Below, piece after piece: positions 1 to 64,000 of a DNA stretch of 64,000 nucleotides. Where the stretch lies: contig NC_015312.1 of assembly GCF_000196675.2 (NCBI RefSeq), positions 2,480,001-2,544,000 on the forward strand. Reading direction: 5' to 3'. Positions within the stretch are counted from its first letter, which is position 1. Each line of letters starts with the position of its first letter. The notes under the pieces were generated by a model. That model did no database searches and was not told where the DNA came from. It worked only from the letters and a program-made list of their open reading frames with translations. Source of the DNA: Pseudonocardia benzenivorans CB1190 (GTDB lineage Bacteria; Actinomycetota; Actinomycetes; Mycobacteriales; Pseudonocardiaceae). Position numbers and translations under genes: made by a program.

Positions 1-2273
<2,273 letters not shown>

Positions 2274-2632
2274 ACGACCTCCGTTCCGAACTCGCTCGTC
2301 CCGGATGCGCAGCGTAGTACGCGGTGGCCGGGTCGGCCCGTCGACAGCGGCCCGGCTGCGGGCCCGTCCCCGCGGGACGGGACCGGGGTGGGCAGCCCCG
2401 AACAGTGCCCACCCCGGTCGATCCATCCGTCCGCTCCCCAGCGACGGGTGGTGCCGGCGCGGTGTGGTCACGCTGCCGACGTCACAGATGGTTCGCCTCC
2501 GCGGCGCGGATCGGCAGGGCCGAACGGCCCGACTCGGTGGCGGATCTCCGCCCGTGAGGCCGGCCGGACGCCGTGGGCCGCAGGGCGGACGGGCGGTCGA
2601 CGGCCCGGACCCGTCCTGCGCCGCGCGCCGGG
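2274..2632. other. Gene-free stretch between the kinase start and cbiO end
   Basis: Holds the upstream region of the minus-strand kinase and the 3' flank of cbiO. I see no convincing promoter of the GGGTAN type, no riboswitch and no conserved reading frame. The GC-rich inverted segments near 2585-2632 could terminate cbiO transcription but are not clean hairpins. Confidence 0.4.
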
Positions 2633-3439
2633 TCAGCCGACCGCCGCTGCCGCCGGGTGGACCAGGTTGACCTCGACCAGCAGGCGACGGTCGCGCAGGA
2701 TTTCCTCGGGGGTGCCGTCGGCGACGATGCGGTGATCCTCGGAGAACACGACGCAGCGGTCGGCGATGCGGTGCAGCAGGTCGAGGTCGTGGGTGGCGTG
2801 CACGATCGTCCGGCCCGCCGTCCCGAGCCGCTCGATCAGCTCGACGAGCCAGTACCGCGTCCGGGGGTCGAGCGCCGCGGTGGGTTCGTCGAACAGCAGG
2901 ACCTCGGGGCTCATGACGAGGACGGTGGCGATGGCGACCTTCTTCTTCTGCCCGCCGGAGAGCTGGAAGGGGGCGCGGTCCGCCAGGTCGGGGATGCCGA
3001 GCATGTGCAGGACGTCGTCGACGCGCCCGGCGGTCTCGTCGCGGGAGAGCCCGAGCTGCAGCGGCCCGAACGCGATCTCCTCCCGGACGGTGGGGGAGAA
3101 GACCTGGGCGTCGGAGTTCTGGAAGACGAACCCGACGCGCGAGCGGAAGCCCCGCGACATCTGCTCGTCCTCCAGGCTGTCCTCGGTGACGGGTGCGCCG
3201 AACGCGGTGTAGCTGCCCGCGTCGGGGAAGACCAGCCCGTCGAGGACCTTGAGCAGGGTCGACTTGCCGCAGCCGTTGGCGCCGAGGAGCGCGACGCGCT
3301 CGCCGCGGCGGACCGTCAGGGACACGTCGTCGAGTGCCGGATGGCGCTCCAGGTAGGCGTAGCTCAGGTGGCGGCAGACGAGCAGCTCCTGCGGGTCCGG
3401 GGTCGGGTCGGCGTGGGACGTCGGGTCAGCGTGGGACAA
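2633..3439 (-). CDS. cbiO: CbiO-type energy-coupling ATPase for cobalt/nickel import
   Basis: 268-residue ABC ATPase that would power the CbiM/CbiQ transporter at the inner face of the membrane. Walker A is GANGCGKS (residues 53-60), the Q-loop Gln is near 107, the signature LSGGQ is at 160-164 and Walker B LLFDEP at 181-186, so all catalytic motifs are intact. It overlaps the end of cbiQ by 14 bp, so the two are translationally coupled and belong to one operon (cbiM-cbiQ-cbiO). Its substrate is inferred from the neighbours rather than from the ATPase itself. A single ATPase probably acts as a homodimer. Confidence 0.92.
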   Translation of the reverse strand: MSHADPTSHADPTPDPQELLVCRHLSYAYLERHPALDDVSLTVRRGERVALLGANGCGKSTLLKVLDGLVFPDAGSYTAFGAPVTEDSLEDEQMSRGFRSRVGFVFQNSDAQVFSPTVREEIAFGPLQLGLSRDETAGRVDDVLHMLGIPDLADRAPFQLSGGQKKKVAIATVLVMSPEVLLFDEPTAALDPRTRYWLVELIERLGTAGRTIVHATHDLDLLHRIADRCVVFSEDHRIVADGTPEEILRDRRLLVEVNLVHPAAAAVG

Positions 3440-4376
3440 GGACGTGGTCCCCCCAGATCAGGGCGGCGGCCACGACGACGACCGCGGCGGCGTAGCCGAG
3501 GTCGGCGGCGCGCAGGCGGTGCCGCTCCAGGGTCGTGGCGTCACCGCGGTAGCCGCGGGCGAGCATCGCGTGGTGGACCTCCTCGGACAGCTGCGCGGAC
3601 TTCCCGAGCAGGGCACCGACCCCGGCGCCGACGAAGGCCCTCGCGGTCCCGTCGTGCCTCGGGGTGCCGGGGGTGCGGGCCTGCCTGGCCTGGAACATGT
3701 CGGTGACCGAGCCGAGCAGCAGGAAGACGAAGCGGTAGGCCATGCCGACGATCAGGACGACGATCCGCGGCACGCCGAGCCCGCGCAGTGCGGCGAGCAG
3801 CCGGACCCACGGCGTCGTGAGGGTCAGGAGCACCACCAGCGAGATCGACGCCGCGACCCGGCAGACCACGCGCGCCGCGGCGAGGAGTCCCTGCGTCGTG
3901 ATGCCCTCGGCGACGCCGTGCCAGTGCCAGAGCGTCAGGACGACGTGGCCCGGCGTCACGACCGACAGCGTCGCGGGCAGCACCACGATGCCGGTGAAGA
4001 TCGGCACGAACAGCCACACCCGGCGGACGAAGAACCCGAGGGGCATCGCGGACGCGGCGGCCAACCCGAGCGTGAGCGCGTAGAGGGCCGCGAGCGTGAT
4101 CATCGAGTGCGCGAGCCCGGCGACCACCAGCAGCGCCAGGAGGCTGACGATCTTGGTCCGTGGGTCGATGCGCTGCAGCAGGCCCGGCGCGGCGGCGACG
4201 TCCTCGCCGAAGAGGACCTGCTGCAGGATCCCCGAGCCGCCCCGGATCGTGCGGGTGAGGAAGCTCGCCTTCCGGCGCCTGCCGACGCACCCGCACGGGC
4301 AGAGCGCGACGTCCTGCTGCACCAGCCAGTCCGGCACGGCGACCGCGCCGGCGTGCGACCCGTCGGCGCCGGTCAC
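3426..4376 (-). CDS. cbiQ: CbiQ-type transmembrane (T) component, cobalt/nickel ECF transporter
   Basis: 316 residues. An N-terminal cytosolic stretch is followed by several hydrophobic helices and the coupling-helix region ALRGLGVPR characteristic of T components. The GTG start overlaps the cbiM stop (GTGA, 4 bp). Odd feature: residues 26-30 read CPCGC, followed by a basic patch (RRRK), before the conserved CbiQ body that begins near LLQRIDPRTK. That cysteine-rich extension is not part of the CbiQ core I know and could bind metal. The 5' half of the gene before the CbiQ body is the least certain part, but the coupled start and lack of a better one support it. Confidence 0.85.
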   Translation of the reverse strand: MTGADGSHAGAVAVPDWLVQQDVALCPCGCVGRRRKASFLTRTIRGGSGILQQVLFGEDVAAAPGLLQRIDPRTKIVSLLALLVVAGLAHSMITLAALYALTLGLAAASAMPLGFFVRRVWLFVPIFTGIVVLPATLSVVTPGHVVLTLWHWHGVAEGITTQGLLAAARVVCRVAASISLVVLLTLTTPWVRLLAALRGLGVPRIVVLIVGMAYRFVFLLLGSVTDMFQARQARTPGTPRHDGTARAFVGAGVGALLGKSAQLSEEVHHAMLARGYRGDATTLERHRLRAADLGYAAAVVVVAAALIWGDHVLVPR

Positions 4377-5482
4377 CGGGCCGGTCCGTCGGTGACCTGC
4401 TCCACGGTGTCCTCGCGCTCCGCCGCGGGCGGGGGAACCGGGACGCGACGGCCGAACAGCCGCACGGCCAGCGTCGCGGCCCCCCACACGACCAGACCGA
4501 CGACCACGATGCCCACCACGGCCGAGACGATGTAGGTCCACGGGCTGCCGGAGAGGTAGCCGGGGAACAGCACGTCGTGCCAGAAGCCCGAGTAGTGCGC
4601 GAGCCCGGCCGGGACGGCCGCCAGCCCGAGTGCCGCCCGCAGGTCCTGCGGTGAGTCCTCGCCGAACGCGCCGCCGGGCGCCAGCAGGCCGAGCGGGGTG
4701 AGGACGACCAGGGCCGCGACGACCACCGCCGCGACGACCCCGGGCCGCAGCCGGCGGCGCCGGGTGCGCTCGGCGTCGGCCGCGGCGGCGTCGACCGGCA
4801 CCCCGGGGTGGTTGACGCGCAGCAGCGGCAGGTTGGCGCGCTGCAGGTACCCGAGCACGGCGGCGGTCAGGATGCCCTCGGCGACACCGGCGACGGTGAG
4901 GTGGGCGAGCAGCATCGCGGGGATCGACTGCGCGAGGTGGTACGGGGAGTAGAGCGGGGCACCCGTGGCGTCGTGGAAGAGGTCGGGCTGGATGCCCAGC
5001 TCGATCCCGACGCACAGCGCGGCGACGTTGATGCCCACGTACCCGGCCAGGAACGCCGCGAGGACCCGTCGCCGGGCGGTGAGCGCGGCGCCGCGGGCGA
5101 CCAGCCGGTACACGCCGTACCCGGCGAACGGGAGGATCACGGCCATGTTGACGACGTCGACGCCGAAGGAGAGCACGCCGCCGTCGCCGAACAACAGGGC
5201 CTGGAAGCCGAGCGCGACGGTGACGGCGATCGCCGCGGCCCACGGTCCGAGGAGTATCGCGATCAGCGCTCCGCCGACGGCGTGCGCGGTCGTGCCGTCG
5301 GGGATCGGCACGTTGAACATCATGATGAGGAAGCTGACGGCGGCCAGCACGGCCAGTGTCGGCACGTTGCGTGTCCGGACCCGTCGCTTCACCCGGGCGG
5401 CCGCCGTCGCCAGCACCGGCACCGCGACGACGAACCCGGCCGCACAGGTCTGCGGGCTCAGGTAGCCGTCGGGAATGTGCAT
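4373..5482 (-). CDS. cbiM: CbiM/NikM substrate-capture component with C-terminal CbiN-like region
   Basis: 369 residues. The protein begins MHIPDGYLS; in CbiM/NikM the N-terminal Met-His coordinates Co(II) or Ni(II), which fixes the ATG at 5482, preceded by GGAGG, rather than a GTG 12 bases upstream. The first ~220 residues are the polytopic CbiM fold. The rest contains an extracytoplasmic loop flanked by two hydrophobic segments, resembling the PDGLE/CbiN accessory domain fused in many actinobacterial NikM(N) proteins. It is the first gene of the minus-strand cbiMQO operon. Whether the metal is Ni or Co cannot be told from sequence; the adjacent NiCoT permease leaves both possible. Confidence 0.9.
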   Translation of the reverse strand: MHIPDGYLSPQTCAAGFVVAVPVLATAAARVKRRVRTRNVPTLAVLAAVSFLIMMFNVPIPDGTTAHAVGGALIAILLGPWAAAIAVTVALGFQALLFGDGGVLSFGVDVVNMAVILPFAGYGVYRLVARGAALTARRRVLAAFLAGYVGINVAALCVGIELGIQPDLFHDATGAPLYSPYHLAQSIPAMLLAHLTVAGVAEGILTAAVLGYLQRANLPLLRVNHPGVPVDAAAADAERTRRRRLRPGVVAAVVVAALVVLTPLGLLAPGGAFGEDSPQDLRAALGLAAVPAGLAHYSGFWHDVLFPGYLSGSPWTYIVSAVVGIVVVGLVVWGAATLAVRLFGRRVPVPPPAAEREDTVEQVTDGPAR

Positions 5483-5835
5483 GTCCGCCTCCACCGGTGT
5501 GCGCGGTCGAACCGCTCTCGCAAATTAGACGCAACAGCGCAGGAATGGCGACTTGTGTTCGCCCCCTCACGTAGCAGGATTCACGAAAGACGCATTTCCT
5601 GTGAATTCACCGATTCGTCGAAATAGCGTTCTATGGCGGCGAATGTTCGTGGTGGGCGTTGTCGCGCCGAGTTGATATGTGTGCTGGATCACAGGCCCGA
5701 AACGTGACCGGTCGTGGGACTTCGTCCCGGATCATCCTGTTCCGACATCTGCTCAACCTTGCCGATGAGCCGACCACGCTGCTGGACTGGGACGTCCACG
5801 ACGCACGTGATCGTGGGCGGAACGAGAGGACCCCG
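5483..5835. promoter_or_regulatory. Divergent regulatory region between cbiMQO and the NiCoT permease
   Basis: About 350 bp, less GC-rich than its surroundings. At 5678-5693 it contains TGTGT-N6-TCACA, one mismatch from the CRP consensus TGTGA-N6-TCACA. A short hairpin GGGAC-TTC-GTCCC lies at 5716-5728. I looked for a cobalamin riboswitch (B12 box) and found none. A metal-responsive operator (Nur, NikR or DtxR type) is expected but I cannot recognise one with confidence. Confidence 0.4.
5678..5693. promoter_or_regulatory. CRP-like palindrome TGTGT-N6-TCACA
   Basis: Fifteen-plus-one base element with near-perfect half-sites, 158 bp before the NiCoT start codon and 195 bp before cbiM. It matches the CRP consensus except for one base. 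Binding by a CRP/FNR-family regulator is inference from sequence alone. Confidence 0.35.
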
Positions 5836-6957
5836 ATGGCGACGCTCCCCACCACGCGCCCGGCCAGGGCCGGCCTGCGGCCCGCCGAGAAGCGCACCGT
5901 CGCGGCCATGGCGGTCGTGCTCGTCGCGCTGACCGTCGTCGGTTGGGTGGTGCTCGCGGCGTTCGTCGCGCCACAGCACTACGAGCTGGGCGAGAGCGGG
6001 GTGTTCGGCGTCGGGCTGGGCCTGACCGCCTACCTGCTCGGCATGCGGCACGCGTTCGACGCCGACCACATCGCCGCCATCGACAACACGACACGCAAGC
6101 TGCTGGCCGAGCGCGGTCCGGGGGAGAAGCGGCCGCTCTCGGTCGGGTTCTGGTTCGCACTCGGACACGCGACCCTCGTCCTCGTCCTGGTCGCCCTCAT
6201 CACGCTCGGCGTCCGGGCGGTCGCGGGTGAGATCTCCGACGAGAACTCCTCGCTCAAACAGATCGGCGGGCTGATCAGCACGAGCGTCTCGGGACTGTTC
6301 CTCGTGCTGCTGGGCCTGATCAACCTCGTCATCCTCGTGCAGATCCTCAGGGTGTTCCGCGACATGCGCCGGGGCCGCTACGACGAGGCCTCCCTCGAGG
6401 AGCAGCTCGACAAGCGCGGGCTGATGAACCGCATCCTCGGGCGGGCGACGCGGGCCGTCCGCAAGCCGTGGCACATGTACCCCGTCGGGCTGCTGTTCGG
6501 ACTGGGCTTCGACACCGCGTCGGAGGTGACGCTGCTGGTCATCGCGGGCGGGGCGGCAGCAGGTGCCCTGCCCTGGTACGCGGTGCTCGTCCTGCCGATC
6601 CTCTTCGCCGCCGGGATGAGCCTGTTCGACACCCTCGACGGTGCCTTCATGTGCTTCGCCTACGACTGGGCGTTCCTGCGTCCCGTCCGCAAGGTCTTCT
6701 ACAACATCACCATCACCGCGTTGTCCGTCGCGGTCGCCCTGGTCATCGGGGTGATCGAGCTCGTCTCCCTGTTGGCCGACAAGCTCGGCGTCGAGTCCGG
6801 GCCGCTCGCGTGGATCGCCGGCCTCGACCTGGACAACGTGGGCTTCGTGGTCGTCGGGCTGTTCGTGCTGACGTGGGCCGTCGCGCTCGGGGTGTGGAAG
6901 TTCGGCCGGATCGAGGACCGCTGGTCCGCCGGTCTCGCGCGGGCCGAGGAGGGGTGA
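5836..6957 (+). CDS. Nickel/cobalt permease of the NiCoT (HoxN/NixA) family
   Basis: 373 residues with multiple hydrophobic helices. The family signature RHAFDADHIAAIDN is at residues 71-84, giving the metal-binding HX4DH motif (His72, Asp77, His78). A second signature, LGFDTASEVTLL, follows in the middle of the protein. This is a single-component secondary transporter that imports Ni2+ or Co2+ with high affinity. ATG 5836 is chosen because it follows GAGAGG at proper spacing and begins just before the first helix; a longer upstream frame has no family similarity. The gene is divergent from cbiMQO, so two independent uptake systems for the same metals sit back to back. Confidence 0.92.
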   Translation: MATLPTTRPARAGLRPAEKRTVAAMAVVLVALTVVGWVVLAAFVAPQHYELGESGVFGVGLGLTAYLLGMRHAFDADHIAAIDNTTRKLLAERGPGEKRPLSVGFWFALGHATLVLVLVALITLGVRAVAGEISDENSSLKQIGGLISTSVSGLFLVLLGLINLVILVQILRVFRDMRRGRYDEASLEEQLDKRGLMNRILGRATRAVRKPWHMYPVGLLFGLGFDTASEVTLLVIAGGAAAGALPWYAVLVLPILFAAGMSLFDTLDGAFMCFAYDWAFLRPVRKVFYNITITALSVAVALVIGVIELVSLLADKLGVESGPLAWIAGLDLDNVGFVVVGLFVLTWAVALGVWKFGRIEDRWSAGLARAEEG

Positions 6958-7118
6958 GCGCGGACGGCAGCCCCCTGCGGCGTGGACCCCGACAGTCGCC
7001 GGGCTCACGGCCGTCGACGTAGATTCACTCCGTATGCTTCTGTCCGGGCGGCCGTCGTCGCCCCGACGAGCGATGTCGGACGTGGCGGGTGCGCGCCCGC
7101 GAAGTAAAGGAGAGCCTC

Positions 7119-7757
<639 letters not shown>

Positions 7758-7777
7758 GCAGCCGCGACAGCTGCACC

Positions 7778-7821
7778 ACGGCGCCCCGTCGTCGGCCGTC
7801 ACGGCCGCGGCGGGGCGCCGT
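7778..7821 (+). terminator. Terminator hairpin after the peroxiredoxin gene
   Basis: The arms 7778-7799 and 7801-7821 are complementary over about 21 bp with one bulge and one G-T pair, starting ACGGCGCCCCG. It sits 20 bp after the peroxiredoxin stop. No U-tract follows, as is usual in GC-rich actinobacteria. Confidence 0.65.
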
Positions 7822-7917
7822 CCTGCATCCGCGGGCCGCGCGACCGCGGTGTGCCGCCGTCGCGCCCAGTGAGGGCGCCCCGGTTTCCCGGGGGCCGGTG
7901 GTGGACACCCACCCCGC

Positions 7918-8805
7918 GTGGGTGCCCTGCTCGCGCTCGCCTCCGCGCTGAGCTACGGACTGTCCGACGTCGTCGGCGGCCTCGCCGCCCGGCGGATGCG
8001 GCCGGCGCTCGTCGCGCTGCTCGGGCAGCTCGGCGGCCTGGTCGCGGTCGGCGTCGCCGCGCCCCTGCTCAGCCCACCGGGACCGGGCCCCGCGAGCCTC
8101 GCCTGGGGTGCCCTGTCCGGTGTCGGGACGGGCCTCGGGATGGCGTTCCTGTTCCGCGGCATCCGCCGGGGCGCGATGTCGGTCGTCGTCCCGGTGAGCG
8201 CCGTCGGCGGGATCGCGCTGCCCGTCCTGGTCGGGGTCGCGCTGCTCGGGGACCGCCCGTCGGTGCCGACCTGGGTCGGGATCGCGCTCGTCCTGCCGGG
8301 GCTGTGGCTGGTGTCGCGGCCGGGAGCCGGGGTCGCCGCCCCCGACCGGGGCTCGGTGGGCGACGGCCTCGTCGCGGGCGCCGGCATCGCGGTGCAGTAC
8401 CTCGCCCTGGCCAGGGCCGGGCCGGACGCCGGGCTCTGGCCCGTCCTCGCGGGGCGGGTCACCGCGGTGCTCGCCGTCGGCATCCTCGCGGTCACCCTGG
8501 TGCGCCGCACCCCGACCGACGCCGATACCGGCGCCCCCACGACAACCAGCACCGACGACGCCGCGCCGACGAGCCGGGCGGCCGTCGAGGCACTCGGCTC
8601 CGGCGTGCTGGCCGCGGCGGCGCTGGCCGCGTACGCGGCGGCCGTGCTCGCCGGGTCCGTCACGGTCGCGGTAGTGCTCTCCTCGCTGTACCCGCTGGTC
8701 CCGACGCTCGTCGGACTGGTCTTCCTGGGGGAGCGGCTGTCCCGGCGTCAGGTGCTCGGGCTGACGACCGCGCTGGTCGCGGCCGTGCTGATCTCGGTGT
8801 CGTGA
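7918..8805 (+). CDS. EamA-family (DMT superfamily) transporter
   Basis: 295 residues with about ten hydrophobic helices arranged as two EamA repeats (residues about 3-125 and 150-290). The repeats are separated by a hydrophilic Thr/Asp-rich linker around residues 195-220. The second repeat ends with the family pattern LVPTLVGLVFLGERLS. Family members export or exchange small metabolites such as amino acids or purines; the substrate cannot be assigned here. The GTG at 7918 starts directly in the first helix. The gene converges on nnrD, with 23 bp between the stops. Confidence 0.8.
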   Translation: MGALLALASALSYGLSDVVGGLAARRMRPALVALLGQLGGLVAVGVAAPLLSPPGPGPASLAWGALSGVGTGLGMAFLFRGIRRGAMSVVVPVSAVGGIALPVLVGVALLGDRPSVPTWVGIALVLPGLWLVSRPGAGVAAPDRGSVGDGLVAGAGIAVQYLALARAGPDAGLWPVLAGRVTAVLAVGILAVTLVRRTPTDADTGAPTTTSTDDAAPTSRAAVEALGSGVLAAAALAAYAAAVLAGSVTVAVVLSSLYPLVPTLVGLVFLGERLSRRQVLGLTTALVAAVLISVS

Positions 8806-8828
8806 GCTCCCGGGCGGGCGCGAGATCG

Positions 8829-9734
8829 TCAGCTCGACAGCTCGGCCATCACGAGCGGGGCCTCGTCGAGCAGCTCGCGGGCGAGGAACCCGACGTGGGA
8901 GATGCGGGTGCCCAGGCGCTCGCCGGCCGTGGCGTGCACGTGGGTGGCCCAGCACGCCGCCTGCGCGGGCGTCGCACCCCGCGCGAGCAGGCCGACGACG
9001 AGCCCGGCCAGGACGTCGCCGCTGCCCGAGGTGCCCAGCCCGGCGTGGCCGCTGCCGTCGGCCCAGCGCCGGCCGTCGGGGGTCACGATCCGCCCGCCCG
9101 AGGCGACGACGGCGTCGAGCCGCTCGGCCACCGCCGCCGCGGCGGCCTCCGTCCCGGGTTCGGGCGCGTCGGGAACGCCGTCGAGCAGGGCCTCGGTCTC
9201 ACCGGAGTTCGGGGTGACGACGAGCCGCCCGCCCAGCGCAGCGACGGTCCCGGGCTCGAGCCCGCGCAGCGCGTAGCCGTCGAGCACGACGGTGGCGTCG
9301 TCGCGGACCCGCCCGAGCACGGCGGTGACCAGTGCCTGCAGGGCGGGCTCGTCGTCGAACAGGCCGGGGCCGACGAGGACGGCGTCGGCCGCGGGCAGGA
9401 CCTGGGCGAGGTCGTCCACGGCATCGGCCGCGACGCAGCCCGCCGGGCTCTCGGGCAGCGGGAGCGCGAGCGACTCGGGCACGCTGACCCCCAGCGCCGT
9501 GGCGATGGATGCGGGCGCGCCGAGCTGCAGGACCCCGGCCCCGGCACGCAGCGCGGCCACCCCGGCCAGCAGGACGGCGCCGGGGGTGCCGCGGCTCCCG
9601 CCCACGACCAGCGCCGTGCCGCGTGAGGCCTTCGCGCCGCCGCGTGGGGCGGGCAGCGCCCACTCCCGCAGGACGGCCGGGGCGATGACGGTGCCCGAGG
9701 GCGGGCCGTGGTCACTTCTCGTCGGATCCGACAC
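8829..9734 (-). CDS. nnrD: ADP/ATP-dependent (S)-NAD(P)H-hydrate dehydratase
   Basis: 301-residue ribokinase-like enzyme that dehydrates the damaged S form of NADHX/NADPHX back to NAD(P)H. Visible motifs are VVGGSRGTPGA (residues about 43-54), PNSGE near the middle, and the anion-hole/catalytic GSGDVLAGL near residue 237. The N-terminal epimerase domain found in bifunctional Nnr proteins is absent, so the cognate epimerase must be elsewhere or missing. It is the last gene of the glycosyltransferase operon: its GTG start lies 23 bp inside the preceding phosphatase gene. Confidence 0.88.
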   Translation of the reverse strand: MSDPTRSDHGPPSGTVIAPAVLREWALPAPRGGAKASRGTALVVGGSRGTPGAVLLAGVAALRAGAGVLQLGAPASIATALGVSVPESLALPLPESPAGCVAADAVDDLAQVLPAADAVLVGPGLFDDEPALQALVTAVLGRVRDDATVVLDGYALRGLEPGTVAALGGRLVVTPNSGETEALLDGVPDAPEPGTEAAAAAVAERLDAVVASGGRIVTPDGRRWADGSGHAGLGTSGSGDVLAGLVVGLLARGATPAQAACWATHVHATAGERLGTRISHVGFLARELLDEAPLVMAELSS

Positions 9735-10452
9735 GGGGTTCCTTCGTCGCCGGGACGTCGTTGCGGGGCAGGGGATCGACGAGTCCGACGTCGACGACGC
9801 GCAGCGGCTCGCCGGGCGAGGGACGTTCGAACCGGGTGAGCGAGCAGTTGCCGATCGGCGCGTCGCGCAGCGCGGCGAGCAGGTCGGACTCGGTCAGCTG
9901 TTCGACGATGTAGCGCACCAGATGGATCGGCGCCTCGTGGCTGACGCACAGGACGCGCTGCCCGTCGAGCTCCAGCATCGGGTCGGTGAGCAGCGAACGC
10001 AGCCGCAGCGCGACGTCGGCCCACGACTCCCCGCCGGGCGGCCGGTGGTAGAAGCGGCCGAGGTGGCGACGGCGGGCGGCCTCCTCGGGGAAACGGGCCG
10101 CGATGCCCGCGGCGGTGTGCAGGTCGAGGATGCCGAGCTCGCGGTCGCGCAGGCGCTCGTCGACGCGCAGCGGGACGTCGGGCAGGTGCTCGAGCACCCG
10201 GCGGGCCGTGTCGTGGGCGCGCCGGTAGGGCGAGGTGAGGCCCAGCGTGGGCCGCTGCTCGGCCGGGAGTGTCGAGAACCACTTGCCGACGGCGTCGGCC
10301 TGCTCCTCGCCCAGCTCCGACAGCGGCACGTCGGCGTCGCGCTGCAGGTCGAGCAGCTCGGCGTCGCTGCGGCGGGCCTCGTCGTTGGCGACGTTGCCGG
10401 TGCTCTGTCCGTGCCGGACGAGCCAGAGGGCGTCAGGGCCGCGGTAGCTCAC
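9712..10452 (-). CDS. Histidine phosphatase (phosphoglycerate-mutase-like)
   Basis: 246 residues. The catalytic LVRHGQSTGN motif comes near the N-terminus, RAHDTARR follows, and the second catalytic histidine is in CVSHEAPIHL near residue 165, giving the RHG...H arrangement of the superfamily. The substrate is unknown; location after four glycosyltransferases suggests a phosphorylated sugar intermediate, which is inference. GTG 10452 is chosen because it overlaps the upstream stop as GTGA; longer in-frame starts exist (10497) but would overlap the upstream gene for no reason. Confidence 0.85.
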   Translation of the reverse strand: MSYRGPDALWLVRHGQSTGNVANDEARRSDAELLDLQRDADVPLSELGEEQADAVGKWFSTLPAEQRPTLGLTSPYRRAHDTARRVLEHLPDVPLRVDERLRDRELGILDLHTAAGIAARFPEEAARRRHLGRFYHRPPGGESWADVALRLRSLLTDPMLELDGQRVLCVSHEAPIHLVRYIVEQLTESDLLAALRDAPIGNCSLTRFERPSPGEPLRVVDVGLVDPLPRNDVPATKEPRVGSDEK

Positions 10453-11300
10453 GACCGGGCCGTACCCGCGCGGGCGCCGTCCCATACGCGCTCCCACCGA
10501 TCATCCGGCGCGTCGTGGCGCACCAGGCCTTTGGCCGCGAACCGTTCGAGCCAGCCCGTCATCGGCCACCAGCCCCAGCGGCGCCGGAACAGCGCGCCGT
10601 TGCGCAGGATGTCGTCGAGGTGCTCGACGGGCGGGTCGCTGACCGGATGGTGCTGGTGGTACGCGGTGGCGCCACCCACCCAGCACAGCCCGATGCCGCG
10701 GGCGCGGGCCTGCTGGCCGAGGTCGGTGTCCTCGGCGCCGTAGCCGTGGTAGCCCTCGTGGAACCCGCCGAGCCGCGCCCACGTGGATGCCGTCACCGCG
10801 AACGACAGGGACCAGAACAGGGTGTGGTCGTCGGCCTCGACGCACGTGCCGTCGGGCGGGGCCGGCCGGGCCGGGTGCGGCGCCGCGCTCGTGGCCAGCG
10901 CCTCGGCGCGGTACCCGCCCGGCGGCGGCGGCGGCAGGTAGGCGACGGGCCCGCACAGCAGCCGCGTCCCGGCGGTCCGCGCCGCCTCCCGGTAGCGCCG
11001 GAACAGCGCGGGACCGGGGATGCAGTCGACGTCGAGGAACACCAGCAGCCGCGCCCCGGCGGCGAGTGCGGCCCTGGCGCCGGTGTTGCGCGCCCGCGCC
11101 AGCGGCAGCCCGGGCCCGTCGGAGGTCACCGGCACCGTGCGCGTTGGCACCCGGTCGTCGACGACGTCGGCGACCTGCGGGTCGTCGAGCGCGACGACGA
11201 TCCGCACCTCGGGCGGCCGCTCGACCGCCGCGAGGCCCTCCTGTTGGCGGCGCAGGTGGCCGTGCCTGCCGTGGGCGACGGTGATCACCGCGGTGCGCAC
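10449..11300 (-). CDS. Family 2-like glycosyltransferase (galactosyltransferase-related)
   Basis: 283 residues. A GT-A fold is indicated by the N-terminal beta strand VRTAVITVAHG, a DxD-type metal site in FLDVDCIP (near residue 92) and a C-terminal GGFHEGYHGYGAEDTDLG motif typical of the galactosyltransferase/GT7-C region, where the ED pair acts in catalysis. It is soluble, with no membrane segment. The GTG start lies inside the end of the upstream gene (16 bp overlap) and the stop overlaps the next start (4 bp), so all are co-translated. Sugar donor and acceptor are unknown. Confidence 0.82.
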   Translation of the reverse strand: MRTAVITVAHGRHGHLRRQQEGLAAVERPPEVRIVVALDDPQVADVVDDRVPTRTVPVTSDGPGLPLARARNTGARAALAAGARLLVFLDVDCIPGPALFRRYREAARTAGTRLLCGPVAYLPPPPPGGYRAEALATSAAPHPARPAPPDGTCVEADDHTLFWSLSFAVTASTWARLGGFHEGYHGYGAEDTDLGQQARARGIGLCWVGGATAYHQHHPVSDPPVEHLDDILRNGALFRRRWGWWPMTGWLERFAAKGLVRHDAPDDRWERVWDGARAGTARS

Positions 11301-12361
11301 GCCGGCTCCTGTGTCTCTGCCGGTTCCGGTGTCCCTGCCGGCTCCGGTGTCCCCGCCAGCTCCGCGACCAGCTCCGCGGCGGCCGCGGGCGCCCCGCCCG
11401 GGCACCAGCGCCGCCAGCGCCGACCGTCCTGCGCGGCGGCCTCGTCGAGCAGCGCCGGCCACGTCGCGGGGTGGGGCCACCGGCGGCGGACGACGGCCAG
11501 TCCGGCCCGGTCGAGCGCCTCGGCGGTGGCCACCTGCTCGCCGTGCGGCCGCTGCTGCGGGACGACGACCGCAGGTGTCCGGGCCGCGGCGACCTCGGCG
11601 AGCGCGTTCTGCCCGGCGTGGGTGACGACGACGTCGGCGCCGCGCAGCAGGGGCCACGGGTCGGCGGTCCAGCCGTCACGGCCCCCGAGCACGGTCCAGT
11701 CCCATCCCGGGGTCGCGCGCTCGGCCGCGGCGAGGTCGTCGTCGCCGACGTCGCGACCACCCGCGCCCAGCAGCACGACGACTCGGCGTGGCCCGTCGCC
11801 ACCCCGCCGGGTGCGGCCGGGCCCGGGCCCGGGTCTGGTCCCGATACGGGAGTCGTAGCGCGACAACGCCCCGACGAACCGCGTCTTCGCCGTCCACGAT
11901 GCGGGCCACGGCGGGTCGAGCACCTCGCGCGGCCAGCAGGCGAGCAGCGCGTCGGCGACGTCGTGTGCCAGCCGGTGGGCGCGGTCGGTCCGGTCGCCGG
12001 GCATCGCCACCACGAGCACGGGCACCCCGAGCAGCCGGCAGAGCAGCGTGACCTCGACCGACACGTCGACGACGACGAGCCGCGGCGCGGTGCGGCCGAT
12101 CCACTCCGCGACCGCGGCCATCCGCCCGCGCAGCCCCGGGTCGTGGCGGGGGACCCAGTGCAGCACCCCGTGGGCGGTCGGGTCGTCGGGCCGGTCGGCC
12201 GCGTCGTCGCGGGGGAGGGTGAGCCAGTCGACGTGGCCGGGGGCGTCGGCCGGCCGGTCGAGGCTGGACAGGACCGTCGCGGGGCCGCCGTGGGCGACGA
12301 GGATCTGCATGGCCCGCACGAGGTGCCCGCGGCCGTGGTGGTGGACGTAGTAGCCGATCAC
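11285..12361 (-). CDS. GT-B glycosyltransferase related to the MurG/UGT (GT28) group
   Basis: 358 residues. The N-terminus VIGYYVHHHGRGHLVR carries the glycine/histidine-rich loop of GT28-type enzymes. The C-terminal half has RRVVVLLGAGG and the donor-binding region VVVTHAGQNALAEVAAARTPA, close to the MurG/UGT nucleotide-sugar site. The C-terminus is a run of TPEPA-like repeats of low complexity. GTG 12361 overlaps the previous stop by 4 bp. The role is presumably in assembling a surface glycan or a small glycoside; it is not murG itself, because the division/peptidoglycan context is absent. Confidence 0.78.
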   Translation of the reverse strand: MIGYYVHHHGRGHLVRAMQILVAHGGPATVLSSLDRPADAPGHVDWLTLPRDDAADRPDDPTAHGVLHWVPRHDPGLRGRMAAVAEWIGRTAPRLVVVDVSVEVTLLCRLLGVPVLVVAMPGDRTDRAHRLAHDVADALLACWPREVLDPPWPASWTAKTRFVGALSRYDSRIGTRPGPGPGRTRRGGDGPRRVVVLLGAGGRDVGDDDLAAAERATPGWDWTVLGGRDGWTADPWPLLRGADVVVTHAGQNALAEVAAARTPAVVVPQQRPHGEQVATAEALDRAGLAVVRRRWPHPATWPALLDEAAAQDGRRWRRWCPGGAPAAAAELVAELAGTPEPAGTPEPAETQEPACAPR

Positions 12362-13434
12362 GCGGCCGCCCGGGTGTAGAGCCCGACGTACTCGTCGACC
12401 ATCCGGCGGTGACTCCAGTGCAGTTCGGCGCGCCGCCGCGCGGCGCGGCGGGAGAGTCCGGTCACCGTGGGGACGACGGCGGCGAGCGCGGCCGTGTCGC
12501 CGGCGGGGACCAGCCGGCCGCAGGAGTCGTCGACGAGCTCGGGCAGCGCACCCACGGCGAAGCCCGCGACGGGTGTCCCGCACGCCAGTGCCTCCGCGAC
12601 GACCAGTCCGTAGGGCTCCTCCCAGCACGGTGTCACCAGCACGGCCGAGGCCCGCCCCATCAGGCTCGTCAGCTCGGAGTGCGCCAGATGACCGACGTAG
12701 CGGACGGCACCACCGAGGCGGGGCGCGACCATCTCGTCGAAGTAGGCCCGGTCGCTGACCGGGCCGGCGAGGTCGAGCGCACAGCCGGCCCGGCGGGCGG
12801 CGTCGACGGCGAGGTGAGCGCCCTTCTCCGGGACCAGCCGGCCCGCCCACACCAGCGGCCCGCCACCGGGGCCGGGTGCGCGGGCCTCGACATCGACGCC
12901 GTTGCGGATCACCGTGACCTCGCCCGCGACGTGCCGCCACGCCCCGGCGGTGTGTGTGCTCACCGCGGTCAGCACTCCGTGCCGGCCCGCCGCGGTCGCG
13001 ATCGCGGACTCCAGCCACGGCGTCGGCGGGGTGTGCAACGTCGTGACGACGGGTGCCCGCACGGTGCGGGCCATCGCCACCGGCAGGTGGTGCAGGCTGT
13101 TGTTGTGCACGACGTCGAGGGCGTGACCGTCGACGTCGTGGCCGTCGGCCAGCCGCAGCATCAGGTCGAGGTAGGCGTGGTGCTCGGCCATGAACACCGC
13201 GGCGGGCATCGAGACGTCGGCGCGGGCGGCGTCGCTGAGCCGCAGGGAGTGCATGATCTCCACCCGCACCCCGGGTGCCAGCTCGGACCCCGGCGCGGCG
13301 AACACCGTGACGACGTGGCCCCGGCGCGTGAGCTCGCGGGCGAGCAGCGCGGTGTGCGCCTCCAGGCCGCCGGCGAACGGCTCCCGGATGGGATGGGTGG
13401 ACGACGCGATGAGCGCGACCCGCAGCGGTGTCAT
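12358..13434 (-). CDS. Family 4 glycosyltransferase
   Basis: 358 residues, GT-B fold. The N-terminal part has GGLEAHTALLARELTRRGHVV. The C-terminal donor domain has VWAGRLVPEKG and the GT4 EX7E-type segment EEPYGLVVAEALACG followed by GTPVAG. It transfers a sugar from an NDP-sugar with retention of configuration; donor and acceptor are unknown. ATG 13434 overlaps the upstream stop (ATGA), and its own stop overlaps the next start. It shares the exact length of the next gene but not its fold subgroup. Confidence 0.85.
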   Translation of the reverse strand: MTPLRVALIASSTHPIREPFAGGLEAHTALLARELTRRGHVVTVFAAPGSELAPGVRVEIMHSLRLSDAARADVSMPAAVFMAEHHAYLDLMLRLADGHDVDGHALDVVHNNSLHHLPVAMARTVRAPVVTTLHTPPTPWLESAIATAAGRHGVLTAVSTHTAGAWRHVAGEVTVIRNGVDVEARAPGPGGGPLVWAGRLVPEKGAHLAVDAARRAGCALDLAGPVSDRAYFDEMVAPRLGGAVRYVGHLAHSELTSLMGRASAVLVTPCWEEPYGLVVAEALACGTPVAGFAVGALPELVDDSCGRLVPAGDTAALAAVVPTVTGLSRRAARRRAELHWSHRRMVDEYVGLYTRAAA

Positions 13435-14546
13435 CCGCGGACCTGGTCGTAGATCCGCCGGTGAGCGGCGGCCACGGCGACCCGTTCGGCGGTGCGCCGG
13501 TCGCGGCCGGGACGCTGCGGTGGTTGTCCACCACAGGCCCCGACGATCGCCCCGGTGAGCGAGACCGGGTCGAACCCGTCGCGCTCGTCGTTGCGGTAGG
13601 TCAGGCACGGCCGCTGGTCGCGGAAGTACCCGCAGCTCGGGGCCACCACGACCGTGCCGAGGTCGTGGCAGGCTTCCAACCAGCCCGAATGGGTTCCGAA
13701 CCGGTACGGCAGGATCGATACGTCGATCCGGTCGCGCAGGTAGGTCCACAGCTCGTCGTCGGAGAAGAAGTCGTGCACCTCCAGGCGCAGCAGCCCGCGC
13801 CGGTGCGCTCGCGTCAGCCACTGCGCGAGCGCGGGGTCGTGCCGGTCGCCGGCCGGGTCCATCACGTCGGTGTGCACGTCGACGCGCAGGACCACGCCGT
13901 CGAGGCTGTTGATCACGGCCGCCGCCGTCTCCAGCACGGGCATCGGGTCCATGTTGGCGCGCAGGCTCTTCAGATGGATCCCGACGACGGTCTCGGCCCG
14001 CGCCGCCCGCGGGGCATCGATCGAGGGCAGGTCGACCACGTGCGGGTGCGGGAGGACGAACGGCTCGCGGCCCCAGCGGCGCGCGATCTCGGCGGCCGCG
14101 CCCGCGGTCAGCGTGACGAGCGCGTCGGCCGCCGGGACGAGCACGTCGAGATGCCGGTCGTGCGCGTCGCGGTGCACGTGGTGCGGGTTGCGCAGGTCGT
14201 GAACGGTGTAGACGAGCGGTTTGCCGAAGCGCCGCAACGTCTGCACGAGGGCACGCAGGTCGTCGACGGGTTGGGCGTCGAACCCGAAGTGGACGTGGAA
14301 CACGTCGAACGACCGGTGGTTGTCGGCGACCCACCCCGGATCGAGCATCACCGGTGGCCACCAGACGGACTGGTCGCTGGGTGCGGGGCAGGGGCGCGGG
14401 TCCGGGAGGCGCCGGACCCCGTCGTCGGCCAGCGGGTCCGACAGGTGCCGGACGTAGACGTGGCCGGAGGGCACGGAGGCGACGGTCAGGACGTCGGTGG
14501 GCCCGCCGGCTCGGGCGGGGCAGCCGTCGAGCGTCGGCCCGCTCAT
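13431..14546 (-). CDS. Glycosyltransferase, first gene of the operon
   Basis: 371 residues with a GT-B/GT4-like layout: FHVHFGFDAQ near residue 84, VYTVHDLRNPHH, then a C-terminal region with VSILPYRFGTHSGWLEACHD, where donor-binding residues normally sit. Similarity to known families is looser than for its neighbour, so the sugar specificity is open. ATG 14546 starts the mature-looking frame; the preceding in-frame sequence back to 14660 is low-complexity. A canonical SigF-like promoter (14619-14645) lies 72 bp upstream and should drive the entire six-gene operon down to nnrD. Confidence 0.78.
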   Translation of the reverse strand: MSGPTLDGCPARAGGPTDVLTVASVPSGHVYVRHLSDPLADDGVRRLPDPRPCPAPSDQSVWWPPVMLDPGWVADNHRSFDVFHVHFGFDAQPVDDLRALVQTLRRFGKPLVYTVHDLRNPHHVHRDAHDRHLDVLVPAADALVTLTAGAAAEIARRWGREPFVLPHPHVVDLPSIDAPRAARAETVVGIHLKSLRANMDPMPVLETAAAVINSLDGVVLRVDVHTDVMDPAGDRHDPALAQWLTRAHRRGLLRLEVHDFFSDDELWTYLRDRIDVSILPYRFGTHSGWLEACHDLGTVVVAPSCGYFRDQRPCLTYRNDERDGFDPVSLTGAIVGACGGQPPQRPGRDRRTAERVAVAAAHRRIYDQVRG

Positions 14547-14618
14547 CGTGCGGCGTCCGCGTCTCCGCGGCGCGGACCGGCATCCCGGGGCTCGGACATC
14601 GTGATCACAGCGCGGTCG

Positions 14619-14645
14619 ATACCCGAAGCCCCCCGAACGGAAACC
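14619..14645 (-). promoter_or_regulatory. SigF/SigB-like promoter GGTTT-N16-GGGTAT
   Basis: Minus-strand -35 GGTTT (14641-14645), 16 bp spacer, -10 GGGTAT (14619-14624). The match to the actinobacterial SigF consensus is complete by eye. It precedes the glycosyltransferase/phosphatase/nnrD operon, leaving a leader of roughly 65 nt. Confidence 0.65.
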
Positions 14646-14663
14646 GCGCCGGGACGGCACGGG

Positions 14664-15716
14664 TCAGGCACGTGAGCGCGCCCGCCGCGGCTCGCCCGCG
14701 ACGGTGTCGGCCGCGTCGGCGCCGCGCGCGCCCATCGGCTCGGCGGGCCCGCGCGTGGTGTCACGCGCCGTCTGCCGCTCGCTCTCGGCGTTGATCTCGG
14801 CCCCGAGCAGGACGATGTAGCTGGTCAGGTACAGCCACAGCAGCAGCACGACGGCGCCGGCCAGCGCACCGTAGGTCTTGTTGTAGGAGCCGAAGTTGTC
14901 GACGTACACGCTGAAGACGATGCTGCCGACGAGCCACAGGACGGTGGCCACGACCGCCCCGACGCTGACCCAGCGGAACTTCGGCGCGTCGCGGTCGGGG
15001 GCCACGCGGTAGACGACCGCGAGCGCGACGACGACCAGCACGACGAGCAGCACCCACCGCACGACCTGCGCGACGACGAGCCCGGCACCGCCGAGACCCA
15101 CGGCCTCGAACACGGCGGGCATCGCGGCGACGAGCGCGACCGCGAGCAGTACGAACACGATCGCGGCGAGGGTCAGGCCGAGCGCCGTGCCCCGCAGCCG
15201 CAGGAAGCCACGGGTCTCCTCCTCGTCGTAGGCGAGGTTGGTGGCCCTGATCAGGTTCATCGTGCCCGCCGAGGCGCTCCACAGCGCGGCGAGCAGCGAC
15301 ACCACCAGGCCGACGCCGAGGGCGCCGGTGCCCGCGCTGCTCACCGCGCCGAGCTGGTCGGCGACGATCGGGCGCGCCGCCGCCGGCAGGATCGCGGCGA
15401 GCCGGTCGACCTGGTCACCGACCTGCGCGGGGTCCGCGACCAGGCCGTAGACGGTGATGGCGGCGATCAGCGCCGGGAACAGCGCGAGGAAGGCGAAGAA
15501 CGCGACCCCGCCCGCGAGGATCGGCACGTTGTCCGCCTTGGCCTCCGCCCACGCCCGCCGGGTCACCTGCCACCAGCCGGCGGGCGGTACCTGCGCCGGG
15601 GTGCGGGCCCGCCTGCCGGGGACCTGCGCGTCGTCACCGCCGTCCGGCGTCCGGCCGTCACGGTCGGTGCGGTCCTGACCGGCCGGGTCTCGTCTCGTCG
15701 TCACGACGGACCACAT
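14664..15716 (-). CDS. YihY/BrkB-family inner-membrane protein
   Basis: 350 residues. About 70 hydrophilic residues are followed by six hydrophobic helices. The family pattern ILAGGVAFFAFLALFPALIA lies near residue 90, SLLAALWSASAGTMNLI near 170, and NFGSYNKTYGALAGAVVLLLW near 280. The tail is hydrophilic. It was once mis-annotated as ribonuclease BN; the function is unknown, with transport or envelope roles suggested. ATG 15716 is used; a GTG 12 bases in (15704) is an alternative. It stands alone, 117 bp after the start of the glycosyltransferase operon on the same strand. Confidence 0.85.
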   Translation of the reverse strand: MWSVVTTRRDPAGQDRTDRDGRTPDGGDDAQVPGRRARTPAQVPPAGWWQVTRRAWAEAKADNVPILAGGVAFFAFLALFPALIAAITVYGLVADPAQVGDQVDRLAAILPAAARPIVADQLGAVSSAGTGALGVGLVVSLLAALWSASAGTMNLIRATNLAYDEEETRGFLRLRGTALGLTLAAIVFVLLAVALVAAMPAVFEAVGLGGAGLVVAQVVRWVLLVVLVVVALAVVYRVAPDRDAPKFRWVSVGAVVATVLWLVGSIVFSVYVDNFGSYNKTYGALAGAVVLLLWLYLTSYIVLLGAEINAESERQTARDTTRGPAEPMGARGADAADTVAGEPRRARSRA

Positions 15717-15795
15717 GCCCCGCCCGGGGGCGGTCGAATCCTGCCCGCCGCGAGGGAACCGGCTCACGCGGGGGACCACCCTGCACCGGGCCGGT

Positions 15796-15831
15796 GAGCG
15801 GCGATGGTCGCCAGGGCGACCATCGCCGCTC
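15796..15831 (-). terminator. Perfect 16-bp hairpin, likely terminator of the ANTAR gene
   Basis: The arms 15796-15811 and 15816-15831 are perfectly complementary (GAGCGGCGATGGTCGC on the left) around a CAGG loop. It lies 170 bp after the end of the minus-strand GAF-ANTAR gene and 80 bp before yihY. A bidirectional terminator or a protein-binding palindrome are both possible. Confidence 0.6.
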
Positions 15832-15863
15832 CCGACCTCGGGGCGCCCGGCCGCACCCGCGGG

Positions 15864-16012
15864 CCCGAGGCTCCCCGCGGGCTGCGCCGGCGCGGGCCGG
15901 GCTCGTAGGGGGCGCACCCCGCGTGGGCCGGAGGCTCGACCGGGGTGCGCCCGCGCGGGGTATGAAGGCTCGCAGCGGGGTTGCGCCGGCGGGTCGGGCC
16001 GTCAGAGCTCGC
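15864..16012. repeat. Degenerate short repeats AGGCTC...TGCGCC
   Basis: At least three related units begin near 15867, 15931 and 15964, each with (G/A)AGGCTC followed by a CGGGGTTGCGCC-like core; a weaker fourth copy runs into the 3' end of the ANTAR gene near 16003. Spacing is irregular (about 64, 33 and 39 bp). They look like decayed REP-type elements. Confidence 0.4.
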
Positions 16013-16745
16013 AGCGGCGCTGTGTGACGGTGCCGGCGATGTCGGCGAGCTTGACGTTCATCCGCTGCGACACCGAGCGCAGGATCTCGAAGGCCTGCTC
16101 CTCGGTGATGCCCTCGCGCTCCATGAGGATGCCCTTGGCCTGCCCGATGACGTCGCGGTTGCGTAGCGCTGCGCGCAGGTTCTCGTTCGTGCGCTCCGCC
16201 GCCAGGGCGGCTCGCCGGGTGTCGAGTACGGTGGCGGTGTGCGCGGCGAGCACGACCGCGGCGTCGAGGTCGGCCCCGTCGAGACCGCCGCGCCCGCGGG
16301 ACAGGAAGTTCAGCGCGCCGAGACGCGGCGGCTCCTCGTGGGCGAACAGCCCGACCGCCAACGCGCTGTGCACGCCGTCGTGGGCTGCGGCGGGGCCCCA
16401 GCGGGCGAGTCGCGTATCGGCCCCGAGGTCCGAGGAGGCGAACACGCCGAGCCCGGCCCGACTGCTGGCCAGCAAGCACGGACCCTCGCGCAACCGGTAC
16501 TGCAGCTCGTCGAGGCGGGCGGCGAGCGGCTCGGTGCAGACCGCGGTCTCGAACGTGCCGTCGTCGAGGTGGATCGTCACGCTGACCAGGTCCGCCGCGG
16601 GGACCATCGCGCCGGCGGCCTCGACGATCAGCCTCAACGCGTCCTCCGGCGTGGCCGTCTTGCCGAGCGCCGCCGCCACCATCGAGAACTCGTGGGCCCA
16701 GTCATGGGCACCCGCCCCGTTCGCCACGGCGTCGCCGCCCTCCAC
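16002..16745 (-). CDS. GAF and ANTAR domain transcription antiterminator
   Basis: 247 residues. A GAF domain (residues about 20-165) is followed by a helical linker and a C-terminal ANTAR domain whose hallmark helix NRDVIGQAKGILMEREG is near residue 195. ANTAR proteins bind paired RNA hairpins in leaders and prevent termination; the GAF domain would sense the signal. GTG 16745 is chosen because it follows GAGGG at six bases; longer in-frame options (16778, 16814) lack a ribosome site. Its RNA targets are not evident nearby. Confidence 0.85.
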   Translation of the reverse strand: MEGGDAVANGAGAHDWAHEFSMVAAALGKTATPEDALRLIVEAAGAMVPAADLVSVTIHLDDGTFETAVCTEPLAARLDELQYRLREGPCLLASSRAGLGVFASSDLGADTRLARWGPAAAHDGVHSALAVGLFAHEEPPRLGALNFLSRGRGGLDGADLDAAVVLAAHTATVLDTRRAALAAERTNENLRAALRNRDVIGQAKGILMEREGITEEQAFEILRSVSQRMNVKLADIAGTVTQRRCEL

Positions 16746-16893
16746 GGTCGTCCCTCGAAACCCGTCACGTGTCGCCACCGAACGTACTGCCGCGCCGTCC
16801 GTGCAGGAAACCACCGCGCGGCCTCATCCTGTCCCCCGGACCTGCGCGCCGGACCTGGGCGCGGTCGTCTCGCCCGCGTTGCCGAGCTGGGTG

Positions 16894-16918
16894 GTTTGGC
16901 GGACCGACGGCGGGGCAC
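16894..16918 (+). promoter_or_regulatory. Weak SigF-like promoter GTTTG-N14-GGGCAC
   Basis: The -35 GTTTG is good but the -10 is GGGCAC rather than GGGTAC. It lies 31 bp before the small acidic protein gene at 16950. Low confidence. Confidence 0.3.
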
Positions 16919-16949
16919 GCCGCGCGCACACCCGATGAGAGGAGGCCCG

Positions 16950-17069
16950 ATGAGCGAGCCGACACCCGAGCCGCACTACGGCGAGGAGTCCGAGGAGCAG
17001 ACGCCGACCTACGGCGAGCAGACCCCGCCGCAGGAGACCGACGACGAGGTCGCCCCGGCAGACGAGTGA
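16950..17069 (+). CDS. Small acidic hypothetical protein
   Basis: 39 residues, very rich in Glu, Thr, Pro and Asp, with two TYGE/HYGE-like repeats. No hydrophobic core, so probably disordered. It is supported by a strong ribosome site (GAGAGGAGG) five bases before ATG and by an 18-bp hairpin right after the stop. I do not recognise a family. Several other very small acidic genes occur in this window next to SigF-like promoters. Confidence 0.6.
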   Translation: MSEPTPEPHYGEESEEQTPTYGEQTPPQETDDEVAPADE

Positions 17070-17085
17070 CGATCGACCCGGCTCC

Positions 17086-17126
17086 GCCGGCGCACCCGCG
17101 GCCGAGGCGGCCGCGGGTGCGCCGGC
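17086..17126 (+). terminator. Perfect 18-bp terminator hairpin
   Basis: The arms 17086-17103 and 17109-17126 pair perfectly (GCCGGCGCACCCGCGGCC) around loop GAGGC, starting 17 bp after the stop of the 39-residue gene. It can act in both directions and may also stop transcription from the minus-strand corA unit. Confidence 0.7.
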
Positions 17127-17226
17127 ACGCCGCCGAGGCGTTCGTCCGGCTCGGCGCGCGGGCGCCGGGACCGTTCCCGGCGGCGCGGAGCACAGCGGTG
17201 CCGGGGCATCGGGACCCCGTCCGGGG

Positions 17227-17430
17227 TCAGTCCCGGCCCCGGGCCCCGAGGTGCGGGTCCTTCGCCTCGTCCGGCGACGGTTCGCCCTGCGCCCCGGGCA
17301 CCGCGACCTGCGGCCCGCCCGGGACCTCCGCCATGCCCTCCACCGAGGCGGTCTGGTTGTCGGGGTCGGCCGCGGCGCGGGTCGCCGGGCTCGGCTGGTC
17401 CTGCGGAGCGTTCTCGGTGTTCTCGGCCAT
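17227..17430 (-). CDS. Small hypothetical protein downstream of the CorA-like gene
   Basis: 67 residues, hydrophilic, rich in Ala, Pro, Asp and Gln, with no recognisable domain or membrane segment. It follows the CorA-like gene on the same strand with a 42 bp gap. No ribosome site precedes the ATG. Instead a GGATG-N14-GGGTAC promoter ends exactly nine bases before it, which would give an almost leaderless message. Function unknown. Confidence 0.5.
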   Translation of the reverse strand: MAENTENAPQDQPSPATRAAADPDNQTASVEGMAEVPGGPQVAVPGAQGEPSPDEAKDPHLGARGRD

Positions 17431-17439
17431 GGCGACGGA

Positions 17440-17464
17440 GTACCCGTGGCCGGACGGTTCATCC
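17440..17464 (-). promoter_or_regulatory. SigF-like promoter GGATG-N14-GGGTAC, nine bases before ATG
   Basis: Minus-strand -10 GGGTAC (17440-17445), 14 bp spacer, -35 GGATG (17460-17464). The geometry (nine bases from -10 to ATG) recurs at 37119-37143 and 49517-49541, and for the -10 alone at 62177-62182. Confidence 0.5.
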
Positions 17465-17472
17465 CCGGACGC

Positions 17473-18552
17473 TCACAGCCAGCCCTTGCGCCGCAGCGAG
17501 AAGTACACGAGTCCGGCCAGCACGACGATGACCGCGGTACTGGTGACGAAGCCCCACGGCTGCTCGAAGCCCGGGTAGGGCACGTTCTGGCCGTACCAGC
17601 CGGTGACCGCCGTCGGCACCGCGATGATGGCGGCCCATGCGGCCAGCTTGCGGGTGATGACGTTGAGCTGGTTGCCCTGTTCGGTGGCGTTGCTGTCGAG
17701 GATCGTCGCGACGTGGTCGCGGGTCGCGTCGACGGTCTCGGCGGCCCCGAGCGCGTGGTCGTGGACATCCTCGAAGTAGGGCGCCATCGCCGGGCGGGCG
17801 AGCCGGATGTGCTCGTCGTCGCGCAGCACCCGGGCCAGGACCTCGCGCATCGGAACGGTCACGCGGCGCAGCCCGGCGAGGCTCTTGCGCAGCTCGAAAC
17901 CACGACGGCGCACGTCGACGTCGGTGCCGGGCTCGAAGAGCGCGTCCTCCAGTTCGTCGGCGAGGTCGTCGAGCCGCTGCGCGGCCTGGTGGTGCCCGTC
18001 GACGACGGCGTCGAGCCAGCCGTGGACGAGGAACCCGACGCCGTTGCCCGCAAGATCGGCCGCGGCGTCCCAGCGCGCCTCCACGACGTCGATGTCGAAG
18101 TCGGCCTTGCGCACGGTGATCAGCGCTCGCGGGGTGACGAACGCGCTCATCTCGCTGGTCACCAGCTCGCAGCCGGCGTCGCGCACCTCCACCGCGTACA
18201 GGTTGACGAACAGGTGCGAGCTGTAGCGGTCGACCTTCGGGCGCTGCTCGTCGACGACCGCGTCCTCCACCGCGAGCGGGTGCAGCCCGAACTCCTCGAC
18301 GAGGATCGCGAGGTCCGACTCGTCGGGATCGTGCAGGTCCAGCCAGACGACCGCGTCGTCGTGGGCGGCGAGGTGCTCGGAGATGCGTTCGGCGGGAAAT
18401 CCCTGGTCGACGAGGGTGCCGTCGCGGTAGAGCCGGGTCCGCGTCGGGCAGCGCGGCGGGACCGCCGTCGTGACGCTGTGCGCGCAAGGGCCGGGCGTCT
18501 GCGGGTCCCCGTGCGCGGGGACGGTCCGGGGCGTGGCGTGCGGGCCGGTCAT
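17473..18552 (-). CDS. CorA-like magnesium/divalent cation channel
   Basis: 359 residues. A large N-terminal cytosolic domain (WLDLHDPDESDLAIL near residue 70) leads to a long stalk helix and two C-terminal membrane helices, with a short basic cytosolic tail. The selectivity motif after the first helix reads YGQN rather than the usual YGMN of CorA. This is a visible substitution at the second motif position from the end and could alter ion choice (Mg2+, Co2+, Zn2+). ATG 18552 is the last Met before the conserved domain. A weak GGTTT-N16-AGGTAG element lies just upstream (18561-18587). Confidence 0.88.
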   Translation of the reverse strand: MTGPHATPRTVPAHGDPQTPGPCAHSVTTAVPPRCPTRTRLYRDGTLVDQGFPAERISEHLAAHDDAVVWLDLHDPDESDLAILVEEFGLHPLAVEDAVVDEQRPKVDRYSSHLFVNLYAVEVRDAGCELVTSEMSAFVTPRALITVRKADFDIDVVEARWDAAADLAGNGVGFLVHGWLDAVVDGHHQAAQRLDDLADELEDALFEPGTDVDVRRRGFELRKSLAGLRRVTVPMREVLARVLRDDEHIRLARPAMAPYFEDVHDHALGAAETVDATRDHVATILDSNATEQGNQLNVITRKLAAWAAIIAVPTAVTGWYGQNVPYPGFEQPWGFVTSTAVIVVLAGLVYFSLRRKGWL

Positions 18553-18897
18553 GCCCGGACCTACCTGGCCCGGCCGCCCTGCAAACCCCGGGCGGGGTCC
18601 GGGAACCCGGCGAGGCCGACGGCGAACGACGGCCGGCGCTCCGCCACGCCGCAGGGGTGGCTGTGAACGCAGGGCAGCGCCGCGACGAGATCGGTGTTCT
18701 GGGCCCAGGAAGAGCCGATCGACCATCCGGTCGACATCGGTCCCCGTCACGCCCATGACGCGCCCGACCGAGCGCCGTCCCGGTAAGGATCAGGCGCACC
18801 GACGCTCAGGAGGCACCGCAGGCGGGGTCATGCCGTTGTCGTAGACCTGCACCATCAGCTGTTGCTGGTCGTGAACGTGCCGTGCCCGGTTTCGCAG
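18553..18897. other. Gene-free stretch upstream of the CorA-like gene
   Basis: Contains an imperfect SigF-like element at 18561-18587 (GGTTT-N16-AGGTAG, minus strand) only eight bases before the CorA start. The rest, including the less GC-rich stretch 18780-18897 next to the DUF4383 gene end, shows no gene I can support. Confidence 0.35.
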
Positions 18898-19353
18898 TCA
18901 GTCCTCGGCGAGGACGTCGTCGCCGCCCGGGATCTGGCGGCGCAGCGGGACGAGCGCGAGCACCAGGCCGAGCAGGGCGAACGCACCGGCGGCGACCACC
19001 GCGGGCACGTTCATGGCGAGCGGGTCCGCGTCCGGGTTCGCGACACCGATGATGCCGAGGACCACGAACACCGCGTTGACGACGGCGAGCAGCCAGCCGT
19101 AGCCGCGGGCGGCAGGCGCCCGGCTCGCCGCCGCCCACCCGATGACGCCGAGCAGCACCTGCAGGGCGCAGCGCAGCGCGTTGCACTCGATGCCGAGCAG
19201 CGTCGACTGCTGCCCGTCCGGACCGGCCGGTGCGAACGACGGCCAGAACCCGACGAGCCCGTAGAGGAACATCAGGGTGCCCAGCACCAGCGCACCGATC
19301 TGGATCCACAGGACGGGCGCGGGTCTCGTCCGCTGCGTGGTCGACTCGGCCAT
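18898..19353 (-). CDS. DUF4383 four-helix membrane protein
   Basis: 151 residues with four hydrophobic helices and short loops, fitting the DUF4383 family of small actinobacterial membrane proteins, of unknown function. ATG 19353 follows AGGGAG at good spacing. A SigF-like promoter with the GGGTAG -10 (19401-19425) lies 47 bp upstream, back to back with one for the gene at 19533, so a stress role is inferred from context only. Confidence 0.75.
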   Translation of the reverse strand: MAESTTQRTRPAPVLWIQIGALVLGTLMFLYGLVGFWPSFAPAGPDGQQSTLLGIECNALRCALQVLLGVIGWAAASRAPAARGYGWLLAVVNAVFVVLGIIGVANPDADPLAMNVPAVVAAGAFALLGLVLALVPLRRQIPGGDDVLAED

Positions 19354-19400
19354 GGAGCTCCCTTCGAGTGCGTGCGACGCGCGGCGCCGGTTCGCCGGGG

Positions 19401-19425
19401 CTACCCGGTGGATCGCGGCGCACGC
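19401..19425 (-). promoter_or_regulatory. SigF-like promoter GCGTG-N14-GGGTAG for the DUF4383 gene
   Basis: Minus-strand -10 GGGTAG (19401-19406), 14 bp spacer, loose -35 GCGTG (19421-19425). Divergent from 19430-19454; the -35 elements almost touch. Confidence 0.4.
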
Positions 19426-19429
19426 ACGC

Positions 19430-19454
19430 GATTCGACGACGCCGTCGCGGGTAG
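19430..19454 (+). promoter_or_regulatory. SigF-like promoter GATTC-N14-GGGTAG
   Basis: -35 GATTC (19430-19434), 14 bp spacer, -10 GGGTAG (19449-19454). Faces the small acidic gene at 19533 and possibly the hemerythrin gene beyond it. Confidence 0.4.
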
Positions 19455-19532
19455 CCCTCGTGCGTACGAGACCGCAGCGGCGGGAGGTGCCACGGCCGTG
19501 CCCGCCGCACGACCACGAGGCAGGTGACGTCG

Positions 19533-19724
19533 ATGGACAACGCCCGAGAGAGGCAGACCGCCGACGACACGACAGGCCCCCCGGTACCCGGACGACCCGA
19601 CGGGCCCGCGGACACCGAGGAGACGGTCGACCGTCTCGAGGACGAGGTGTTCGGGCGTGCCGAGAACCCCGACCCGTCGACGAGGACGGCCGAGGACGCG
19701 CCCGACGCCGAGCCGCCCGACTGA
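19533..19724 (+). CDS. Small acidic hypothetical protein
   Basis: 63 residues, rich in Asp, Glu, Pro and Thr, without hydrophobic core. A conserved-looking segment TVDRLEDEVFGRAENPDP is in the middle. ATG 19533 follows AGGTG; a GTG nine bases upstream (19524) is an alternative. I do not recognise a family. It lies between the DUF4383 and hemerythrin genes and may share a SigF-like promoter with the latter. Confidence 0.6.
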   Translation: MDNARERQTADDTTGPPVPGRPDGPADTEETVDRLEDEVFGRAENPDPSTRTAEDAPDAEPPD

Positions 19725-19756
19725 GGCACGCCGGGGCGCCGCCGCGTCGCGCCACG

Positions 19757-19797
19757 GGCCGAGCGCGACGGGCCGGGCGCGACGGCCGAGCGCGACG
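19757..19797 (+). repeat. Three imperfect copies of GGCCGAGCGCGAC
   Basis: A 13-14 bp unit starts near 19757, 19771 and 19784 in the spacer before the hemerythrin gene. Probably slippage-generated; no function is evident. Confidence 0.4.
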
Positions 19798-19850
19798 TGA
19801 CCCGAGCGCCACGGAACGGAACCGACGACGGAGAACCGACTGGAGCAGAC

Positions 19851-20429
19851 ATGACCGACACCACCACCCCCGACAGGCACGCGCCCGACGTCGTCGACGC
19901 GCTCACCCAGGACCACCACGAGGCGCTCGACCTGCTCGGTCGCATCGGCGCCACCACCGACGCCGCGGAACGGCGCGACCTCGCCGACACGGTGATCGCC
20001 GAGGTCGTGCGCCACTCCGTCGCCGAGGAGATGTACGTCTACCCGGCCATGAGCTCGCACCTGAGCGACGGCGCCGACACCGTCGCGCACGACAAGGACG
20101 AGCACGAGGGTCTCGAGCGGATCATGAAGGACCTCGAGGGCGTCGGCGGCGACGACCCGCGGTTCGACGATCTCGTCACCGCCATGGCCGACGCGCTGCG
20201 CCACCACGCGTCGGACGAGGAGGCGGAGCAGTTCCCGAAGCTGCGGGCCGCGCTCGACGAGGAGACGCTGGTCGGGCTGCGCCGCAAGGTCGAGACGGCG
20301 AAGAAGCTCGCGCCGACGCGGCCACACCCCGACGCGCCGAACGCCGAGCTCTTCCACAAGCTCGCCGGGCCCGGCGTCGGGCTGGTCGACCGGCTCCGCG
20401 ACCGGCTGAGCGGACGCGCTACCGGCTGA
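19851..20429 (+). CDS. Hemerythrin HHE cation-binding domain protein
   Basis: 192 residues. The non-haem diiron hemerythrin helices are visible: QDHHEALDLLGRIG (residues about 21-34), VVRHSVAEEMYVYPAM near 50, HDKDEHEGLERIMKDLE near 85 and LRHHASDEEAEQFPKL near 122. These supply the His/Glu iron ligands. The C-terminal ~60 residues are an extension. Such actinobacterial proteins are linked to oxygen, NO or peroxide handling. ATG 19851 follows GGAG-like bases. Cytosolic. Confidence 0.88.
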   Translation: MTDTTTPDRHAPDVVDALTQDHHEALDLLGRIGATTDAAERRDLADTVIAEVVRHSVAEEMYVYPAMSSHLSDGADTVAHDKDEHEGLERIMKDLEGVGGDDPRFDDLVTAMADALRHHASDEEAEQFPKLRAALDEETLVGLRRKVETAKKLAPTRPHPDAPNAELFHKLAGPGVGLVDRLRDRLSGRATG

Positions 20430-20519
20430 TGTCCGCGACCGCGCCTCCCGGCCGCGGGCGGCGCCGCACCGGCGCAGGGCAGCCGGCGGCCCGTCGACAC
20501 ACTGCTGTGTGAGGACCCC

Positions 20520-21782
20520 ATGACATCGCAGCCGCCCGGCACTCCCGACGGGGAGACCTTCTCGGCCCTCGGCCTGCGGGTCGAGGTGATCCGGCCGTCG
20601 ACACGGCTGACGGTGCTGCGCTGCGTGGGGGAGATCGACCTGATCAACGGACCGGTGTTGCGGGACTGGATCGACGAGTTCGCCGCGTCGCGGACCGTCC
20701 TCGACCTCACGGGAGTCCGCTTCCTCGGGCTCTCGGCCGCCCGCGACCTCTGCCGGGTGCAGGCCGACCTGCGCGCCCGCGGCGACAACCTCTACGTCGT
20801 GGCGTCGCCGGACGGCGCCGTCCGGCGCATCCTGACCGTCGTCGGCGGTCTGACGCTCCTGGCGCCCCGGCCCCGGGTCGCCGACTCCCCAGGCCCCGGG
20901 TCGGCACCCGACCCGGGTCCCGCGGCGCCGGGGACGACCCGACCGCCGCTAGCGCGGCGGACCGCGACGCGGAGCGCGCCGCTCACCGCCCCCGGGATCA
21001 CCGCCCCGGGATCACCGGGCCGAACCGGGCTCGGCCATCCGCCGGTGCATGCGGGCCTTGACGCCGTCGGGCAGCACGTTGCCGGTGGCGCCTGGGCCTT
21101 GGTGCCGACGGACCCTGCGACGATCTTCGCCCGGCCCGACAGCATCGCCTCGACGCCCTGCTCGGCGACCTGCGCCGGGTCGTCCTTCCACCGCGCCGAC
21201 CCGGGTGTCGTCCACGTCCGCGCGGTGGAAGAAGTCGGTCTCGGTCGGGCCCGGCATCAGCGCGGGCATGGTCGCCTCGATCGACGACGTGACCAGCACG
21301 CGCCCCTCACCCCGGGAGACCATGTCGCGCAGGACGTGCTCGGCCAACCGGACGGTCGAGGTCACGTTGAGGTCGATGATGTCCTGCTCGTCGTCGACGT
21401 CGATGTCGACGAACGCGCCGCCCTGCCCGACGCCAGTTGTCACGTCGTTCGCCTACCCGCGTGGCGCCGATCCATCCACCGCACGTGGGCGGCTCAGGTG
21501 ATCGGGGAACCGCCGGTCACGCCGAGCACCTCGGACGTCATGTACGACGACTCCTGCGAGGCGAGGAACACGAAGAACGGCGCGAGCTCGGCCGGTTGCG
21601 CGGCGCGGCCCATCGGGGCCTGCGCGCCGAACGAGTCGAGCTTGTCCGCGCCCATCGTGGCGGGGATCAGCGGCGTCCACACCGGGCCGGGTGCGACCGA
21701 GTTGGCACGGATTCCGCGCTCGACGAGGTTGTGCCCGAGTCCCTTGGTGAAGTTGACGATCGCGGCCTTGGACGTCGCGTAG
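20520..21782 (+). CDS. STAS-domain anti-sigma factor antagonist with an unsupported C-terminal read-through
   Basis: The first ~115 residues are a STAS domain: RLTVLRCVGEIDLINGP, TVLDLTGVRFLGLSAARDL (the phospho-Ser site in the STAS motif is FLGLSA) and a C-terminal helix. It should bind an RsbW-like kinase such as those encoded at 23871 or 50611 and free a sigma factor. The frame then stays open to 21782, antisense across an SDR pseudogene and into the 3' end of the next SDR gene. Only about 20520-20985 looks like real protein; the extension has no similarity I can see. The original stop was probably lost. Confidence 0.7.
   Translation: MTSQPPGTPDGETFSALGLRVEVIRPSTRLTVLRCVGEIDLINGPVLRDWIDEFAASRTVLDLTGVRFLGLSAARDLCRVQADLRARGDNLYVVASPDGAVRRILTVVGGLTLLAPRPRVADSPGPGSAPDPGPAAPGTTRPPLARRTATRSAPLTAPGITAPGSPGRTGLGHPPVHAGLDAVGQHVAGGAWALVPTDPATIFARPDSIASTPCSATCAGSSFHRADPGVVHVRAVEEVGLGRARHQRGHGRLDRRRDQHAPLTPGDHVAQDVLGQPDGRGHVEVDDVLLVVDVDVDERAALPDASCHVVRLPAWRRSIHRTWAAQVIGEPPVTPSTSDVMYDDSCEARNTKNGASSAGCAARPIGACAPNESSLSAPIVAGISGVHTGPGATELARIPRSTRLCPSPLVKLTIAALDVA
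21012..21443 (-). pseudogene. Short-chain dehydrogenase relic
   Basis: On the minus strand an SDR is recognisable in pieces. The segment after the NAG motif is present (GVGQGGAFVDIDVDDEQ). The catalytic Ser region VTSSIEATMPA then runs straight into LMPGPTETDFF, so the YxxxK active-site part (about 40 residues) is deleted. After HRADVDDTRVG the frame shifts (MLSGRAKIVAGSVGTKAQ is in another frame), then shifts back for the C-terminus KARMHRRMAEPGSAR. The Rossmann N-terminus is also missing. It lies antisense to the open tail of the STAS gene. Confidence 0.75.
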
Positions 21783-22390
21783 TCGAGCAGGTGCGGCGAG
21801 GGGGAGAACGCCTGCACCGACGACGTCGTGATGATCGACGAACCCGGCGGCATGTGCGGGACGGCGGCCCGGGCCAGCCAGAACAGCGCGTAGACGTTGG
21901 TGCGCATGACGCGGTCGAACTGCTCGGTCGTGATCGAGGTCAGGCCCTCGTCCTGCGACATCTGGTACGCGGCGTTGCTGACGAGGACGTCGATGCGGCC
22001 GAACGCCTCGACCGCGCGGGCGACGACCTCCTCGCACTGCCGTTCCTCACGCAGGTCGGCCGGCACGGTGACGGCCTCACGGCCCGCCTCGCCGACCCAG
22101 CGCGCGGTCTCGGCGGCGTCCTCCGCCTCCTCGGGGAGGTGGGTGAGCAGTACGTCGGCACCCTCGCGCGCGAACGCGATTGCCACCGCCCGCCCGATCC
22201 CGGAGTCCCCGCCGGTCAGCAGGACCTTACGGTCGACGAGCCGCTCGGTGCCGCGGTAGGTCCGCTCGCCGTGGTCGGGGACGACGTCCATCTCATCGGT
22301 GCGCCCGGGCCAGGGTACGGGGGTGTCGCCGCTGCCCGGCACGGCGAAACGTTCGGTTGGGTCTGCGGGGGTGAACTGGTCGTGGGTCAC
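21494..22390 (-). CDS. SDR-family oxidoreductase of the general-stress YhdF/YdaD type
   Basis: 298 residues. The cofactor motif TGGDSGIGRA is near residue 58, NAAYQ near 138, the catalytic Ser is in TTSSVQAF and the catalytic Tyr/Lys in YATSKAAIV near residue 205. The N-terminal 50 residues with the PGRTDEMDVVPDHGE segment are typical of this stress-linked subgroup. It should use NAD(P)H to reduce an unknown carbonyl. It is complete, unlike the adjacent SDR relic on the same strand, from which it is separated by 50 bp. Confidence 0.88.
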   Translation of the reverse strand: MTHDQFTPADPTERFAVPGSGDTPVPWPGRTDEMDVVPDHGERTYRGTERLVDRKVLLTGGDSGIGRAVAIAFAREGADVLLTHLPEEAEDAAETARWVGEAGREAVTVPADLREERQCEEVVARAVEAFGRIDVLVSNAAYQMSQDEGLTSITTEQFDRVMRTNVYALFWLARAAVPHMPPGSSIITTSSVQAFSPSPHLLDYATSKAAIVNFTKGLGHNLVERGIRANSVAPGPVWTPLIPATMGADKLDSFGAQAPMGRAAQPAELAPFFVFLASQESSYMTSEVLGVTGGSPIT

Positions 22391-22687
22391 GGATCCTCCG
22401 GGTCGGGCCGGTGTGTCGCCGGGTCGAGACGCGGCACGGCACGAGCCGGCGGTGGGCGCCGGCCGCGACTGTCGCGTCGCGAGAGGTCCGGCCGCCGCCG
22501 CGGGGCTCCCGGTGGTCGCGCGGTGGCGGCCGCGGTCTCCGCGTTCCCCGGCGGGCTCGGTTCATTCCTGCGGTCTCCCCGGCGAGGCCGGCGACCGTGG
22601 GCGAGGTCCGCCCGGACCGGTGTGTCGGCAGCACGGTCGCGGGTACAGCAGAGGTCACGGAACATCCGCGACCCAGGAAGTGAGCAG
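22391..22687. other. Divergent spacer between the SDR gene and the Rv2629-like gene
   Basis: Carries the SigF-like promoter at 22620-22646 facing right. No comparable -10 is visible facing the SDR gene. No reading frame in it resembles a protein family. Confidence 0.4.
22620..22646 (+). promoter_or_regulatory. SigF/SigB-like promoter GTGTG-N16-GGGTAC
   Basis: -35 GTGTG (22620-22624), 16 bp spacer, -10 GGGTAC (22641-22646). It lies 41 bp before the Rv2629-like gene and could read on through the anti-sigma and sigma genes, giving autoregulation. Confidence 0.5.
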
Positions 22688-23845
22688 ATGCGACTCGACT
22701 GGCTGCGCCCGGCCTGCGATCGGCCCGGACCGTTCGCGACAGTGCTGATCGACGCCACCCACGACACCGAGGACGCCGCCGAGCTGGATCGGCTGCGCCG
22801 CCGCGAGGTCGGGGCCGCGCTCGCCGACCAGGGCGCGCCGGAGGACGTGCGCGAGGCCGTCGAGGCCGCGCTCGCCGGTCCGCCACCACCCGACGGCACC
22901 GCGGGACGGGTGCTGGTCGCCGACGCGACGGGCGTGCTGGTCGACCGCCTCACGCCGGTGCCGCCGGCGGCACCGGCCGCGCGCTGGGGTCCCCTGCCCG
23001 ACCTGCTCGCCGTCGTGACGGAGGTGCCGGAGCCGGTGCGGACGGTGCGGGTCCAGGTCCACGAGACGGGCGGCGAGATCGCTGTCCCGGGCGAGGACCC
23101 GGTGACCGTCGGCGGCGAGACGCCGGTGCACAAGGTGCCCGCCGGCGGCGCGTCGCACCTGCCGATGCAGGAGCGGGTCGAGGAGAGTTGGCGGCGCAAC
23201 ACCGCTGCCGTCGCCGAGGCCACCGAGCGGGCGGTCCAGCGGACCGGGGCGGAGGTGCTCGTCCTGACCGGCGACGCGCCCGCCCGGGCCCGGCTGCGCG
23301 ACCGGCTGTCGCGGCGGTGCACCGACGTCCTCGTCGAGATCGAGCACAGCGGCGGGGAGCGCGGCGCGGACCTGCCCGACACCGTCGCCCGGGCCGAGGA
23401 CGACGTGCGTGCGCTGCGGCGGCGCACCGCGCTCGACCGGTTCGCCCGGGCCGCCGGGCACGGTGACGGGCTCGCCGTCAGCGGTGAGGCCGACGTGCTC
23501 GCCGCCGCGCGCGCCCAGGCCGTCGAGACGCTGCTCGTCGATCCGGCCGCCGTACCCGCCGACGAGGTGTGGTTCGGGACCGACCCGGCCGCCCTCGCCG
23601 CCGACGAGGCGGGTCTGGCAGCCATCGGGAGCACCCCGGCGGGCCGCGCTCCCGTCGCCGCGGCGTTGCTGCGTGCGGCCGTCGTCACGGATGCGGACGT
23701 CGTCGTGACCGGACCGGCGGGCCCGGACGCGCGCGACCCGCTCGACCCGGACGTCCCCGGCGAGCAGGACGAGGAGCAGCCGGCGGGACCGGTGCTGCGG
23801 CACGGCCTGGGCGCGGTCCTGCGGTTCCCGGTCGCCGCCGGCTGA
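22688..23845 (+). CDS. baeRF/Rv2629-type protein, eRF1-related (Balon-like ribosome hibernation candidate)
   Basis: 385 residues. The layout matches the bacterial eRF1-like (baeRF) family to which Mycobacterium Rv2629 belongs: an N-terminal domain with FATVLIDATHDTED, a central segment SHLPMQERVEESWRRNTA, and a C-terminal pelota/eRF1-like domain with VETLLVDPAAVP. Relatives of this family (Balon, and the mycobacterial homologue) bind stalled or idle ribosomes in dormancy; that function is inferred here. Cytosolic. ATG 22688 follows GTGAGCAG. It is followed at 25 bp by the anti-sigma gene and preceded by a SigF-like promoter. Confidence 0.78.
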   Translation: MRLDWLRPACDRPGPFATVLIDATHDTEDAAELDRLRRREVGAALADQGAPEDVREAVEAALAGPPPPDGTAGRVLVADATGVLVDRLTPVPPAAPAARWGPLPDLLAVVTEVPEPVRTVRVQVHETGGEIAVPGEDPVTVGGETPVHKVPAGGASHLPMQERVEESWRRNTAAVAEATERAVQRTGAEVLVLTGDAPARARLRDRLSRRCTDVLVEIEHSGGERGADLPDTVARAEDDVRALRRRTALDRFARAAGHGDGLAVSGEADVLAAARAQAVETLLVDPAAVPADEVWFGTDPAALAADEAGLAAIGSTPAGRAPVAAALLRAAVVTDADVVVTGPAGPDARDPLDPDVPGEQDEEQPAGPVLRHGLGAVLRFPVAAG

Positions 23846-23870
23846 GCAGTCCGCGCATCCGCGCCGGGCC

Positions 23871-24284
23871 ATGGAGCTCTTCTGCACGCTCGAGGTCGAG
23901 GCCGAGCCGCACCGGCTCGGCCTCGTCCGGCATGCCGTCGAGGTGTGGCTCATGGCGGTGCGCTGGCCGCGAGGGGCGATGTCGCCGATCGTCTTCGCGG
24001 TCAGCGAGATCGTCAGCAACAGCATCGAGCATGCCTACCCGATCGAACCCCCGGGACCGGTGCGGATCGCGCTCGCCGTCGAGGTGGTGAGCCCGGGGTG
24101 CGAGCGGATCCGGGTGGTGGTCAGCGACCGCGGGCGCTGGCGCACGGCGGGCCCGGAGCCAGGCCGCGGCAACGGGCTGCCGCTGGTCGAGACGCTGTGC
24201 GCGGCGGTCGAGGTCGTCACCGACGCCGAGGGCACCCGGCTGACGCTGCTGAGCGAGCCCGTCGCCCGGGGGGACCGCCCGTGA
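23871..24284 (+). CDS. RsbW-like serine kinase/anti-sigma factor
   Basis: 137 residues, an HATPase_c_2 domain. The N box is EIVSNSIEHAYP (residues about 45-56), with DRGRW as the G1 box and GRGNGLPLVETL as the G2 lid. It would hold the SigF-type factor inactive and phosphorylate a STAS antagonist. The length is normal for the family. The start ATG 23871 has no strong ribosome site, and the gene follows the Rv2629-like gene by 25 bp, suggesting coupled expression. The sigma factor gene follows 120 bp later. Confidence 0.85.
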   Translation: MELFCTLEVEAEPHRLGLVRHAVEVWLMAVRWPRGAMSPIVFAVSEIVSNSIEHAYPIEPPGPVRIALAVEVVSPGCERIRVVVSDRGRWRTAGPEPGRGNGLPLVETLCAAVEVVTDAEGTRLTLLSEPVARGDRP

Positions 24285-24404
24285 CGACGCCTTCGCATCG
24301 TGCGAACGGGCCGCGACGGCGCTACCGTGGAGGTCCGGCCGCATCCACGGCCGCTGGGTGCAAACCGCCGCCCTCTCCCAGTGTCGATTCGTGGAGACGT
24401 GCGT

Positions 24405-25217
24405 ATGCGCACACTTCCCGCCCACCGCGCCGATCCCGACGTCCGGCCTGACGGTGAGTTCGGTGACCAGCTCGAGCGGCTCCACCGGCTCGCCCGGCTC
24501 CCGGCCGACGATCCGGCCCGCGACGCGCTGCGCGACGACCTGATCCTGACGTTCCTGCCGGTCGCGGAACGCATCGCGGGCCGGCACGCCTCCGCCACCC
24601 CCTGGTCGCGTGAGGACCTGCGGCAGGCGGCGTCGGAGGCGGTCGTGCGCGCGGTCGACCGCTGGGACCCCGAGCGGGCCCAGGGCGACTTCCTCGGCTA
24701 CCTCGTGCCCTGCGTGCGCGGTGAGGTGCTGCGCTGGTTCCGCGACCAGTCCTGGAGCGTGCGGGTCCCGCGCCGGCTCAAGGAGCTCTCCGTCGCGATC
24801 CGGTCCGCCCACGGGCCGATGGCCCAGCGGTTGGGCAGCGCGCCGCGCCCCTCGGAGCTCGCTCGCGAGCTCGGCGTCGACATCGAGGAGGTGCTGGAGG
24901 CGCTGCACGCGGAGGAGAACCACCGGGCCGCGACGCTCGACGCCCCCGCACCCGGGGACGAGCGGCTGCCCGGCGAGCAGCTCGGTGAGATCGACCGCCA
25001 GCTCGAGCTCGTCGAGGACGCCGAGACGCTGCGCCCGTTGATCGCCGCACTGCCCGAGCGCGAGCGCCGCATCCTGCTGCTGCGGTTCTACGGCGGCCGC
25101 ACCCAGAGCCAGATCGGGGAGGAACTCGGCGTCTCGCAGATGCACGTGTCGCGGCTGCTCAGTCGCACGCTCGCCCGGCTGCGGGCCGCCATGCTCGACG
25201 ACACGCCCCCTGGCTGA
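24405..25217 (+). CDS. SigB/SigF/SigG-type sigma-70 factor (first copy)
   Basis: 270 residues. Region 2 is seen in LTFLPVAERIAGRH, DLRQAASEAVVRAVDRWDP and the DNA-melting part LRWFRDQSWSVRVPRRLKE; region 3 in RPSELARELGVDIEEV; region 4 HTH in TQSQIGEELGVSQMHVSRLL. It belongs to the stress/sporulation group that recognises GTTT...GGGTAT-type promoters. ATG 24405 is preceded by GGAG; a GTG six bases upstream is possible. Partner of the RsbW-like gene before it. Compared with the second copy (51231) it lacks the long Asp/His/Ala-rich N-terminal tail. Confidence 0.88.
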   Translation: MRTLPAHRADPDVRPDGEFGDQLERLHRLARLPADDPARDALRDDLILTFLPVAERIAGRHASATPWSREDLRQAASEAVVRAVDRWDPERAQGDFLGYLVPCVRGEVLRWFRDQSWSVRVPRRLKELSVAIRSAHGPMAQRLGSAPRPSELARELGVDIEEVLEALHAEENHRAATLDAPAPGDERLPGEQLGEIDRQLELVEDAETLRPLIAALPERERRILLLRFYGGRTQSQIGEELGVSQMHVSRLLSRTLARLRAAMLDDTPPG

Positions 25218-25232
25218 TCGCCGGCCCGACGG

Positions 25233-25538
25233 CTAAAGGGCCAGCCGCTCACCCGCGTGGTGCTCGTGGGCCGACCGCGCCGGAGCGGCGGCGTCGGCCC
25301 GGTTGATCTCCGCCCACACCGCGTCGAGGGAGAGGCCGAGCACGTCGGCGATCGCGGCGATGGTGGGGAAGGCCGGGGTGGCCACGCGGCCCGACTCGAT
25401 CTTGCGCAGGGTCTCCGGAGACACGCCCGCGTCCAGCGCGGTGCCGAGCATCGAACGCTCGCCCCGCGCGCGCCGCAGCAGCGCGCCGAGGCGCTGCCCG
25501 CGCTCGAGCTCGGCAGGCGTGAGCGGCAACCTCACCAT
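25233..25538 (-). CDS. XRE-family helix-turn-helix regulator
   Basis: 101 residues. A Cro/C1-type HTH lies at residues about 15-72: QRLGALLRRARGERSM, then ALDAGVSPETLRKIESGRV, then FPTIAAIADVLGLSLD. A short hydrophilic C-terminus follows. ATG 25538 starts the family-length protein. It is transcribed away from the methionine aminopeptidase gene 76 bp away and may control both from the spacer. The two-gene arrangement XRE-M24 peptidase is one I have seen in actinobacteria, but no function for the pair is known to me. Confidence 0.82.
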   Translation of the reverse strand: MVRLPLTPAELERGQRLGALLRRARGERSMLGTALDAGVSPETLRKIESGRVATPAFPTIAAIADVLGLSLDAVWAEINRADAAAPARSAHEHHAGERLAL

Positions 25539-25614
25539 GACACCGATTGTAGTACCGGGGATAACATGGACGGGATACTTATTGGAGCGAGTAGGCCAGC
25601 GAGTAAGGCGTCGA
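25539..25614. promoter_or_regulatory. Divergent XRE/map spacer with GGGATA direct repeats
   Basis: A 76-bp spacer, markedly AT-richer than its surroundings. GGGATAAC and GGGATACT recur about 13 bp apart (25558-25580), a plausible binding site for the XRE protein. Not a clear palindrome. Confidence 0.35.
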
Positions 25615-26394
25615 ATGATCGAGATCCTCAACCCCACCCGGCTGCCCCGCGCCAGGCGGGCGGGCGCACTGGTGGCCGACATCCTGCAGGCCGTGCGGAG
25701 CCGCTGTGAGGTGGGCACCAACCTGCTGGAGATCGACCGCTGGACCCGATCCATGATCATCGAGGCCGGGGCGGAGTCCTGCTACGTCGACTACGCGCCG
25801 TCGTTCGGACGTGGCCCGTTCGGGCACTACATCTGCACGTCGGTGAACGACGCCGTGCTCCACGGGCGACCCTTCGACTACGCGCTCGCCGACGGCGACC
25901 TGCTGTCGCTCGACCTGGCCGTCGCCAAGGACGGCGTCGTCGCCGACTCGGCGGTCAGCTTCGTCGTGGGCGCGACGACCACGCCCGATGGCGCCGCGAT
26001 GATCGACGCGACCGAGCGCGCCCTGCGCGCCGGGATCGCCGCCGCCGTCCCCGGCGCGCGCACCGGCGACATCTCCCACGCCATCGGCTCGGTCCTCGGC
26101 GCGGCCGGATACCCGATCAACACCGAGTTCGGCGGGCACGGCGTCGGCACGACGATGCACCAGGACCCGCACATCTCCAACACGGGACGGCCCGGCCGCG
26201 GCTACACGCTGCGCCCCGGGCTGCTGCTGGCGCTCGAGCCATGGGTCATGGCCGACACTGCCGACCTCGTCGTCGACGCCGACGGCTGGACGCTGCGCAG
26301 CGCGACCGGCTGCCTCACCGCGCACAGCGAGCACACGATCGCCATCACCGACGACGGCGCGGAGATCCTCACGCTCCCGACCGGGACCCGGTAG
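25615..26394 (+). CDS. map: Type I methionine aminopeptidase (M24 family)
   Basis: 259 residues. The dinuclear metal ligands are present: His in FGHYICTSVND, Asp in LLSLDLAVAKDG and VVADSAVSF, His in FGGHGVGTTMHQDPHI, Glu in LLALEPWVM and Glu in TAHSEHTIAI. It removes the N-terminal Met from nascent proteins. No N-terminal SH3-binding or zinc-finger extension. Because most actinobacteria carry another housekeeping map in the ribosomal region, this copy beside an XRE regulator may be a specialised paralogue; that is inference. ATG 25615 follows AAGG. Its stop is six bases from the convergent DksA-like gene. Confidence 0.9.
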   Translation: MIEILNPTRLPRARRAGALVADILQAVRSRCEVGTNLLEIDRWTRSMIIEAGAESCYVDYAPSFGRGPFGHYICTSVNDAVLHGRPFDYALADGDLLSLDLAVAKDGVVADSAVSFVVGATTTPDGAAMIDATERALRAGIAAAVPGARTGDISHAIGSVLGAAGYPINTEFGGHGVGTTMHQDPHISNTGRPGRGYTLRPGLLLALEPWVMADTADLVVDADGWTLRSATGCLTAHSEHTIAITDDGAEILTLPTGTR

Positions 26395-26400
26395 CCCTGG

Positions 26401-26742
26401 TCAGCGCGGCTCCTCGGGGTGGTCGCGGCAGCGGTCGGTCTCCGGTCGGATGCTCAGCCGCTCGTCGTCGATCTCCCGCCCGCAGACGGTGCACCGCCCG
26501 TACTCGCCCCGCTCGAGGCGGTCGAGCGCCGCGTCGAGCCGTCGGCGCTGCGTCCGCAACGTGCCCTCGGCCAGGTCCGCCTCCATCGTCTCGGTCTCGC
26601 GCGACGCACGGTCGGCCTCGTCGACGGCCCGCCGGTCGGACTCGTCCGGGCGCAACGGGCCGCCGGAGCGACGGTCGGCGAGCTCGTGGTCGATCCTGCG
26701 CAGCTCCTCGCGGAGCAGGGTGCGGGCGTGGGCGTCGTCCAT
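26401..26742 (-). CDS. DksA/TraR-type zinc-finger protein
   Basis: 113 residues. An N-terminal helical hairpin (coiled coil) is followed by a zinc finger C-X2-C-X17-C-X2-H: CTVCG at residues about 85-89 and CRDH near 107. The fourth ligand is His, where E. coli DksA has Cys. The tip between the helices lacks the DxxDxA of DksA proper. Family members enter the RNA polymerase secondary channel; small actinobacterial relatives (CarD-independent, RbpA-independent) are poorly known. It is followed on the same strand, after 37 bp, by the end of ctaD upstream. Confidence 0.82.
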   Translation of the reverse strand: MDDAHARTLLREELRRIDHELADRRSGGPLRPDESDRRAVDEADRASRETETMEADLAEGTLRTQRRRLDAALDRLERGEYGRCTVCGREIDDERLSIRPETDRCRDHPEEPR

Positions 26743-26779
26743 GGGGTCCTCTCGGGGGTCCTGACGGGTCGGTTCGGGC

Positions 26780-28552
26780 TCAGCGGTTGCGGGCGTCGTC
26801 GCCGGGATGGTGTTCGCGCTGGGTACCCCGGGCCGCGTGCTCCGACGGCGCGGCCCGGCCCCCCGCGTGCGCCTCGTCGCGGAACTGCTTGACCAGGTGC
26901 GGGTAGTGCAGCTCGAACGCCGGCCGCTCGGACCGGATGCGCGGCAGCTCGGTGAAGTTGTGCCGCGGTGGCGGGCAGGAGGTGGCCCACTCCAGCGAGT
27001 TCCCGAAACCCCACGGGTCGTCGACGGTCACCACTCGTCCGTAGCGGTAGGAACGGAACACGTTCCAGATGAACGGCAGCGTCGAGGCGCCCAGGATGAA
27101 GGCGCCGATCGAGGAGACCGTGTTCAGCGTGGTGAACCCGTCGGTCGGCAGGTAGTCCGCGTAGCGGCGCGGCATGCCCTCGTTGCCCAGCCAGTGCTGC
27201 ACCAGGAACGTCGTGTGGAAGCCGAAGAACGTCAGCCAGAAGTGCACCTTGCCGAGCGTCTCGTCCATCATCCGGCCGGTCATCTTCGGGAACCAGAAGT
27301 AGATCCCGGAGAACGTCGCGAACACGATCGTCCCGAACAGCACGTAGTGGAAGTGGGCGACGACGAAATAGGTGTCTGAGACGTGGAAGTCGAGCGGTGG
27401 TGAGGCCAGCAGGATGCCGGTGAGGCCGCCGAACAGGAATGTCGCGAGGAAGCCGAGGGCGAACAGCATCGGTGTCTCGAACGTCAGCTTGCCCTTCCAC
27501 ATCGTGCCGATCCAGTTGACGAACTTGATCCCGGTCGGGATCGCGATGAGGAACGTGGTGAACGAGAAGAACGCGAGCAGCACCGCGCCGGTGGCGAACA
27601 TGTGGTGTGCCCAGACCGCCGCCGACAGCATGGCGATCGCCACGCTCGCGTAGACGAGGCCCTTGTAGCCGAACACGGGTTTGCGGCTGAAGACGGGGAA
27701 GACCTCGGTCACGATGCCGAAGAACGGCAGCGCGACGATGTAGACCTCGGGATGGCCGAAGAACCAGAACATGTGTTGCCACAGGATCGCGCCGCCGTTG
27801 GCCGGGTCGAACGCGTGTGCCCCCAGCTGCCGGTCGGCGAGCAGGGCCAGCAGGGCCGCGGTGAGTACCGGGAACGCGATGAGGACCAGGATCGAGGTGA
27901 AGAAGATGTTCCAGGTGAAGATCGGCATCCGGAACATCGTCATCCCGGGGGCCCGCAGGCAGATGACGGTCGTGATCATGTTGACGGCGCCGAGGATCGT
28001 CCCCAGTCCCGCGAGGGCCAGGCCGGTGATCCACAGGTCCGCGCCGATGCCGGGGGAGTGCACGACGTCGCTGAGCGGGGCGTAGGCGAACCAGCCGAAG
28101 TCGGCGGCGCCGCCGGGGGTGAGGAACCCGGACATCACGATCAGCCCACCGAACAGGAATGCCCAGTAGGAGAAGGCGTTCAGCCGCGGGAACGCGACGT
28201 CGGGGGCGCCGATCTGCAGCGGCAGGATGTAGTTGGCGAAGCCGAACAGGATCGGCGTCGCGTACAGCAGCAGCATGATCGTGCCGTGCATCGTGAACAG
28301 CTGGTTGTACTGCTCCGCCGACAGGAACTGCAGCCCGGGGCGGGCAAGCTCGGCGCGCATCAGCAGCGCCATCGCCCCGCCCGCGAGGAAGAACGCGAAC
28401 GCCGTCGTGAGGTAGAGGAACGCGATGTCCTTGGGGTCGGTCGTGCGCAGCATGTGCAGCATGCGCGAACCCTTGGGCCGACGCGGCGGCGCCGGGGGAG
28501 CCGGGCGCGAGGGCTGGAGGACGGCGGCCGGCGGCGGGTCGGTTCGGGTCAT
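26780..28552 (-). CDS. ctaD: Cytochrome c oxidase subunit I (aa3 type)
   Basis: 590 residues with twelve hydrophobic helices. Haem a and CuB ligands are present: MHGTIMLLL (haem a His), [14 protein letters not shown] (CuB His and the Tyr cross-link in the K channel), WAHHMFATG (CuB His pair) and [12 protein letters not shown] (both haem His). The N-terminus is a proline-rich cytosolic tail; the C-terminus is hydrophilic. No subunit II, III or haem synthase lies nearby, so this is an extra, detached ctaD copy. It sits one base after a small gene and shares its canonical SigF-like promoter, so it may be a stress-time oxidase subunit. Confidence 0.93.
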
Positions 28553-28553
28553 G

Positions 28554-28820
28554 TCAGCGCTCCGGGAGGGACGTGGCGGAGAGGATCGCGCAGAACTCGT
28601 CGAACCTGGCCAGCGCGGCCGTGACGTGCTCGCTCCGGCCGCCCCGGTTGGTCTGCTGGGCGAGGTAGCGGGCCCGGCGGTCGGCGAGCGGGCCGGCCTC
28701 GGTGCGGCTCCACACGAGGTAGTGCTCGACGATCGTGCGGTGCCGGCGCCGCACGTGTTCGTCCTCCTCCCTGGTGGCCAGCCACGCGATGAAGGGGGCG
28801 AGTGTCGCGCTGGGTTCCAC
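28554..28820 (-). CDS. Small hypothetical protein in front of ctaD
   Basis: 88 residues, helical, hydrophilic. It has the flavour of a core-binding (SAM-like) helix bundle ([19 protein letters not shown], then [11 protein letters not shown]) but no catalytic domain, so I do not call a recombinase. GTG 28820 follows GGAGGAGCT, a very good ribosome site. Its stop is one base from the ctaD ATG, so the two are co-translated. The 3'-flanking GT9 relic overlaps only its upstream region. Function unknown. Confidence 0.6.
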
Positions 28821-28867
28821 AGCTCCTCCTCGTCGTGGCCGTCGCCGGGGTGCGGGCGGCGCGGTGT

Positions 28868-28893
28868 ATACCCGGCAGGCCGGGCGGCAAACC
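28868..28893 (-). promoter_or_regulatory. Canonical SigF promoter GGTTT-N15-GGGTAT
   Basis: Minus-strand -10 GGGTAT (28868-28873), 15 bp spacer, -35 GGTTT (28889-28893), 47 bp before the 88-residue gene that precedes ctaD. One of the two best matches in the window. It overlaps the degenerate 3' end of the GT9 relic. Confidence 0.65.
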
Positions 28894-28894
28894 C

Positions 28895-29240
28895 CGCCCG
28901 GTCGTCGTGGTCCGCGGCGTGCCGCAGCGCCTCGGCGACGACCGTCGCGGAGGGCAGGTCCAGGCAGGGCAGCCCGAACGGACAGACGAACTGGCGGCAC
29001 GGACTGCACACCGTCGCGACCTGCAGCACCGAGGACGGTACTCCTCGAGGGCGGAACTGCTCGACCTGTTCGGTCCCGGAGAACAGCACGACGACCGGCG
29101 TCGCTACCGCGTCGGCCAGGTGCATCCCGCCCCCGCCGTCGTCGGTGACGGCGACGTCGGCGCCGGGCAGCGCCGCGAGCGCGGGACCGTCGAGGTCCGC
29201 GGCCGCGAGGACGAGGGCGTCGGGAGCGGGGCAGACGATG
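28895..29240 (-). pseudogene. Relic of a family 9 glycosyltransferase (heptosyltransferase-like)
   Basis: The minus strand encodes the C-terminal donor-binding part of a GT9 enzyme: [21 protein letters not shown], reduced here from the usual DSGxxHLA, then [11 protein letters not shown] and the Cys-rich signature [12 protein letters not shown] followed by CLDLP. Before it only a short unrelated stretch (about 29240-29353) is open, so the N-terminal domain is gone, and no stop ends it before the small gene and ctaD. It is therefore a decayed fragment whose DNA now hosts the ctaD promoter. Confidence 0.6.
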
Positions 29241-29497
29241 CCGTCCCCACGTGTGGTCCGGTCGCCGCGGGGTCGACGCGACCGCGAGAGGGCGGGTCGC
29301 GGAGGCCCTCGGCCCGGTGACCGCAGACCTCCGCCGACCGCCGCCGCGGTCACGGCCCCCGGACCCCGGACGCGGTGGCCGTGACGATCGTGTCGACGGC
29401 GGGCATCAGGTCGCAGGCGGTGATCCAGCGCTCGACCGGTCCGGCCCGGGACGGTCGGGGTATCGCCGGGGCTGAGCGGGACGGGTACCGCCCGGCG

Positions 29498-30070
29498 TCA
29501 GTCGCCCGGGCGCATACCCCGCCACAGCAGGTCGACGAGCGCCTCGGTCTGGCCGCGCCAGTCGCCCCGCGGGTCGAGGAACAACAACCCGCCCAGGCCG
29601 CGCGCGACGGTCTCCGGGTCGAGGCCGGGGCGGACGGTGCCGGCCTCGACGTTGGCCTCGAGCAGCGCGCGTACCGCGCCGACCATGGCTTCGTAGGCCT
29701 TGCCCGGGACGTCCTCGTCGTCGGCGTTCGTGGCGGCGCGCAGGGCGTCGGCCAGGCCCCGTTTGGTCATCATGTAGCGCGCGAGGTGGTCGGTGGTCCA
29801 CGTCCGGAACGCCTCCGGCGGGGACTTCTCCTGCAGCAGGATGGGGACCGCGTCGAGTATCTGCTGCACCTCGTGCCGGTAGACGGCGAGGACGAGGGCC
29901 CCTTGGGTGGGGAAGTGCCGGTAGACGGTGCCGACGCCCACCCCTGCCGTCCTGGCGATGGCGTTGAACGACAGCTCGCCCGTGTCGGCGAGCGATGCCG
30001 CCGCCGCGGCCAGGATGCGCTCGTTGTTGCGCCGGGTGTCCGCGCGCCTCAGGTTGACGGCCCCCGTCAT
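29498..30070 (-). CDS. TetR-family transcriptional regulator
   Basis: 190 residues. The N-terminal HTH is RILAAAAASLADTG...SFNAIARTAGVGVGTVYRHFPTQ, with VGTVYRHF as the recognition helix (residues about 40-50). The C-terminal ligand domain fits the actinobacterial TetR_C group seen in regulators with YRHEVQQILDAV after the HTH. ATG 30070 follows GGGAGGTGACC. It is divergent from the molybdenum hydroxylase operon, with two matching palindromes in the shared spacer, so it most likely represses that operon and itself. The inducer is unknown. Confidence 0.88.
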   Translation of the reverse strand: MTGAVNLRRADTRRNNERILAAAAASLADTGELSFNAIARTAGVGVGTVYRHFPTQGALVLAVYRHEVQQILDAVPILLQEKSPPEAFRTWTTDHLARYMMTKRGLADALRAATNADDEDVPGKAYEAMVGAVRALLEANVEAGTVRPGLDPETVARGLGGLLFLDPRGDWRGQTEALVDLLWRGMRPGD

Positions 30071-30142
30071 GGTCACCTCCCGGCCGGTCTCAGCGAACTC
30101 TAATTCACGACAGGGGACGTCCCGGACAGGACGCTCGCCGAC

Positions 30143-30190
30143 CGGATAGATATCCGCTACTGTCGTCCGCAGGACCGGATCATTATCCGG
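30143..30190. promoter_or_regulatory. Pair of TetR-type operators CGGAT-N4-ATCCG
   Basis: Two palindromes with identical half-sites: CGGAT-AGAT-ATCCG at 30143-30156 and CGGAT-CATT-ATCCG at 30176-30189 (extended by one pair on each side). Their centres are 33 bp apart, about three helical turns. They lie between the divergent tetR and hydroxylase operon and are the obvious binding sites for this TetR protein. Confidence 0.7.
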
Positions 30191-30272
30191 TTCCCATCCT
30201 ACGGACTGACGAGCCAGCACCATCCGATGCCGGGTCACCGCCTCGCGCCGCCCGGCGAGGAAGAGAACCTCA

Positions 30273-30725
30273 GTGGACATCTCACTCGAAGTGAATGGCA
30301 GGACCGAGATCCTCGACGTGGCGCCCGGTGTCACGCTGCTCGACGCCTTGCGCGAGCGGCTCGACGTGACCGGGCCGAAGAAGGGATGCGACCGCGGCCA
30401 GTGCGGTGCGTGCACCGTGCACGTCGGCGGCCGCCCCGTGCTGTCGTGCCTGACCCTGGCCGCGACCGTGCGCGAGCCGGTGACCACCGTGGACGGGCTC
30501 GCCACCGGCGACGCGCTGCACCCGGTCCAGCAGGCGTTCGTCGACCAGGACGCGCTGCAGTGCGGCTTCTGCACCTCCGGGCAGATCATGTCGGCCGTCG
30601 CCGCGGTGGAGCAGGACGTGGACGACGTCCGCGAGTTCATGTCCGGCAACCTCTGCCGCTGCTCGGCGTACCCGAACATCGTGGCCGCGATCGAGCAGGC
30701 GAGGGGGGCCGATGCAGTCGTTTGA
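30273..30725 (+). CDS. Molybdenum hydroxylase, [2Fe-2S] small subunit
   Basis: 150 residues. Plant-type ferredoxin cluster Cys in GCDRGQCGACTVH and SCLTL; second cluster in QCGFCTSGQIM and NLCRCSAY. These two [2Fe-2S] centres pass electrons from the Mo site to FAD in xanthine-oxidase-family enzymes (PaoA/YagT type). No Tat signal is seen, so the complex is probably cytosolic. The GTG start follows GAAGAGAACCTCA. The stop lies 14 bp inside the next gene. Confidence 0.93.
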   Translation: MDISLEVNGRTEILDVAPGVTLLDALRERLDVTGPKKGCDRGQCGACTVHVGGRPVLSCLTLAATVREPVTTVDGLATGDALHPVQQAFVDQDALQCGFCTSGQIMSAVAAVEQDVDDVREFMSGNLCRCSAYPNIVAAIEQARGADAVV

Positions 30726-31686
30726 GCTGACCGCCCCGACGAGCGTCGACGACGCCGTCGCGGGCGCGGGCACCTACCTGGCCGGGGGGACGACGCTGGT
30801 CGACCTGATGAAGCTCGACGTCCTGACCCCCCGCCACGTCCAGGACATCAACGCGCTGCCGCTGCGGGGCATCGACACCGCCGACGGGCTGCGGCTGGGC
30901 GCGCTGGAGCGGATGAGCGACGTCGCGCGGCACCCGGGGGTGTACCCGGTGATCTCCGGCGCGCTGCTGCAGAGCGCATCACAGCAGCTGCGCAACATGG
31001 CCAGCATCGGCGGGAACCTGATGCAGCGCAGCCGGTGCAGCTACTTCCGCGACGTGACGACGGCGTGCAACCGGCGCGATCCCGGCAGCGGCTGCCCGGC
31101 GCGCTCGGGGGCCAACCGGATGCACGCGGTGCTCGGAACCAGCGAGGCGTGCGTCGCGACGCATCCGAGCGACGTGGCCGTCGCGCTGGTCGCGCTCGAC
31201 GGGCAGATCACCCTCGCGAGCGCGGCCGGGACCCGCATGGTGGCGCTGCGCGACTTCTACCGCCTGCCCGGCGACACCCCGCACGTCGAGAACGACCTGC
31301 GGCCCGGTGAGCTGATCACCGAGATCGTGGTGCCCCGGCTGGACTGGGCGGTGAACTCGACCTACGTCAAGGTGCGGGACCGGCAGTCCTACGAGTTCGC
31401 CCTGTGCTCGGCGGCGGTCGCGCTGGACGTCCGGGACGCCCACGTCGTCGACGCCCGCGTGGCGGTCGGCGGCGTCGCGACCGTGCCGTGGCGCCTGACC
31501 GCCGTCGAGACGGCCCTGCGCGGGGCGCCGGTGACCGAGGACGCCTTCCAGGACGCCGCGGCACTCGCCGCGGACGGCGCGGAGCCGCTGTCCGCGAACG
31601 GTTTCAAGGTCGCGCTGCTGCGTCGGACCGTCGTCCGCGCCCTCTGCGAACTGACCCAGGACGAACCGACCGGGAGCCGAGGATGA
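30712..31686 (+). CDS. Molybdenum hydroxylase, FAD-binding subunit (with extra Fe-S insert)
   Basis: 324 residues. The FAD/pyrophosphate loop is TYLAGGTTLVDLMK and the second FAD motif is NMASIGGNLMQRSRC. A cysteine-bearing insert (RSRCSYFRD, then TACNRRDPGSGC, then SEACVATHPSD) follows, as in PaoB/YagS, where such cysteines hold a [4Fe-4S] cluster. It takes electrons from the small subunit and gives them to an acceptor. It overlaps both neighbours, so the three genes are a coupled operon. Confidence 0.92.
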   Translation: MQSFELTAPTSVDDAVAGAGTYLAGGTTLVDLMKLDVLTPRHVQDINALPLRGIDTADGLRLGALERMSDVARHPGVYPVISGALLQSASQQLRNMASIGGNLMQRSRCSYFRDVTTACNRRDPGSGCPARSGANRMHAVLGTSEACVATHPSDVAVALVALDGQITLASAAGTRMVALRDFYRLPGDTPHVENDLRPGELITEIVVPRLDWAVNSTYVKVRDRQSYEFALCSAAVALDVRDAHVVDARVAVGGVATVPWRLTAVETALRGAPVTEDAFQDAAALAADGAEPLSANGFKVALLRRTVVRALCELTQDEPTGSRG

Positions 31687-33869
31687 CGACCACCACACGG
31701 ATCGACGCACCCCTCAAGGTCACCGGCCGGGCACGCTACGGGTCGGACCACAACCTGCCCGGCATGCTGCACGGCTACGTGGTGACCAGCACGATCGCGA
31801 ACGGCGAGATCGTGGCGATGGACGTGGCCGCGGCGCAGGCCGCGCCCGGGGTCGTCGCCGTCTGGTCGCCGTTCGACCCGCTCACGCTGCGCACCCCCTC
31901 GACCCCGATCCTGGGCGACACCTGGGTGCCGCTGCAGGACCGCAGCGTCACCCACCACGGCCAGCCGGTGGCCTTCGTCGTGGCGGAGACCTACGAGCAG
32001 GCCAGGGACGCGAGCGCGCTCGTCGAGGTGACCTACGACGAACGGCCTGCCCGCACGTCGCTGGCGGACAACCTCGACCTGGCCGAGGAGGCGCCGCCAG
32101 GGCTGGACGGGGAGCCCTCGACCCAGGTCGTCCTCGCCGACGGGGTGGAGTCGATCGACGACGCGCTGGCGGGCAGCCCGGTCGTCGTCGAGGGCCGGTA
32201 CTCCACGCCCACCCAGAACCACGCCGCGATGGAGCCGCACTCCGCCGTGGCGCACTGGGACGCCGACGGTCTCACCGTCTACAGCGGCAACCAGGGAGCC
32301 TTCGTGCAGCAGGCGGACCTCGCGGCCGCCCTGGACGTGGATCCGTCGGCCGTGCACACCGTGAACCCGTTCGTGGGCGGTGCGTTCGGGGGCAAGGGAC
32401 GCACGTCCGTCCCGGCGTTCCTGGCCGCGGCGGCCTCCCGGGCCCTCGGGAGGCCGGTCAAGGCGGCGCTGAGCCGTGAGCAGGTCTTCACCGCGACCGC
32501 GAACCGCCCGGAGACGCTGCAGGAGATCACACTGGGCGCCGATCGCGACGGCACCCTGATCGGCGTGCGCCACGACTCCTGGTGCAGCGCCGACACCGAC
32601 CGGTCGTTCGTCGAGCCCACCTCGGCCGCGTCGAGGGTGGCCTACCGCACCCCGAACCTGGCGGTCAGCCAGAAGGTGGTGCCGCTGCACATTCCCCGGA
32701 CCACGTTCATGCGCGCGCCGGGCGAGGCGCCCGGGTCGTTCGCGCTGGAGAGCGCGATGGACGAGCTGGCCGTCGCGCTGGACATGGACCCGATCGAGCT
32801 GCGGCTGCGCAACGGCTCCCTCGGCCCCGCCGGCAGCGACCTGCAGTGGTCGAGCAAGTACCTCGACGACTGCTACCGGATCGGCGCCGAGCGCTTCGGC
32901 TGGTCGCGCCGGACGCCCACCGGCACGCGGGACGGCGACTGGCTGGTCGGGATGGGCACCGCGACGGCGGTGTTCCCGGCGCTGCGGTTCCCGACCACGA
33001 CCGAGATCACCCTGCGGGCGGACGACACGGCGCTGGTCTCGGTCGGCGGCTCCGACCCCGGTACCGGCCTGCTGACGGTGATGGCGCTGCTCGGGGCCGA
33101 GGCCCTGGACGTGGGAACGGAGCGGATCACGCCGCGGCTGGGCCTGTCCGCCTACCCGCCCGGTGGGATGTCCGGCGGGTCGACGGCCACGGCGAGCGTG
33201 GGGTCGGCGATCGTGGCCGCGGCCTCGGCGGTGCTCGAGGAGCTGCAGTCGCTCGCGAGCGCGCCGGGCGCGCCGTTCGCGGGACAGGACGTGACCTACG
33301 CCGACGGCCGGGTCCTGGGCGGCGGACGGTCGATGACGTTCGGGGAGCTGCTGTCCGCGCTCGGCCGGGACGCGATCTCCGCCGTCGGCTCGTCGGGCCC
33401 CGGGGAGGAGCTGACGAAGCACTCCTTCAGCTCGTTCGGGGCCCAGTTCTGCGAGGTCAGGGTGCACCGGTGGACGGGTGAGGCGCGGGTGTCGCGGATG
33501 CTCGGGGTGTTCGACGCCGGTCGCATCGTGAACGACCAGGCCGCCCGCAGCCAGCTGCGCGGCGGCATGATCTGGGGCGTCTCGGCGGCCCTGCACGAGG
33601 GGCTGGAGATCGAGGGCGACGGCAGGCTCGCCAACGGCGACCTGGCCGGCTACCTGCTCCCGGTCAACGCGGACATCCCCGAGGTCGACGTGCACTTCGT
33701 GCAGCACCCGGACACGCTGCACAACCCCGTCGGCGCGCGTGGCATCGGCGAGATCGGGGTGGTCGGCATGGCCGCCGCGGTCGCCAACGCCGTGTACAAC
33801 GCGACGGGCGTCCGGGTGCGGCACACCCCGATCACGATCGAGGACCTCCTGGACGGCCTGCCCGAGTAG
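31683..33869 (+). CDS. Molybdenum hydroxylase, molybdopterin-binding large subunit
   Basis: 728 residues. Recognisable are the N-terminal a/b hammerhead (LKVTGRARYGSDHNLPG), the Mo-cofactor glycine-rich segments VGGAFGGKG and MRAPGEAPG, and the catalytic Glu in GARGIGEIG near the C-terminus (residue about 690). The organisation matches PaoC/YagR aldehyde dehydrogenases more than xanthine dehydrogenase; the substrate is likely an aldehyde or N-heterocycle. ATG 31683 overlaps the previous stop (ATGA). No XdhC/MocA-type maturation gene lies in the operon. Confidence 0.92.
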   Translation: MTTTTRIDAPLKVTGRARYGSDHNLPGMLHGYVVTSTIANGEIVAMDVAAAQAAPGVVAVWSPFDPLTLRTPSTPILGDTWVPLQDRSVTHHGQPVAFVVAETYEQARDASALVEVTYDERPARTSLADNLDLAEEAPPGLDGEPSTQVVLADGVESIDDALAGSPVVVEGRYSTPTQNHAAMEPHSAVAHWDADGLTVYSGNQGAFVQQADLAAALDVDPSAVHTVNPFVGGAFGGKGRTSVPAFLAAAASRALGRPVKAALSREQVFTATANRPETLQEITLGADRDGTLIGVRHDSWCSADTDRSFVEPTSAASRVAYRTPNLAVSQKVVPLHIPRTTFMRAPGEAPGSFALESAMDELAVALDMDPIELRLRNGSLGPAGSDLQWSSKYLDDCYRIGAERFGWSRRTPTGTRDGDWLVGMGTATAVFPALRFPTTTEITLRADDTALVSVGGSDPGTGLLTVMALLGAEALDVGTERITPRLGLSAYPPGGMSGGSTATASVGSAIVAAASAVLEELQSLASAPGAPFAGQDVTYADGRVLGGGRSMTFGELLSALGRDAISAVGSSGPGEELTKHSFSSFGAQFCEVRVHRWTGEARVSRMLGVFDAGRIVNDQAARSQLRGGMIWGVSAALHEGLEIEGDGRLANGDLAGYLLPVNADIPEVDVHFVQHPDTLHNPVGARGIGEIGVVGMAAAVANAVYNATGVRVRHTPITIEDLLDGLPE

Positions 33870-33919
33870 GGGTGTCCTGGCCGCGGACGCGTTGCGGTGG
33901 TCCGTCCGGTACGCCGCGG

Positions 33920-34987
33920 TCAGGGTCTGCGGCCGACCCCCGACGCGATCTCGCCGGCGCGGGCGGGGCCACCCGCATCCGGGCTCAGCCTGGGGGTGGG
34001 CCCGCCCGTCGGCCGGGCCAGGCCGTCGAGGAACGCCGAGAGCGCCTCGGTCGACGAGCGCCGCGGCGTCCAGCCGAGCACGTCGCGCGCCCGGGCGGTG
34101 TCCATGACGGGCAGCCGCAGCACGGCGTCGAACAGGCCGGGGGAGGCCGGGACGAGCCGTAGGTACCACGCCGCAGCCAGGCCGGCCCGGACGGCCGCCC
34201 TGGGCACCGGCACGAGCCGGGCGCGCAGCAGCCCCGCGAGGGCCTTGGTGTCGACGACGGGGTCCGCGGCGAGGTTGAAGGGGCCGCGGGCGTCACCGAG
34301 CAGCGCCAGCCGGACGGCCTCGCCCACGTCGTCGGAGTGCACGGTCTGGAACCGCAGGCCGGGCACGTCGGGCAGCACGGGGATCCGCCCGGGTCGCACC
34401 AGCGACTGCGTGACGAAGGGCCCGGCGAAGAGCCTGCGCTGCTCCACCGCGGCCTCCCGGCGGAACACGAACGACGGGCGTAGCCGCACCAGGCGGATCG
34501 TGGGGTGCTCGGCCTCCCAGCCGTCGAGCGCCCGTTCCAGGTACGCCTTCTCCCGGGTGTAGGCGGCGCCCGGCCAGCCGTGCGTCGGCCAGTCCTCGCC
34601 GACGGGATGGTCCGCGGTGCTCCCGTCCGCGTCGGGTCGCGGTGAGTACGCACCGACCGATGACGCGTGCACCACCGTCGACACCCCGGCCTCGGCCGCC
34701 GCCCGGTGCACCGCCAGCGTGCCCAGCACGTTGACCCGCCAGGTCAGGGCGGGGTCGTGGGTGGGCTGGAACAGCCAGGCGAGGTGCACGAGCGCGTCGG
34801 CACCCCGCAACGCGTCCGTGAGGTCGTCGCGGGCGACGTCGGCGCGCACCCACTCGACGCCGGGGCCCGGATCGGGCGGCGGCCGGCGGGCGACGCCCAC
34901 CACCGAGCCGACGCCGGGTTCGCGGGCCAGCGCGCGCAGCACGCCCGCGCCCAGGTTTCCGGTCGCACCGGTCACGACGACACGCAT
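33920..34987 (-). CDS. NAD-dependent epimerase/dehydratase (extended SDR)
   Basis: 355 residues. The Rossmann motif TGATGNLGAGVL is at residues 6-17, and NVLGTLAVHRAAAEAG and VHASSVGAY follow. The catalytic pair sits in YTREKAYLE (YxxxK, near residue 145). The C-terminus is a Pro/Gly-rich tail. These atypical SDRs act on sugar nucleotides or other carbonyls; the substrate is unknown. ATG 34987 begins exactly at the Rossmann strand. It is divergent from the zinc alcohol dehydrogenase and convergent with the hydroxylase operon. Confidence 0.85.
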   Translation of the reverse strand: MRVVVTGATGNLGAGVLRALAREPGVGSVVGVARRPPPDPGPGVEWVRADVARDDLTDALRGADALVHLAWLFQPTHDPALTWRVNVLGTLAVHRAAAEAGVSTVVHASSVGAYSPRPDADGSTADHPVGEDWPTHGWPGAAYTREKAYLERALDGWEAEHPTIRLVRLRPSFVFRREAAVEQRRLFAGPFVTQSLVRPGRIPVLPDVPGLRFQTVHSDDVGEAVRLALLGDARGPFNLAADPVVDTKALAGLLRARLVPVPRAAVRAGLAAAWYLRLVPASPGLFDAVLRLPVMDTARARDVLGWTPRRSSTEALSAFLDGLARPTGGPTPRLSPDAGGPARAGEIASGVGRRP

Positions 34988-35033
34988 GGTCCGCGGGTGG
35001 CCCGCCGCGGCCCGGCCAAACCTGCCCGTGCCC

Positions 35034-35058
35034 GTTTGTCCGCCCCGCTGCCGGGTAG
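35034..35058 (+). promoter_or_regulatory. SigF-like promoter GTTTG-N14-GGGTAG
   Basis: -35 GTTTG (35034-35038), 14 bp spacer, -10 GGGTAG (35053-35058), 46 bp before the alcohol dehydrogenase ATG. Good -35 match; last -10 base differs from consensus. Confidence 0.5.
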
Positions 35059-35104
35059 GGCGGGGCCGAGCCCCACGACCTCGTCGACCTCCCGGAGGAG
35101 ACCC

Positions 35105-36304
35105 ATGCGAGCAGTGACCTGGCACGGCCGACGCGACGTCCGCGTCGACACGGTCCCCGACCCGAAGATCGAGGCGCCCGACGACGTCGTCGTCGAGATC
35201 ACCTCGACCGGGATCTGCGGGTCCGACCTGCATCTCTACGAGGTCCTCGGGCCGTTCCTCGACGAGGGCGACATCCTCGGTCACGAACCGATGGGACGCG
35301 TCGTCGAGGTCGGTCCGGAGGTCACGAAGCTGTCCGTCGGCGACCGCGTCGTCATCCCGTTCAACGTCTCGTGCGGCACGTGCTGGATGTGCGGGCACGG
35401 GCTGTACTCGCAGTGCGAGACGACGCAGGTCCACGAGTACGGGACCGGGGCGTCGCTGTTCGGCTACACCAAGCTCTACGGCCAGGTGCCGGGCGGGCAG
35501 GCCGAGTACCTGCGCGTCCCGTTCGGCAACACGCTGCCGATCGCGGTGCCCGACGGGCCGTCGGACGACCGCTTCGTGTACCTCTCCGACGTGCTGCCGA
35601 CGTCGTGGCAGGCGGTCCGCTACGCCGACGTCGTCCCCGGCGGCACCCTGCTGGTCCTCGGTCTCGGCCCGATCGGTGACATGTGCACCCGGGTGGCCCG
35701 CCACCTCGGGGCGACGCAGGTCATCGGGGCCGACCTCGTCCCGGAGCGGCTGGACCGCGCCGCGGCGCGCGGCACGACGGTCGTCGACCTGAGCTCGCTG
35801 GACGGCCGGCTCGGCGACGCCGTCCGTGACCTCACCGGCGGGCGCGGCGCCGACGCCGTGATCGACGCCGTCGGGATGGAGGCGCACGGCTCGCCCGTGG
35901 GCAAGCTCGCCCAGCAGGTCACCGGGATGCTGCCCGACGCGCTCGCCGCGAAGCTCATGATGACCGTGGGCACCGACCGGCTCGGCGCCCTGCACAGCGC
36001 GATCGACGCCGTCCGCCGCGGCGGCACGATCTCGCTGTCCGGTGTCTATGGCGGGATGGCCGACCCGATGCCGATGCTGACCATGTTCGACAAGCAGATC
36101 CAGCTGCGGATGGGCCAGGCCAACGTGCACCGTTGGGTCCCCGAGATCCTGCCCCTGCTGACCGAGGGCGACCCGCTGGGTGTCGACGACTTCGCGACGC
36201 ACCGGCTGCCGCTGGAGTCCGCATCGGACGCATACGCGACGTTCCAGGAAAAGCGCGACGGGATGGTGAAAACCCTGCTCATGCCCACCCGCGACGGCGC
36301 GTGA
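35105..36304 (+). CDS. Zinc-dependent alcohol dehydrogenase, formaldehyde-dehydrogenase-like
   Basis: 399 residues. The catalytic zinc ligands are in GICGSDLHLYE (Cys near 40) and GHEPMGRVVEVG; the structural zinc site CGTCWMCGHGLYSQC is near residue 92. The NAD-binding GLGPIG is near 186. An insertion before the C-terminus (AHGSPVGKLAQQ) puts it in the glutathione-independent formaldehyde dehydrogenase-like group. It oxidises an alcohol or aldehyde adduct with NAD(P)+. ATG 35105 follows GGAGGAG. A SigF-like promoter precedes it. Confidence 0.9.
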   Translation: MRAVTWHGRRDVRVDTVPDPKIEAPDDVVVEITSTGICGSDLHLYEVLGPFLDEGDILGHEPMGRVVEVGPEVTKLSVGDRVVIPFNVSCGTCWMCGHGLYSQCETTQVHEYGTGASLFGYTKLYGQVPGGQAEYLRVPFGNTLPIAVPDGPSDDRFVYLSDVLPTSWQAVRYADVVPGGTLLVLGLGPIGDMCTRVARHLGATQVIGADLVPERLDRAAARGTTVVDLSSLDGRLGDAVRDLTGGRGADAVIDAVGMEAHGSPVGKLAQQVTGMLPDALAAKLMMTVGTDRLGALHSAIDAVRRGGTISLSGVYGGMADPMPMLTMFDKQIQLRMGQANVHRWVPEILPLLTEGDPLGVDDFATHRLPLESASDAYATFQEKRDGMVKTLLMPTRDGA

Positions 36305-36381
36305 TCGGCGATCCGGAACAGGAGGATCCCGCGCTCGTGGGGGTTACGGGCGTGAGCACCGCCAGGACCGCGGAGCCGTCG

Positions 36382-36398
36382 CGGCAGGACTCCTGCCG
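36382..36398. repeat. Perfect 17-bp palindrome CGGCAGGA-C-TCCTGCCG
   Basis: Eight-base arms around a single C, 78 bp after the dehydrogenase stop. It may be a terminator for that gene or an operator for the CBS gene. Confidence 0.45.
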
Positions 36399-36454
36399 GG
36401 TTCGGCGGTCGGGGAAACCGGCCGGCGAGTACCGGCCCACGGTTGTCGCGCGGC

Positions 36455-36480
36455 GTGTGTCCCGGCGGGGGACCGGGTAA
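36455..36480 (+). promoter_or_regulatory. SigF-like promoter GTGTG-N15-GGGTAA
   Basis: -35 GTGTG (36455-36459), 15 bp spacer, -10 GGGTAA (36475-36480), 72 bp before the CBS gene. Same -35, spacer and -10 as the element before gvpY (55388-55413). Confidence 0.5.
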
Positions 36481-36552
36481 CCGGTCCGGATCGGGACCGG
36501 ATTCGGACCGGACGCGCCTCGCCCGCCACGGCGAGGCGACGAGAGGAGCACG

Positions 36553-36969
36553 ATGCCCACCGCGCGCGAGATCATGACCGCGGACGTCACCTTCGTCCGC
36601 GGCGACGAGCCCGTCCGAGAGGCGGCGACCAAGCTGGCCGACGCCGGCGTCGGCGCGCTGCCGATCTGCGGCGTCGACGACCAGCTGGTCGGGATGCTCA
36701 CCGACCGCGACATCGTCACCAAGGTGATCGCGGCGGGGAAGGACCCACTGGCGGTGCGTGCCGGGGAGCTCGCCCAGGGCGAGGCCGTGACGGTCGGCGC
36801 GGACGACGACGTCGCCGAACTGATGCGCACGATGGTGGCGCACAAGGTGCGCCGCGTTCCGGTGATCGACGGCACCCGGGTCGTCGGGGTCATCAGCCTC
36901 GCCGACGTCGCCCGCAGCCTCGACGACGCCGACACCGGCATGCTCACCGAGGCCCTGTCCACGGACTGA
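36553..36969 (+). CDS. Two-CBS-domain protein (Rv2626c-like)
   Basis: 138 residues made of a CBS pair: residues about 8-62 (VREAATKLADAGVGALPI...DRDI) and 70-130 (VAELMRTMVAHKVRRVPVIDG). CBS pairs bind adenine nucleotides and sense energy state. Size and domain arrangement equal the stand-alone hypoxia-response protein of mycobacteria (Hrp1/Rv2626c), a DosR-regulon member; orthology is not shown. ATG 36553 follows GAGAGGAG. Regulated probably by the SigF-like promoter upstream. Confidence 0.88.
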   Translation: MPTAREIMTADVTFVRGDEPVREAATKLADAGVGALPICGVDDQLVGMLTDRDIVTKVIAAGKDPLAVRAGELAQGEAVTVGADDDVAELMRTMVAHKVRRVPVIDGTRVVGVISLADVARSLDDADTGMLTEALSTD

Positions 36970-37118
36970 GCACGTGAACGCGGCAGGAGACCCTCACCCG
37001 CCGACGCCGAGGAGCGCGGCTGCGCAGGGAGCGACGATGCCCCTGAACCAGACGTGCGCGCCAACGGCCGAGCGGCGGATCGGCACGACGAGTCGAAGGA
37101 CGCCGGGCGGTCGGCGGG

Positions 37119-37143
37119 GGATGTCCGGCGCCGGCCCGGGTAC
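37119..37143 (+). promoter_or_regulatory. SigF-like promoter GGATG-N14-GGGTAC, nine bases before an ATG
   Basis: -35 GGATG (37119-37123), 14 bp spacer, -10 GGGTAC (37138-37143); the ATG of the P450 relic follows after nine bases. The same elements and distances occur before the 67-residue gene at 17430. Confidence 0.45.
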
Positions 37144-37152
37144 GCACCGGGC

Positions 37153-37595
37153 ATGACGCACTCCTCCGCGCGCACGGCGGGCGACCCGCCGGCCGACCCC
37201 AGGCCCGCGGCACCGCCCGCGCTGCCCGAGGCCTCCGCCGCCGACACCGCCCGGGTGCTGGCGTTGGCCGTAGGTCCGATCGTCGCCCAGGAGGTGATCG
37301 CCCGCAGGCGCCGGGTCGTCGCGCTGGCCGGGCGCCGCGTCGGTTCAGCCCCGACGGCTGGCTGGACGGGACCTACGACGCGGACCCGGCGATCGTCCCC
37401 TTCAGCGCCGGGCCCGCGCACTGCCCGGGCCGCGAGCTCGTCCTGCTGACGGCGTCGACGATGCTGGCGACGCTCGTCGGTGACCTCGACCTGACCGTGC
37501 GCCCCGCGGGCCTGCTCGTGCCGGGACGCCCGCTGCCGGGCGGCCTCGACCCGTTCACGCTGCGGTTCGCGGTCCACGGCCGGGCGGACGCCTAG
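37153..37595 (+). pseudogene. Cytochrome P450 relic with large internal deletion
   Basis: The first ~60 codons (ATG 37153) read as a P450 N-terminus ending LGPIVAQEVIARRRRVVALAG-like (shown in part). At about 37335-37341 the sequence jumps, in a different frame, to the C-terminal region: RFSPDGW (the ERR-triad Arg loop) and the haem-binding FSAGPAHCPGRELV with its Cys ligand, ending at a TAG at 37593-37595. Roughly 300 residues, including the I-helix and ExxR, are gone. Promoter and start survive, so a truncated message may still be made. Confidence 0.75.
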
Positions 37596-37745
37596 CGGCG
37601 CACACCGCGCCGACGCGGCACGGGGCGTACCGGCTCGACGCGGCCGGTCGGGCCGGGGCCGGGCCGACGCGACGCGCTCACCGGGTGTCCCGGTGGTGGC
37701 GCGCCGCGCCGGCCGGCGCCGCCGCTGCCGCCGCGCCGGCAGCCG

Positions 37746-38627
37746 TCACTCCTTGTTCAGTTTGTCCTGTGCCAGACCCGCGACCTTCTCGACCGTGTTC
37801 GGCAGCTCCGTCGTGCCGTACAGGCGGCTGTCGGGGTGGGTGGGTGGCGGCATCGGGGCGGTCGTCGTCGGCCCGTCGTGGTAGGTGAACTCGCCGTGCC
37901 CGTCGACGCTGGGGCCCTTGGCCCAGCGGCCCTCGGAGGCCTGCGCGCCGTCGCTGAAGTTCTGGTACTGGTAGCTGACCTCGGTGAACTCCTTCGACTG
38001 CGGGAAGTTGCTGGGCGTCGGCATCGTCTCCGCGCCCTCCTCCTGCAGCTCGGCCGCGGCGGCCAGCCACATGTTCTGGTGCATGGTGTCGCGGGCGAGC
38101 AGGAACGACAGCAGCTCGCGCACACCTGCGTCGTCGGTCATGTGGTAGAGCCGTGCGACCTGGACGCGGCCCTGCATCTCGGCGTTGGCGTTGGCGGTGA
38201 AGTCGGCGAGCAGGTTGCCGCTGGCGGTGATGAAGCTGCCCTGCCACGGGTTGCCGTTGCTGTCGACGGGCCGCGCGCCGGCACCGGCGACGATGGCGTG
38301 CTGCACGTCGGTGCCGCCGATCACGGCGGCGACCGTCGGGTCGTCCTGGACGGCGTCCTCGGTGATGCCCAGCGGGGCCTTCTCCAGCAGCTGGGCGATC
38401 ATCGTCGCGAGCATCTCGACGTGCCCGATCTCCTCGGACGCGACACCGAAGACGAGGTCGCGGTACTTGCCCGGCGTGTGCATGTTCCAGCCCTGGAACA
38501 TGTACTGCATCGCGACGGTGATCTCGCCGTACTGCCCGCCCAGCACCTCCTGGAGCTTGCGGGCGTACACGGCGTCGGGCTTGTCCGGTGTCGACTTGAA
38601 CTGCAGTTCTTGGCGGTGCAGAAACAC
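37746..38627 (-). CDS. Manganese catalase
   Basis: 293 residues. The ferritin-like dimanganese site is seen in the helices GEITVAMQYMFQGWN, ASEEIGHVEMLATMIAQ (ExxH) and FTANANAEMQGRVQVARLYHM (ligand Glu) plus RDTMHQNMWLAA. The C-terminus is the variable Pro-rich tail of this family. It disproportionates H2O2 without haem. The GTG start at 38627 follows GAGGAGCAC. It lies 165 bp after the EgtD-like gene on the same strand, with a possible promoter in between. Confidence 0.9.
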   Translation of the reverse strand: MFLHRQELQFKSTPDKPDAVYARKLQEVLGGQYGEITVAMQYMFQGWNMHTPGKYRDLVFGVASEEIGHVEMLATMIAQLLEKAPLGITEDAVQDDPTVAAVIGGTDVQHAIVAGAGARPVDSNGNPWQGSFITASGNLLADFTANANAEMQGRVQVARLYHMTDDAGVRELLSFLLARDTMHQNMWLAAAAELQEEGAETMPTPSNFPQSKEFTEVSYQYQNFSDGAQASEGRWAKGPSVDGHGEFTYHDGPTTTAPMPPPTHPDSRLYGTTELPNTVEKVAGLAQDKLNKE

Positions 38628-38713
38628 GTGTGCTCCTCGGGAATCGAGCGGGGGAGGCGCGGCACCGTCTCGGCCGCGCGCGATGACCCGTCACTCCGGA
38701 CGGTTCCTGTCGC

Positions 38714-38739
38714 CTGCCCGCGCGACACCGGTCGAAACC
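38714..38739 (-). promoter_or_regulatory. Probable SigF-like promoter GGTTT-N15-GGGCAG
   Basis: Minus-strand -35 GGTTT (38735-38739), 15 bp spacer, -10 GGGCAG (38714-38719), 87 bp before the Mn catalase GTG. The -10 differs from GGGTAT at two positions. Confidence 0.4.
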
Positions 38740-38792
38740 GCCCACGGAGACCGGATCGCCCACCGGCGCGGTCGCCGATGGCCGAGGTGTCC

Positions 38793-39755
38793 TCAGTCCG
38801 TCCGGCGGAACAGGAACAGGCCGTAGCGGTGGCGGTGGTCGATCCACCGGTCCTGGAGGGCCATGCCGTGGCCGACCAGCTCGGCCGCGAGCGGACCGGG
38901 CTCGAACTTCGCGGAGAAGCCGACGTTGATCGCGTCCCCGCGGCGGAGCGTCAGCGAGACGTCGAGCGCCGGTAGCGTCGCGACGTGGTCGTCCAGGACG
39001 TGCAGCAGCCCCTCGACCACCGGACCCACCACCCGTGCGCGGGGCTCGAACAGCTCGGTGCGGAAGTCGGCACCGAAGCGCGAGTTGAGATGACTCAGGT
39101 GGTTGAGCCGGAACCGCCGGAACACGTCATGGCCGGGAGGGTCGTTGTAGCAGCGTTCGAGCGTCTCGGTGGACTTGGTGAGATCGGCCGAGACGAGTAG
39201 TCCGTCGCCGGGCCGCAGCGCCGCCGCGACCGCGCCGAACAGCGCCTCGCGCTCGGCGGCCGTCGAGTTGCCGACGTTGCTGCCGAGGAAGGCCACGCAC
39301 ACCGGCTCGCCGTCGGCACGCAGCTGGGCCAGTCCCGCCTCGTAGCGGCCCCAGAGGCCGCGCACGTCGAGGTCGGGGAGGGCCGCGGTCAGGTCGGCCG
39401 CGCTGCGCTCCAGCATCTCCCGGCTCACGTCGATGGGCAGGTACGTCGTCGGCCGACGACGCAGGCACGCCGCGAGCAACAGCCGGGTCTTGCGGGCACT
39501 GCCGCTGCCCAGCTCCGCGAGCCGGGCGGTGTCGAGCGCCGCGGCGACCTCGGCGGCGTGCCGGCCGAGCAGCGTCCGCTCCACCCGCGTGAGGTAGTAC
39601 GTGGGCAGCTCGGTGATCTCCTCGAACAGCTGCGAGCCGATGCTGTCGTAGCCGAAGTGCGGCGGGATGCGGGGGACCGGTTCGCGCAGGCACGCCGCGA
39701 GGTCCGCGCCGTCGTCCCAGAACCCCGCGTCGACCGACTCGACCTCGACCGACAC
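38793..39755 (-). CDS. EgtD-like histidine-specific methyltransferase
   Basis: 320 residues, DUF2260/EgtD fold. The SAM-binding loop is LAELGSGSARKTRLLL (near residue 80), GSNVGN follows near 160, and the acceptor side has FEPRARV and a C-terminal RYGLFLFRR. EgtD trimethylates histidine to hercynine for ergothioneine. No egtA, egtB, egtC or egtE lies here, so either the rest is elsewhere or this paralogue methylates another amino acid or peptide. GTG 39755 is three bases after the preceding stop. Last gene of the methyltransferase/CDGSH operon. Confidence 0.82.
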   Translation of the reverse strand: MSVEVESVDAGFWDDGADLAACLREPVPRIPPHFGYDSIGSQLFEEITELPTYYLTRVERTLLGRHAAEVAAALDTARLAELGSGSARKTRLLLAACLRRRPTTYLPIDVSREMLERSAADLTAALPDLDVRGLWGRYEAGLAQLRADGEPVCVAFLGSNVGNSTAAEREALFGAVAAALRPGDGLLVSADLTKSTETLERCYNDPPGHDVFRRFRLNHLSHLNSRFGADFRTELFEPRARVVGPVVEGLLHVLDDHVATLPALDVSLTLRRGDAINVGFSAKFEPGPLAAELVGHGMALQDRWIDHRHRYGLFLFRRTD

Positions 39756-39758
39756 CTG

Positions 39759-40778
39759 TCAGCCCGCGGACCCGGTGGGGGTGGTGCGCAGGCTCGTCGT
39801 GCCGCGCTCCCAGCACCCCAGCAGGTGCTCGCCCATCCGCTCCGCGAGCAGCGAGCTCGCGCGGATCCCGAAGACGACGTCGGCCGCCAGCTCCGGTTCC
39901 GCGGCCAGCAGCGGGTCGAGCACGCTGCGCCGCACGACCTGCTCGTGCACCGCGTCGGCCTCGACGTGCTCGTCGTAGAACCGGATCGCGGCGGGCCCGC
40001 AGCCCAGCCGGCGCATGGCCTTGACCAGCCGCTCGGACCCCGGCGACGACGTCAGCTCGACCATCGCGAACTGCCCGACGGACGCGCCCCGCAGCCCGCG
40101 GTGCAGCCCGCACAGGGTCATGAGGTTCACCTCGGCGAGTGTGGCGCCGGGGGCCTGCTCGACGTAGGCGCCGTACGCGTCGCTCAGCCCGATCTCGACC
40201 ATCATCTCCGCGAACAGCGTGGAGTGCATGCGCTCGGGACGTCCCGAGCCGTACTCGTCGTGCTCGACGGTGACCAGGCCCGCCTTCGCCGGCCCCGACA
40301 GCCGCGGGATCACCCACGCCTGCGGGTCGGCCTCCTTGAGGTGGTAGATCGACCGGTGCGCGACGTACTCGCGCAGCTGCCCGAGGGTCCCGTCGCGCTG
40401 CAGGTGGTGCGACACCCCGCGCACCCCCGGCCCGACCGGCTCGACGAGCAGCGACTCCACCTCGGCGGCGACGTCGTCGCCCGGTTCGACGTCGGCCCGC
40501 AGCGCCGCGAGGAAGACCTGCTCCAGCTGCCGGCGCAGGCCGAGGACCGCCGGGTCCCACTCGCGGTCGTCGTCGACGCCGGCGAACCCCCGATAGTGCA
40601 GCTCGTAGCAGCAGTGCAGCGCGAGCTGCAGGTCGTCGCCGTAGGGGTCCGCGTCCGCGGTGTCGACGGCGGGGACCGGATCGCCGCGCAACGCGGCGAC
40701 GACGGCCCCGGACAGCGGTCCGCGCGGCGTGGGCAGCTCGGGCGCCGCGGTACGGGGGCGGTCCAGCGTCCCGGTCAT
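39759..40778 (-). CDS. Haem-oxygenase-like iron-containing redox enzyme
   Basis: 339 residues. The fold is inferred from helices with acidic/His ligands: LQLALHCCYELHYRGFAG (Glu, His), HSTLFAEMMVEIGL (Glu), MTLCGLHRGLRGASVGQ (His) and RFYDEHVEADAVHEQ (Asp, Glu, His). These fit the haem-oxygenase-like diiron oxidase group (Haem_oxygenas_2), whose members cleave C-C or oxidise C-N bonds in natural products and metallophores. ATG 40778 overlaps the CDGSH stop by 4 bp. Substrate unknown; the coupled EgtD-like gene suggests a methylated amino-acid-type compound. Confidence 0.75.
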   Translation of the reverse strand: MTGTLDRPRTAAPELPTPRGPLSGAVVAALRGDPVPAVDTADADPYGDDLQLALHCCYELHYRGFAGVDDDREWDPAVLGLRRQLEQVFLAALRADVEPGDDVAAEVESLLVEPVGPGVRGVSHHLQRDGTLGQLREYVAHRSIYHLKEADPQAWVIPRLSGPAKAGLVTVEHDEYGSGRPERMHSTLFAEMMVEIGLSDAYGAYVEQAPGATLAEVNLMTLCGLHRGLRGASVGQFAMVELTSSPGSERLVKAMRRLGCGPAAIRFYDEHVEADAVHEQVVRRSVLDPLLAAEPELAADVVFGIRASSLLAERMGEHLLGCWERGTTSLRTTPTGSAG

Positions 40779-40999
40779 GCCTCACGTCCTTCCTGTCGCA
40801 CCTTGCGCCGGTGGCTCGCGTCGCAGATCGGGTAGCGCTTGCTGCGGCGGCAATGGCACACGGCGGTGACGGCGCGGTCCGAGCGCACCCGCGACCCGTC
40901 GGGCAGCTCCAGCTCGACCGGGCCGCTGACCAGAGCCGGGCCCTCCTCGGTCAGCACGATGCGGGTCGGCTCCGGGCGCGCGAGCCGGCGCTCAACCAC
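40775..40999 (-). CDS. CDGSH-type iron-sulfur protein
   Basis: 74 residues. The cluster motif is CHCRRSKRYPICDASH (residues about 48-63), the three-Cys-one-His [2Fe-2S] site, with CDAS in place of the usual CDGS. Before it comes a short beta domain (VELELPDGSRVRSDRAV). It may pass electrons to the iron enzyme next to it. The GTG at 40999 overlaps the upstream gene by 8 bp; the stop overlaps the next start by 4 bp. Confidence 0.85.
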   Translation of the reverse strand: MVERRLARPEPTRIVLTEEGPALVSGPVELELPDGSRVRSDRAVTAVCHCRRSKRYPICDASHRRKVRQEGREA

Positions 41000-41639
41000 G
41001 ACGGGCCTCGACGACGACCAGCTCCTCGAGGTGTTCGCCCGGCTCGATGAGACCACTGCGCTCGAGCAGCTGGGCACGCGAGCGCATCACCGGCCCGAAC
41101 GGGATGCGCGCGCGGTCGACGACGTCGGCCGCCAGCCCGGCGGCGGCGAGCCGCTCGAGCGTGCGCTCGGGGCCGCACACCGCGGAGTGCACCAGCAGCA
41201 GCGTGCCGTCGTCCTCGAGGTGCTCGGGCGCGCCGTCGCAGATCCGGTCGAGGATCGCGCGCCCGGTCGGGCCCGCGTCCCAGCTGCGGCCGCGGGTGTG
41301 CCGGGGCAGGACCGAGGTCTCCGACGGCACGTACGGCGGGTTGGCGACGATCAGCCCGAACCGGCGGCCGCGCACCGGCTCGTACAGGTCGCCGCGGTGG
41401 ACCCGGACGGGCCTGCGGTGCAGCAGGAAGTTCAGCCGCGTGGTGGCGACGCAGCGTCGGGAGAGGTCGACGGCGGTCACCGACTGCGCCCCGGCCCGCG
41501 CGCCGGTGAGCGCGAGCGCGCCGGTACCGGTGCCGAGGTCGAGGACGTGCCGCCCGTGTGCGAGCTGGGCGACGCGGCCGGCGAGCAGGTGGGTGTCGGA
41601 CTGGGCCTTGTACACCCCGGGAGGACAGAGAAGGATCAC
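40992..41639 (-). CDS. HemK/PrmC-MTQ2-like class I methyltransferase
   Basis: 215 residues. The SAM motif I is VLDLGTGTGALAL (near residue 33); motif IV is VANPPYVPS (near residue 98), the NPPY that defines N-methyltransferases of the HemK2/MTQ2 group acting on Gln, Lys or DNA adenine. There is no N-terminal PrmC domain, so the release factor is not the evident target. The protein starts with GTG 41639 and is the first gene of the four-gene operon; a SigF-like promoter lies 65 bp upstream. What it methylates is unknown. Confidence 0.8.
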   Translation of the reverse strand: MILLCPPGVYKAQSDTHLLAGRVAQLAHGRHVLDLGTGTGALALTGARAGAQSVTAVDLSRRCVATTRLNFLLHRRPVRVHRGDLYEPVRGRRFGLIVANPPYVPSETSVLPRHTRGRSWDAGPTGRAILDRICDGAPEHLEDDGTLLLVHSAVCGPERTLERLAAAGLAADVVDRARIPFGPVMRSRAQLLERSGLIEPGEHLEELVVVEARRG

Positions 41640-41703
41640 GTGCGGTCCTCGGTGCGGACGGGGGTCCGCGCGGACCCGTGGACGACGGCAGGCATATCGG
41701 TCC

Positions 41704-41729
41704 ATACCCGGCCCCGCGGCGCTTAAGCC
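41704..41729 (-). promoter_or_regulatory. SigF-like promoter GGCTT-N15-GGGTAT
   Basis: Minus-strand -10 GGGTAT (41704-41709), 15 bp spacer, -35 GGCTT (41725-41729). The leader length to the first gene (about 60 nt) is close to that of the glycosyltransferase operon promoter. Confidence 0.5.
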
Positions 41730-41788
41730 TGTCCCTGTCGGCCGCCGCTGCACCCCGTCGCCGGCGGCTCCGTATCGACACTCCGGTA

Positions 41789-41819
41789 TTGACACCCCGC
41801 GGGCCTCGCTGCCTACAGT
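41789..41819 (+). promoter_or_regulatory. Housekeeping-type promoter TTGACA-N19-TACAGT (module 1)
   Basis: -35 TTGACA (41789-41794) and -10-like TACAGT (41814-41819), 11 bp before the SAM-I aptamer. The second module has the same layout (TTGACG-N19-TAGAGT), supporting it. The spacer is longer than ideal. Confidence 0.55.
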
Positions 41820-41829
41820 GAAAGCAGAC

Positions 41830-41919
41830 CCATCCAGAGCGGCCGAGAGACCCGGCTCGTCGACGCCGCAGCAACCCCCCGCCCCGTGCGGGTGCGGGTG
41901 CTCCCGCCGGGGTCGATGG
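41830..41919 (+). ncRNA. SAM-I (S-box) riboswitch, copy 1
   Basis: P1 pairs CCATC (41830-41834) with GATGG (41915-41919). The core reads AGAGCGGCCGAGAGA, then GGCTC, then a GCAACC loop after GACGCCGCA, and later GGGTGC. These are the conserved SAM-I elements. The 3' strand of P1 abuts GGAGGA, the ribosome site of the leader peptide that starts nine bases later, so SAM binding could block leader translation. Downstream gene: leader peptide, then a 119-residue protein. Confidence 0.82.
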
Positions 41920-41927
41920 AGGACGTC

Positions 41928-42005
41928 ATGGACGGCACCCGGCCGGCGTTGTCGCGGCGTCGTCACGTCGACTTCGGACGCACGGAGGCCGCGCTCTGTC
42001 GGTGA
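41928..42005 (+). CDS. Cys-Arg leader peptide 1
   Basis: 25 residues containing RRRHVDFGRTE and ending AALCR. It belongs to the actinobacterial leader-peptide type with an RRxHVDL...A.CR pattern that precedes sulfur-metabolism genes. The near-terminal Cys codon would stall ribosomes when cysteinyl-tRNA is short. ATG 41928 has the ribosome site GGAGGA that touches the aptamer P1. The second copy (42770) shares the HVD...RT...CR core. Confidence 0.75.
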   Translation: MDGTRPALSRRRHVDFGRTEAALCR

Positions 42006-42049
42006 CCCCGCCCGCCCCCGGTCACCCCTCCCGACATCGGAGCAACGCC

Positions 42050-42409
42050 ATGTCCGTCGACGCCGTGCCCACTCACACCCCGCCCATCCACACCCCGCCC
42101 ATCCACACCCTGCCCGCACCTGCCCGCTCGATCTCCGCGGAGCCCTCGCCACGGGAGCGGCGCCGCGCGCACATCGCCGCCCGGCTGCTCGACGGCCTCG
42201 AGTCGCTCCTGGAACGCAACCGGGCTTTGCTCGGTGACCCGGACGCGGGTGCGCTGCACGTCGAGCTGATCGCGGCGGAGGTCGCGCACGAGCTCGCGAT
42301 CGCCCGCGCGGCGTTGCGGCGCGCGCCGGCCCTGCAGCCGCCGCGGCCCACCGGCTCGGCCGGCGCGCCGAGCACCCCGGCCGTGCCCGGCGAGCCCACA
42401 CGACCCTGA
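42050..42409 (+). CDS. Hypothetical protein behind SAM-I module 1
   Basis: 119 residues. The N-terminus has THTPPIHTPPIHT-type repeats with several His and Pro. The middle (residues about 33-90) forms two amphipathic helices (RERRRAHIAARLLDGLES, then ELIAAEVAHELAIARAA), and the tail is Pro-rich. No family is recognised and no signal peptide. It is the only gene between the two riboswitch modules and is followed by a terminator, so SAM-I copy 1 and leader 1 seem devoted to it. A histidine-rich metal-binding role is only a guess. Confidence 0.55.
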   Translation: MSVDAVPTHTPPIHTPPIHTLPAPARSISAEPSPRERRRAHIAARLLDGLESLLERNRALLGDPDAGALHVELIAAEVAHELAIARAALRRAPALQPPRPTGSAGAPSTPAVPGEPTRP

Positions 42410-42436
42410 TCCCGCAAGCGGCGGGCGCCGCGACGC

Positions 42437-42464
42437 CGGCGGCCGGGCCGGCGCCCGGCCGCCG
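42437..42464 (+). terminator. Terminator hairpin closing module 1
   Basis: 12-bp perfect stem CGGCGGCCGGGC (42437-42448) with GCCCGGCCGCCG (42453-42464), loop CGGC, 27 bp after the stop of the 119-residue gene. Confidence 0.6.
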
Positions 42465-42618
42465 ACGGGGCCGTCGCGTCCCGAGCCGAATGTCCGGCGC
42501 ATCGGCGACCGCATCCCGAATCGTCCTGCGGAATGGGATCGGGGCCGCGGTGTTCGGACAGGTCGATCCCGTCGACACCGCGTTTCGGTCCGTGTGTGTC
42601 ACATCGTCGCCCGGAGGA

Positions 42619-42649
42619 TTGACGCCGCCCGCGTCCATGTACGTAGAGT
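42619..42649 (+). promoter_or_regulatory. Housekeeping-type promoter TTGACG-N19-TAGAGT (module 2)
   Basis: -35 TTGACG (42619-42624) and -10-like TAGAGT (42644-42649), 23 bp before the second aptamer. Layout identical to module 1. Confidence 0.55.
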
Positions 42650-42672
42650 GCAGAAGTTCCTCCGGGGACACA

Positions 42673-42761
42673 CCATCCAGAGCGGCCGAGAGACCTGGCT
42701 CGACGACGCCGCAGCAACCCCCCGCCCGAGCGGGTGCGGGTGCTAAAGCCGGGAGCGATGG
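42673..42761 (+). ncRNA. SAM-I (S-box) riboswitch, copy 2
   Basis: P1 CCATC (42673-42677) with GATGG (42757-42761). The core is almost identical to copy 1 up to the GCAACC loop; the later part is GGGTGCTAAAGCCGGGAG, closer to the SAM-I consensus than copy 1. The P3 stem-loop between differs in sequence while keeping its pairing, as expected of a maintained RNA. It precedes leader peptide 2 and the ABC transporter operon. Confidence 0.85.
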
Positions 42762-42769
42762 AGGATGCG

Positions 42770-42838
42770 ATGTTCCTGGGAGTGCGGCGGTTGCACGTCG
42801 ACCTCAAGCGCACGGCCGGAGCGGTCTGTCGGGTCTGA
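42770..42838 (+). CDS. Cys-Arg leader peptide 2
   Basis: 22 residues with RRLHVDLKRT and ending AVCRV. It matches the actinobacterial sulfur-gene leader-peptide pattern. ATG 42770 follows GGAGGA, which overlaps the last bases of the aptamer P1; an ATG five bases earlier is in another frame. It lies about 270 bp before the substrate-binding protein gene. Confidence 0.78.
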   Translation: MFLGVRRLHVDLKRTAGAVCRV

Positions 42839-43105
42839 CGACCCTGGCCCGTCCACGCTCGTGCACGAGAGGTCACCTCATGGCCCACCTCCGTCTCGCC
42901 GTCGCCCTCGACGGCGCGTGATGCGCAGCGAGTACACGGGCTCGACCCTGCGCGACAACCTCGGCCTGCACCCGCCCATGGGCCTCGGCGAACCACACCG
43001 GCCACGCGCCGTCCTGACCCCGAACCCGTCCGACCGCCGACCACGACCGGCCCCGTCCGGCCCACCCGCCGACGGGGACGCTCCCTCCCGAAGAAGGAAC
43101 CACCG
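42839..43105 (+). promoter_or_regulatory. Leader between leader peptide 2 and the ABC transporter operon
   Basis: About 267 nt of expected transcript leader. A 13-codon frame (42880-42921) and a frame 42921-43109 that ends in ATGA overlap with the substrate-binding gene are open, but neither resembles a protein family. Antiterminator/terminator pairing should lie here but I cannot resolve it by eye. Confidence 0.4.
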
Positions 43106-44716
43106 ATGACCGCACGATCGCGCCGGGCAGCGATGTTCCCGGCCCTCCTCGCCGCCGCCGCACTGGTGCTGGCCGCCTGCGGCGGGGGGAGCTCGGGAAC
43201 GGAGGCCGACGCGGGTCCGCCGCGGGCCGGCGGCACGCTCACCTTCGCCGTCGGCAGCGACGCGGGCTGTGTCGACCCCCAGCAGGTCGCGAGCAACGAC
43301 ACGATCTACTCCGTGCGTCAGCTGGTCGACTCGCTGACCGACCAGGACCCGAGGACCGGAGAACTGAAGCCGTGGCTGGCCACGGCGTGGCAGACCTCCC
43401 CGGACGCCAAGAGCTTCACCTTCACCCTGCGGACCGGGGTCACGTTCTCCGACGGCACCCCGCTCGACGCCGCGGCGGTGAAGGCCAACTTCGACCGCAT
43501 CCCGTCGCTCGGGGTCCGCGCGGCGCTCGCGAAGGGCTACCTCGCCGGGTACGCGGGGACGACGGCGCAGAGCCCGACGCAGCTCACCGTGAGCTTCACC
43601 CAGCCGAACGTCCAGTTCCTGCAGGCCACCTCGACCCACAGCCTCGGGATCCTGTCGCCGGCCTCGGTCGCCAGGTCCGACGACGACCGCTGCGCCGGTG
43701 TGATCGGCTCGGGTCCGTTCACGCTGCAGAGCTACGTCAAGAACGCCTCGATCACGCTCGCCAAGCGGCCGGGCTACGACTGGGGCTCGTCGCTGTTCGC
43801 CCACCCGGGCGAGGCGTACCTCGACACCCTGCGGTTCACGATCGTGCCGGAGTCCGGTGTCCGGACCGGCTCGCTGCAGTCCGGTGAGGTCGACGCGATC
43901 GGCAGCATCGGGCAGCAGGACGAGGCGCCCCTGACGGGTGCCGGCGACCAGCTGCTCGCCCGCCCCAACCCGGGCATCGTGTTCGGCATCGGGTTCAACC
44001 TCAGCAAGCCCGTCGTCGCCGATCCCGCTGTGCGACAGGCTCTGTCGTTGGCGATCAACCGCCAGGACATCGTGGGCGGGGTCTTCCCGTCGCAGACCAG
44101 GGCGGCGACCAGCGTGCTGGCCTCGACGACGCCGTCCTACGCCGACGAGTCGGCGCTCGTCGTCTTCGACGCGGCCAAGGCGCGGTCCGTCCTCGACGCG
44201 GCCGGCTGGGTCCCCGGGCCCGGCGGCATCCGCGCCAAGGACGGCCAGGAGCTCACGATCCCGGTCACCTACGCCCCGGTCGCCGGGACCAACCAGCCGG
44301 CGCTGGAGCTGATCCAGCAGCAGGCCAAGGCCGTCGGCATCGACATCCGGATCCAGCAGGTCCCGGTCGCGCAGCTGGCGAGCCAGCAGGCCGCGGGCGA
44401 CTTCACCGCACTGTGGGGCAACCTGACCCGGGCCGATCCCGACCTGCTGCGCAGCCAGTTCTCGGTCGCCGGCTCCAACTTCTACCGGATTCCGCAGAGC
44501 CCGCTCGAGCCGGTGCTGGTGGCCCAGGCGGGCGAGCCGGACCCGGCCGAGCGCACCCGGCTCGTCGGCCAGGCCCAGCAGCTGTTGCTCACGCAGGGCT
44601 TCTACGTGCCGGTCGTCGAGCTGACGACGGTGCTGGCGGTGGGGCCGACCGTGCACGGCGTCACGTTCGACGCGTCGTCGCGCATCCAGCTGCACGACGC
44701 GTGGAAGTCGGCCTGA
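43106..44716 (+). CDS. ABC importer substrate-binding lipoprotein (family 5, peptide/nickel type)
   Basis: 536 residues. The lipobox LVLAACG gives a Cys near residue 27 for lipid attachment outside the membrane. The SBP_bac_5 body is clear: PRAGGTLTFAVGSD, DPRTGELKPWLATAW, TFSDGTPLDAAAVKANFDR and VVADPAVRQALSLAINRQDI. Family members bind peptides, nickel chelates or other small solutes; control by SAM-I plus a Cys leader suggests a sulfur-containing solute (inference). ATG 43106 follows AAGAAGGAA. Confidence 0.9.
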   Translation: MTARSRRAAMFPALLAAAALVLAACGGGSSGTEADAGPPRAGGTLTFAVGSDAGCVDPQQVASNDTIYSVRQLVDSLTDQDPRTGELKPWLATAWQTSPDAKSFTFTLRTGVTFSDGTPLDAAAVKANFDRIPSLGVRAALAKGYLAGYAGTTAQSPTQLTVSFTQPNVQFLQATSTHSLGILSPASVARSDDDRCAGVIGSGPFTLQSYVKNASITLAKRPGYDWGSSLFAHPGEAYLDTLRFTIVPESGVRTGSLQSGEVDAIGSIGQQDEAPLTGAGDQLLARPNPGIVFGIGFNLSKPVVADPAVRQALSLAINRQDIVGGVFPSQTRAATSVLASTTPSYADESALVVFDAAKARSVLDAAGWVPGPGGIRAKDGQELTIPVTYAPVAGTNQPALELIQQQAKAVGIDIRIQQVPVAQLASQQAAGDFTALWGNLTRADPDLLRSQFSVAGSNFYRIPQSPLEPVLVAQAGEPDPAERTRLVGQAQQLLLTQGFYVPVVELTTVLAVGPTVHGVTFDASSRIQLHDAWKSA

Positions 44717-44821
44717 CGGTTCGAGGAACGGAGCTCGTCGTGCGCGGGGGAAGTCGTGACCCGGGGGAAGTCGTGATGGGGGGAACGTCGTGACCGTGCC
44801 GACCGAGCGGGTGACCCCGCC

Positions 44822-45772
44822 GTGACCCGGTACCTGGTGCGGCGCATCGTCACCGCGGTCGCGGTGCTGTGGGCCGCCTACACCGTCAGCTTCGCCGTGC
44901 TGTACCTGTTGCCCGGCGACCCGGTCACGACGATGGCGAGCGGCGGGCTCGACGGCGAGCCGCTCTCGCCCGCCGCGATCGAGGCGCTCAAGGCGCGCTA
45001 CGGCTTCGACCAGCCGGTGGTCGTGCAGTACGGCAACCGGCTGTGGGAGGCGCTGCACGGGAACCTGGGCACGTCCATCCAGACCGGCGAGGACGTGCGG
45101 AGCGCCGTCCTGGCGGCGTTGCCACCCACGCTGCAGATCGCGCTCGGCGGCCTGCTCGTCGCCGTCGTGCTGGGCACCGTGGTGGCGGTCGTCGCGACCT
45201 ACACACGGTTCCGCTGGCTGCGCCAGGGCCTCATGGCGCTCCCGTCGCTGGCGGTCTCGCTGCCGGTGTTCTGGGTCGGGCTGATGCTGGTGCAGATCTT
45301 CGCGTTCGACCTGCACCTGCTGCCGTCGGTGGGGTCGACCGGCTTCCGGTCGCTGGTCCTGCCGTCGGTGACGCTCGGCCTGCCGACGGGCGCGCTGGTC
45401 GCGCAGGTGCTCGCGAAGAGCCTGCAGACCGCGCTCGACGAGGCGTACGTCCAGACCGCACGGGCGAAGGGCGTCGGGCGCGGCGCGATCCACCTGCGCC
45501 ACGCGCTGCCCAACGCCGTCATCCCGGCGCTGACGGTGCTCGGCTACGTGGCCGGCAACCTGCTCGCCGGGACGGTCGTGGTGGAGACCGTCTTCACCCG
45601 GCCGGGACTGGGCCGGCTCATGGTGCAGGCCGTCGGCGTCCAGGACATCCCGATGGTCCAGGGGATCGTGCTGTTCTCCGCGGTGGTGTTCGTGGGCGTC
45701 AACCTGCTGGTCGACCTGGTGTACCCGGTGCTCGACCCGAGGATCACGAGGGGGGTGCCGGCGACCGCATGA
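44822..45772 (+). CDS. ABC importer permease 1 (DppB/NikB type)
   Basis: 316 residues, six membrane helices, starting VTRYLVRRIVTAVAVLW in the first. The EAA loop for ATPase docking is EAYVQTARAKGVGRGAIHLRHALPNA (shown only in part; near residue 205-225). It forms the channel with permease 2. A 105-bp spacer with GGGGGAAGTCGTGA repeats separates it from the binding-protein gene. The stop overlaps the permease 2 start (ATGA). Confidence 0.9.
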   Translation: MTRYLVRRIVTAVAVLWAAYTVSFAVLYLLPGDPVTTMASGGLDGEPLSPAAIEALKARYGFDQPVVVQYGNRLWEALHGNLGTSIQTGEDVRSAVLAALPPTLQIALGGLLVAVVLGTVVAVVATYTRFRWLRQGLMALPSLAVSLPVFWVGLMLVQIFAFDLHLLPSVGSTGFRSLVLPSVTLGLPTGALVAQVLAKSLQTALDEAYVQTARAKGVGRGAIHLRHALPNAVIPALTVLGYVAGNLLAGTVVVETVFTRPGLGRLMVQAVGVQDIPMVQGIVLFSAVVFVGVNLLVDLVYPVLDPRITRGVPATA

Positions 45773-46683
45773 CCGAGCTGCTGATCAGGCCGGACTCGAC
45801 GGAGGCCGCCGCGCCCGCGGGCGTGGCCCGGTCCGAGCCGTTGTCGCGCAAGGAGCGGCGCCGACGGTTGCTGCGCTTCCTCGGCCGCAGACCGGGGCTC
45901 CTCGCCGCGGTGGTCGTCGTGGCGCTGGTGCTGCTCGCCGCGTTCGCGCCGGGCGTGCTGGCGCCGGGCGACCCGAACGTCGGGGTCGTCGCCGACAAAC
46001 TGCGCCCGCCCAGCGGCGCGCACGTGTTCGGGACCGACTACCTGGGCCGCGACCTCTACACACGCGTCGTGCACGGCGCGTCGCTGTCGCTGCAGGCGAC
46101 GCTGATCGCCGTCGCGGTGGCGCTCGTCGTCGGCGGGCTGATCGGCCTGCTCGCGGGCTTCGTCGGCCGCTGGGTCGACGAGGCGCTCATGCGCGTCGTC
46201 GACGTGCTGCTGTCGATCCCGGCGATCCTGCTCTCGCTCGCGCTGATCACCGCGCTCGGCTACGGCACGGTGAAGGTGGCGATCGCGGTGGGGGTGGCCA
46301 GCGTCGCGAGCTTCGCCAGGGTGATGCGGGCGGAGACCCTGCGCATCCGGCAGTCGACCTACGTCGAGGCGGCCAGGGCGATCGGCACCCGCCGGCACGT
46401 GACGCTCGTGCGGCACGTGCTGCCCAACGCGGCCGGCCCGGTGCTGGTGCTCGCCGTGCTGGAGTTCGGGCTGGCGATCCTCGCCATCTCCTCGCTGTCG
46501 TTCCTCGGCTACGGCGCGCCGCCGCCCGCGCCGGAGTGGGGCTCGCTGATCGCCGAGGGTCGCAACTACCTGGCGACGTCGTGGTGGCTGTGCGCGCTGC
46601 CGGGCCTGACGATCGCCGCCACCGTGCTGTCGGTCAACCGGATCTCCCGGGCGCTCGACGGGGAGTGGGCGCGGGCCCGATGA
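45769..46683 (+). CDS. ABC importer permease 2 (DppC/NikC type)
   Basis: 304 residues. An N-terminal cytosolic part with RKERRRR is followed by a first helix, then HVFGTDYLGRDLYTRVVHGA and an EAA loop in YVEAARAIGTRRH. Six helices. ATG 45769 overlaps the preceding stop. The stop TGA overlaps an ATG at 46680 in the position where ATPase genes normally begin in such operons, but only a 14-codon frame follows. Confidence 0.9.
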   Translation: MTELLIRPDSTEAAAPAGVARSEPLSRKERRRRLLRFLGRRPGLLAAVVVVALVLLAAFAPGVLAPGDPNVGVVADKLRPPSGAHVFGTDYLGRDLYTRVVHGASLSLQATLIAVAVALVVGGLIGLLAGFVGRWVDEALMRVVDVLLSIPAILLSLALITALGYGTVKVAIAVGVASVASFARVMRAETLRIRQSTYVEAARAIGTRRHVTLVRHVLPNAAGPVLVLAVLEFGLAILAISSLSFLGYGAPPPAPEWGSLIAEGRNYLATSWWLCALPGLTIAATVLSVNRISRALDGEWARAR

Positions 46684-46724
46684 GCGCTCGGCTCGTCGGC
46701 CGCCGCCCCGGCCACACCGGATAA
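46680..46724 (+). other. 14-codon open frame in ATPase position
   Basis: An ATGA overlap with the permease 2 stop opens MSARLVGRRPGHTG and ends at TAA 46722-46724. No ATPase motif is present. It may be a deletion scar of the nikD/dppD-type gene start or a chance frame; its coupling to permease 2 is the only hint. Confidence 0.3.
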
Positions 46725-46732
46725 GGGGTTCA

Positions 46733-47827
46733 ATGAGGTTCCAGGTTCTCGACATCGTCCCGCACACACCGCACCCGGTGACCAGGGAGATCGTCTCGGT
46801 CCACGAGCGGCTGCGCCGGGTCGTGGAGACCGCGGTGCTGGCGGAGCGTCTGGGGTTCGACTCGTACGCCGTCGGTGAGCGGCACGCGGGGGAGTTCGTC
46901 TCGTCCGCACCCACGGTGCTGCTCGGCGCGCTGGCCCAGGCCACGAGCCGGATCCTGCTCTCGACCGGGGTGACGGTGCTCTCGCTGCTCGACCCGGTCC
47001 GCGTCGCGGAGGACTACGCGACCATCGACCAGCTCTCCGGCGGCAGGCTCGAGATCGTGATCGGGAAGGGCAACGAGGACAAGCACTTCCCGCTCTTCGG
47101 GCTGGAGCTCGCCAAGCAGTACGAGTACCTCACCGAGAACTACGAGCTGCTGCGCCGGCTGCTGCGCGATGAAGGGGTGTCGTGGAAGGGCACGCACCAC
47201 GCGGACCTCGACTCGGTGACGACGCACCCGCGCCCGTTCGACGGCCCGTTCCGCATCTGGCACGGGTCGGCGACGTCCACCGTCGCGGTCGACCTCGCCG
47301 CGAGGTGGGGCGATCCGATCTTCTCGGCGAACGCGTTGCAGCCCAGGGAGAACTACCTGGTGCTGATCGAGCGCTACCGCGAGCAGCTGGTGGCCAACGG
47401 GCACGACCCGGCCGTCGGCTACGTCGGCTCCGGCTCGGGCGGGCTGTTCCTCGCCGACACCGACGCCGAGGCCGTCGCGCAGTACCGGCCGATCTACGAG
47501 GGGTTCGCCGCGAAGATGCGCGCCGCGCACGCCGGCGACGACCGGCCGGGCAAGGTGACGTCGTTCGCGACGATCGAGGAGGCCGTCGCGCACGGGCCGG
47601 CGCTGGTCGGGACGCCGGAGCGGGTGGCGGAGAAGATCGTCGACTACCACAAGTCGTTCCGGCACGACGTGCAGTCGGTGTCGGTCAACCCGACGCTGCC
47701 CTATGTGCAGCAGCAGGAGGTGCTGACCCGATTCGCCGAGGAGGTCGCCCCGCTGGTGCGGCGCGAGGTGACGACGACCCTGTGGGGCCCGCACGATTCC
47801 GGCCGGGCGAAGGGCTTCACCGCCTGA
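46733..47827 (+). CDS. LLM-class flavin-dependent oxidoreductase
   Basis: 364 residues, luciferase-like TIM barrel. Visible are SYAVGERHAGEF (near residue 47), GVTVLSLLDPVRVAEDYATID and the C-terminal GTPERVAEKI. Such enzymes use FMNH2 or F420H2; several desulfonate organosulfur compounds (SsuD, SfnG, MsuD), which would suit SAM/Cys control here. ATG 46733 follows AAGGGG. Last gene of the riboswitch-controlled operon, 49 bp after permease 2. The cofactor is not decidable from the sequence. Confidence 0.85.
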   Translation: MRFQVLDIVPHTPHPVTREIVSVHERLRRVVETAVLAERLGFDSYAVGERHAGEFVSSAPTVLLGALAQATSRILLSTGVTVLSLLDPVRVAEDYATIDQLSGGRLEIVIGKGNEDKHFPLFGLELAKQYEYLTENYELLRRLLRDEGVSWKGTHHADLDSVTTHPRPFDGPFRIWHGSATSTVAVDLAARWGDPIFSANALQPRENYLVLIERYREQLVANGHDPAVGYVGSGSGGLFLADTDAEAVAQYRPIYEGFAAKMRAAHAGDDRPGKVTSFATIEEAVAHGPALVGTPERVAEKIVDYHKSFRHDVQSVSVNPTLPYVQQQEVLTRFAEEVAPLVRREVTTTLWGPHDSGRAKGFTA

Positions 47828-47894
47828 CCGGAGCCCCGGCCCCCGGAGGCGTGCGTGTCGCCGGGACGGCCGGGGGCGGCCGTGGCCGAAGCGG

Positions 47895-48077
47895 TCAGGG
47901 CACCGGCCTCGACCGCTCCGGGGCGTGCTCCGGGTGCGGCGCGAAGTCCGCCGGACGGGTGCCGCCCCGGCCGGTGAGCTCGCCGAGCCGCCCCATGGTC
48001 CACAGCTCGAGCGCGACGACCGCGAACGCGATCACGAACCCGGTGCACGCCAGCGCGACGGCGACGTCCTCCCACAT
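47895..48077 (-). CDS. Small single-helix membrane protein under an operator pair
   Basis: 60 residues. One hydrophobic helix (residues about 6-25, ALACTGFVIAFAVVALELW) and a hydrophilic Pro/Arg-rich tail. ATG 48077 follows GGAGGAA with good spacing; a longer start (48098) lacks one. Two palindromic boxes sit 25-60 bp upstream. Family not recognised. It ends 68 bp from the LLM gene on the opposite strand. Confidence 0.6.
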   Translation of the reverse strand: MWEDVAVALACTGFVIAFAVVALELWTMGRLGELTGRGGTRPADFAPHPEHAPERSRPVP

Positions 48078-48102
48078 GGTTCCTCCTCGCCTCGACACGG
48101 AA

Positions 48103-48138
48103 ATGTCGTGTCACGACATATAAATATCGTAGCACGAT
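48103..48138. promoter_or_regulatory. Two palindromic operators in an AT-rich promoter
   Basis: Box 1, ATGTCGTG-T-CACGACAT (48103-48119), is a perfect 17-bp palindrome; box 2, ATCGT-AGC-ACGAT (48126-48138), is its relative (shared TCGT...ACGA). The stretch between is the most AT-rich of the area (ATATAAATAT) and probably holds the -10. The arrangement fits a PadR/MarR/ArsR-type repressor; the gene for it is not identifiable nearby. Confidence 0.6.
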
Positions 48139-48165
48139 GAAAGTCCTCCGGGTTCCCTCGATCGG

Positions 48166-48738
48166 TCAACCGGTTCGGCTCGCGACGATCTCCGCGGCCA
48201 GGTCGCGCAGCTTGCGGTTGCGCAGCTGACTGGCCTCACGCAGCGCGGCGAACGCCGCGTCACGCGTCACGCCGTCGCGGACCATCAGGATTCCGATCGC
48301 CGCGCCGATGGTCCGGCTGCTGTCCAACGCCTCCCGCAGCTGGTCGGCCCGGTCCCGGGCCGCGGCGGCCGCCAGCACGAGGCCCGCGGCGACCGCGGCC
48401 GCGGCGACGGCGTCGTCCCCGGGGGGCGGCGTGGCCAGGTAGACGTTCAGGCTCGCGGGGACGACGTCGGGCAACGGATGGCTCAGGACGGACCGGATCG
48501 CGGTCTCGGCGCGCATCCGGCTGCGGAACCCGGGCCAGCGCCGGTCGTCGGTCGCCGTGAGGTCGAGCCGCACGGGCTCGCCGGCCGTCAACGCATGCAG
48601 GCACGGGCCCTTGCCGACCTCGTACTGGATCCGGTCCGCGCGCTCGGCCAGCGGATCGCTCGCCACGGCCGTGGCCGGGCGCGCGCCGACCCGGCGGGTC
48701 ACGCTGACCGAGGCGACCCCGGGGACCCGGTCGCGCAC
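48166..48738 (-). CDS. GAF-ANTAR regulator with uncertain 5' end
   Basis: 190 residues from the first usable start (GTG 48738). A GAF-like part with YEVGKGPCLHALTAGEPVRL, characteristic of this ANTAR group, is followed by the ANTAR helices SSRTIGAAIGILMVRDGVT and FAALREASQLRNRKLRDLA. The coding character continues upstream in frame (ADLLALLLDLG-like) to the G11 tract at 48857-48867 without a start codon, so the true N-terminus is cut off or frame-disrupted there. It may act as an RNA-binding antiterminator. Confidence 0.7.
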   Translation of the reverse strand: MRDRVPGVASVSVTRRVGARPATAVASDPLAERADRIQYEVGKGPCLHALTAGEPVRLDLTATDDRRWPGFRSRMRAETAIRSVLSHPLPDVVPASLNVYLATPPPGDDAVAAAAVAAGLVLAAAAARDRADQLREALDSSRTIGAAIGILMVRDGVTRDAAFAALREASQLRNRKLRDLAAEIVASRTG

Positions 48739-48800
48739 GAGCGCGACGACGGCGGTCTCGACCGCGCTCCCGGCCGGTCGCAGCCCGCCCGCGGCCGACA

Positions 48801-49502
48801 GTGCTCCCGCGGCCGAGGGTGCGCCGAGGTCGAGCAGGAGCGCGAGGAGGTCGGCCGGGGGGGGGGGAGATCGTCACCGCGGCCGTCGACCTCTTCGGGA
48901 CCTCCGGTGCCGGGCTGATGGTCGCCGACGAGCAGGACACGCTGCGCTACGCGGCCGCGACCGACGGGCCGGGCCGCGTCCTGGAGGAGGTGCAGAGCGA
49001 GACCGGGCAGGGGCCCTGCGTCGACACCTTCGTCGACGGCAGGCCGGTCGCGACCGACGACCTCGCCGCCGAGCAGCGCTGGCTCGCGAGCCGGGACGTG
49101 CTCGTCGGGCACGGGGTGCGCGCGGTCCTCGGCGTGCCGGTCCGCCTCGGCGGGGTCGTCGTCGGCTCGCTCGACGTCTACCTGGACCGCCCGCACCGCT
49201 GGGACGACTCCGAGCACGCCGCGCTGACCCGCTACGCCCAGGTGCTGCAGATGAGCCTGCGCTCCGCGCTGGCGGCCCGGCACACCGGCGAGCTCGTCCG
49301 CCAGCTGCAGTACGCCCTCGACTACCGCGTCGTGATCGAGCGTGCCGTCGGGTACGTGATGGCGGCCCGGCGGACCGACGCCGTGACCGCGTTCGACCTG
49401 CTGCGCCGCGCCGCGCGCAACCGTCGCCGGAAGGTCGCCGACGTGGCCGAGGAACTGCTGGCCACCGGCCGCCTGCCCGGGCCGGACCGCGGGAGCGGAT
49501 AG
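48801..49502 (+). CDS. GAF-ANTAR regulator with doubtful N-terminus
   Basis: Up to 233 residues. From EIVTAAVDLFGTSGAGLMVA on, it is a normal GAF domain (with ETGQGPCVDTFVDGRPVATD) and ANTAR domain (VIERAVGYVMAARRTDAVTAF). The part before, encoded by 48801-48867 including the G11 tract, is Arg/Gly-rich and unlike the family; about 25 usual N-terminal residues are missing. Divergent from the other ANTAR gene, overlapping its 5' end. GTG 48801 is only the first possible start. Confidence 0.7.
   Translation: MLPRPRVRRGRAGARGGRPGGGEIVTAAVDLFGTSGAGLMVADEQDTLRYAAATDGPGRVLEEVQSETGQGPCVDTFVDGRPVATDDLAAEQRWLASRDVLVGHGVRAVLGVPVRLGGVVVGSLDVYLDRPHRWDDSEHAALTRYAQVLQMSLRSALAARHTGELVRQLQYALDYRVVIERAVGYVMAARRTDAVTAFDLLRRAARNRRRKVADVAEELLATGRLPGPDRGSG
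48857..48867. repeat. Homopolymeric G11 tract
   Basis: Eleven G in a row at the junction of two divergent ANTAR genes, inside both 5' coding regions. Such tracts slip during replication; a misassembly or sequencing error is equally possible. Confidence 0.8.
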
Positions 49503-49516
49503 ACCCCGGCGGACGC

Positions 49517-49541
49517 GGATAGCCGAGCGGAGGCGGGGTAG
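49517..49541 (+). promoter_or_regulatory. SigF-like promoter GGATA-N14-GGGTAG, nine bases before ATG
   Basis: -35 GGATA (49517-49521), 14 bp spacer, -10 GGGTAG (49536-49541), then nine bases to ATG 49551. It would start the operon with the second sigma factor as a near-leaderless message. Confidence 0.45.
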
Positions 49542-49550
49542 GCGGACGCC

Positions 49551-50555
49551 ATGACGTCGTTCGGCTACACCCTCATGACCGAACAGCGCGGTCCGCGCGA
49601 GCTCGTCGCCGACGCGGTCGCGGCCGAGCGTGCGGGCTTCGACTTCGAGGTGATGAGCGACCACTACTTCCCGTGGCTCGACGAGATGGGCCACGCCCCC
49701 TACGCATGGAGCGTGCTCGGCGCCGTCGCCACGGCCACCGAGCACGTCCCCTTCATGACGTACGTGACCTGCCCGATCATGCGGTACCACCCCGCGGTCG
49801 TCGCGCAGAAGGCCGCGACCGTCGGGCTGTTGTCCGGCGGCCGGTTCGCGCTCGGGCTCGGGGCGGGGGAGAACCTCAACGAGCACGTGGTCGGCCGCGG
49901 GTGGCCCACCGCGGACGTGCGCCAGGAGATGCTCGACGAGGCCGTCGGGATCATCCGGAACCTGCTCGCCGGCGGGTACGTGACCACGCAGGGCCGGCAC
50001 TTCCGGGTCGACTCCGCGAAGCTGTGGGACCTGCCCGACGGCGGCGTGCCGCTCGCCGTCGCGGTGTCGGGGGCGCAGTCGGTGCAGCGGTACGCGCCCG
50101 TCGCCGACGCGATGGTCGCGGTGCAGCCCGAGGCCGAGCTCGTCCGCGGCTGGGACGCCGCCGCAGGAGCGGAGCTGCCCAAGATCGGGCAGCAGCCGAT
50201 CAGCTGGGGCCCCGACGCCGGCGCCGCGACCGACCGGGCGCACTCGCTGTTCCGCTGGTTCGGCGGGGGGTGGAAGGTCAACGCGGAGCTGCCCGGAACG
50301 GCGGGCTTCGCGGCGGCGACCCAGTTCGTCCGGCCCGACGACGTCGCGGCGGCGATCCCGTGCGGACCCGACGTCGACGCCCACGTGGAGGCGGTTCGTC
50401 CCTTCGTCGACGCCGGGTTCACCCACGTCGCCCTCGTCGAGGTCGGAGGCGAGATGCAACCGGACTTCTGCGAGTTCGCCCGCACGACGTTGCTCCCCGC
50501 ACTGCGCGAGGAGTACGGCAAGTCGGAGGGCCCCGGGCTCGCCGTGCGGCGGTGA
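49551..50555 (+). CDS. F420-type LLM oxidoreductase (FGD-like group)
   Basis: 334 residues, TIM barrel. The start GYTLMTEQRGPRELV, then EVMSDHYFPWLDEMGHAPYAWSVLGA and VGLLSGGRFALGLGAGENLNEHVVG, is typical of the TIGR03557/F420-dependent glucose-6-phosphate-dehydrogenase-like group. Use of F420H2 is inferred from that subgroup. No ribosome site precedes the ATG, in keeping with the leaderless promoter geometry. It is followed by the second anti-sigma gene after 55 bp. Confidence 0.88.
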   Translation: MTSFGYTLMTEQRGPRELVADAVAAERAGFDFEVMSDHYFPWLDEMGHAPYAWSVLGAVATATEHVPFMTYVTCPIMRYHPAVVAQKAATVGLLSGGRFALGLGAGENLNEHVVGRGWPTADVRQEMLDEAVGIIRNLLAGGYVTTQGRHFRVDSAKLWDLPDGGVPLAVAVSGAQSVQRYAPVADAMVAVQPEAELVRGWDAAAGAELPKIGQQPISWGPDAGAATDRAHSLFRWFGGGWKVNAELPGTAGFAAATQFVRPDDVAAAIPCGPDVDAHVEAVRPFVDAGFTHVALVEVGGEMQPDFCEFARTTLLPALREEYGKSEGPGLAVRR

Positions 50556-50610
50556 GCGCTACCACCGGGGGTCGTCGCCGCCGGCAGCCCCGGCGGCCAG
50601 GTGGACGGAG

Positions 50611-51042
50611 ATGACCGTCATGGACCGGCAGTCCCTGCATCTCGGGCTGGACGCGCAGCCGCAGCAGGTCAGCCTGGTCCGGCGGGCGCTACAGACCTGG
50701 CTCGCCGCCAACGGCTGGCCCGACTCGGCGACGGACGAGCTGGTGTTCGCGGTCGTCGAGGCGTTCAGCAACAGCGTCCAGCACGCCTATCCGGGCTTCG
50801 CGTCCGGGCGCGTCACGATCGAGCTGGCCCTGCAGGCGACGACGCCGGGCCGCATGCGGGTGCTCGCCGTGGTCACGGACTTCGGGCACTGGCGCGACGC
50901 CGGCGCGCACCCCTGCCCCGGCAACGGGCTGGCGCTGATCCGGTCGGTCTCGCAGGGCATGACCCTGGCGACCGGCGACGCGGGAACCTGCCTGACGGTG
51001 TGGACCGACGACGAGGAGCTGGTCGCGGCGGAGCGACGGTGA
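50611..51042 (+). CDS. RsbW-like anti-sigma factor/serine kinase (second copy)
   Basis: 143 residues, HATPase_c_2 domain. N box VVEAFSNSVQHAYPG (near residue 50), G1 region DFGHWRD, G2 lid PGNGLALIRSVS. It should bind the sigma factor encoded next and phosphorylate the STAS protein at 53830. The first ATG (50611) has GGAGATGA upstream; a second ATG follows at codon 4. Confidence 0.86.
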   Translation: MTVMDRQSLHLGLDAQPQQVSLVRRALQTWLAANGWPDSATDELVFAVVEAFSNSVQHAYPGFASGRVTIELALQATTPGRMRVLAVVTDFGHWRDAGAHPCPGNGLALIRSVSQGMTLATGDAGTCLTVWTDDEELVAAERR

Positions 51043-51153
51043 CCGCGCGTGTCGCCGCTGGTCGGGCGCGAGTTCCCCGGATTCCGGTTGAAGTGGCGCG
51101 CCGCCGGGAACCCGGCCTGGTCGCGGCCCTGATCGGCCGCGCCCCGTGGACGG

Positions 51154-51180
51154 GTGTCCGGGCGGTCCGCCGCCGGGTCC
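51154..51180 (+). promoter_or_regulatory. Weak SigF-like promoter GTGTC-N16-GGGTCC
   Basis: -35 GTGTC (51154-51158), 16 bp spacer, -10 GGGTCC (51175-51180), 50 bp before the second sigma factor. One -10 mismatch at the critical A. Confidence 0.25.
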
Positions 51181-51230
51181 CGGTGGAGGTACAACCAGCT
51201 GCCTCTCGATCGCAGATTCGAGGAGGCTCC

Positions 51231-52142
51231 GTGCTCGACAACGCCCGCCCGACCGCCGGCCCGGTGCCGGTGGACGACGATGCCGTCCGCACCGCCGATC
51301 ACGGCGCCGCGGACCACGCGGCGGACCACACGGCCGACCCGGCCGCCGATGCTACCGAGCTGGGCCCCAGCGAGTACGCCGACCAGATGCCGTTGCTGCA
51401 GCGCTACGCCGCGCTCCCGGCCGACGATCCCGAGCGCGAGCGCATCCGCGAGCAGCTGGTGCTGTCGTTCCTGCCGGTGGTCGAGCACCTCGCCCGCCGC
51501 TACGGCAACGGCTATCGGGTCGCCGCGTACGACGACCTCGTGCAGACCGGAACCGTCGGGCTGATCACCGCGATCGACCGCTGGGACCCCGAGCGCGCGA
51601 AGGGCGAGTTCCTCGGCTACCTCATCCCGTGCGTCCGCGGCGAGATCCTGCGGTACTTCCGCGACCGGACCTGGTCGATGCGGGTGCCGCGGCGGCTGAA
51701 GGACCTCGGGGTCGCCATCGGCAAGGCCTCCGGCCCGCTGACCCAGGAGCTCGGCCGCGCCCCGCGGCCGAGCGAGCTCGCGGCCCACCTCGGCGTCGAC
51801 CGCGAGGAGGTCATCGAGGCGCTCGCCGCCGCGGCCGACCGCCGGGCGACGCCGCTGTTCCCGGTCACCCACGACGACGACGCACCCGAGGAACGTGTCG
51901 GGACGGTCGAGAAGGCCTACGACCACGTCGAGTACGCGATCGCGCTCAAACCGTTGATCGAACAGCTTCCCGAGCGTGAACGTCTGATCCTGACGCTGCG
52001 GTTCTTCGGCGACCAGACCCAGTCGCAGATCGCCGCGAGGGTCGGGGTCTCACAGATGCACGTGTCGCGGCTGCTCGCGCGCACCCTCGAACGCCTGCGG
52101 GAAGGGCTGGCCGCGACCAACGATGACCTCGCCTCCACGTAA
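51231..52142 (+). CDS. SigB/SigF-type sigma-70 factor (second copy)
   Basis: 303 residues. An Asp/Ala/His-rich N-terminal tail (TADHGAADHAADHTAD region, residues about 22-37) is followed by region 2 (LSFLPVVEHLARRY, DLVQTGTVGLITAIDRWDP, ILRYFRDRTWSMRVPRRLK), region 3 (RPSELAAHLGVDREEV) and region 4 HTH (TQSQIAARVGVSQMHVSRLL). Same group as the copy at 24405 and very similar in the -10-recognising part, so both may read the same GGGTAN promoters. GTG 51231 follows AGGAGG. Confidence 0.9.
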   Translation: MLDNARPTAGPVPVDDDAVRTADHGAADHAADHTADPAADATELGPSEYADQMPLLQRYAALPADDPERERIREQLVLSFLPVVEHLARRYGNGYRVAAYDDLVQTGTVGLITAIDRWDPERAKGEFLGYLIPCVRGEILRYFRDRTWSMRVPRRLKDLGVAIGKASGPLTQELGRAPRPSELAAHLGVDREEVIEALAAAADRRATPLFPVTHDDDAPEERVGTVEKAYDHVEYAIALKPLIEQLPERERLILTLRFFGDQTQSQIAARVGVSQMHVSRLLARTLERLREGLAATNDDLAST

Positions 52143-52237
52143 TCTCTGGGACGGCATCGTCGCCCGGGACCCCGGGCCACCTCCCGTCCGCCACGGCGAC
52201 GGTGCGCGTGGACGTGAGGAGGCGAGGGGTGCAACCG

Positions 52238-53833
52238 ATGGATCCCCACGGTGAGCAGCTGCGACGGCTGCAGGCGCTCACCGACTCCGACCTCGCCCGG
52301 CTCGACGTCGACGAGCTGCTCGAGGCGGTCCTCGAACGCGTCCGCGACCTCTTGCATGTCGACACCGGCGCCGTGCTGCTGCTCGAGCCGTCCGGGGCGT
52401 TCCTCGTCGCGAGGGCCGCGCTGGGTCTGGAGGAGGAGACCCGCCAGGGCGTGCGGATCCCGTTCGGTCGAGGTTTCGCCGGCCGGGTCGCCCAGGAGCG
52501 CAAGGCCGTCACCATCGCCGAGGTCGACCACGGCAACGTCCTCAACCCGATCCTGCGCGAGAAGGGGATCCGTTCGCTGCTCGGTGTCCCCCTGTGCATC
52601 GGCGAGGACGTCATCGGGGTCGTGCACGTCGGGACGCTCGAACCACGCATCTTCACCGCCGAGGACGCCGAGCTGCTGCAGCTCGCGGCCGATCGCATCG
52701 CGCTCGCCACCCGGGCCCGGATGACGCATGCCGAGCTCACGGCCGCGTCGGTGCTGCAACGCAGCCTGCTGCCCGGCCTGCTGCCCGAGATCCCGGGCCT
52801 CGAGCTCGCCGCGCGCTACGTCCCCGGGGGCGGCGGGGACGTCGGCGGCGACTGGTACGACGTGTTCGACCTGCCGTCGGGACGACTGTGCGTGGTGGTG
52901 GGGGACGTCGTCGGTCGCGGGCTGAACGCGTCGGTGGCGATGAGCAGGCTGCGCAGCGCGATGCGCGCGTACGCCCTGGTCAGCGACGATCCGTCGGAGA
53001 TGCTCCGGCGCCTCGACGAACAGACCCGGCACTTCGAGCCCGACGTCATGGCGACCGTGCTGTGCGCGGTCGTGGAGCCGACCCTCGACGTCGCCCGCGT
53101 GTCGTCGGCCGGGCACCCGCCGCCGATCCGGGCCGTCCCCGGCCACCCCGGCGAGCTGGTGGAGATGCCGGCGGACCCGCCGATCGGCCTGACCCGGTCA
53201 CGGCGACGGCACACGACCATGGTCGACCTGCCCGCGGGTGGTGGGCTCGTGCTCTACACCGACGGGCTCGTCGAACGCCGCCACGAGTCGCTCGACACCG
53301 GGCTGCAGCGGCTCATGTCCGCCGTCGTCCCGGGCCCGGCGGAGCTGGTGTGCAGCACCGTGATGGGCCGGATGATCGGCAACCACCAGGCGGTCGACGA
53401 CGTGGCCCTGCTCGTCGTGATGCGGTCGGCCGCCGCGGTGACGGGCGGCTCCCTCACGCTCGTCGAGCCGGCCGAACCCCGGTCGCTTCGGGTCATCCGG
53501 CACGCCGTGCGGACCTACGTCGAGGCGCTCGGCGCGACGCCCGCCGAGACCGCCGACCTCGTCCTCGCCGTCGGTGAGGCGTGCGCGAACGCGGTCGAGC
53601 ACGCCTACGGTCCCGGTGGCGGGACGGTCGAGGTCCAGCTGGAGCGCGACGGCCCGCGGCTGACCGTCACCGTCACCGACACCGGCTCGTGGCGCGATCC
53701 CCGCGGGACGAACCGGGGCCGAGGGACGACACTGATGTACGCCCTGATGGACGACATCCGGGTCGACCGTGGTCTCGGTGGCACGCAGGTGGTGCTCACG
53801 ACGACGCTGGGCCGGAGGGAGGACACGGCATGA
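52238..53833 (+). CDS. GAF-SpoIIE phosphatase-HATPase fusion (RsbU/RsbW-type switch)
   Basis: 531 residues, three modules. The GAF domain (about 25-170) has LHVDTGAVLLLE. The SpoIIE-type PP2C phosphatase (about 175-375) has GGGGDVGGDWYDVF, VGDVVGRGLNA and HPPPIRAV with metal-binding Asp. The HATPase_c_2 kinase (about 410-525) has GEACANAVEHAYG and DTGSWRDPRG. It could dephosphorylate the STAS antagonist and also bind or phosphorylate it, setting the switch by an input at the GAF domain. ATG 52238; GTG 52229 with GAGGAGG is an alternative. Confidence 0.88.
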   Translation: MDPHGEQLRRLQALTDSDLARLDVDELLEAVLERVRDLLHVDTGAVLLLEPSGAFLVARAALGLEEETRQGVRIPFGRGFAGRVAQERKAVTIAEVDHGNVLNPILREKGIRSLLGVPLCIGEDVIGVVHVGTLEPRIFTAEDAELLQLAADRIALATRARMTHAELTAASVLQRSLLPGLLPEIPGLELAARYVPGGGGDVGGDWYDVFDLPSGRLCVVVGDVVGRGLNASVAMSRLRSAMRAYALVSDDPSEMLRRLDEQTRHFEPDVMATVLCAVVEPTLDVARVSSAGHPPPIRAVPGHPGELVEMPADPPIGLTRSRRRHTTMVDLPAGGGLVLYTDGLVERRHESLDTGLQRLMSAVVPGPAELVCSTVMGRMIGNHQAVDDVALLVVMRSAAAVTGGSLTLVEPAEPRSLRVIRHAVRTYVEALGATPAETADLVLAVGEACANAVEHAYGPGGGTVEVQLERDGPRLTVTVTDTGSWRDPRGTNRGRGTTLMYALMDDIRVDRGLGGTQVVLTTTLGRREDTA

Positions 53834-54147
53834 CCGATGCAGAGGTGACGTGCCGGGAGCCGGCGCCCGGCACCGTCGAGATCGTCGTCACCGGGGAGAT
53901 CGACCTGCAGAACGCGGGCGCGGTCGAGCGGCGCATCCACGACATGGTCGACAACGAGGCCCGGTCGGTCACCATCGACCTCGGCGCCCTCGAGTACCTC
54001 GACAGCGCCGGCCTGCGTGTCCTGTTCACCCTGGCGTCGCGGCTCGAGCTGCTGCAGGTGGCGTTCGACGTGCGGGTGCCGGAGGGCTCGGTCGTCCGCC
54101 GGGCTGTCGATCTGTCGGGGCTCGGCGACATCGTGGCGGTCCACTGA
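53830..54147 (+). CDS. STAS-domain anti-sigma factor antagonist
   Basis: 105 residues. GTVEIVVTGEIDLQNAG, then IDLGALEYLDSAGLRVLF with the phospho-acceptor Ser in LDSAG (near residue 58), and a C-terminal helix with EGSVVRRAVDLSGL. It is the RsbV of the module and completes the set RsbW-sigma-phosphatase-STAS. ATG 53830 overlaps the phosphatase stop (ATGA). Confidence 0.9.
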   Translation: MTDAEVTCREPAPGTVEIVVTGEIDLQNAGAVERRIHDMVDNEARSVTIDLGALEYLDSAGLRVLFTLASRLELLQVAFDVRVPEGSVVRRAVDLSGLGDIVAVH

Positions 54148-54176
54148 ACGTCGCCGTAACCGGGCGCGACCCGGAC

Positions 54177-54202
54177 GGTTGAGCGTCGCCGGACCCGGGA
54201 AC
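54177..54202 (+). promoter_or_regulatory. Weak SigF-like promoter GGTTG-N15-GGGAAC
   Basis: -35 GGTTG (54177-54181), 15 bp spacer, -10 GGGAAC (54197-54202), 44 bp before the 83-residue gene. Confidence 0.3.
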
Positions 54203-54246
54203 CCGGGCGGGGCCGGGGCCCACAGCAGCGACGTCAGGAGCCGCAC

Positions 54247-54498
54247 ATGACCGCGACGGACCGGGACGGATACGACGAACAGCCCGAGGCGACGCCGAGG
54301 GAGGTGTTCATCCGGCTGCTGCTCGACACCGTCCGCGACGACCCGTACCCGAGTGGCACGCAGCTCGACATGATCGAGCAGTCGATCCCGCCCGACATGG
54401 TTCCCGAGTACGTCGAGCTGCTGGCGCAGAAGTCGCGCGAGGGCGCGTTCCCGAGCACCGACGTCCTGCGCCGGATGCAGCGCATGTCGGGAGGTTGA
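54247..54498 (+). CDS. Small conserved-looking hypothetical protein
   Basis: 83 residues, hydrophilic and helical, with REVFIRLLLDTVRDDPYPS and MVPEYVELLAQKSREGAFPS. No membrane segment. ATG 54247 follows AGGAGCCGCAC. It lies between the sigma module and the gas vesicle cluster and could be an accessory of either. I do not recognise the family. Confidence 0.65.
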   Translation: MTATDRDGYDEQPEATPREVFIRLLLDTVRDDPYPSGTQLDMIEQSIPPDMVPEYVELLAQKSREGAFPSTDVLRRMQRMSGG

Positions 54499-54636
54499 CC
54501 GCGCGGCCCCGGGCCACGAGCGGTTCCGGCGAGCCGCTGGATCGTGGCGCCGGGCCGGCACGCGCATCGGTCCCGCCCGGTCGCAGGTACGGACGGGCCT
54601 GGGACCACGGCGTGCGTCGTGGCCCAGTTCCCGCGC

Positions 54637-54702
54637 GCGGAATTCCCGCGCGACGCGGAATTCCCGCGTGACGCGGAATTCCCGTGCGACGCGGATAACC
54701 CG
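54637..54702 (+). repeat. 18-bp tandem repeat GCGGAATTCCCGCGCGAC
   Basis: Three near-perfect copies (54637-54654, 54655-54672, 54673-54690) and a partial fourth (54691-54702); a partial copy also precedes them at 54626. Each contains the palindromic core GGAATTCC. They end in the -35 of the promoter at 54693-54719, so they may be protein-binding sites for gas vesicle control. Confidence 0.75.
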
Positions 54703-54719
54703 GGCCCGGTGCCGGGTAA
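54693..54719 (+). promoter_or_regulatory. SigF-like promoter GGATA-N16-GGGTAA
   Basis: -35 GGATA (54693-54697), 16 bp spacer, -10 GGGTAA (54714-54719), 55 bp before the membrane protein gene at 54775. It overlaps the last partial unit of the tandem repeat. Confidence 0.45.
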
Positions 54720-54774
54720 CCGGGCACGTCGTGCCGCCGCAGCCGGGCGGTGGCACCCAGCGGAGGGTGGACGC

Positions 54775-55218
54775 ATGCGGCCGACGACGGCACTCGAGAT
54801 CGACGACCCGCGGCACGTGTCGACGAACGGCAGCCGGCCGTCGGACTCCGAACGCCGGGCCGCCGCGGTCGAGGACCTGAAGGACAGCCTCAAGGAGCTG
54901 TTGCGCTCGGCGTTGCGCGCGACGACGGGGATCGTCCTGGACAAGGTCGAGGACCTTGCCGCGATGTTCGAGCGCAGCGCCTCGACCGGTGGCCTGGCCA
55001 TGGGCGGGCTGCTCGGCGCGGTGCGGGCCGGCATGGCCGGGTCGAACCCGATCTGGGGTGCGTTCAAGGGCGCGATCGGTGCCATGAGCCCCGGGATGCG
55101 CGCCGCGCTCGTCGCCGTGCTGGTGCTCGCGATCCTGCTGCTCCCGATCACGGTGGTCGTGCTGCTGGTCGCGCTCGTCGTGCTGATCGTCGTGGCCGCG
55201 GCGCGCGCGACGGAATGA
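54775..55218 (+). CDS. Membrane protein next to the gas vesicle cluster
   Basis: 147 residues. Residues 1-60 are hydrophilic with a helix DLKDSLKELLRSALRATTG; a glycine-rich middle (GGLAMGGLLGAVRAGMAG) follows; the C-terminus has a long hydrophobic stretch (VLVLAILLLPITVVVLLVAL and on) that can span the membrane once or twice. ATG 54775 follows GGAGGG. The repeat region upstream is not part of it. Related membrane proteins flank actinobacterial gvp clusters; function unknown. Confidence 0.65.
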   Translation: MRPTTALEIDDPRHVSTNGSRPSDSERRAAAVEDLKDSLKELLRSALRATTGIVLDKVEDLAAMFERSASTGGLAMGGLLGAVRAGMAGSNPIWGAFKGAIGAMSPGMRAALVAVLVLAILLLPITVVVLLVALVVLIVVAAARATE

Positions 55219-55509
55219 CGCGACCGGTCTCGTGGTCGGCGCCGCCGCGATCGGCGGCGGATTCCGACCAGAGCAAGGCGTTCGGGCATTCGGAGGTCCG
55301 GCACCCGGATGAATCTCGATCACTCGCGTGAAATGGCCCGGCGGAATAGGCCGAACGGCCCATTTATCGGTGATTGGGCTCGCGAATGTGTGGGTCCGGA
55401 TTGGCTCGGGTAACTGGTGGCGACCCAGGCCCGACCTGCACTCCGCTCCGATTCGTGATCTTCGAATTCGGATCTCGAGTCCGGGGCGGGTCACGATCAA
55501 GGAGGAAAG
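55219..55509 (+). promoter_or_regulatory. Leader region of the gas vesicle operon
   Basis: About 290 bp, less GC-rich than the genes around. Carries the SigF-like promoter at 55388-55413 and the ribosome site AGGAGGAAAG of gvpY. Nothing else recognised. Confidence 0.45.
55388..55413 (+). promoter_or_regulatory. SigF-like promoter GTGTG-N15-GGGTAA of the gas vesicle operon
   Basis: -35 GTGTG (55388-55392), 15 bp spacer, -10 GGGTAA (55408-55413), 96 bp before gvpY. Same hexamers and spacing as before the CBS gene. Confidence 0.5.
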
Positions 55510-56340
55510 ATGAAATGCGGCGCGCGAGTGGCGCTCGGGGTGGCCGGCGGCTACTTCCTGGGCCGTACGAAGAAGATGAAGCTCGCCCTGATGCTCGGTG
55601 GGATGGCAGCAGGTCGACGTGCCGGTGGCCCGGGTGAGCTGCTGGCCCAGGGCAGCAAGCTGCTCAACAGCTCCCCCGAGCTGGCGGCGCTGACCGACCA
55701 GGTCCGCGGCCGGTTGCTGGAGGCGGGCAAGGGTGCCGCCATGGCGGTAGCCGCACGACAGGTCGCCAACCTGACCGACAAGGTCGGTAAGCGGGTGGAG
55801 TCGCTCGGCGACGTCGGTTCCGGGGCGCGCAGCGCGGGCGAGGACGCCGTCTCGTCGGCCACGGACGCCGCGTCGTCCGCCCGGGGCGCGGCCGAGGGTG
55901 TCGTGGGCCGTCGCCGCAGGCGGGGCGCCGAGGCCGACGACGCCGGTTCCGAGGACACCGGGTCCGACGACACGACCGACGACGAGCCCGTGTCCGACGA
56001 GCCCGTGTCCGACGAGGACGTCTCCGACGAGCCCGTCGCCGACGAGGCGGAGGACGGCGACGACCTGTCCGACGACGTCTCCGAGGACGACGAGCGGGCC
56101 GAGGACGAGGACGACCGCCCGGCCCCGCGGCGGCGGCGCTCGGCGAAGGCCGCCGGACGCGCCGACGTCGAGGAGACGTCGGCGCGTGCCACGCGGTCGG
56201 GGTCCGGCGCCGGGTCGAAGACGACCCGCACCGCGAAGAAGGCCGCGGGTGGTGCCACGAGCGCAGCCCGGTCGGCGGGTAAGAGCGCGACGAGCACGGC
56301 CCGGAAGGGCACGGGCCGACGGAGGACCAGCAATGCCTGA
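55510..56340 (+). CDS. GvpY-like gas vesicle accessory protein
   Basis: 276 residues. The first ~90 carry GVAGGYFLGRTKKMKLALML and SSPELAALTDQVRGRLLEAGK, typical of the small conserved domain next to gvpZ in actinobacteria. The middle is an acidic low-complexity tract (DDEPVSDEPVSDEDVSDEP-like) and the end a basic Lys/Arg/Ala/Ser tract like histone H1 tails. The acid-then-basic layout suggests a disordered scaffold. First gene of the gas vesicle operon; ends 8 bp inside gvpZ. Confidence 0.65.
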   Translation: MKCGARVALGVAGGYFLGRTKKMKLALMLGGMAAGRRAGGPGELLAQGSKLLNSSPELAALTDQVRGRLLEAGKGAAMAVAARQVANLTDKVGKRVESLGDVGSGARSAGEDAVSSATDAASSARGAAEGVVGRRRRRGAEADDAGSEDTGSDDTTDDEPVSDEPVSDEDVSDEPVADEAEDGDDLSDDVSEDDERAEDEDDRPAPRRRRSAKAAGRADVEETSARATRSGSGAGSKTTRTAKKAAGGATSAARSAGKSATSTARKGTGRRRTSNA

Positions 56341-57631
56341 CGCGAAGCTCACCGATGCGCTGCCGACCGACGCGCTGAAGGACTCCGGCCAGCGCCTGCT
56401 GACGCTGCTGGTCCAGCGTGCGGCCGAGGCGGCGACCGACCGGGTCACCGGCCTGACCGACAAGCTCGACGGCATCACCGAGAACGGCGGGACCGGCCTG
56501 CGCAAGGCGCTCGGGGGCCGTGACTCCGACGAGGCCGACCGTGACTCCGAGGAGGGTGCCGAGGGTGACAGGGACCGCGACGACTCCGGCGACGGTTCCG
56601 GCGGCGGGTTCTTCGCCGGGCTCAAGGAGAAGGTCTCCGGGATGTTCGGCGGCGAGTCCGGCGGCGGTGGTGGTTCCGGCAGCGGAAAGAAGCTGAAGGT
56701 CACCAACATCGTCGAGGAGCAGGACATCGGCCTGCCCCTGCGCACCACCTACGACCTGTGGACCCAGCTGTCGGACTTCCCCAGCTTCATGAAGAAGGTG
56801 GAGAGCGTCGAGCAGGTCTCCGACGAGAAGACGCACTGGAAGGCGCAGGTCTTCCTGTCCCACCGCGAGTGGGAGGCGACGACCGTCGAGCAGGTCCCGG
56901 ACTCCCACATCGTGTGGCGGTCCACCGGCGCGAAGGGGCACGTCGACGGCGCCGTGGCGTTCACCGAGCTCGGGCCGAACCTGACCAGGGTGCTGCTGGT
57001 GCTCGAGTACTGGCCGCAGGGCCTGTTCGAGCGCACGGGCAACATCTGGCGGGCCCAGGGCCGCCGCGCGCGGCTGGAGTTCAAGCACTTCCGCCGGCAC
57101 GCGATGACGACCGCGATCCTGCACCAGGACGAGATCGAGGGCTGGCGCGGCGAGATCCGCGACAGCGAGGTCGTCAAGACCCACGAGGAGGCGCTCGAGG
57201 AGGAGGAGCGCGCCGGCGGCCGCGACGGTGAGGACGAGCGCGGCGCCGGGCGTGGCGACGACCGCGACGAGTCCGACGAGTACGCCGACGACGAGTACGC
57301 CGACGACGAGTACGCCGACGACGAGGCGGACGACGAGGCCGGCGACCGCGACGAGGACGCCGAGACCGACGAGTACGACGACGCCGAGTACGACGACGAG
57401 GGCACCGACGAGGGCGCCGACGACGAGTACGCCGACGACGAGGCGGGCGACGGGACGGCCGACGACTACGAGGAGACGGACGACGAGCCCGCGGAGGACG
57501 AGTACGCGGAGGACGAGTACGCGGACGACGACGAGGGTGCCCGGGACGAGGCCGACGAGGCCGAGGACGAGCAGCCCGCCCGCCGGCGCAGCGCGCGTCG
57601 TCGGCCCGCGACTGCCGGAAGGAGCCGATGA
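56333..57631 (+). CDS. GvpZ-like SRPBCC-domain gas vesicle protein with long acidic tail
   Basis: 432 residues. An N-terminal helical part (LLTLLVQRAAEAATDRVTG) is followed by a Gly/Ser/Asp linker, an SRPBCC (polyketide-cyclase-like) domain at about 120-270 (RTTYDLWTQLSDFPSFMKK, then WRAQGRRARLEFKHF), then ~150 residues of acidic repeats, including repeats of EYADD encoded by 15-bp DNA repeats around 57276-57326. The role in gas vesicle assembly is unknown. ATG 56333 overlaps gvpY; the stop abuts the gvpA start. Confidence 0.75.
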   Translation: MPDAKLTDALPTDALKDSGQRLLTLLVQRAAEAATDRVTGLTDKLDGITENGGTGLRKALGGRDSDEADRDSEEGAEGDRDRDDSGDGSGGGFFAGLKEKVSGMFGGESGGGGGSGSGKKLKVTNIVEEQDIGLPLRTTYDLWTQLSDFPSFMKKVESVEQVSDEKTHWKAQVFLSHREWEATTVEQVPDSHIVWRSTGAKGHVDGAVAFTELGPNLTRVLLVLEYWPQGLFERTGNIWRAQGRRARLEFKHFRRHAMTTAILHQDEIEGWRGEIRDSEVVKTHEEALEEEERAGGRDGEDERGAGRGDDRDESDEYADDEYADDEYADDEADDEAGDRDEDAETDEYDDAEYDDEGTDEGADDEYADDEAGDGTADDYEETDDEPAEDEYAEDEYADDDEGARDEADEAEDEQPARRRSARRRPATAGRSR

Positions 57632-58069
57632 ATGACGGTCGCGACCCAGGCCGCGGGAGGCGGTCACGTCGACCGCGGTGGCGGCGGTGGTTCGAGCGGA
57701 CTGGCCGACGTCGTCGAGCTGATCCTCGACAAGGGGCTGGTCATCGACGTCTTCGTCCGGGTGTCGCTGGTGGGGATCGAGATCCTCACGATCGACGCGC
57801 GGGTCGTCGTCGCCAGCGTCGACACGTTCCTGCGGTTCGCCGAGGCCACCAACCGGCTCGACCTCTACGGGAAGGGCAAGGGCGGTAAGGACCTCACCGA
57901 GCTGACCCAGGGGATGATGGAGGGCGGCGCGAAGGGCAAGACGGCCGGAGTGCTGGACGCGGCCGTCGACAAGGTCGGCGAGCTGCTCGGGGGCGACGAG
58001 GAGGACGAGCGCGAGCCCGTCCGCAAACGCCCACGGCAGCGGGCCCGGGAACGGGAGCGTGAGCGGTGA
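57632..58069 (+). CDS. gvpA: Gas vesicle major shell protein GvpA-like
   Basis: 145 residues. The GvpA core at residues about 24-78: [40 protein letters not shown] and [15 protein letters not shown]. It forms the amphiphilic rib wall of gas vesicles. The N-terminus is Gly-rich and the C-terminus has a long charged tail ([15 protein letters not shown]), as in other actinobacterial GvpA proteins, which are longer than the ~70-residue cyanobacterial form. ATG 57632 directly follows the gvpZ stop. Confidence 0.9.
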
Positions 58070-58797
58070 CCGCCACCTACGTGTACGGCCTCGTGGCTGC
58101 CGGCACCACTCTGCCCGACGACCTCGTCGGCCTCGGCCCGTCGGGACGGGTGTCGCTCGTCGAGCACGACGGCGTCGCCGCGATCGTCGGTGACGTCCCG
58201 GACCGGCCGCTCGGCACCCGCGACGACCTGACGGCCCACGAGGCCGTCGTCGACACCGTCGCCGCCGCGACGACGGTGCTGCCGATGCGGTTCCCGGCCG
58301 TCGTCGAGGACTCCCAGGTGGTCGACGAGCTCCTCGCGCCGCACCAGGACCGCTTCCTGCGCGCCCTCGAGCAGCTCGACGGCATGGTCCAGTACTCGCT
58401 CAAGGGCCGCTACGTGGAGGAGGTCCTGCTCAAGGAGATCGTCGAGGAGGAGCCGGCGGTCGCCGAGCTGCAGGAGCGGATCCGCGGGGTGTCCGAGGAC
58501 GCGTCGTACTACGACCGCGTGAAGCTCGGCGAGATCGTGGCCAAGGCGATGGAGGAGCGGCGCGACGTCGACGCGAACGACATCCTGGACCGGATCTCGC
58601 CGTTCGCCGAGCAGGCGTCGCCGACGACGCCTCCCCAGCCCGACGAGGTCGTCGACATCGCGTTCCTCGTCCGCCGTGACGGGGTGGAGCAGTTCGAGAG
58701 CGAGGTCGAGGAGCTCGGCGCGGACACCCACGAGTGGCTGCGCCTGCGGTTGCTCGGGCCCCTCGCGCCCTACGACTTCGTCCCGGCGGAGGAGTGA
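58066..58797 (+). CDS. gvpF: Gas vesicle protein GvpF/GvpL family (first copy)
   Basis: 243 residues. YVYGLVAAG at the N-terminus, [22 protein letters not shown] (near residue 60) and a C-terminal domain with [22 protein letters not shown]. GvpF/L proteins bind GvpA and start assembly. GTG 58066 overlaps the gvpA stop by 4 bp. Confidence 0.9.
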
Positions 58798-58803
58798 TCG
58801 CCG

Positions 58804-59034
58804 ATGGGACTCGTGTCCGGTCTGCTGGGCCTGCCGCTCGCCCCCGTCCGCGGGGTCGTGTGGCTGGCCCGGCAGATCCAGGACCAGGCCGAGGAGCAGT
58901 ACTACGACCCGGCCCGGATCCGCGCGGAGCTGGAGGCCGTCGACGAGGCCCGTCGCAACGGGACCCTCACCGAGGAGGAGTGCGTCGAACGCGAGAACGA
59001 GCTGCTGCAACGGCTGATGGTCCGACGGACCTGA
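58804..59034 (+). CDS. gvpG: Gas vesicle protein GvpG
   Basis: 76 residues, helical: GLLGLPLAPVRGVVWLARQI followed by the acidic helix LEAVDEARRNGTLTEEECVE. Fits GvpG in size and pattern. It starts six bases after gvpF. Confidence 0.88.
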   Translation: MGLVSGLLGLPLAPVRGVVWLARQIQDQAEEQYYDPARIRAELEAVDEARRNGTLTEEECVERENELLQRLMVRRT

Positions 59035-59066
59035 CCGGGCAGCCGGGACGAGACGCGACCGAGGAC

Positions 59067-59903
59067 ATGAGCGATGACCGCGAGGGACCACGCCGCAGGC
59101 CGGCACGTGACCGGCCGGCGCGGCGCCGGCAGGCTGGTGCCGAGGACTCCGAGGACCGACCGGACGAGGTGATCGACCGGTCCGCCGATCCGGACGACAG
59201 CGGCCCCGACGCCGGGCCCGACGCCGACGAGGGTGTCGAGCCGGACGACGAGCGCGACGCCGACGAGGGTGTCGAACCCGACGACGAGTCCGACGAGGGG
59301 TTCGGCGACGAGCTGGACGGGGACGACGGGGACCGTGACGCGGAGGCCGCCCCGGCCGCCCGCGGCGGGTCCCGTGGCCGGCGCGCCGAGGCGACCCGGG
59401 GCGGCCGTTCCACCCGCACCGCGGGCCGGACGACGTCGCGCAGGTCCGCGGCCGGCGGGCGGCGCAACGGGTCGTCGCACGACACGGCGACCGACGCCGG
59501 GCCGGAGGACGGGGCCTCGGAGAACGGGGGCTCGGAGAACGGGGGTTCGGAGAACGGGACCCCTGGCCGGAAGACCCCTGCCCGGAAGTCCCCTGCCCGG
59601 AAGACCTCGGGCCGGAGGAACCCCGACGACGGGATCTCCCCGGGCGCCGCGGCCCGGCGGGCCGCGGAGCACATCGTCGGCCTGACGGGCCGGGACCTGG
59701 AGAGCGTCGTGTCGATCGAGCGAGACGACGACGAGGGCGGGTGGCAGATCGGGGTCGAGGTCGTCGAGACCCGGCGGATCCCCGACTCCGCTGACATCCT
59801 GGCGCTGTTCGAGGTGCGTGTCGACGAGGACGGCGAGCTGGCCGGGTTCCGGCGCGTCGGCCGCTACAGCCGCGGCCGGCTGTACGAGAACGGAGGACGA
59901 TGA
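59067..59903 (+). CDS. gvpO: GvpO-domain gas vesicle protein with disordered repeat N-terminus
   Basis: 278 residues. The C-terminal ~90 are GvpO (AARRAAEHIVGLTGRDLESV, then WQIGVEVVETRRIPDSADIL, then YSRGRLYENG). The N-terminal ~185 are acidic (DEGVEPDDE repeats), then basic, then repeats of SENGG and KTPARKSPARK encoded by short direct DNA repeats at 59515-59615. Usual GvpO is about 100-150 residues, so the extension is unusual. ATG 59067; its stop overlaps gvpJ. Confidence 0.85.
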   Translation: MSDDREGPRRRPARDRPARRRQAGAEDSEDRPDEVIDRSADPDDSGPDAGPDADEGVEPDDERDADEGVEPDDESDEGFGDELDGDDGDRDAEAAPAARGGSRGRRAEATRGGRSTRTAGRTTSRRSAAGGRRNGSSHDTATDAGPEDGASENGGSENGGSENGTPGRKTPARKSPARKTSGRRNPDDGISPGAAARRAAEHIVGLTGRDLESVVSIERDDDEGGWQIGVEVVETRRIPDSADILALFEVRVDEDGELAGFRRVGRYSRGRLYENGGR

Positions 59904-60307
59904 CCAGCGGAGGGCTTCCGATGCCCGGCGGCGCGTCCCGCCCGGCCGAGCGCCGCGTGGAGTCGACGAACCTGGCCGACATCCTTGAACGCGTTCTCGA
60001 CAAGGGGATCGTGATCGCGGGCGACATCCGGGTGAACCTGCTCGACATCGAGCTGCTGACGATCAAGATCCGGTTGCTCGTCGCGTCGGTCGACAAGGCC
60101 CGCGAGATCGGGATCGACTGGTGGGAACACGACCCGACCCTCAGCTCGGGGCAGCGCGACCTGAACGAGGAGAACCGCCGGCTGCGGCAGCGGATCGGTG
60201 ACCTCGAGGCCGCGCGTACCGCGGAGCTGGACGGGGCGCCGGAGCGGCCGCGCCGGTCTGCTGTGCGGCGCAGGGCAGAGGAGCAGGAGCAGGAGTCCGA
60301 CGGGTGA
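59900..60307 (+). CDS. gvpJ: Gas vesicle minor structural protein GvpJ-like
   Basis: 135 residues. GvpA-fold core NLADILERVLDKGIVIAGDI, then LLDIELLTIKIRLLVASVDK and AREIGIDWW (residues about 24-75), the last typical of GvpJ. A C-terminal coiled coil (NEENRRLRQRIGDLE) and a charged tail follow. It probably caps or shapes the vesicle tips. ATG overlaps gvpO stop by 4 bp. Confidence 0.88.
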   Translation: MTSGGLPMPGGASRPAERRVESTNLADILERVLDKGIVIAGDIRVNLLDIELLTIKIRLLVASVDKAREIGIDWWEHDPTLSSGQRDLNEENRRLRQRIGDLEAARTAELDGAPERPRRSAVRRRAEEQEQESDG

Positions 60308-61053
60308 GCCTGGTCTGGGTGTACGCCGTGCGCGACGGGGACGCCGACGACCCGCCCGCAGTGTCCGGTGTGGACGGTGAGCGGCCCCGCGTCGTCGCCG
60401 CCGGGACGCTCGGCGCGGTCGTCGGGACCGTCGCCGACGAGGGCTTCGACGAGGCCGGGCTCGCCGCCGCGATGGAGGATCTCGCCCGGCTGGAGGCGCT
60501 CGCGAGGGCGCACCACGCCGTCGTGGTCGAGGCGGGGAGCGCCGGGGCCGTCGCCCCGGTGCGGCTGGCGACGGTCTTCCGCGACGACGAGGCGGTCGTC
60601 GCGATGCTGCGTGAACGGGCCGACGAGTTCGAGGCCGCGCTCGACCGCGTGCGCGGGCGCCGCGAGTGGGGGGTGAAGGTCTACGCGGACACGCGGGCCG
60701 GCGGCGACGACAGCCCGGCGCCGGCGCCGGGCGACCGGCCGGGCACGGCATACCTGTTGCGGCGCAAGGCTGATCGCGACCGCGGTGCGGCCGGTCGGGA
60801 GCGCGCACGCGCCGTCGCGGAGTCGGTCGCCGACGCCGCCGGGACCCACGCGGTCGACGTCCGTCGGTTCGCGCTGCAGGACGCCCGGCTCTCGGGCCGG
60901 AACGAGGAGATGGTCCTCAACGCGACGTTCCTCGTCGACGAGACGCAGGAGGCGGAGTTCCGGGCCGCGGTCACGGGCGCGGGCGACGGTGCCACCGTGG
61001 AGCTGACCGGGCCGTGGCCGCCCTTCTCGTTCGCGACGGCGGACCCGCCGTGA
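60304..61053 (+). CDS. gvpL: Gas vesicle protein GvpF/GvpL family (second copy)
   Basis: 249 residues. WVYAVRDG start, RLEALARAHHAVVVEAGSAG, then APVRLATVFRDD and REWGVKVYAD (near residue 120), matching GvpL. The GTG start overlaps gvpJ and the stop overlaps gvpS. Confidence 0.88.
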   Translation: MSLVWVYAVRDGDADDPPAVSGVDGERPRVVAAGTLGAVVGTVADEGFDEAGLAAAMEDLARLEALARAHHAVVVEAGSAGAVAPVRLATVFRDDEAVVAMLRERADEFEAALDRVRGRREWGVKVYADTRAGGDDSPAPAPGDRPGTAYLLRRKADRDRGAAGRERARAVAESVADAAGTHAVDVRRFALQDARLSGRNEEMVLNATFLVDETQEAEFRAAVTGAGDGATVELTGPWPPFSFATADPP

Positions 61054-61250
61054 CGCTCGCGCATCCCGACGACGAGCTCAGCCTCGTCGACCTCCTCGAC
61101 CGGCTGCTCGCCGGCGGGGTGGTGCTCACCGGGGAGGTCACCATCTCGCTCGCCGAGGTCGATCTCGTGCACGTGTCGCTGCGCGCGCTGATCAGCTCGG
61201 TGTCGACGCTCGCCGTCGGCCCCGACCCGGGGGAGGGCGACGGTGCCTGA
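61050..61250 (+). CDS. gvpS: Small GvpA-fold protein GvpS-like
   Basis: 66 residues. SLVDLLDRLLAGGVVLTGEV and SLAEVDLVHVSLRALISSVS give the shortened GvpA fold seen in actinobacterial GvpS. The GTG start overlaps gvpL by 4 bp and the gene overlaps gvpK by 8 bp. Confidence 0.82.
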   Translation: MTLAHPDDELSLVDLLDRLLAGGVVLTGEVTISLAEVDLVHVSLRALISSVSTLAVGPDPGEGDGA

Positions 61251-61542
61251 GCTGCCGAGCCGCATCGACGCCCAGCCCGACACGGTCGGCCGCGACCTCG
61301 GTCGGCTGGTGCTGACCGTCGTCGAGCTCCTGCGCCAGCTCATGGAGCGGCAGGCGCTGCGCCGGGTCGACGCGGGGGACCTCCCGGACGAGAAGATCGA
61401 GGCGCTGGGGGTCGGCCTGATGCGGCTGGAGGAGGCGATGGTCGAGCTCCGGGAGCACTTCGGCCTCGAGCCCGGGGACCTGAACATCGACCTCGGCCCG
61501 CTCGGGAACCTGCTGGGTCCCGAGGCGGGACAAGGCCGGTGA
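61243..61542 (+). CDS. gvpK: Gas vesicle protein GvpK
   Basis: 99 residues. LVLTVVELLRQLMERQALRR (near residue 22) and KIEALGVGLMRLEEAMVELR are hallmarks of GvpK; the tail GLEPGDLNIDLGPLGNLL ends it. Last gene of the operon. GTG start. Confidence 0.9.
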   Translation: MPELPSRIDAQPDTVGRDLGRLVLTVVELLRQLMERQALRRVDAGDLPDEKIEALGVGLMRLEEAMVELREHFGLEPGDLNIDLGPLGNLLGPEAGQGR

Positions 61543-61582
61543 CGGCGCGGACGCCCGTCGCGTAGCGCCGCTGCCCGGACGG

Positions 61583-61846
61583 TCAGAGCGCCGGGTGGTC
61601 CGGAGTGCCCCCGCCGGAGTGCAGCCGGCCCAGCATCTCGGTGACGGCCTCGTCGCCCGCGTCGGTGAGCTGCTGGTCGACGAAGATGCCCGACGCCGTC
61701 TCGATCCGCTCGCGTTCGGTCCCCGGGTCGGCGATGACCGCCTCCGGTGTGACCGTCGGGTCCGCGAGCAGCTCGGCCACGGCGGCGCGGACGTCGTCGA
61801 GTGAGTGCTGTTCCTCGAACGCGATGTCGGACAGGCGACGGCCCAT
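61583..61846 (-). CDS. Small hypothetical protein
   Basis: 87 residues, hydrophilic, helical. FEEQHSLDDVRAAVAELLAD and IETASGIFVDQQLTDAGDEA are the most structured segments. ATG 61846 follows GGAGGTCACCCC. It is convergent with the gas vesicle operon and has a clear GGTTC-N15-GGGTAC promoter. Family unknown. Confidence 0.6.
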   Translation of the reverse strand: MGRRLSDIAFEEQHSLDDVRAAVAELLADPTVTPEAVIADPGTERERIETASGIFVDQQLTDAGDEAVTEMLGRLHSGGGTPDHPAL

Positions 61847-61917
61847 GGGGTGACCTCCGGGGTGCGAGCCGGCAGAACCGGACGTGGGCCCGCGACGACC
61901 GCGGGTGCAGGTCGGTG

Positions 61918-61943
61918 GTACCCACGCGGGTCCGCCGGGAACC
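61918..61943 (-). promoter_or_regulatory. SigF-like promoter GGTTC-N15-GGGTAC
   Basis: Minus-strand -10 GGGTAC (61918-61923), 15 bp spacer, -35 GGTTC (61939-61943), 71 bp before the 87-residue gene. Confidence 0.5.
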
Positions 61944-61969
61944 GCGCCCGGCGTGTCCCGGTCGGCGGG

Positions 61970-62167
61970 TCAGGCGTCCTGGCCCTGCGGTGCCCCGGAG
62001 CTCGTCCCGGAGTCGGGTGGGCGGGTGTCGCGGTCGTCGCGGCGCCGGTCGGGCCGGCCGCCGCGGTCCGGGCCGGTTCCGCTGTCGGGGTAGCCGTCCT
62101 CGACGGTCACCGCATCGGGTTCGTCGCGGGGGTGCAGGTCACGGGAGCCGTGCGGGTGCGTGCCCAT
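61970..62167 (-). CDS. Small hypothetical protein
   Basis: 65 residues, very hydrophilic, rich in Asp, Arg, Gly, Pro; a disordered peptide. ATG 62167 has no ribosome site; a GGGTAC element (62177-62182) ends nine bases before it, as for the genes at 17430 and 49551. Reality of the gene rests on that geometry only. Confidence 0.4.
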   Translation of the reverse strand: MGTHPHGSRDLHPRDEPDAVTVEDGYPDSGTGPDRGGRPDRRRDDRDTRPPDSGTSSGAPQGQDA

Positions 62168-62246
62168 GACGGGTGGGTACCCCCGAAGGCCCCGGCGTAC
62201 CGGCCGGCGCCGCCGGGTGGTTGTGCCCGGGTGGTTCTGGCCGGGT

Positions 62247-62272
62247 GGTTGTGATCGTGGCGGGCGGGGTAC
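62247..62272 (+). promoter_or_regulatory. SigF-like promoter GGTTG-N15-GGGTAC
   Basis: -35 GGTTG (62247-62251), 15 bp spacer, -10 GGGTAC (62267-62272), 84 bp before the acyl-CoA-dehydrogenase-like gene. Confidence 0.45.
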
Positions 62273-62356
62273 CGACCCCTGTTCCGCCGGGATCCACACG
62301 CGACCCCGGCCGTCGTCGTGCCGTCCGCAGGGGCGGCGGTGAGGAGACCGGCTCCG

Positions 62357-63379
62357 ATGACCGTGTCGCTGCCCGGGGTCCGTCATCGGCTGCTCGGCTC
62401 CGCGCCGCCCGACCCGGGACCCGCCGCCACCGGGGACGCCGCGACGGACCTGGCCCGCGCCGCCGCCCGGGGCGAGACCGACCTCCCGGCCCCCGGTGCG
62501 GGCGCGACGGCGCAGCGCTGGGCCGCGCTCGCCCGGTGGGGCCGCACGGAGCTGTCGTTCGCGCGGCTGTGCGAGGGCCACACCGACGCCGTCGCGATCC
62601 TCGCCGAGGCCGGGCGCACACCGGTACCCGGGGCGACGTACGGCGTCTGGGCGGCGCGGTCGGGCGGCACCGGCGCGGTACTCGCGGGCGGGGCCGGAGC
62701 GTGGCGCCTGCGTGGCCGGGTGCGGTTCTGCTCGGGAGCACACGGGCTGGACCGGGCGCTCGTCGTCGCCGCGGCCCCCGACGGCAGCCGGATCGCCGAC
62801 GTGCCGCTCGCCCGGCCCGGGGTGCGGCCGGTCGCGGGGACGTGGCAGACGGTCGGGATGGCGCGCAGCGACAGCGCCGACGTCGATCTCGACGACGTGC
62901 CGGTCGACGACGACGCGCTGGTCGGGGGGCCCGGCTGGTACACCGCGCGGCCCGGGTTCTGGCACGGCGGCGGCGGGGTGGCCGCGGTGTGGCTGGGCGG
63001 CGCCGCCGGGGTGCTCGACGACCTGCGCCTCGTCGTGACCGCCACGGACCCCGACCCGCACCGGCTCGCCCTGTTCGGGGAGCTGCACACCGGCGTCGCC
63101 GCGTGCGACGCGCTGCTGGTCGCGACCGCCGCGGCGATCGACGACGATCCCGCGGACGCGCACCGGGAGGCGGTGTGGACCGCACGGGCGGCAGTGGAGC
63201 TCGCGTGCCGCCGGGTCCTCGACGTGGCGCCCCGGCTGGCCGGGGTGGCGGCGTTGACCCGCGGGGGCCGGCTCGCGGGCCGGCTCGCCGACCTGGGTGT
63301 CTACGTGCGCCAGCACCACGGCGAGCGGGACCTCGCCGCGCTCGGGGCCGCCGTGCTGGACCCGGACGGTGCCCGGTGA
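62357..63379 (+). CDS. Acyl-CoA-dehydrogenase-like protein
   Basis: 340 residues. The middle-domain FAD region (LRGRVRFCSGAHGLDRALVV, near residue 120) and a C-terminal helical bundle of acyl-CoA dehydrogenases can be traced, but the protein is shorter than the ~380 usual and the N-terminal helical domain is reduced. The catalytic Glu is not evident. Such proteins next to PIG-L deacetylases, methyltransferases and glycosyltransferases occur in actinobacteria. ATG 62357; the stop overlaps the next GTG. Confidence 0.75.
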   Translation: MTVSLPGVRHRLLGSAPPDPGPAATGDAATDLARAAARGETDLPAPGAGATAQRWAALARWGRTELSFARLCEGHTDAVAILAEAGRTPVPGATYGVWAARSGGTGAVLAGGAGAWRLRGRVRFCSGAHGLDRALVVAAAPDGSRIADVPLARPGVRPVAGTWQTVGMARSDSADVDLDDVPVDDDALVGGPGWYTARPGFWHGGGGVAAVWLGGAAGVLDDLRLVVTATDPDPHRLALFGELHTGVAACDALLVATAAAIDDDPADAHREAVWTARAAVELACRRVLDVAPRLAGVAALTRGGRLAGRLADLGVYVRQHHGERDLAALGAAVLDPDGAR

Positions 63380-64000
63380 GCGGCGGGCGGGCCGGCTCGA
63401 CGTCGTCGGCGCCGCGGAGCACGCCACGACCGGTCACGGCGCCACGGGTCTGGGCCGACGCGCTCGCCCGGCACGATCTGCCGGCCATGCCCGTCGCCGG
63501 GACGGGACCACTCGTCGTCGTCGCCGCGCACCCCGACGACGAGACCCTCGGCACCGCCGGGTTCACGGCCGCGGCACACGGCGCGGGCGCCGAGGTCCGG
63601 GTCGTCGTCGCGACCGACGGGGAGGCGGCATTCCCCGGCCTCGACCGCGAGGAGCGGGCAGCACTCGGCCGGGCCCGGCGCCGCGAGCTGCGGGACGCGC
63701 TGACGTCGCTGGGGCTCGACGACGTCGACGTCACCTGGCTGGGGCTGCCGGACTCCGACCTGGCCGCCCACCACGGTGTCCTGGTCGACGCGCTGCGGCC
63801 GGTGCTCGCCGGGGCGACGACGTGCCTCGCGCCGTGGACCGAGGACCCGCACCCCGACCACGCCGCCGCCGGCACCGCCGCGGCGGCCGCCGCGCCCGTC
63901 ACCACGCACTGCTGGTCGTACCCGATCTGGGCGTGCGTGTGGGGGAGCCCCGACGAGGTCGGCCCCCCGTGGCACCGCGCCGCCCGCCACGACCTGTCGC
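63376..64000 (+). CDS. PIG-L family deacetylase (partial, runs off the edge)
   Basis: First 208 residues visible. The zinc-binding AHPDDETLG motif is near residue 52 and the second site PHPDHAAAG near residue 155, both complete. PIG-L enzymes remove acetyl from N-acetylglucosamine derivatives (MshB, Mca). The GTG start at 63376 overlaps the upstream stop by 4 bp, so it is coupled to the acyl-CoA-dehydrogenase-like gene. Substrate unknown. Confidence 0.88.
   Translation, partial: MSGGRAGSTSSAPRSTPRPVTAPRVWADALARHDLPAMPVAGTGPLVVVAAHPDDETLGTAGFTAAAHGAGAEVRVVVATDGEAAFPGLDREERAALGRARRRELRDALTSLGLDDVDVTWLGLPDSDLAAHHGVLVDALRPVLAGATTCLAPWTEDPHPDHAAAGTAAAAAAPVTTHCWSYPIWACVWGSPDEVGPPWHRAARHDLS

Follow-up and report, generated by a model that had tools for sequence, protein, structure and literature searches.

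A probable SigF-type stress island in Pseudonocardia, with GGGTA promoter candidates clustered around paralogous sigma genes

Introduction

The locus raises the question of whether GGGTA-type boxes that recur before many of its genes are promoters of one stress regulon and, if so, which sigma factor reads them. If a regulon were clustered around several paralogous sigma genes of its own, one could ask how new stress regulons form: do sigma, switch and targets spread together, and how do the paralogues divide nearly identical promoters? Such a locus would also point, through its promoters, to candidate stress genes whose function is unknown, and link gas vesicles and an Rv2629-like protein to putative SigF-type control.

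Promoter candidates in the window

The window is the whole analysed stretch of 64,000 nucleotides. Our loose rule combined a GNNTN -35 box, a spacer of 14-16 bp and GGGTA, and a site was called upstream when it lay at most 250 nt before a start codon on the same strand. The initial annotation had cited at least fifteen elements with GNNTN, a 14-16 bp spacer and GGGTAN, by the start of the -35 box on the forward strand and by the low end of the -10 box on the reverse strand. Every one was present (15/15; 9 forward, 6 reverse), and all 15 have the form of actinobacterial SigF/SigB-type promoters (GGGTA -10, GNNT or GTTT -35, 14-17 bp). The candidates are:

14619-14645, reverse: GGTTT-N16-GGGTAT, before 13431-14546, first gene of a putative glycan operon (product weakly glycosyltransferase-4-like)
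17440-17464, reverse: GGATG-N14-GGGTAC, 9 nt before ORF 17227-17430
19401-19425, reverse: GCGTG-N14-GGGTAG, before DUF4383 gene 18898-19353
19430-19454, forward: GATTC-N14-GGGTAG, before 19533 and hemerythrin gene 19851-20429
21453-21477, reverse: GGATG-N14-GGGTAG, uncited, 9 nt before SDR-like fragment 21012-21443
22620-22646, forward: GTGTC-N14 (or GTGTG-N16)-GGGTAC, before Rv2629-like, RsbW-like and sigma genes
28868-28893, reverse: GGTTT-N15-GGGTAT, before small gene 28554-28820
35034-35058, forward: GTTTG-N14-GGGTAG, before zinc alcohol dehydrogenase gene 35114-36304
36455-36480, forward: GTGTG-N15-GGGTAA, before CBS protein gene 36553-36969
37119-37143, forward: GGATG-N14-GGGTAC, 9 nt before ORF 37153, itself lying over a P450-like remnant
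41704-41729, reverse: GGCTT-N15-GGGTAT, before methyltransferase/CDGSH/Haem_oxygenas_2/Methyltransf_33 genes 41615-38793
49517-49541, forward: GGATA-N14-GGGTAG, 9 nt before 49551, an F420-dependent LLM oxidoreductase gene heading a putative sigma operon
54693-54719, forward: GGATA-N16-GGGTAA, before unknown gene 54775-55218
55388-55413, forward: GTGTG-N15-GGGTAA, before 55510, which precedes the gas-vesicle genes
61918-61943, reverse: GGTTC-N15-GGGTAC, before 61583-61846
62247-62272, forward: GGTTG-N15-GGGTAC, before 62357-63379 (product weakly matching DszC/SfnB in NCBIfam)

The two sites described as exact GGTTT-N15/16-GGGTAT matches are indeed so (14624 and 28873, both reverse). Those at 36455 and 55388, described as identical, share the -35 (GTGTG), the spacer length (15) and the -10 (GGGTAA), and differ in their spacer letters. 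Two uncited upstream sites also obey the loose rule, 21458 (reverse) and 62175 (forward), the latter weak. As a separate observation, the variant -10 forms GGGAA and GGGCA were more frequent in the window (4 sites each; 5.0 vs 1.2 and 2.1 per 10 kb).

Upstream enrichment

GGGTA occurs 57 times in the window: 16 times upstream, 9 times in other intergenic DNA and 32 times in coding DNA. A GNNTN box at 14-16 bp accompanied 16/16 upstream copies vs 1/32 coding copies. It was also found at 1/9 of the other intergenic copies, namely the cited site 37138, which was not counted as upstream since the gene calling used had missed the ORF start at 37153. In the same-genome background, 37 unselected 20-kb stretches (740 kb), the -35 box was present at 7/39 upstream and 21/341 coding GGGTA. 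Per 10 kb of upstream sequence the site rate was 19.9 in the window vs 0.92 in the unselected stretches (~22-fold); 16 upstream sites were seen in the window vs 0.74 expected (Poisson P ~2e-16). Eleven further stretches, selected because they held a sigma gene or a GTTT-type match, gave a rate of 3.5, with the -35 at 9/22 upstream GGGTA. Seven more upstream sites lie beyond the window, at +77.9 to +92.5 kb.

Enrichment upstream over coding DNA and background is thus found in the window, and not genome-wide by raw count. Over the whole genome the loose motif showed no excess (302+306 = 608 matches vs 361+375 = 736 for the motif read backwards), a count that we regard as uninformative because it is dominated by coding matches and exceeded by the backwards control. 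GTTTN14-17GGGTAT has eight matches genome-wide, two of them in the window; this raw list overstates, since two further matches are identical copies of what we take to be a 16S rRNA stretch. The promoter signal is positional and local; it is the position of the sites that supports the claim, which their number by itself would not do. The comparison of upstream with coding and unselected DNA is the control on the GGGTA count that the initial annotation had called for.

It is therefore extremely improbable that GC-rich upstream DNA produced these boxes by chance, and as a general account this is already refuted by the upstream enrichment. The commonness of the loose motif and the weakness of some -35 boxes would fit such a reading, but the enrichment is position-specific and the sites are conserved with orthologues (below). 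Moreover, shuffling the 25 nt before the boxes kept G..T in 4.3/23 own-island sites, the 23 having been preselected for it. Single sites, namely 17445 and 61923, could still be chance.

The backwards motif occurred in upstream DNA 0 times in the window, 4 times in the relatives' islands, 3 times in our unselected stretches and once in the relatives' background. The other-strand motif gave 3, 44, 5 and 10 occurrences, respectively, a control that is confounded insofar as divergent gene pairs share the same stretches and were counted together; the relatives' upstream DNA held 76 sense vs 44 other-strand sites in islands and 8 vs 10 in background.

The hexamer ended 8-10 nt before the start codon at 5/23 own-island and 14/62 relatives' sites. 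We dropped this spacing as stand-alone proof, since GGGTA without a -35 box shows it too, at a lower rate (3/32 and 3/25). The sites are promoter candidates called from sequence, and the shared element might instead be the operator of a DNA-binding regulator. We consider this very unlikely, given two boxes at a spacing of 14-16 with a diverged spacer, the subset lying 8-10 nt from the start codon, and the agreement with SigF promoters in the available parts of published reports (PMC4694148, PMC7693655).

Sigma and partner-switching genes

The genes that could read and control such sites are:

23871-24284, forward: RsbW-like anti-sigma candidate (HATPase_c_2), preceding sigma 24405
24405-25217, forward: SigF-type sigma, regions 2-4, with the unusual stretch LRQAASEAV in place of the LVQ.GTVGLI type of the others
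50620-51042, forward: RsbW-like anti-sigma candidate (HATPase_c_2), preceding sigma 51231
51231-52142, forward: SigF-type sigma, regions 2, 3 and 4
52238-53833, forward: GAF-SpoIIE-HATPase_c_2 protein, phosphatase/switch candidate
53830-54147, forward: STAS protein, anti-anti-sigma candidate

The two sigma genes had been annotated as SigF-type. Both are of the SigB/F/G type; 51231 exceeds the curated TIGR02980 (SigB/SigF/SigG) cut-off (239.0 vs 234.35 bits), which 24405, at 215.9 bits, does not quite reach while falling in the same clade. These two and two more nearby form one clade (support 100/99). Candidate genes for the anti-sigma kinase, the STAS antagonist and the PP2C-type phosphatase of an RsbW/RsbV/SpoIIE partner-switching module lie beside 51231 (50620, 53830, 52238), and beside 24405 the RsbW-like 23871 is the only such gene. 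Both sigma gene groups are headed by GNNTN/GGGTA sites.

Other genes of the probable island

Further genes of interest are:

22688-23845, forward: Rv2629-like (baeRF family 2) ribosome-hibernation-factor candidate (Pfam PF18844, E 7.5e-33)
26780-28462, reverse: COX1/ctaD-like gene, ~90 nt downstream of 28554
28554-28820, reverse: 88-aa unknown protein, four predicted helices, with a weak resemblance to Xer-type recombinases in their N-terminal domain
57632-61542, forward: gas-vesicle genes (two Gas_vesicle, two GvpL/GvpF, GvpG, GvpK)

The 22688 product scored 238.1 bits against NF052289 over residues 10-342, under the curated cut-off of 320, and we therefore call it Rv2629-like rather than a member of that family. 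For the 28554 family, family and PDB sequence searches gave nothing significant, and its Foldseek matches to Xer recombinases were weak (best E 0.09). The ctaD-like gene would belong to the regulon by an operon argument from the ~90 nt gap.

Conservation in relatives

With the top tblastn match in each fetched locus taken as the orthologue if it reached >=40% identity over half of the query, sites stood before 24/32 orthologues vs 13/145 for other genes of the region (CBS gene 36553 is excluded here and counted apart). The set as a whole is thus conserved with its orthologous genes, as would be expected of SigF/SigB-type promoters. Relatives' stretches chosen by a sigma match held 62 sites in 19 stretches vs 7 in 19 background stretches (15.2 vs 1.9 per 10 kb); L206, with no upstream site, is omitted from the islands total, and the background comes from 7 of the 12 genomes with island stretches. 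Three of the 20 relatives' stretches fetched around a sigma (L199, L204, L206) carried no site.

Sites preceded all orthologues of 49551 (4/4), 54775 (4/4), 62357 (3/3) and the first glycan gene (3/3, with -35 and -10 kept and spacer and leader diverged), as well as 3/4 for the hemerythrin gene and 2/3 for the zinc alcohol dehydrogenase 35114. The CBS gene had a site in 35/51 homologues, its GGGTA mostly 45-50 nt before the start. For the gas-vesicle leader 55510, sites were found in G040 and G031, and the orthologue count was 1/2, the miss being G022, where the stretch ends. Among the fetched loci, no site preceded the orthologues of 61583 (0/2), those of 84837 beyond the window (0/2) or the single relative of the SDR-like fragment, and 17227, 18898 and 37153 (sites 17445, 19406, 37138) had no orthologue.

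Within the genus, a site preceded the Rv2629-like gene in 21/30 loci (best 30 of 41 listed; other strand 9, backwards 0), the 28554 family in 18/24 (all members, two own loci among them; other strand 6, backwards 2) and the methyltransferase gene 40992 in 9/30 (best 30 of 56 listed; other strand 4, backwards 2); these counts include our own loci L241, L271, L301 and L319, and three apparent duplicates of one species (L242/L243, L274/L275, L315/L316).

Several sigmas are candidates for reading these sites. The promoters may be real but depend chiefly on another SigB/F/G factor of the genome, such as the canonical SigF-like sigma (C1:3362413), with the island sigmas overlapping, modulating or reading another set, to which we give slightly less than an even chance. 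The genome carries seven strong SigB/F/G-type sigmas sharing FRD..W..RVPRR and SQMHVS, and SigB homologues of S. coelicolor cross-recognise promoters (PMC8346170, available part). A GGTTN14-17GGGTA excess was present in 60/60 Pseudonocardia genomes, 49 of which have at most four sigma matches at E <= 1e-40, and over the 60 genomes it was uncorrelated with the number of SigF-type sigma matches (rho -0.03, P 0.80). We therefore reject the idea that extra sigmas create the excess; they are not needed for such promoters. Against a mainly external sigma stands the concentration of the sites around island sigma genes, here and in relatives, with both sigma gene groups of the window headed by them. 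Cross-reading by several sigmas is likely.

Discussion

With many genes clustered behind the same type of promoter sequence, around sigma genes that possibly read it, the region has the look of a single stress-response island. What comes directly from computation is the boxes with their placement, local enrichment and conservation with orthologous genes, and the gene content. We think it probable that the window lies in a partner-switching, self-activating, SigF-type stress island of ~80 kb, from about 14.6 kb to +93 kb, continuing ~30 kb past the window end.

The initial annotation had proposed one stress regulon. Our results favor a SigF/SigB-type set near sigma genes and conserved as such; a single sigma reading all of it would be one possibility, and membership differs by gene. 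The glycan operon, the Rv2629-like gene, CBS, the hemerythrin side, 49551 with the sigma operon that follows it, 54775, the gas-vesicle leader and 62357 hold their place; the methyltransferase/CDGSH operon does so in part, and 61583 does not.

In the mechanism that we infer, which covers transcription from the boxes, the operons, the reading sigma, the signal and each biochemical switch step, a stress signal would act on the GAF-SpoIIE-HATPase protein 52238, which would dephosphorylate the STAS protein 53830; this in turn would remove the RsbW-like anti-sigma 50620 from sigma 51231. The freed sigma would bring RNA polymerase to GNNTN-N14-16-GGGTA promoters, including that of its own operon (49536) and the one (22641) that heads the Rv2629-like, RsbW-like and sigma genes, and positive feedback would follow. 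The output would comprise gas vesicles, a hibernation-like factor, hemerythrin, CBS and redox proteins, and the glycan operon.

More tentatively, and with considerable doubt, neighbouring SigF paralogues of a separate clade may have arisen in Pseudonocardia and, with their own targets, make up a regulon island that is self-contained and activates itself. A sub-branch (24405, +89394) with a remodelled region 2.2 might differ in how it binds core polymerase, or might regulate its siblings or serve as a decoy for them, and the 88-aa 28554 family might be a new island-linked component.

Known systems, as described in the available parts of the reports cited, share several of these traits. In M. 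tuberculosis the usfX-sigF operon is self-driven (PMC7693655). S. coelicolor has nine SigB homologues, and its network likewise combines several paralogues, a GNNT or GTTT -35 and a GGGTA-like -10, whereas packing of regulon genes around the sigma genes is not described in that part of the account (PMC8346170). Balon/Rv2629 factors, to which the 22688 product is related while scoring below the NCBIfam cut-off, are often encoded in stress operons, alternative sigma-70 factors being among their partners there; Rv2629 and Msmeg1130 are induced by hypoxia (PMC10901736), and the Pseudonocardia homologues have a SigF-type promoter candidate in 21/30 (best 30 of 41 listed).

A further close likeness is to M. 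smegmatis (PMC4694148, available part). Its SigF regulon has GTTT-N14-19-GGGTA promoters, several of them likewise 8-11 nt before the start codon (Table 1), and a cluster, MSMEG_1766 to MSMEG_1807, around sigF (MSMEG_1804), so that in both systems many site-bearing or SigF-dependent genes lie beside sigma and RsbW genes. Hemerythrins likewise belong to that regulon, mostly outside the sigF cluster, as do Mn-catalase, P450, a xanthine-dehydrogenase-type set and S-(hydroxymethyl)glutathione dehydrogenases. M. smegmatis has one sigF, whereas the Pseudonocardia island has four neighbouring paralogues of a separate clade and, unlike M. smegmatis, gas vesicles, an Rv2629-like gene before a sigma and a laxer -35. 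SigF dependence was tested by mutant in M. smegmatis and is predicted from sequence in the Pseudonocardia island, for which, by analogy, the surroundings of the M. smegmatis sigF gene may serve as a precedent.

Predicted promoters in the window

The predicted promoters in this window (C1:2480001–2544000 of a 7.44-Mb genome) are, as a set and as far as sequence can tell, well supported as a SigF/SigB-type stress regulon, although the case is uneven for single genes. All 15 GGGTAN boxes cited in the initial annotation were confirmed in the sequence, and each of the 15 has a GNNTN −35 element at 14–16 bp. The two GGTTT...GGGTAT sites are as described there. The GTGTG-N15-GGGTAA pair described as identical does have the −35, the −10 and the spacer length in common, but the spacer letters differ. 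By the same loose criterion, two more upstream sites qualify that the initial annotation does not cite:

21458, minus strand, upstream site
62175, plus strand, upstream site, weak

Across the whole genome the loose pattern shows no excess over its reversed form (608 vs. 736), so that the control called for in the initial annotation was justified and the raw count by itself is misleading. By position, however, the sites are strongly enriched. Counting as upstream anything within 250 nt before a same-strand start, the 57 GGGTA in the window fall into 16 upstream, 9 other intergenic and 32 coding, and a −35 accompanies 16/16, 1/9 and 1/32 of these, respectively. Across 37 stretches of 20 kb taken from this genome without selection, a −35 accompanied 7/39 upstream and 21/341 coding GGGTA (Fisher P = 8e-9 for −35 presence). 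The density was 19.9 sites per 10 kb of upstream sequence in the window vs. 0.92 in the unselected stretches, i.e. 16 observed vs. 0.74 expected (Poisson P about 2e-16), and the initial observation thus stands with the control included. Eleven other stretches of the genome, chosen because they hold a GTTT-type hit or a sigma gene, gave 3.5 per 10 kb upstream (9 sites). In upstream DNA the reversed motif occurred 0 times in the window; the unselected stretches had it 3 times, against 7 for the sense motif.

Left of the window there are 2 upstream sites in 100 kb. To the right there are 7 in the first 36 kb, 0 in the following 64 kb and 0 in a further 40 kb around a fourth sigma gene; the island therefore begins near 14.6 kb and ends near +93 kb, both counted from the window start.

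Sites ending 8–10 nt before the start codon make up 5/23 in the island and 14/62 in relatives, the remainder lying mostly 25–120 nt away; genes were predicted with a simple codon-model caller, and individual start codons may be off. If transcription starts 5–9 nt after the −10, such mRNAs would be nearly leaderless. Since GGGTA without a −35 is also found at 8–10 nt (3/32 and 3/25), the short spacing is support rather than proof. The M. smegmatis SigF table also lists several sites 8–11 nt before the start (PMC4694148).

Sigma genes

A SigBFG model gave 14 matches in the genome, 7 strong and 7 weaker or partial. The strong ones are:

24405 (24405–25217, plus strand) and 51231, both inside the window
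+89394 (plus strand in the fetched stretch, L015:5394–6185), right of the window
the fourth neighbouring one, some 172 kb away from the start of the window
C1:1595176, C1:3362413 and C1:3723353, elsewhere on the contig

An RsbW-like gene precedes both 24405 and 51231, GAF-SpoIIE-HATPase and STAS genes follow 51231, and a site heads each of these two gene groups (22641, 49536), operons being inferred from strand and gaps. A tree of 65 rows places the four neighbouring sigmas in a single clade of 33 rows (support 100/99), separate from the branch of C1:3362413, which we read as the canonical SigF; the +89394 row is long and its exact placement unsure. The 24405 and +89394 sigmas group with one from a relative (G031), and carry LRQAASEAV and IAQAASEAV, respectively, where the others are of the LVQ.GTVGLI type, a stretch that we take to be region 2.2. 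All seven strong sigmas have FRD..W..RVPRR and SQMHVS, presumably parts of regions 2.4 and 4.2, and the sequence consequently cannot tell which sigma reads which site.

Three relatives have four SigF-type sigma genes arrayed over about 7–8 kb, with 2 (L193; G030 C109), 5 (L195; G052 C65) and 5 (L197; G024 C42) upstream sites per 20-kb stretch.

Conservation in relatives

At least one upstream site was present in 17/20 stretches fetched around a sigma match in relatives. Leaving out L206 (0 sites), 19 stretches held 62 sites, or 15.2 per 10 kb upstream, vs. 7 sites (1.9 per 10 kb) in 19 background stretches drawn from seven of the same genomes (Fisher P = 4e-11). Within the 13–95 kb region, sites preceded 24/32 orthologues of site-bearing genes vs. 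13/145 of other genes, a contrast somewhat flattered by operon-internal genes and paralogous sigmas in the latter group. The genes followed individually include:

22688–23845, plus strand, Rv2629-like: site in 21/30 loci (best 30 of 41 listed matches; other strand 9, backwards 0)
28554–28820, minus strand, small family, 88 aa: 18/24 loci (other strand 6, backwards 2)
36553–36969, plus strand, CBS: 35/51 homologues, mostly Micromonospora
62357–63379, plus strand: 3/3 orthologues
40992, methyltransferase: only 9/30 loci (best 30 of 56 listed matches; other strand 4, backwards 2)

The glycan operon has a site in 3/3 orthologues, with −35 and −10 kept and spacer and leader diverged; for 61583 and 84837 the orthologues had a site in 0/2 each. 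The proposal of a SigF/SigB-type stress regulon is well supported for the set, and unevenly gene by gene (61583 and 40992).

Members of the 28554 family adjoin sigma genes in several genomes (a paralogue beside +89394 here, and G024, G030 and G052), and a single-sequence model (pLDDT 85) suggests a fold weakly resembling the N-terminal domain of Xer recombinases. The 62357–63379 product is without a Pfam match, and its NCBIfam matches to DszC/SfnB-type flavoproteins are weak. Other observations in the island concern the following:

16002–16745, minus strand; 48166–48738, minus strand; 48918–49502, plus strand: GAF-ANTAR proteins, possibly antiterminators
21012–21443, minus strand: SDR-like fragment adjoining a complete SDR gene (21494–22390); 9 nt ahead of the fragment is a site not cited initially
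37153–37595, plus strand: P450-like remnant, retaining a site 9 nt before ORF 37153

What we take to be the haem-binding-like stretch of the remnant lies in a frame different from that of ORF 37153. The M. smegmatis SigF table likewise includes a P450 gene whose site lies 9 nt ahead of its start (PMC4694148).

Comparison with known systems

GGTTN14-17GGGTA exceeds its reversed form (3033 vs. 1283) in 60/60 genomes, that of the window included, and across these 60 the excess showed no correlation with the number of sigma matches (rho −0.03). SigF-type promoters are thus likely to be general across the genus, and the special feature here would be their packing. Among the matches listed from open-licence PubMed Central papers, none described a Pseudonocardia island of this kind. 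Further sources deal with SigF-type promoters or Rv2629-like proteins (PMC8346170, PMC7693655, PMC10901736), and PMC6448022 describes GGGTA promoters that hypoxia induces in M. smegmatis. According to PMC4694148, the SigF-dependent genes of M. smegmatis include most of MSMEG_1766–1784, several of 1787–1794, 1801, 1802 and 1804 (sigF), with 1803 and 1807 dependent in stationary phase only. This packing of SigF-dependent genes near MSMEG_1804 is a precedent for clustering around sigF.
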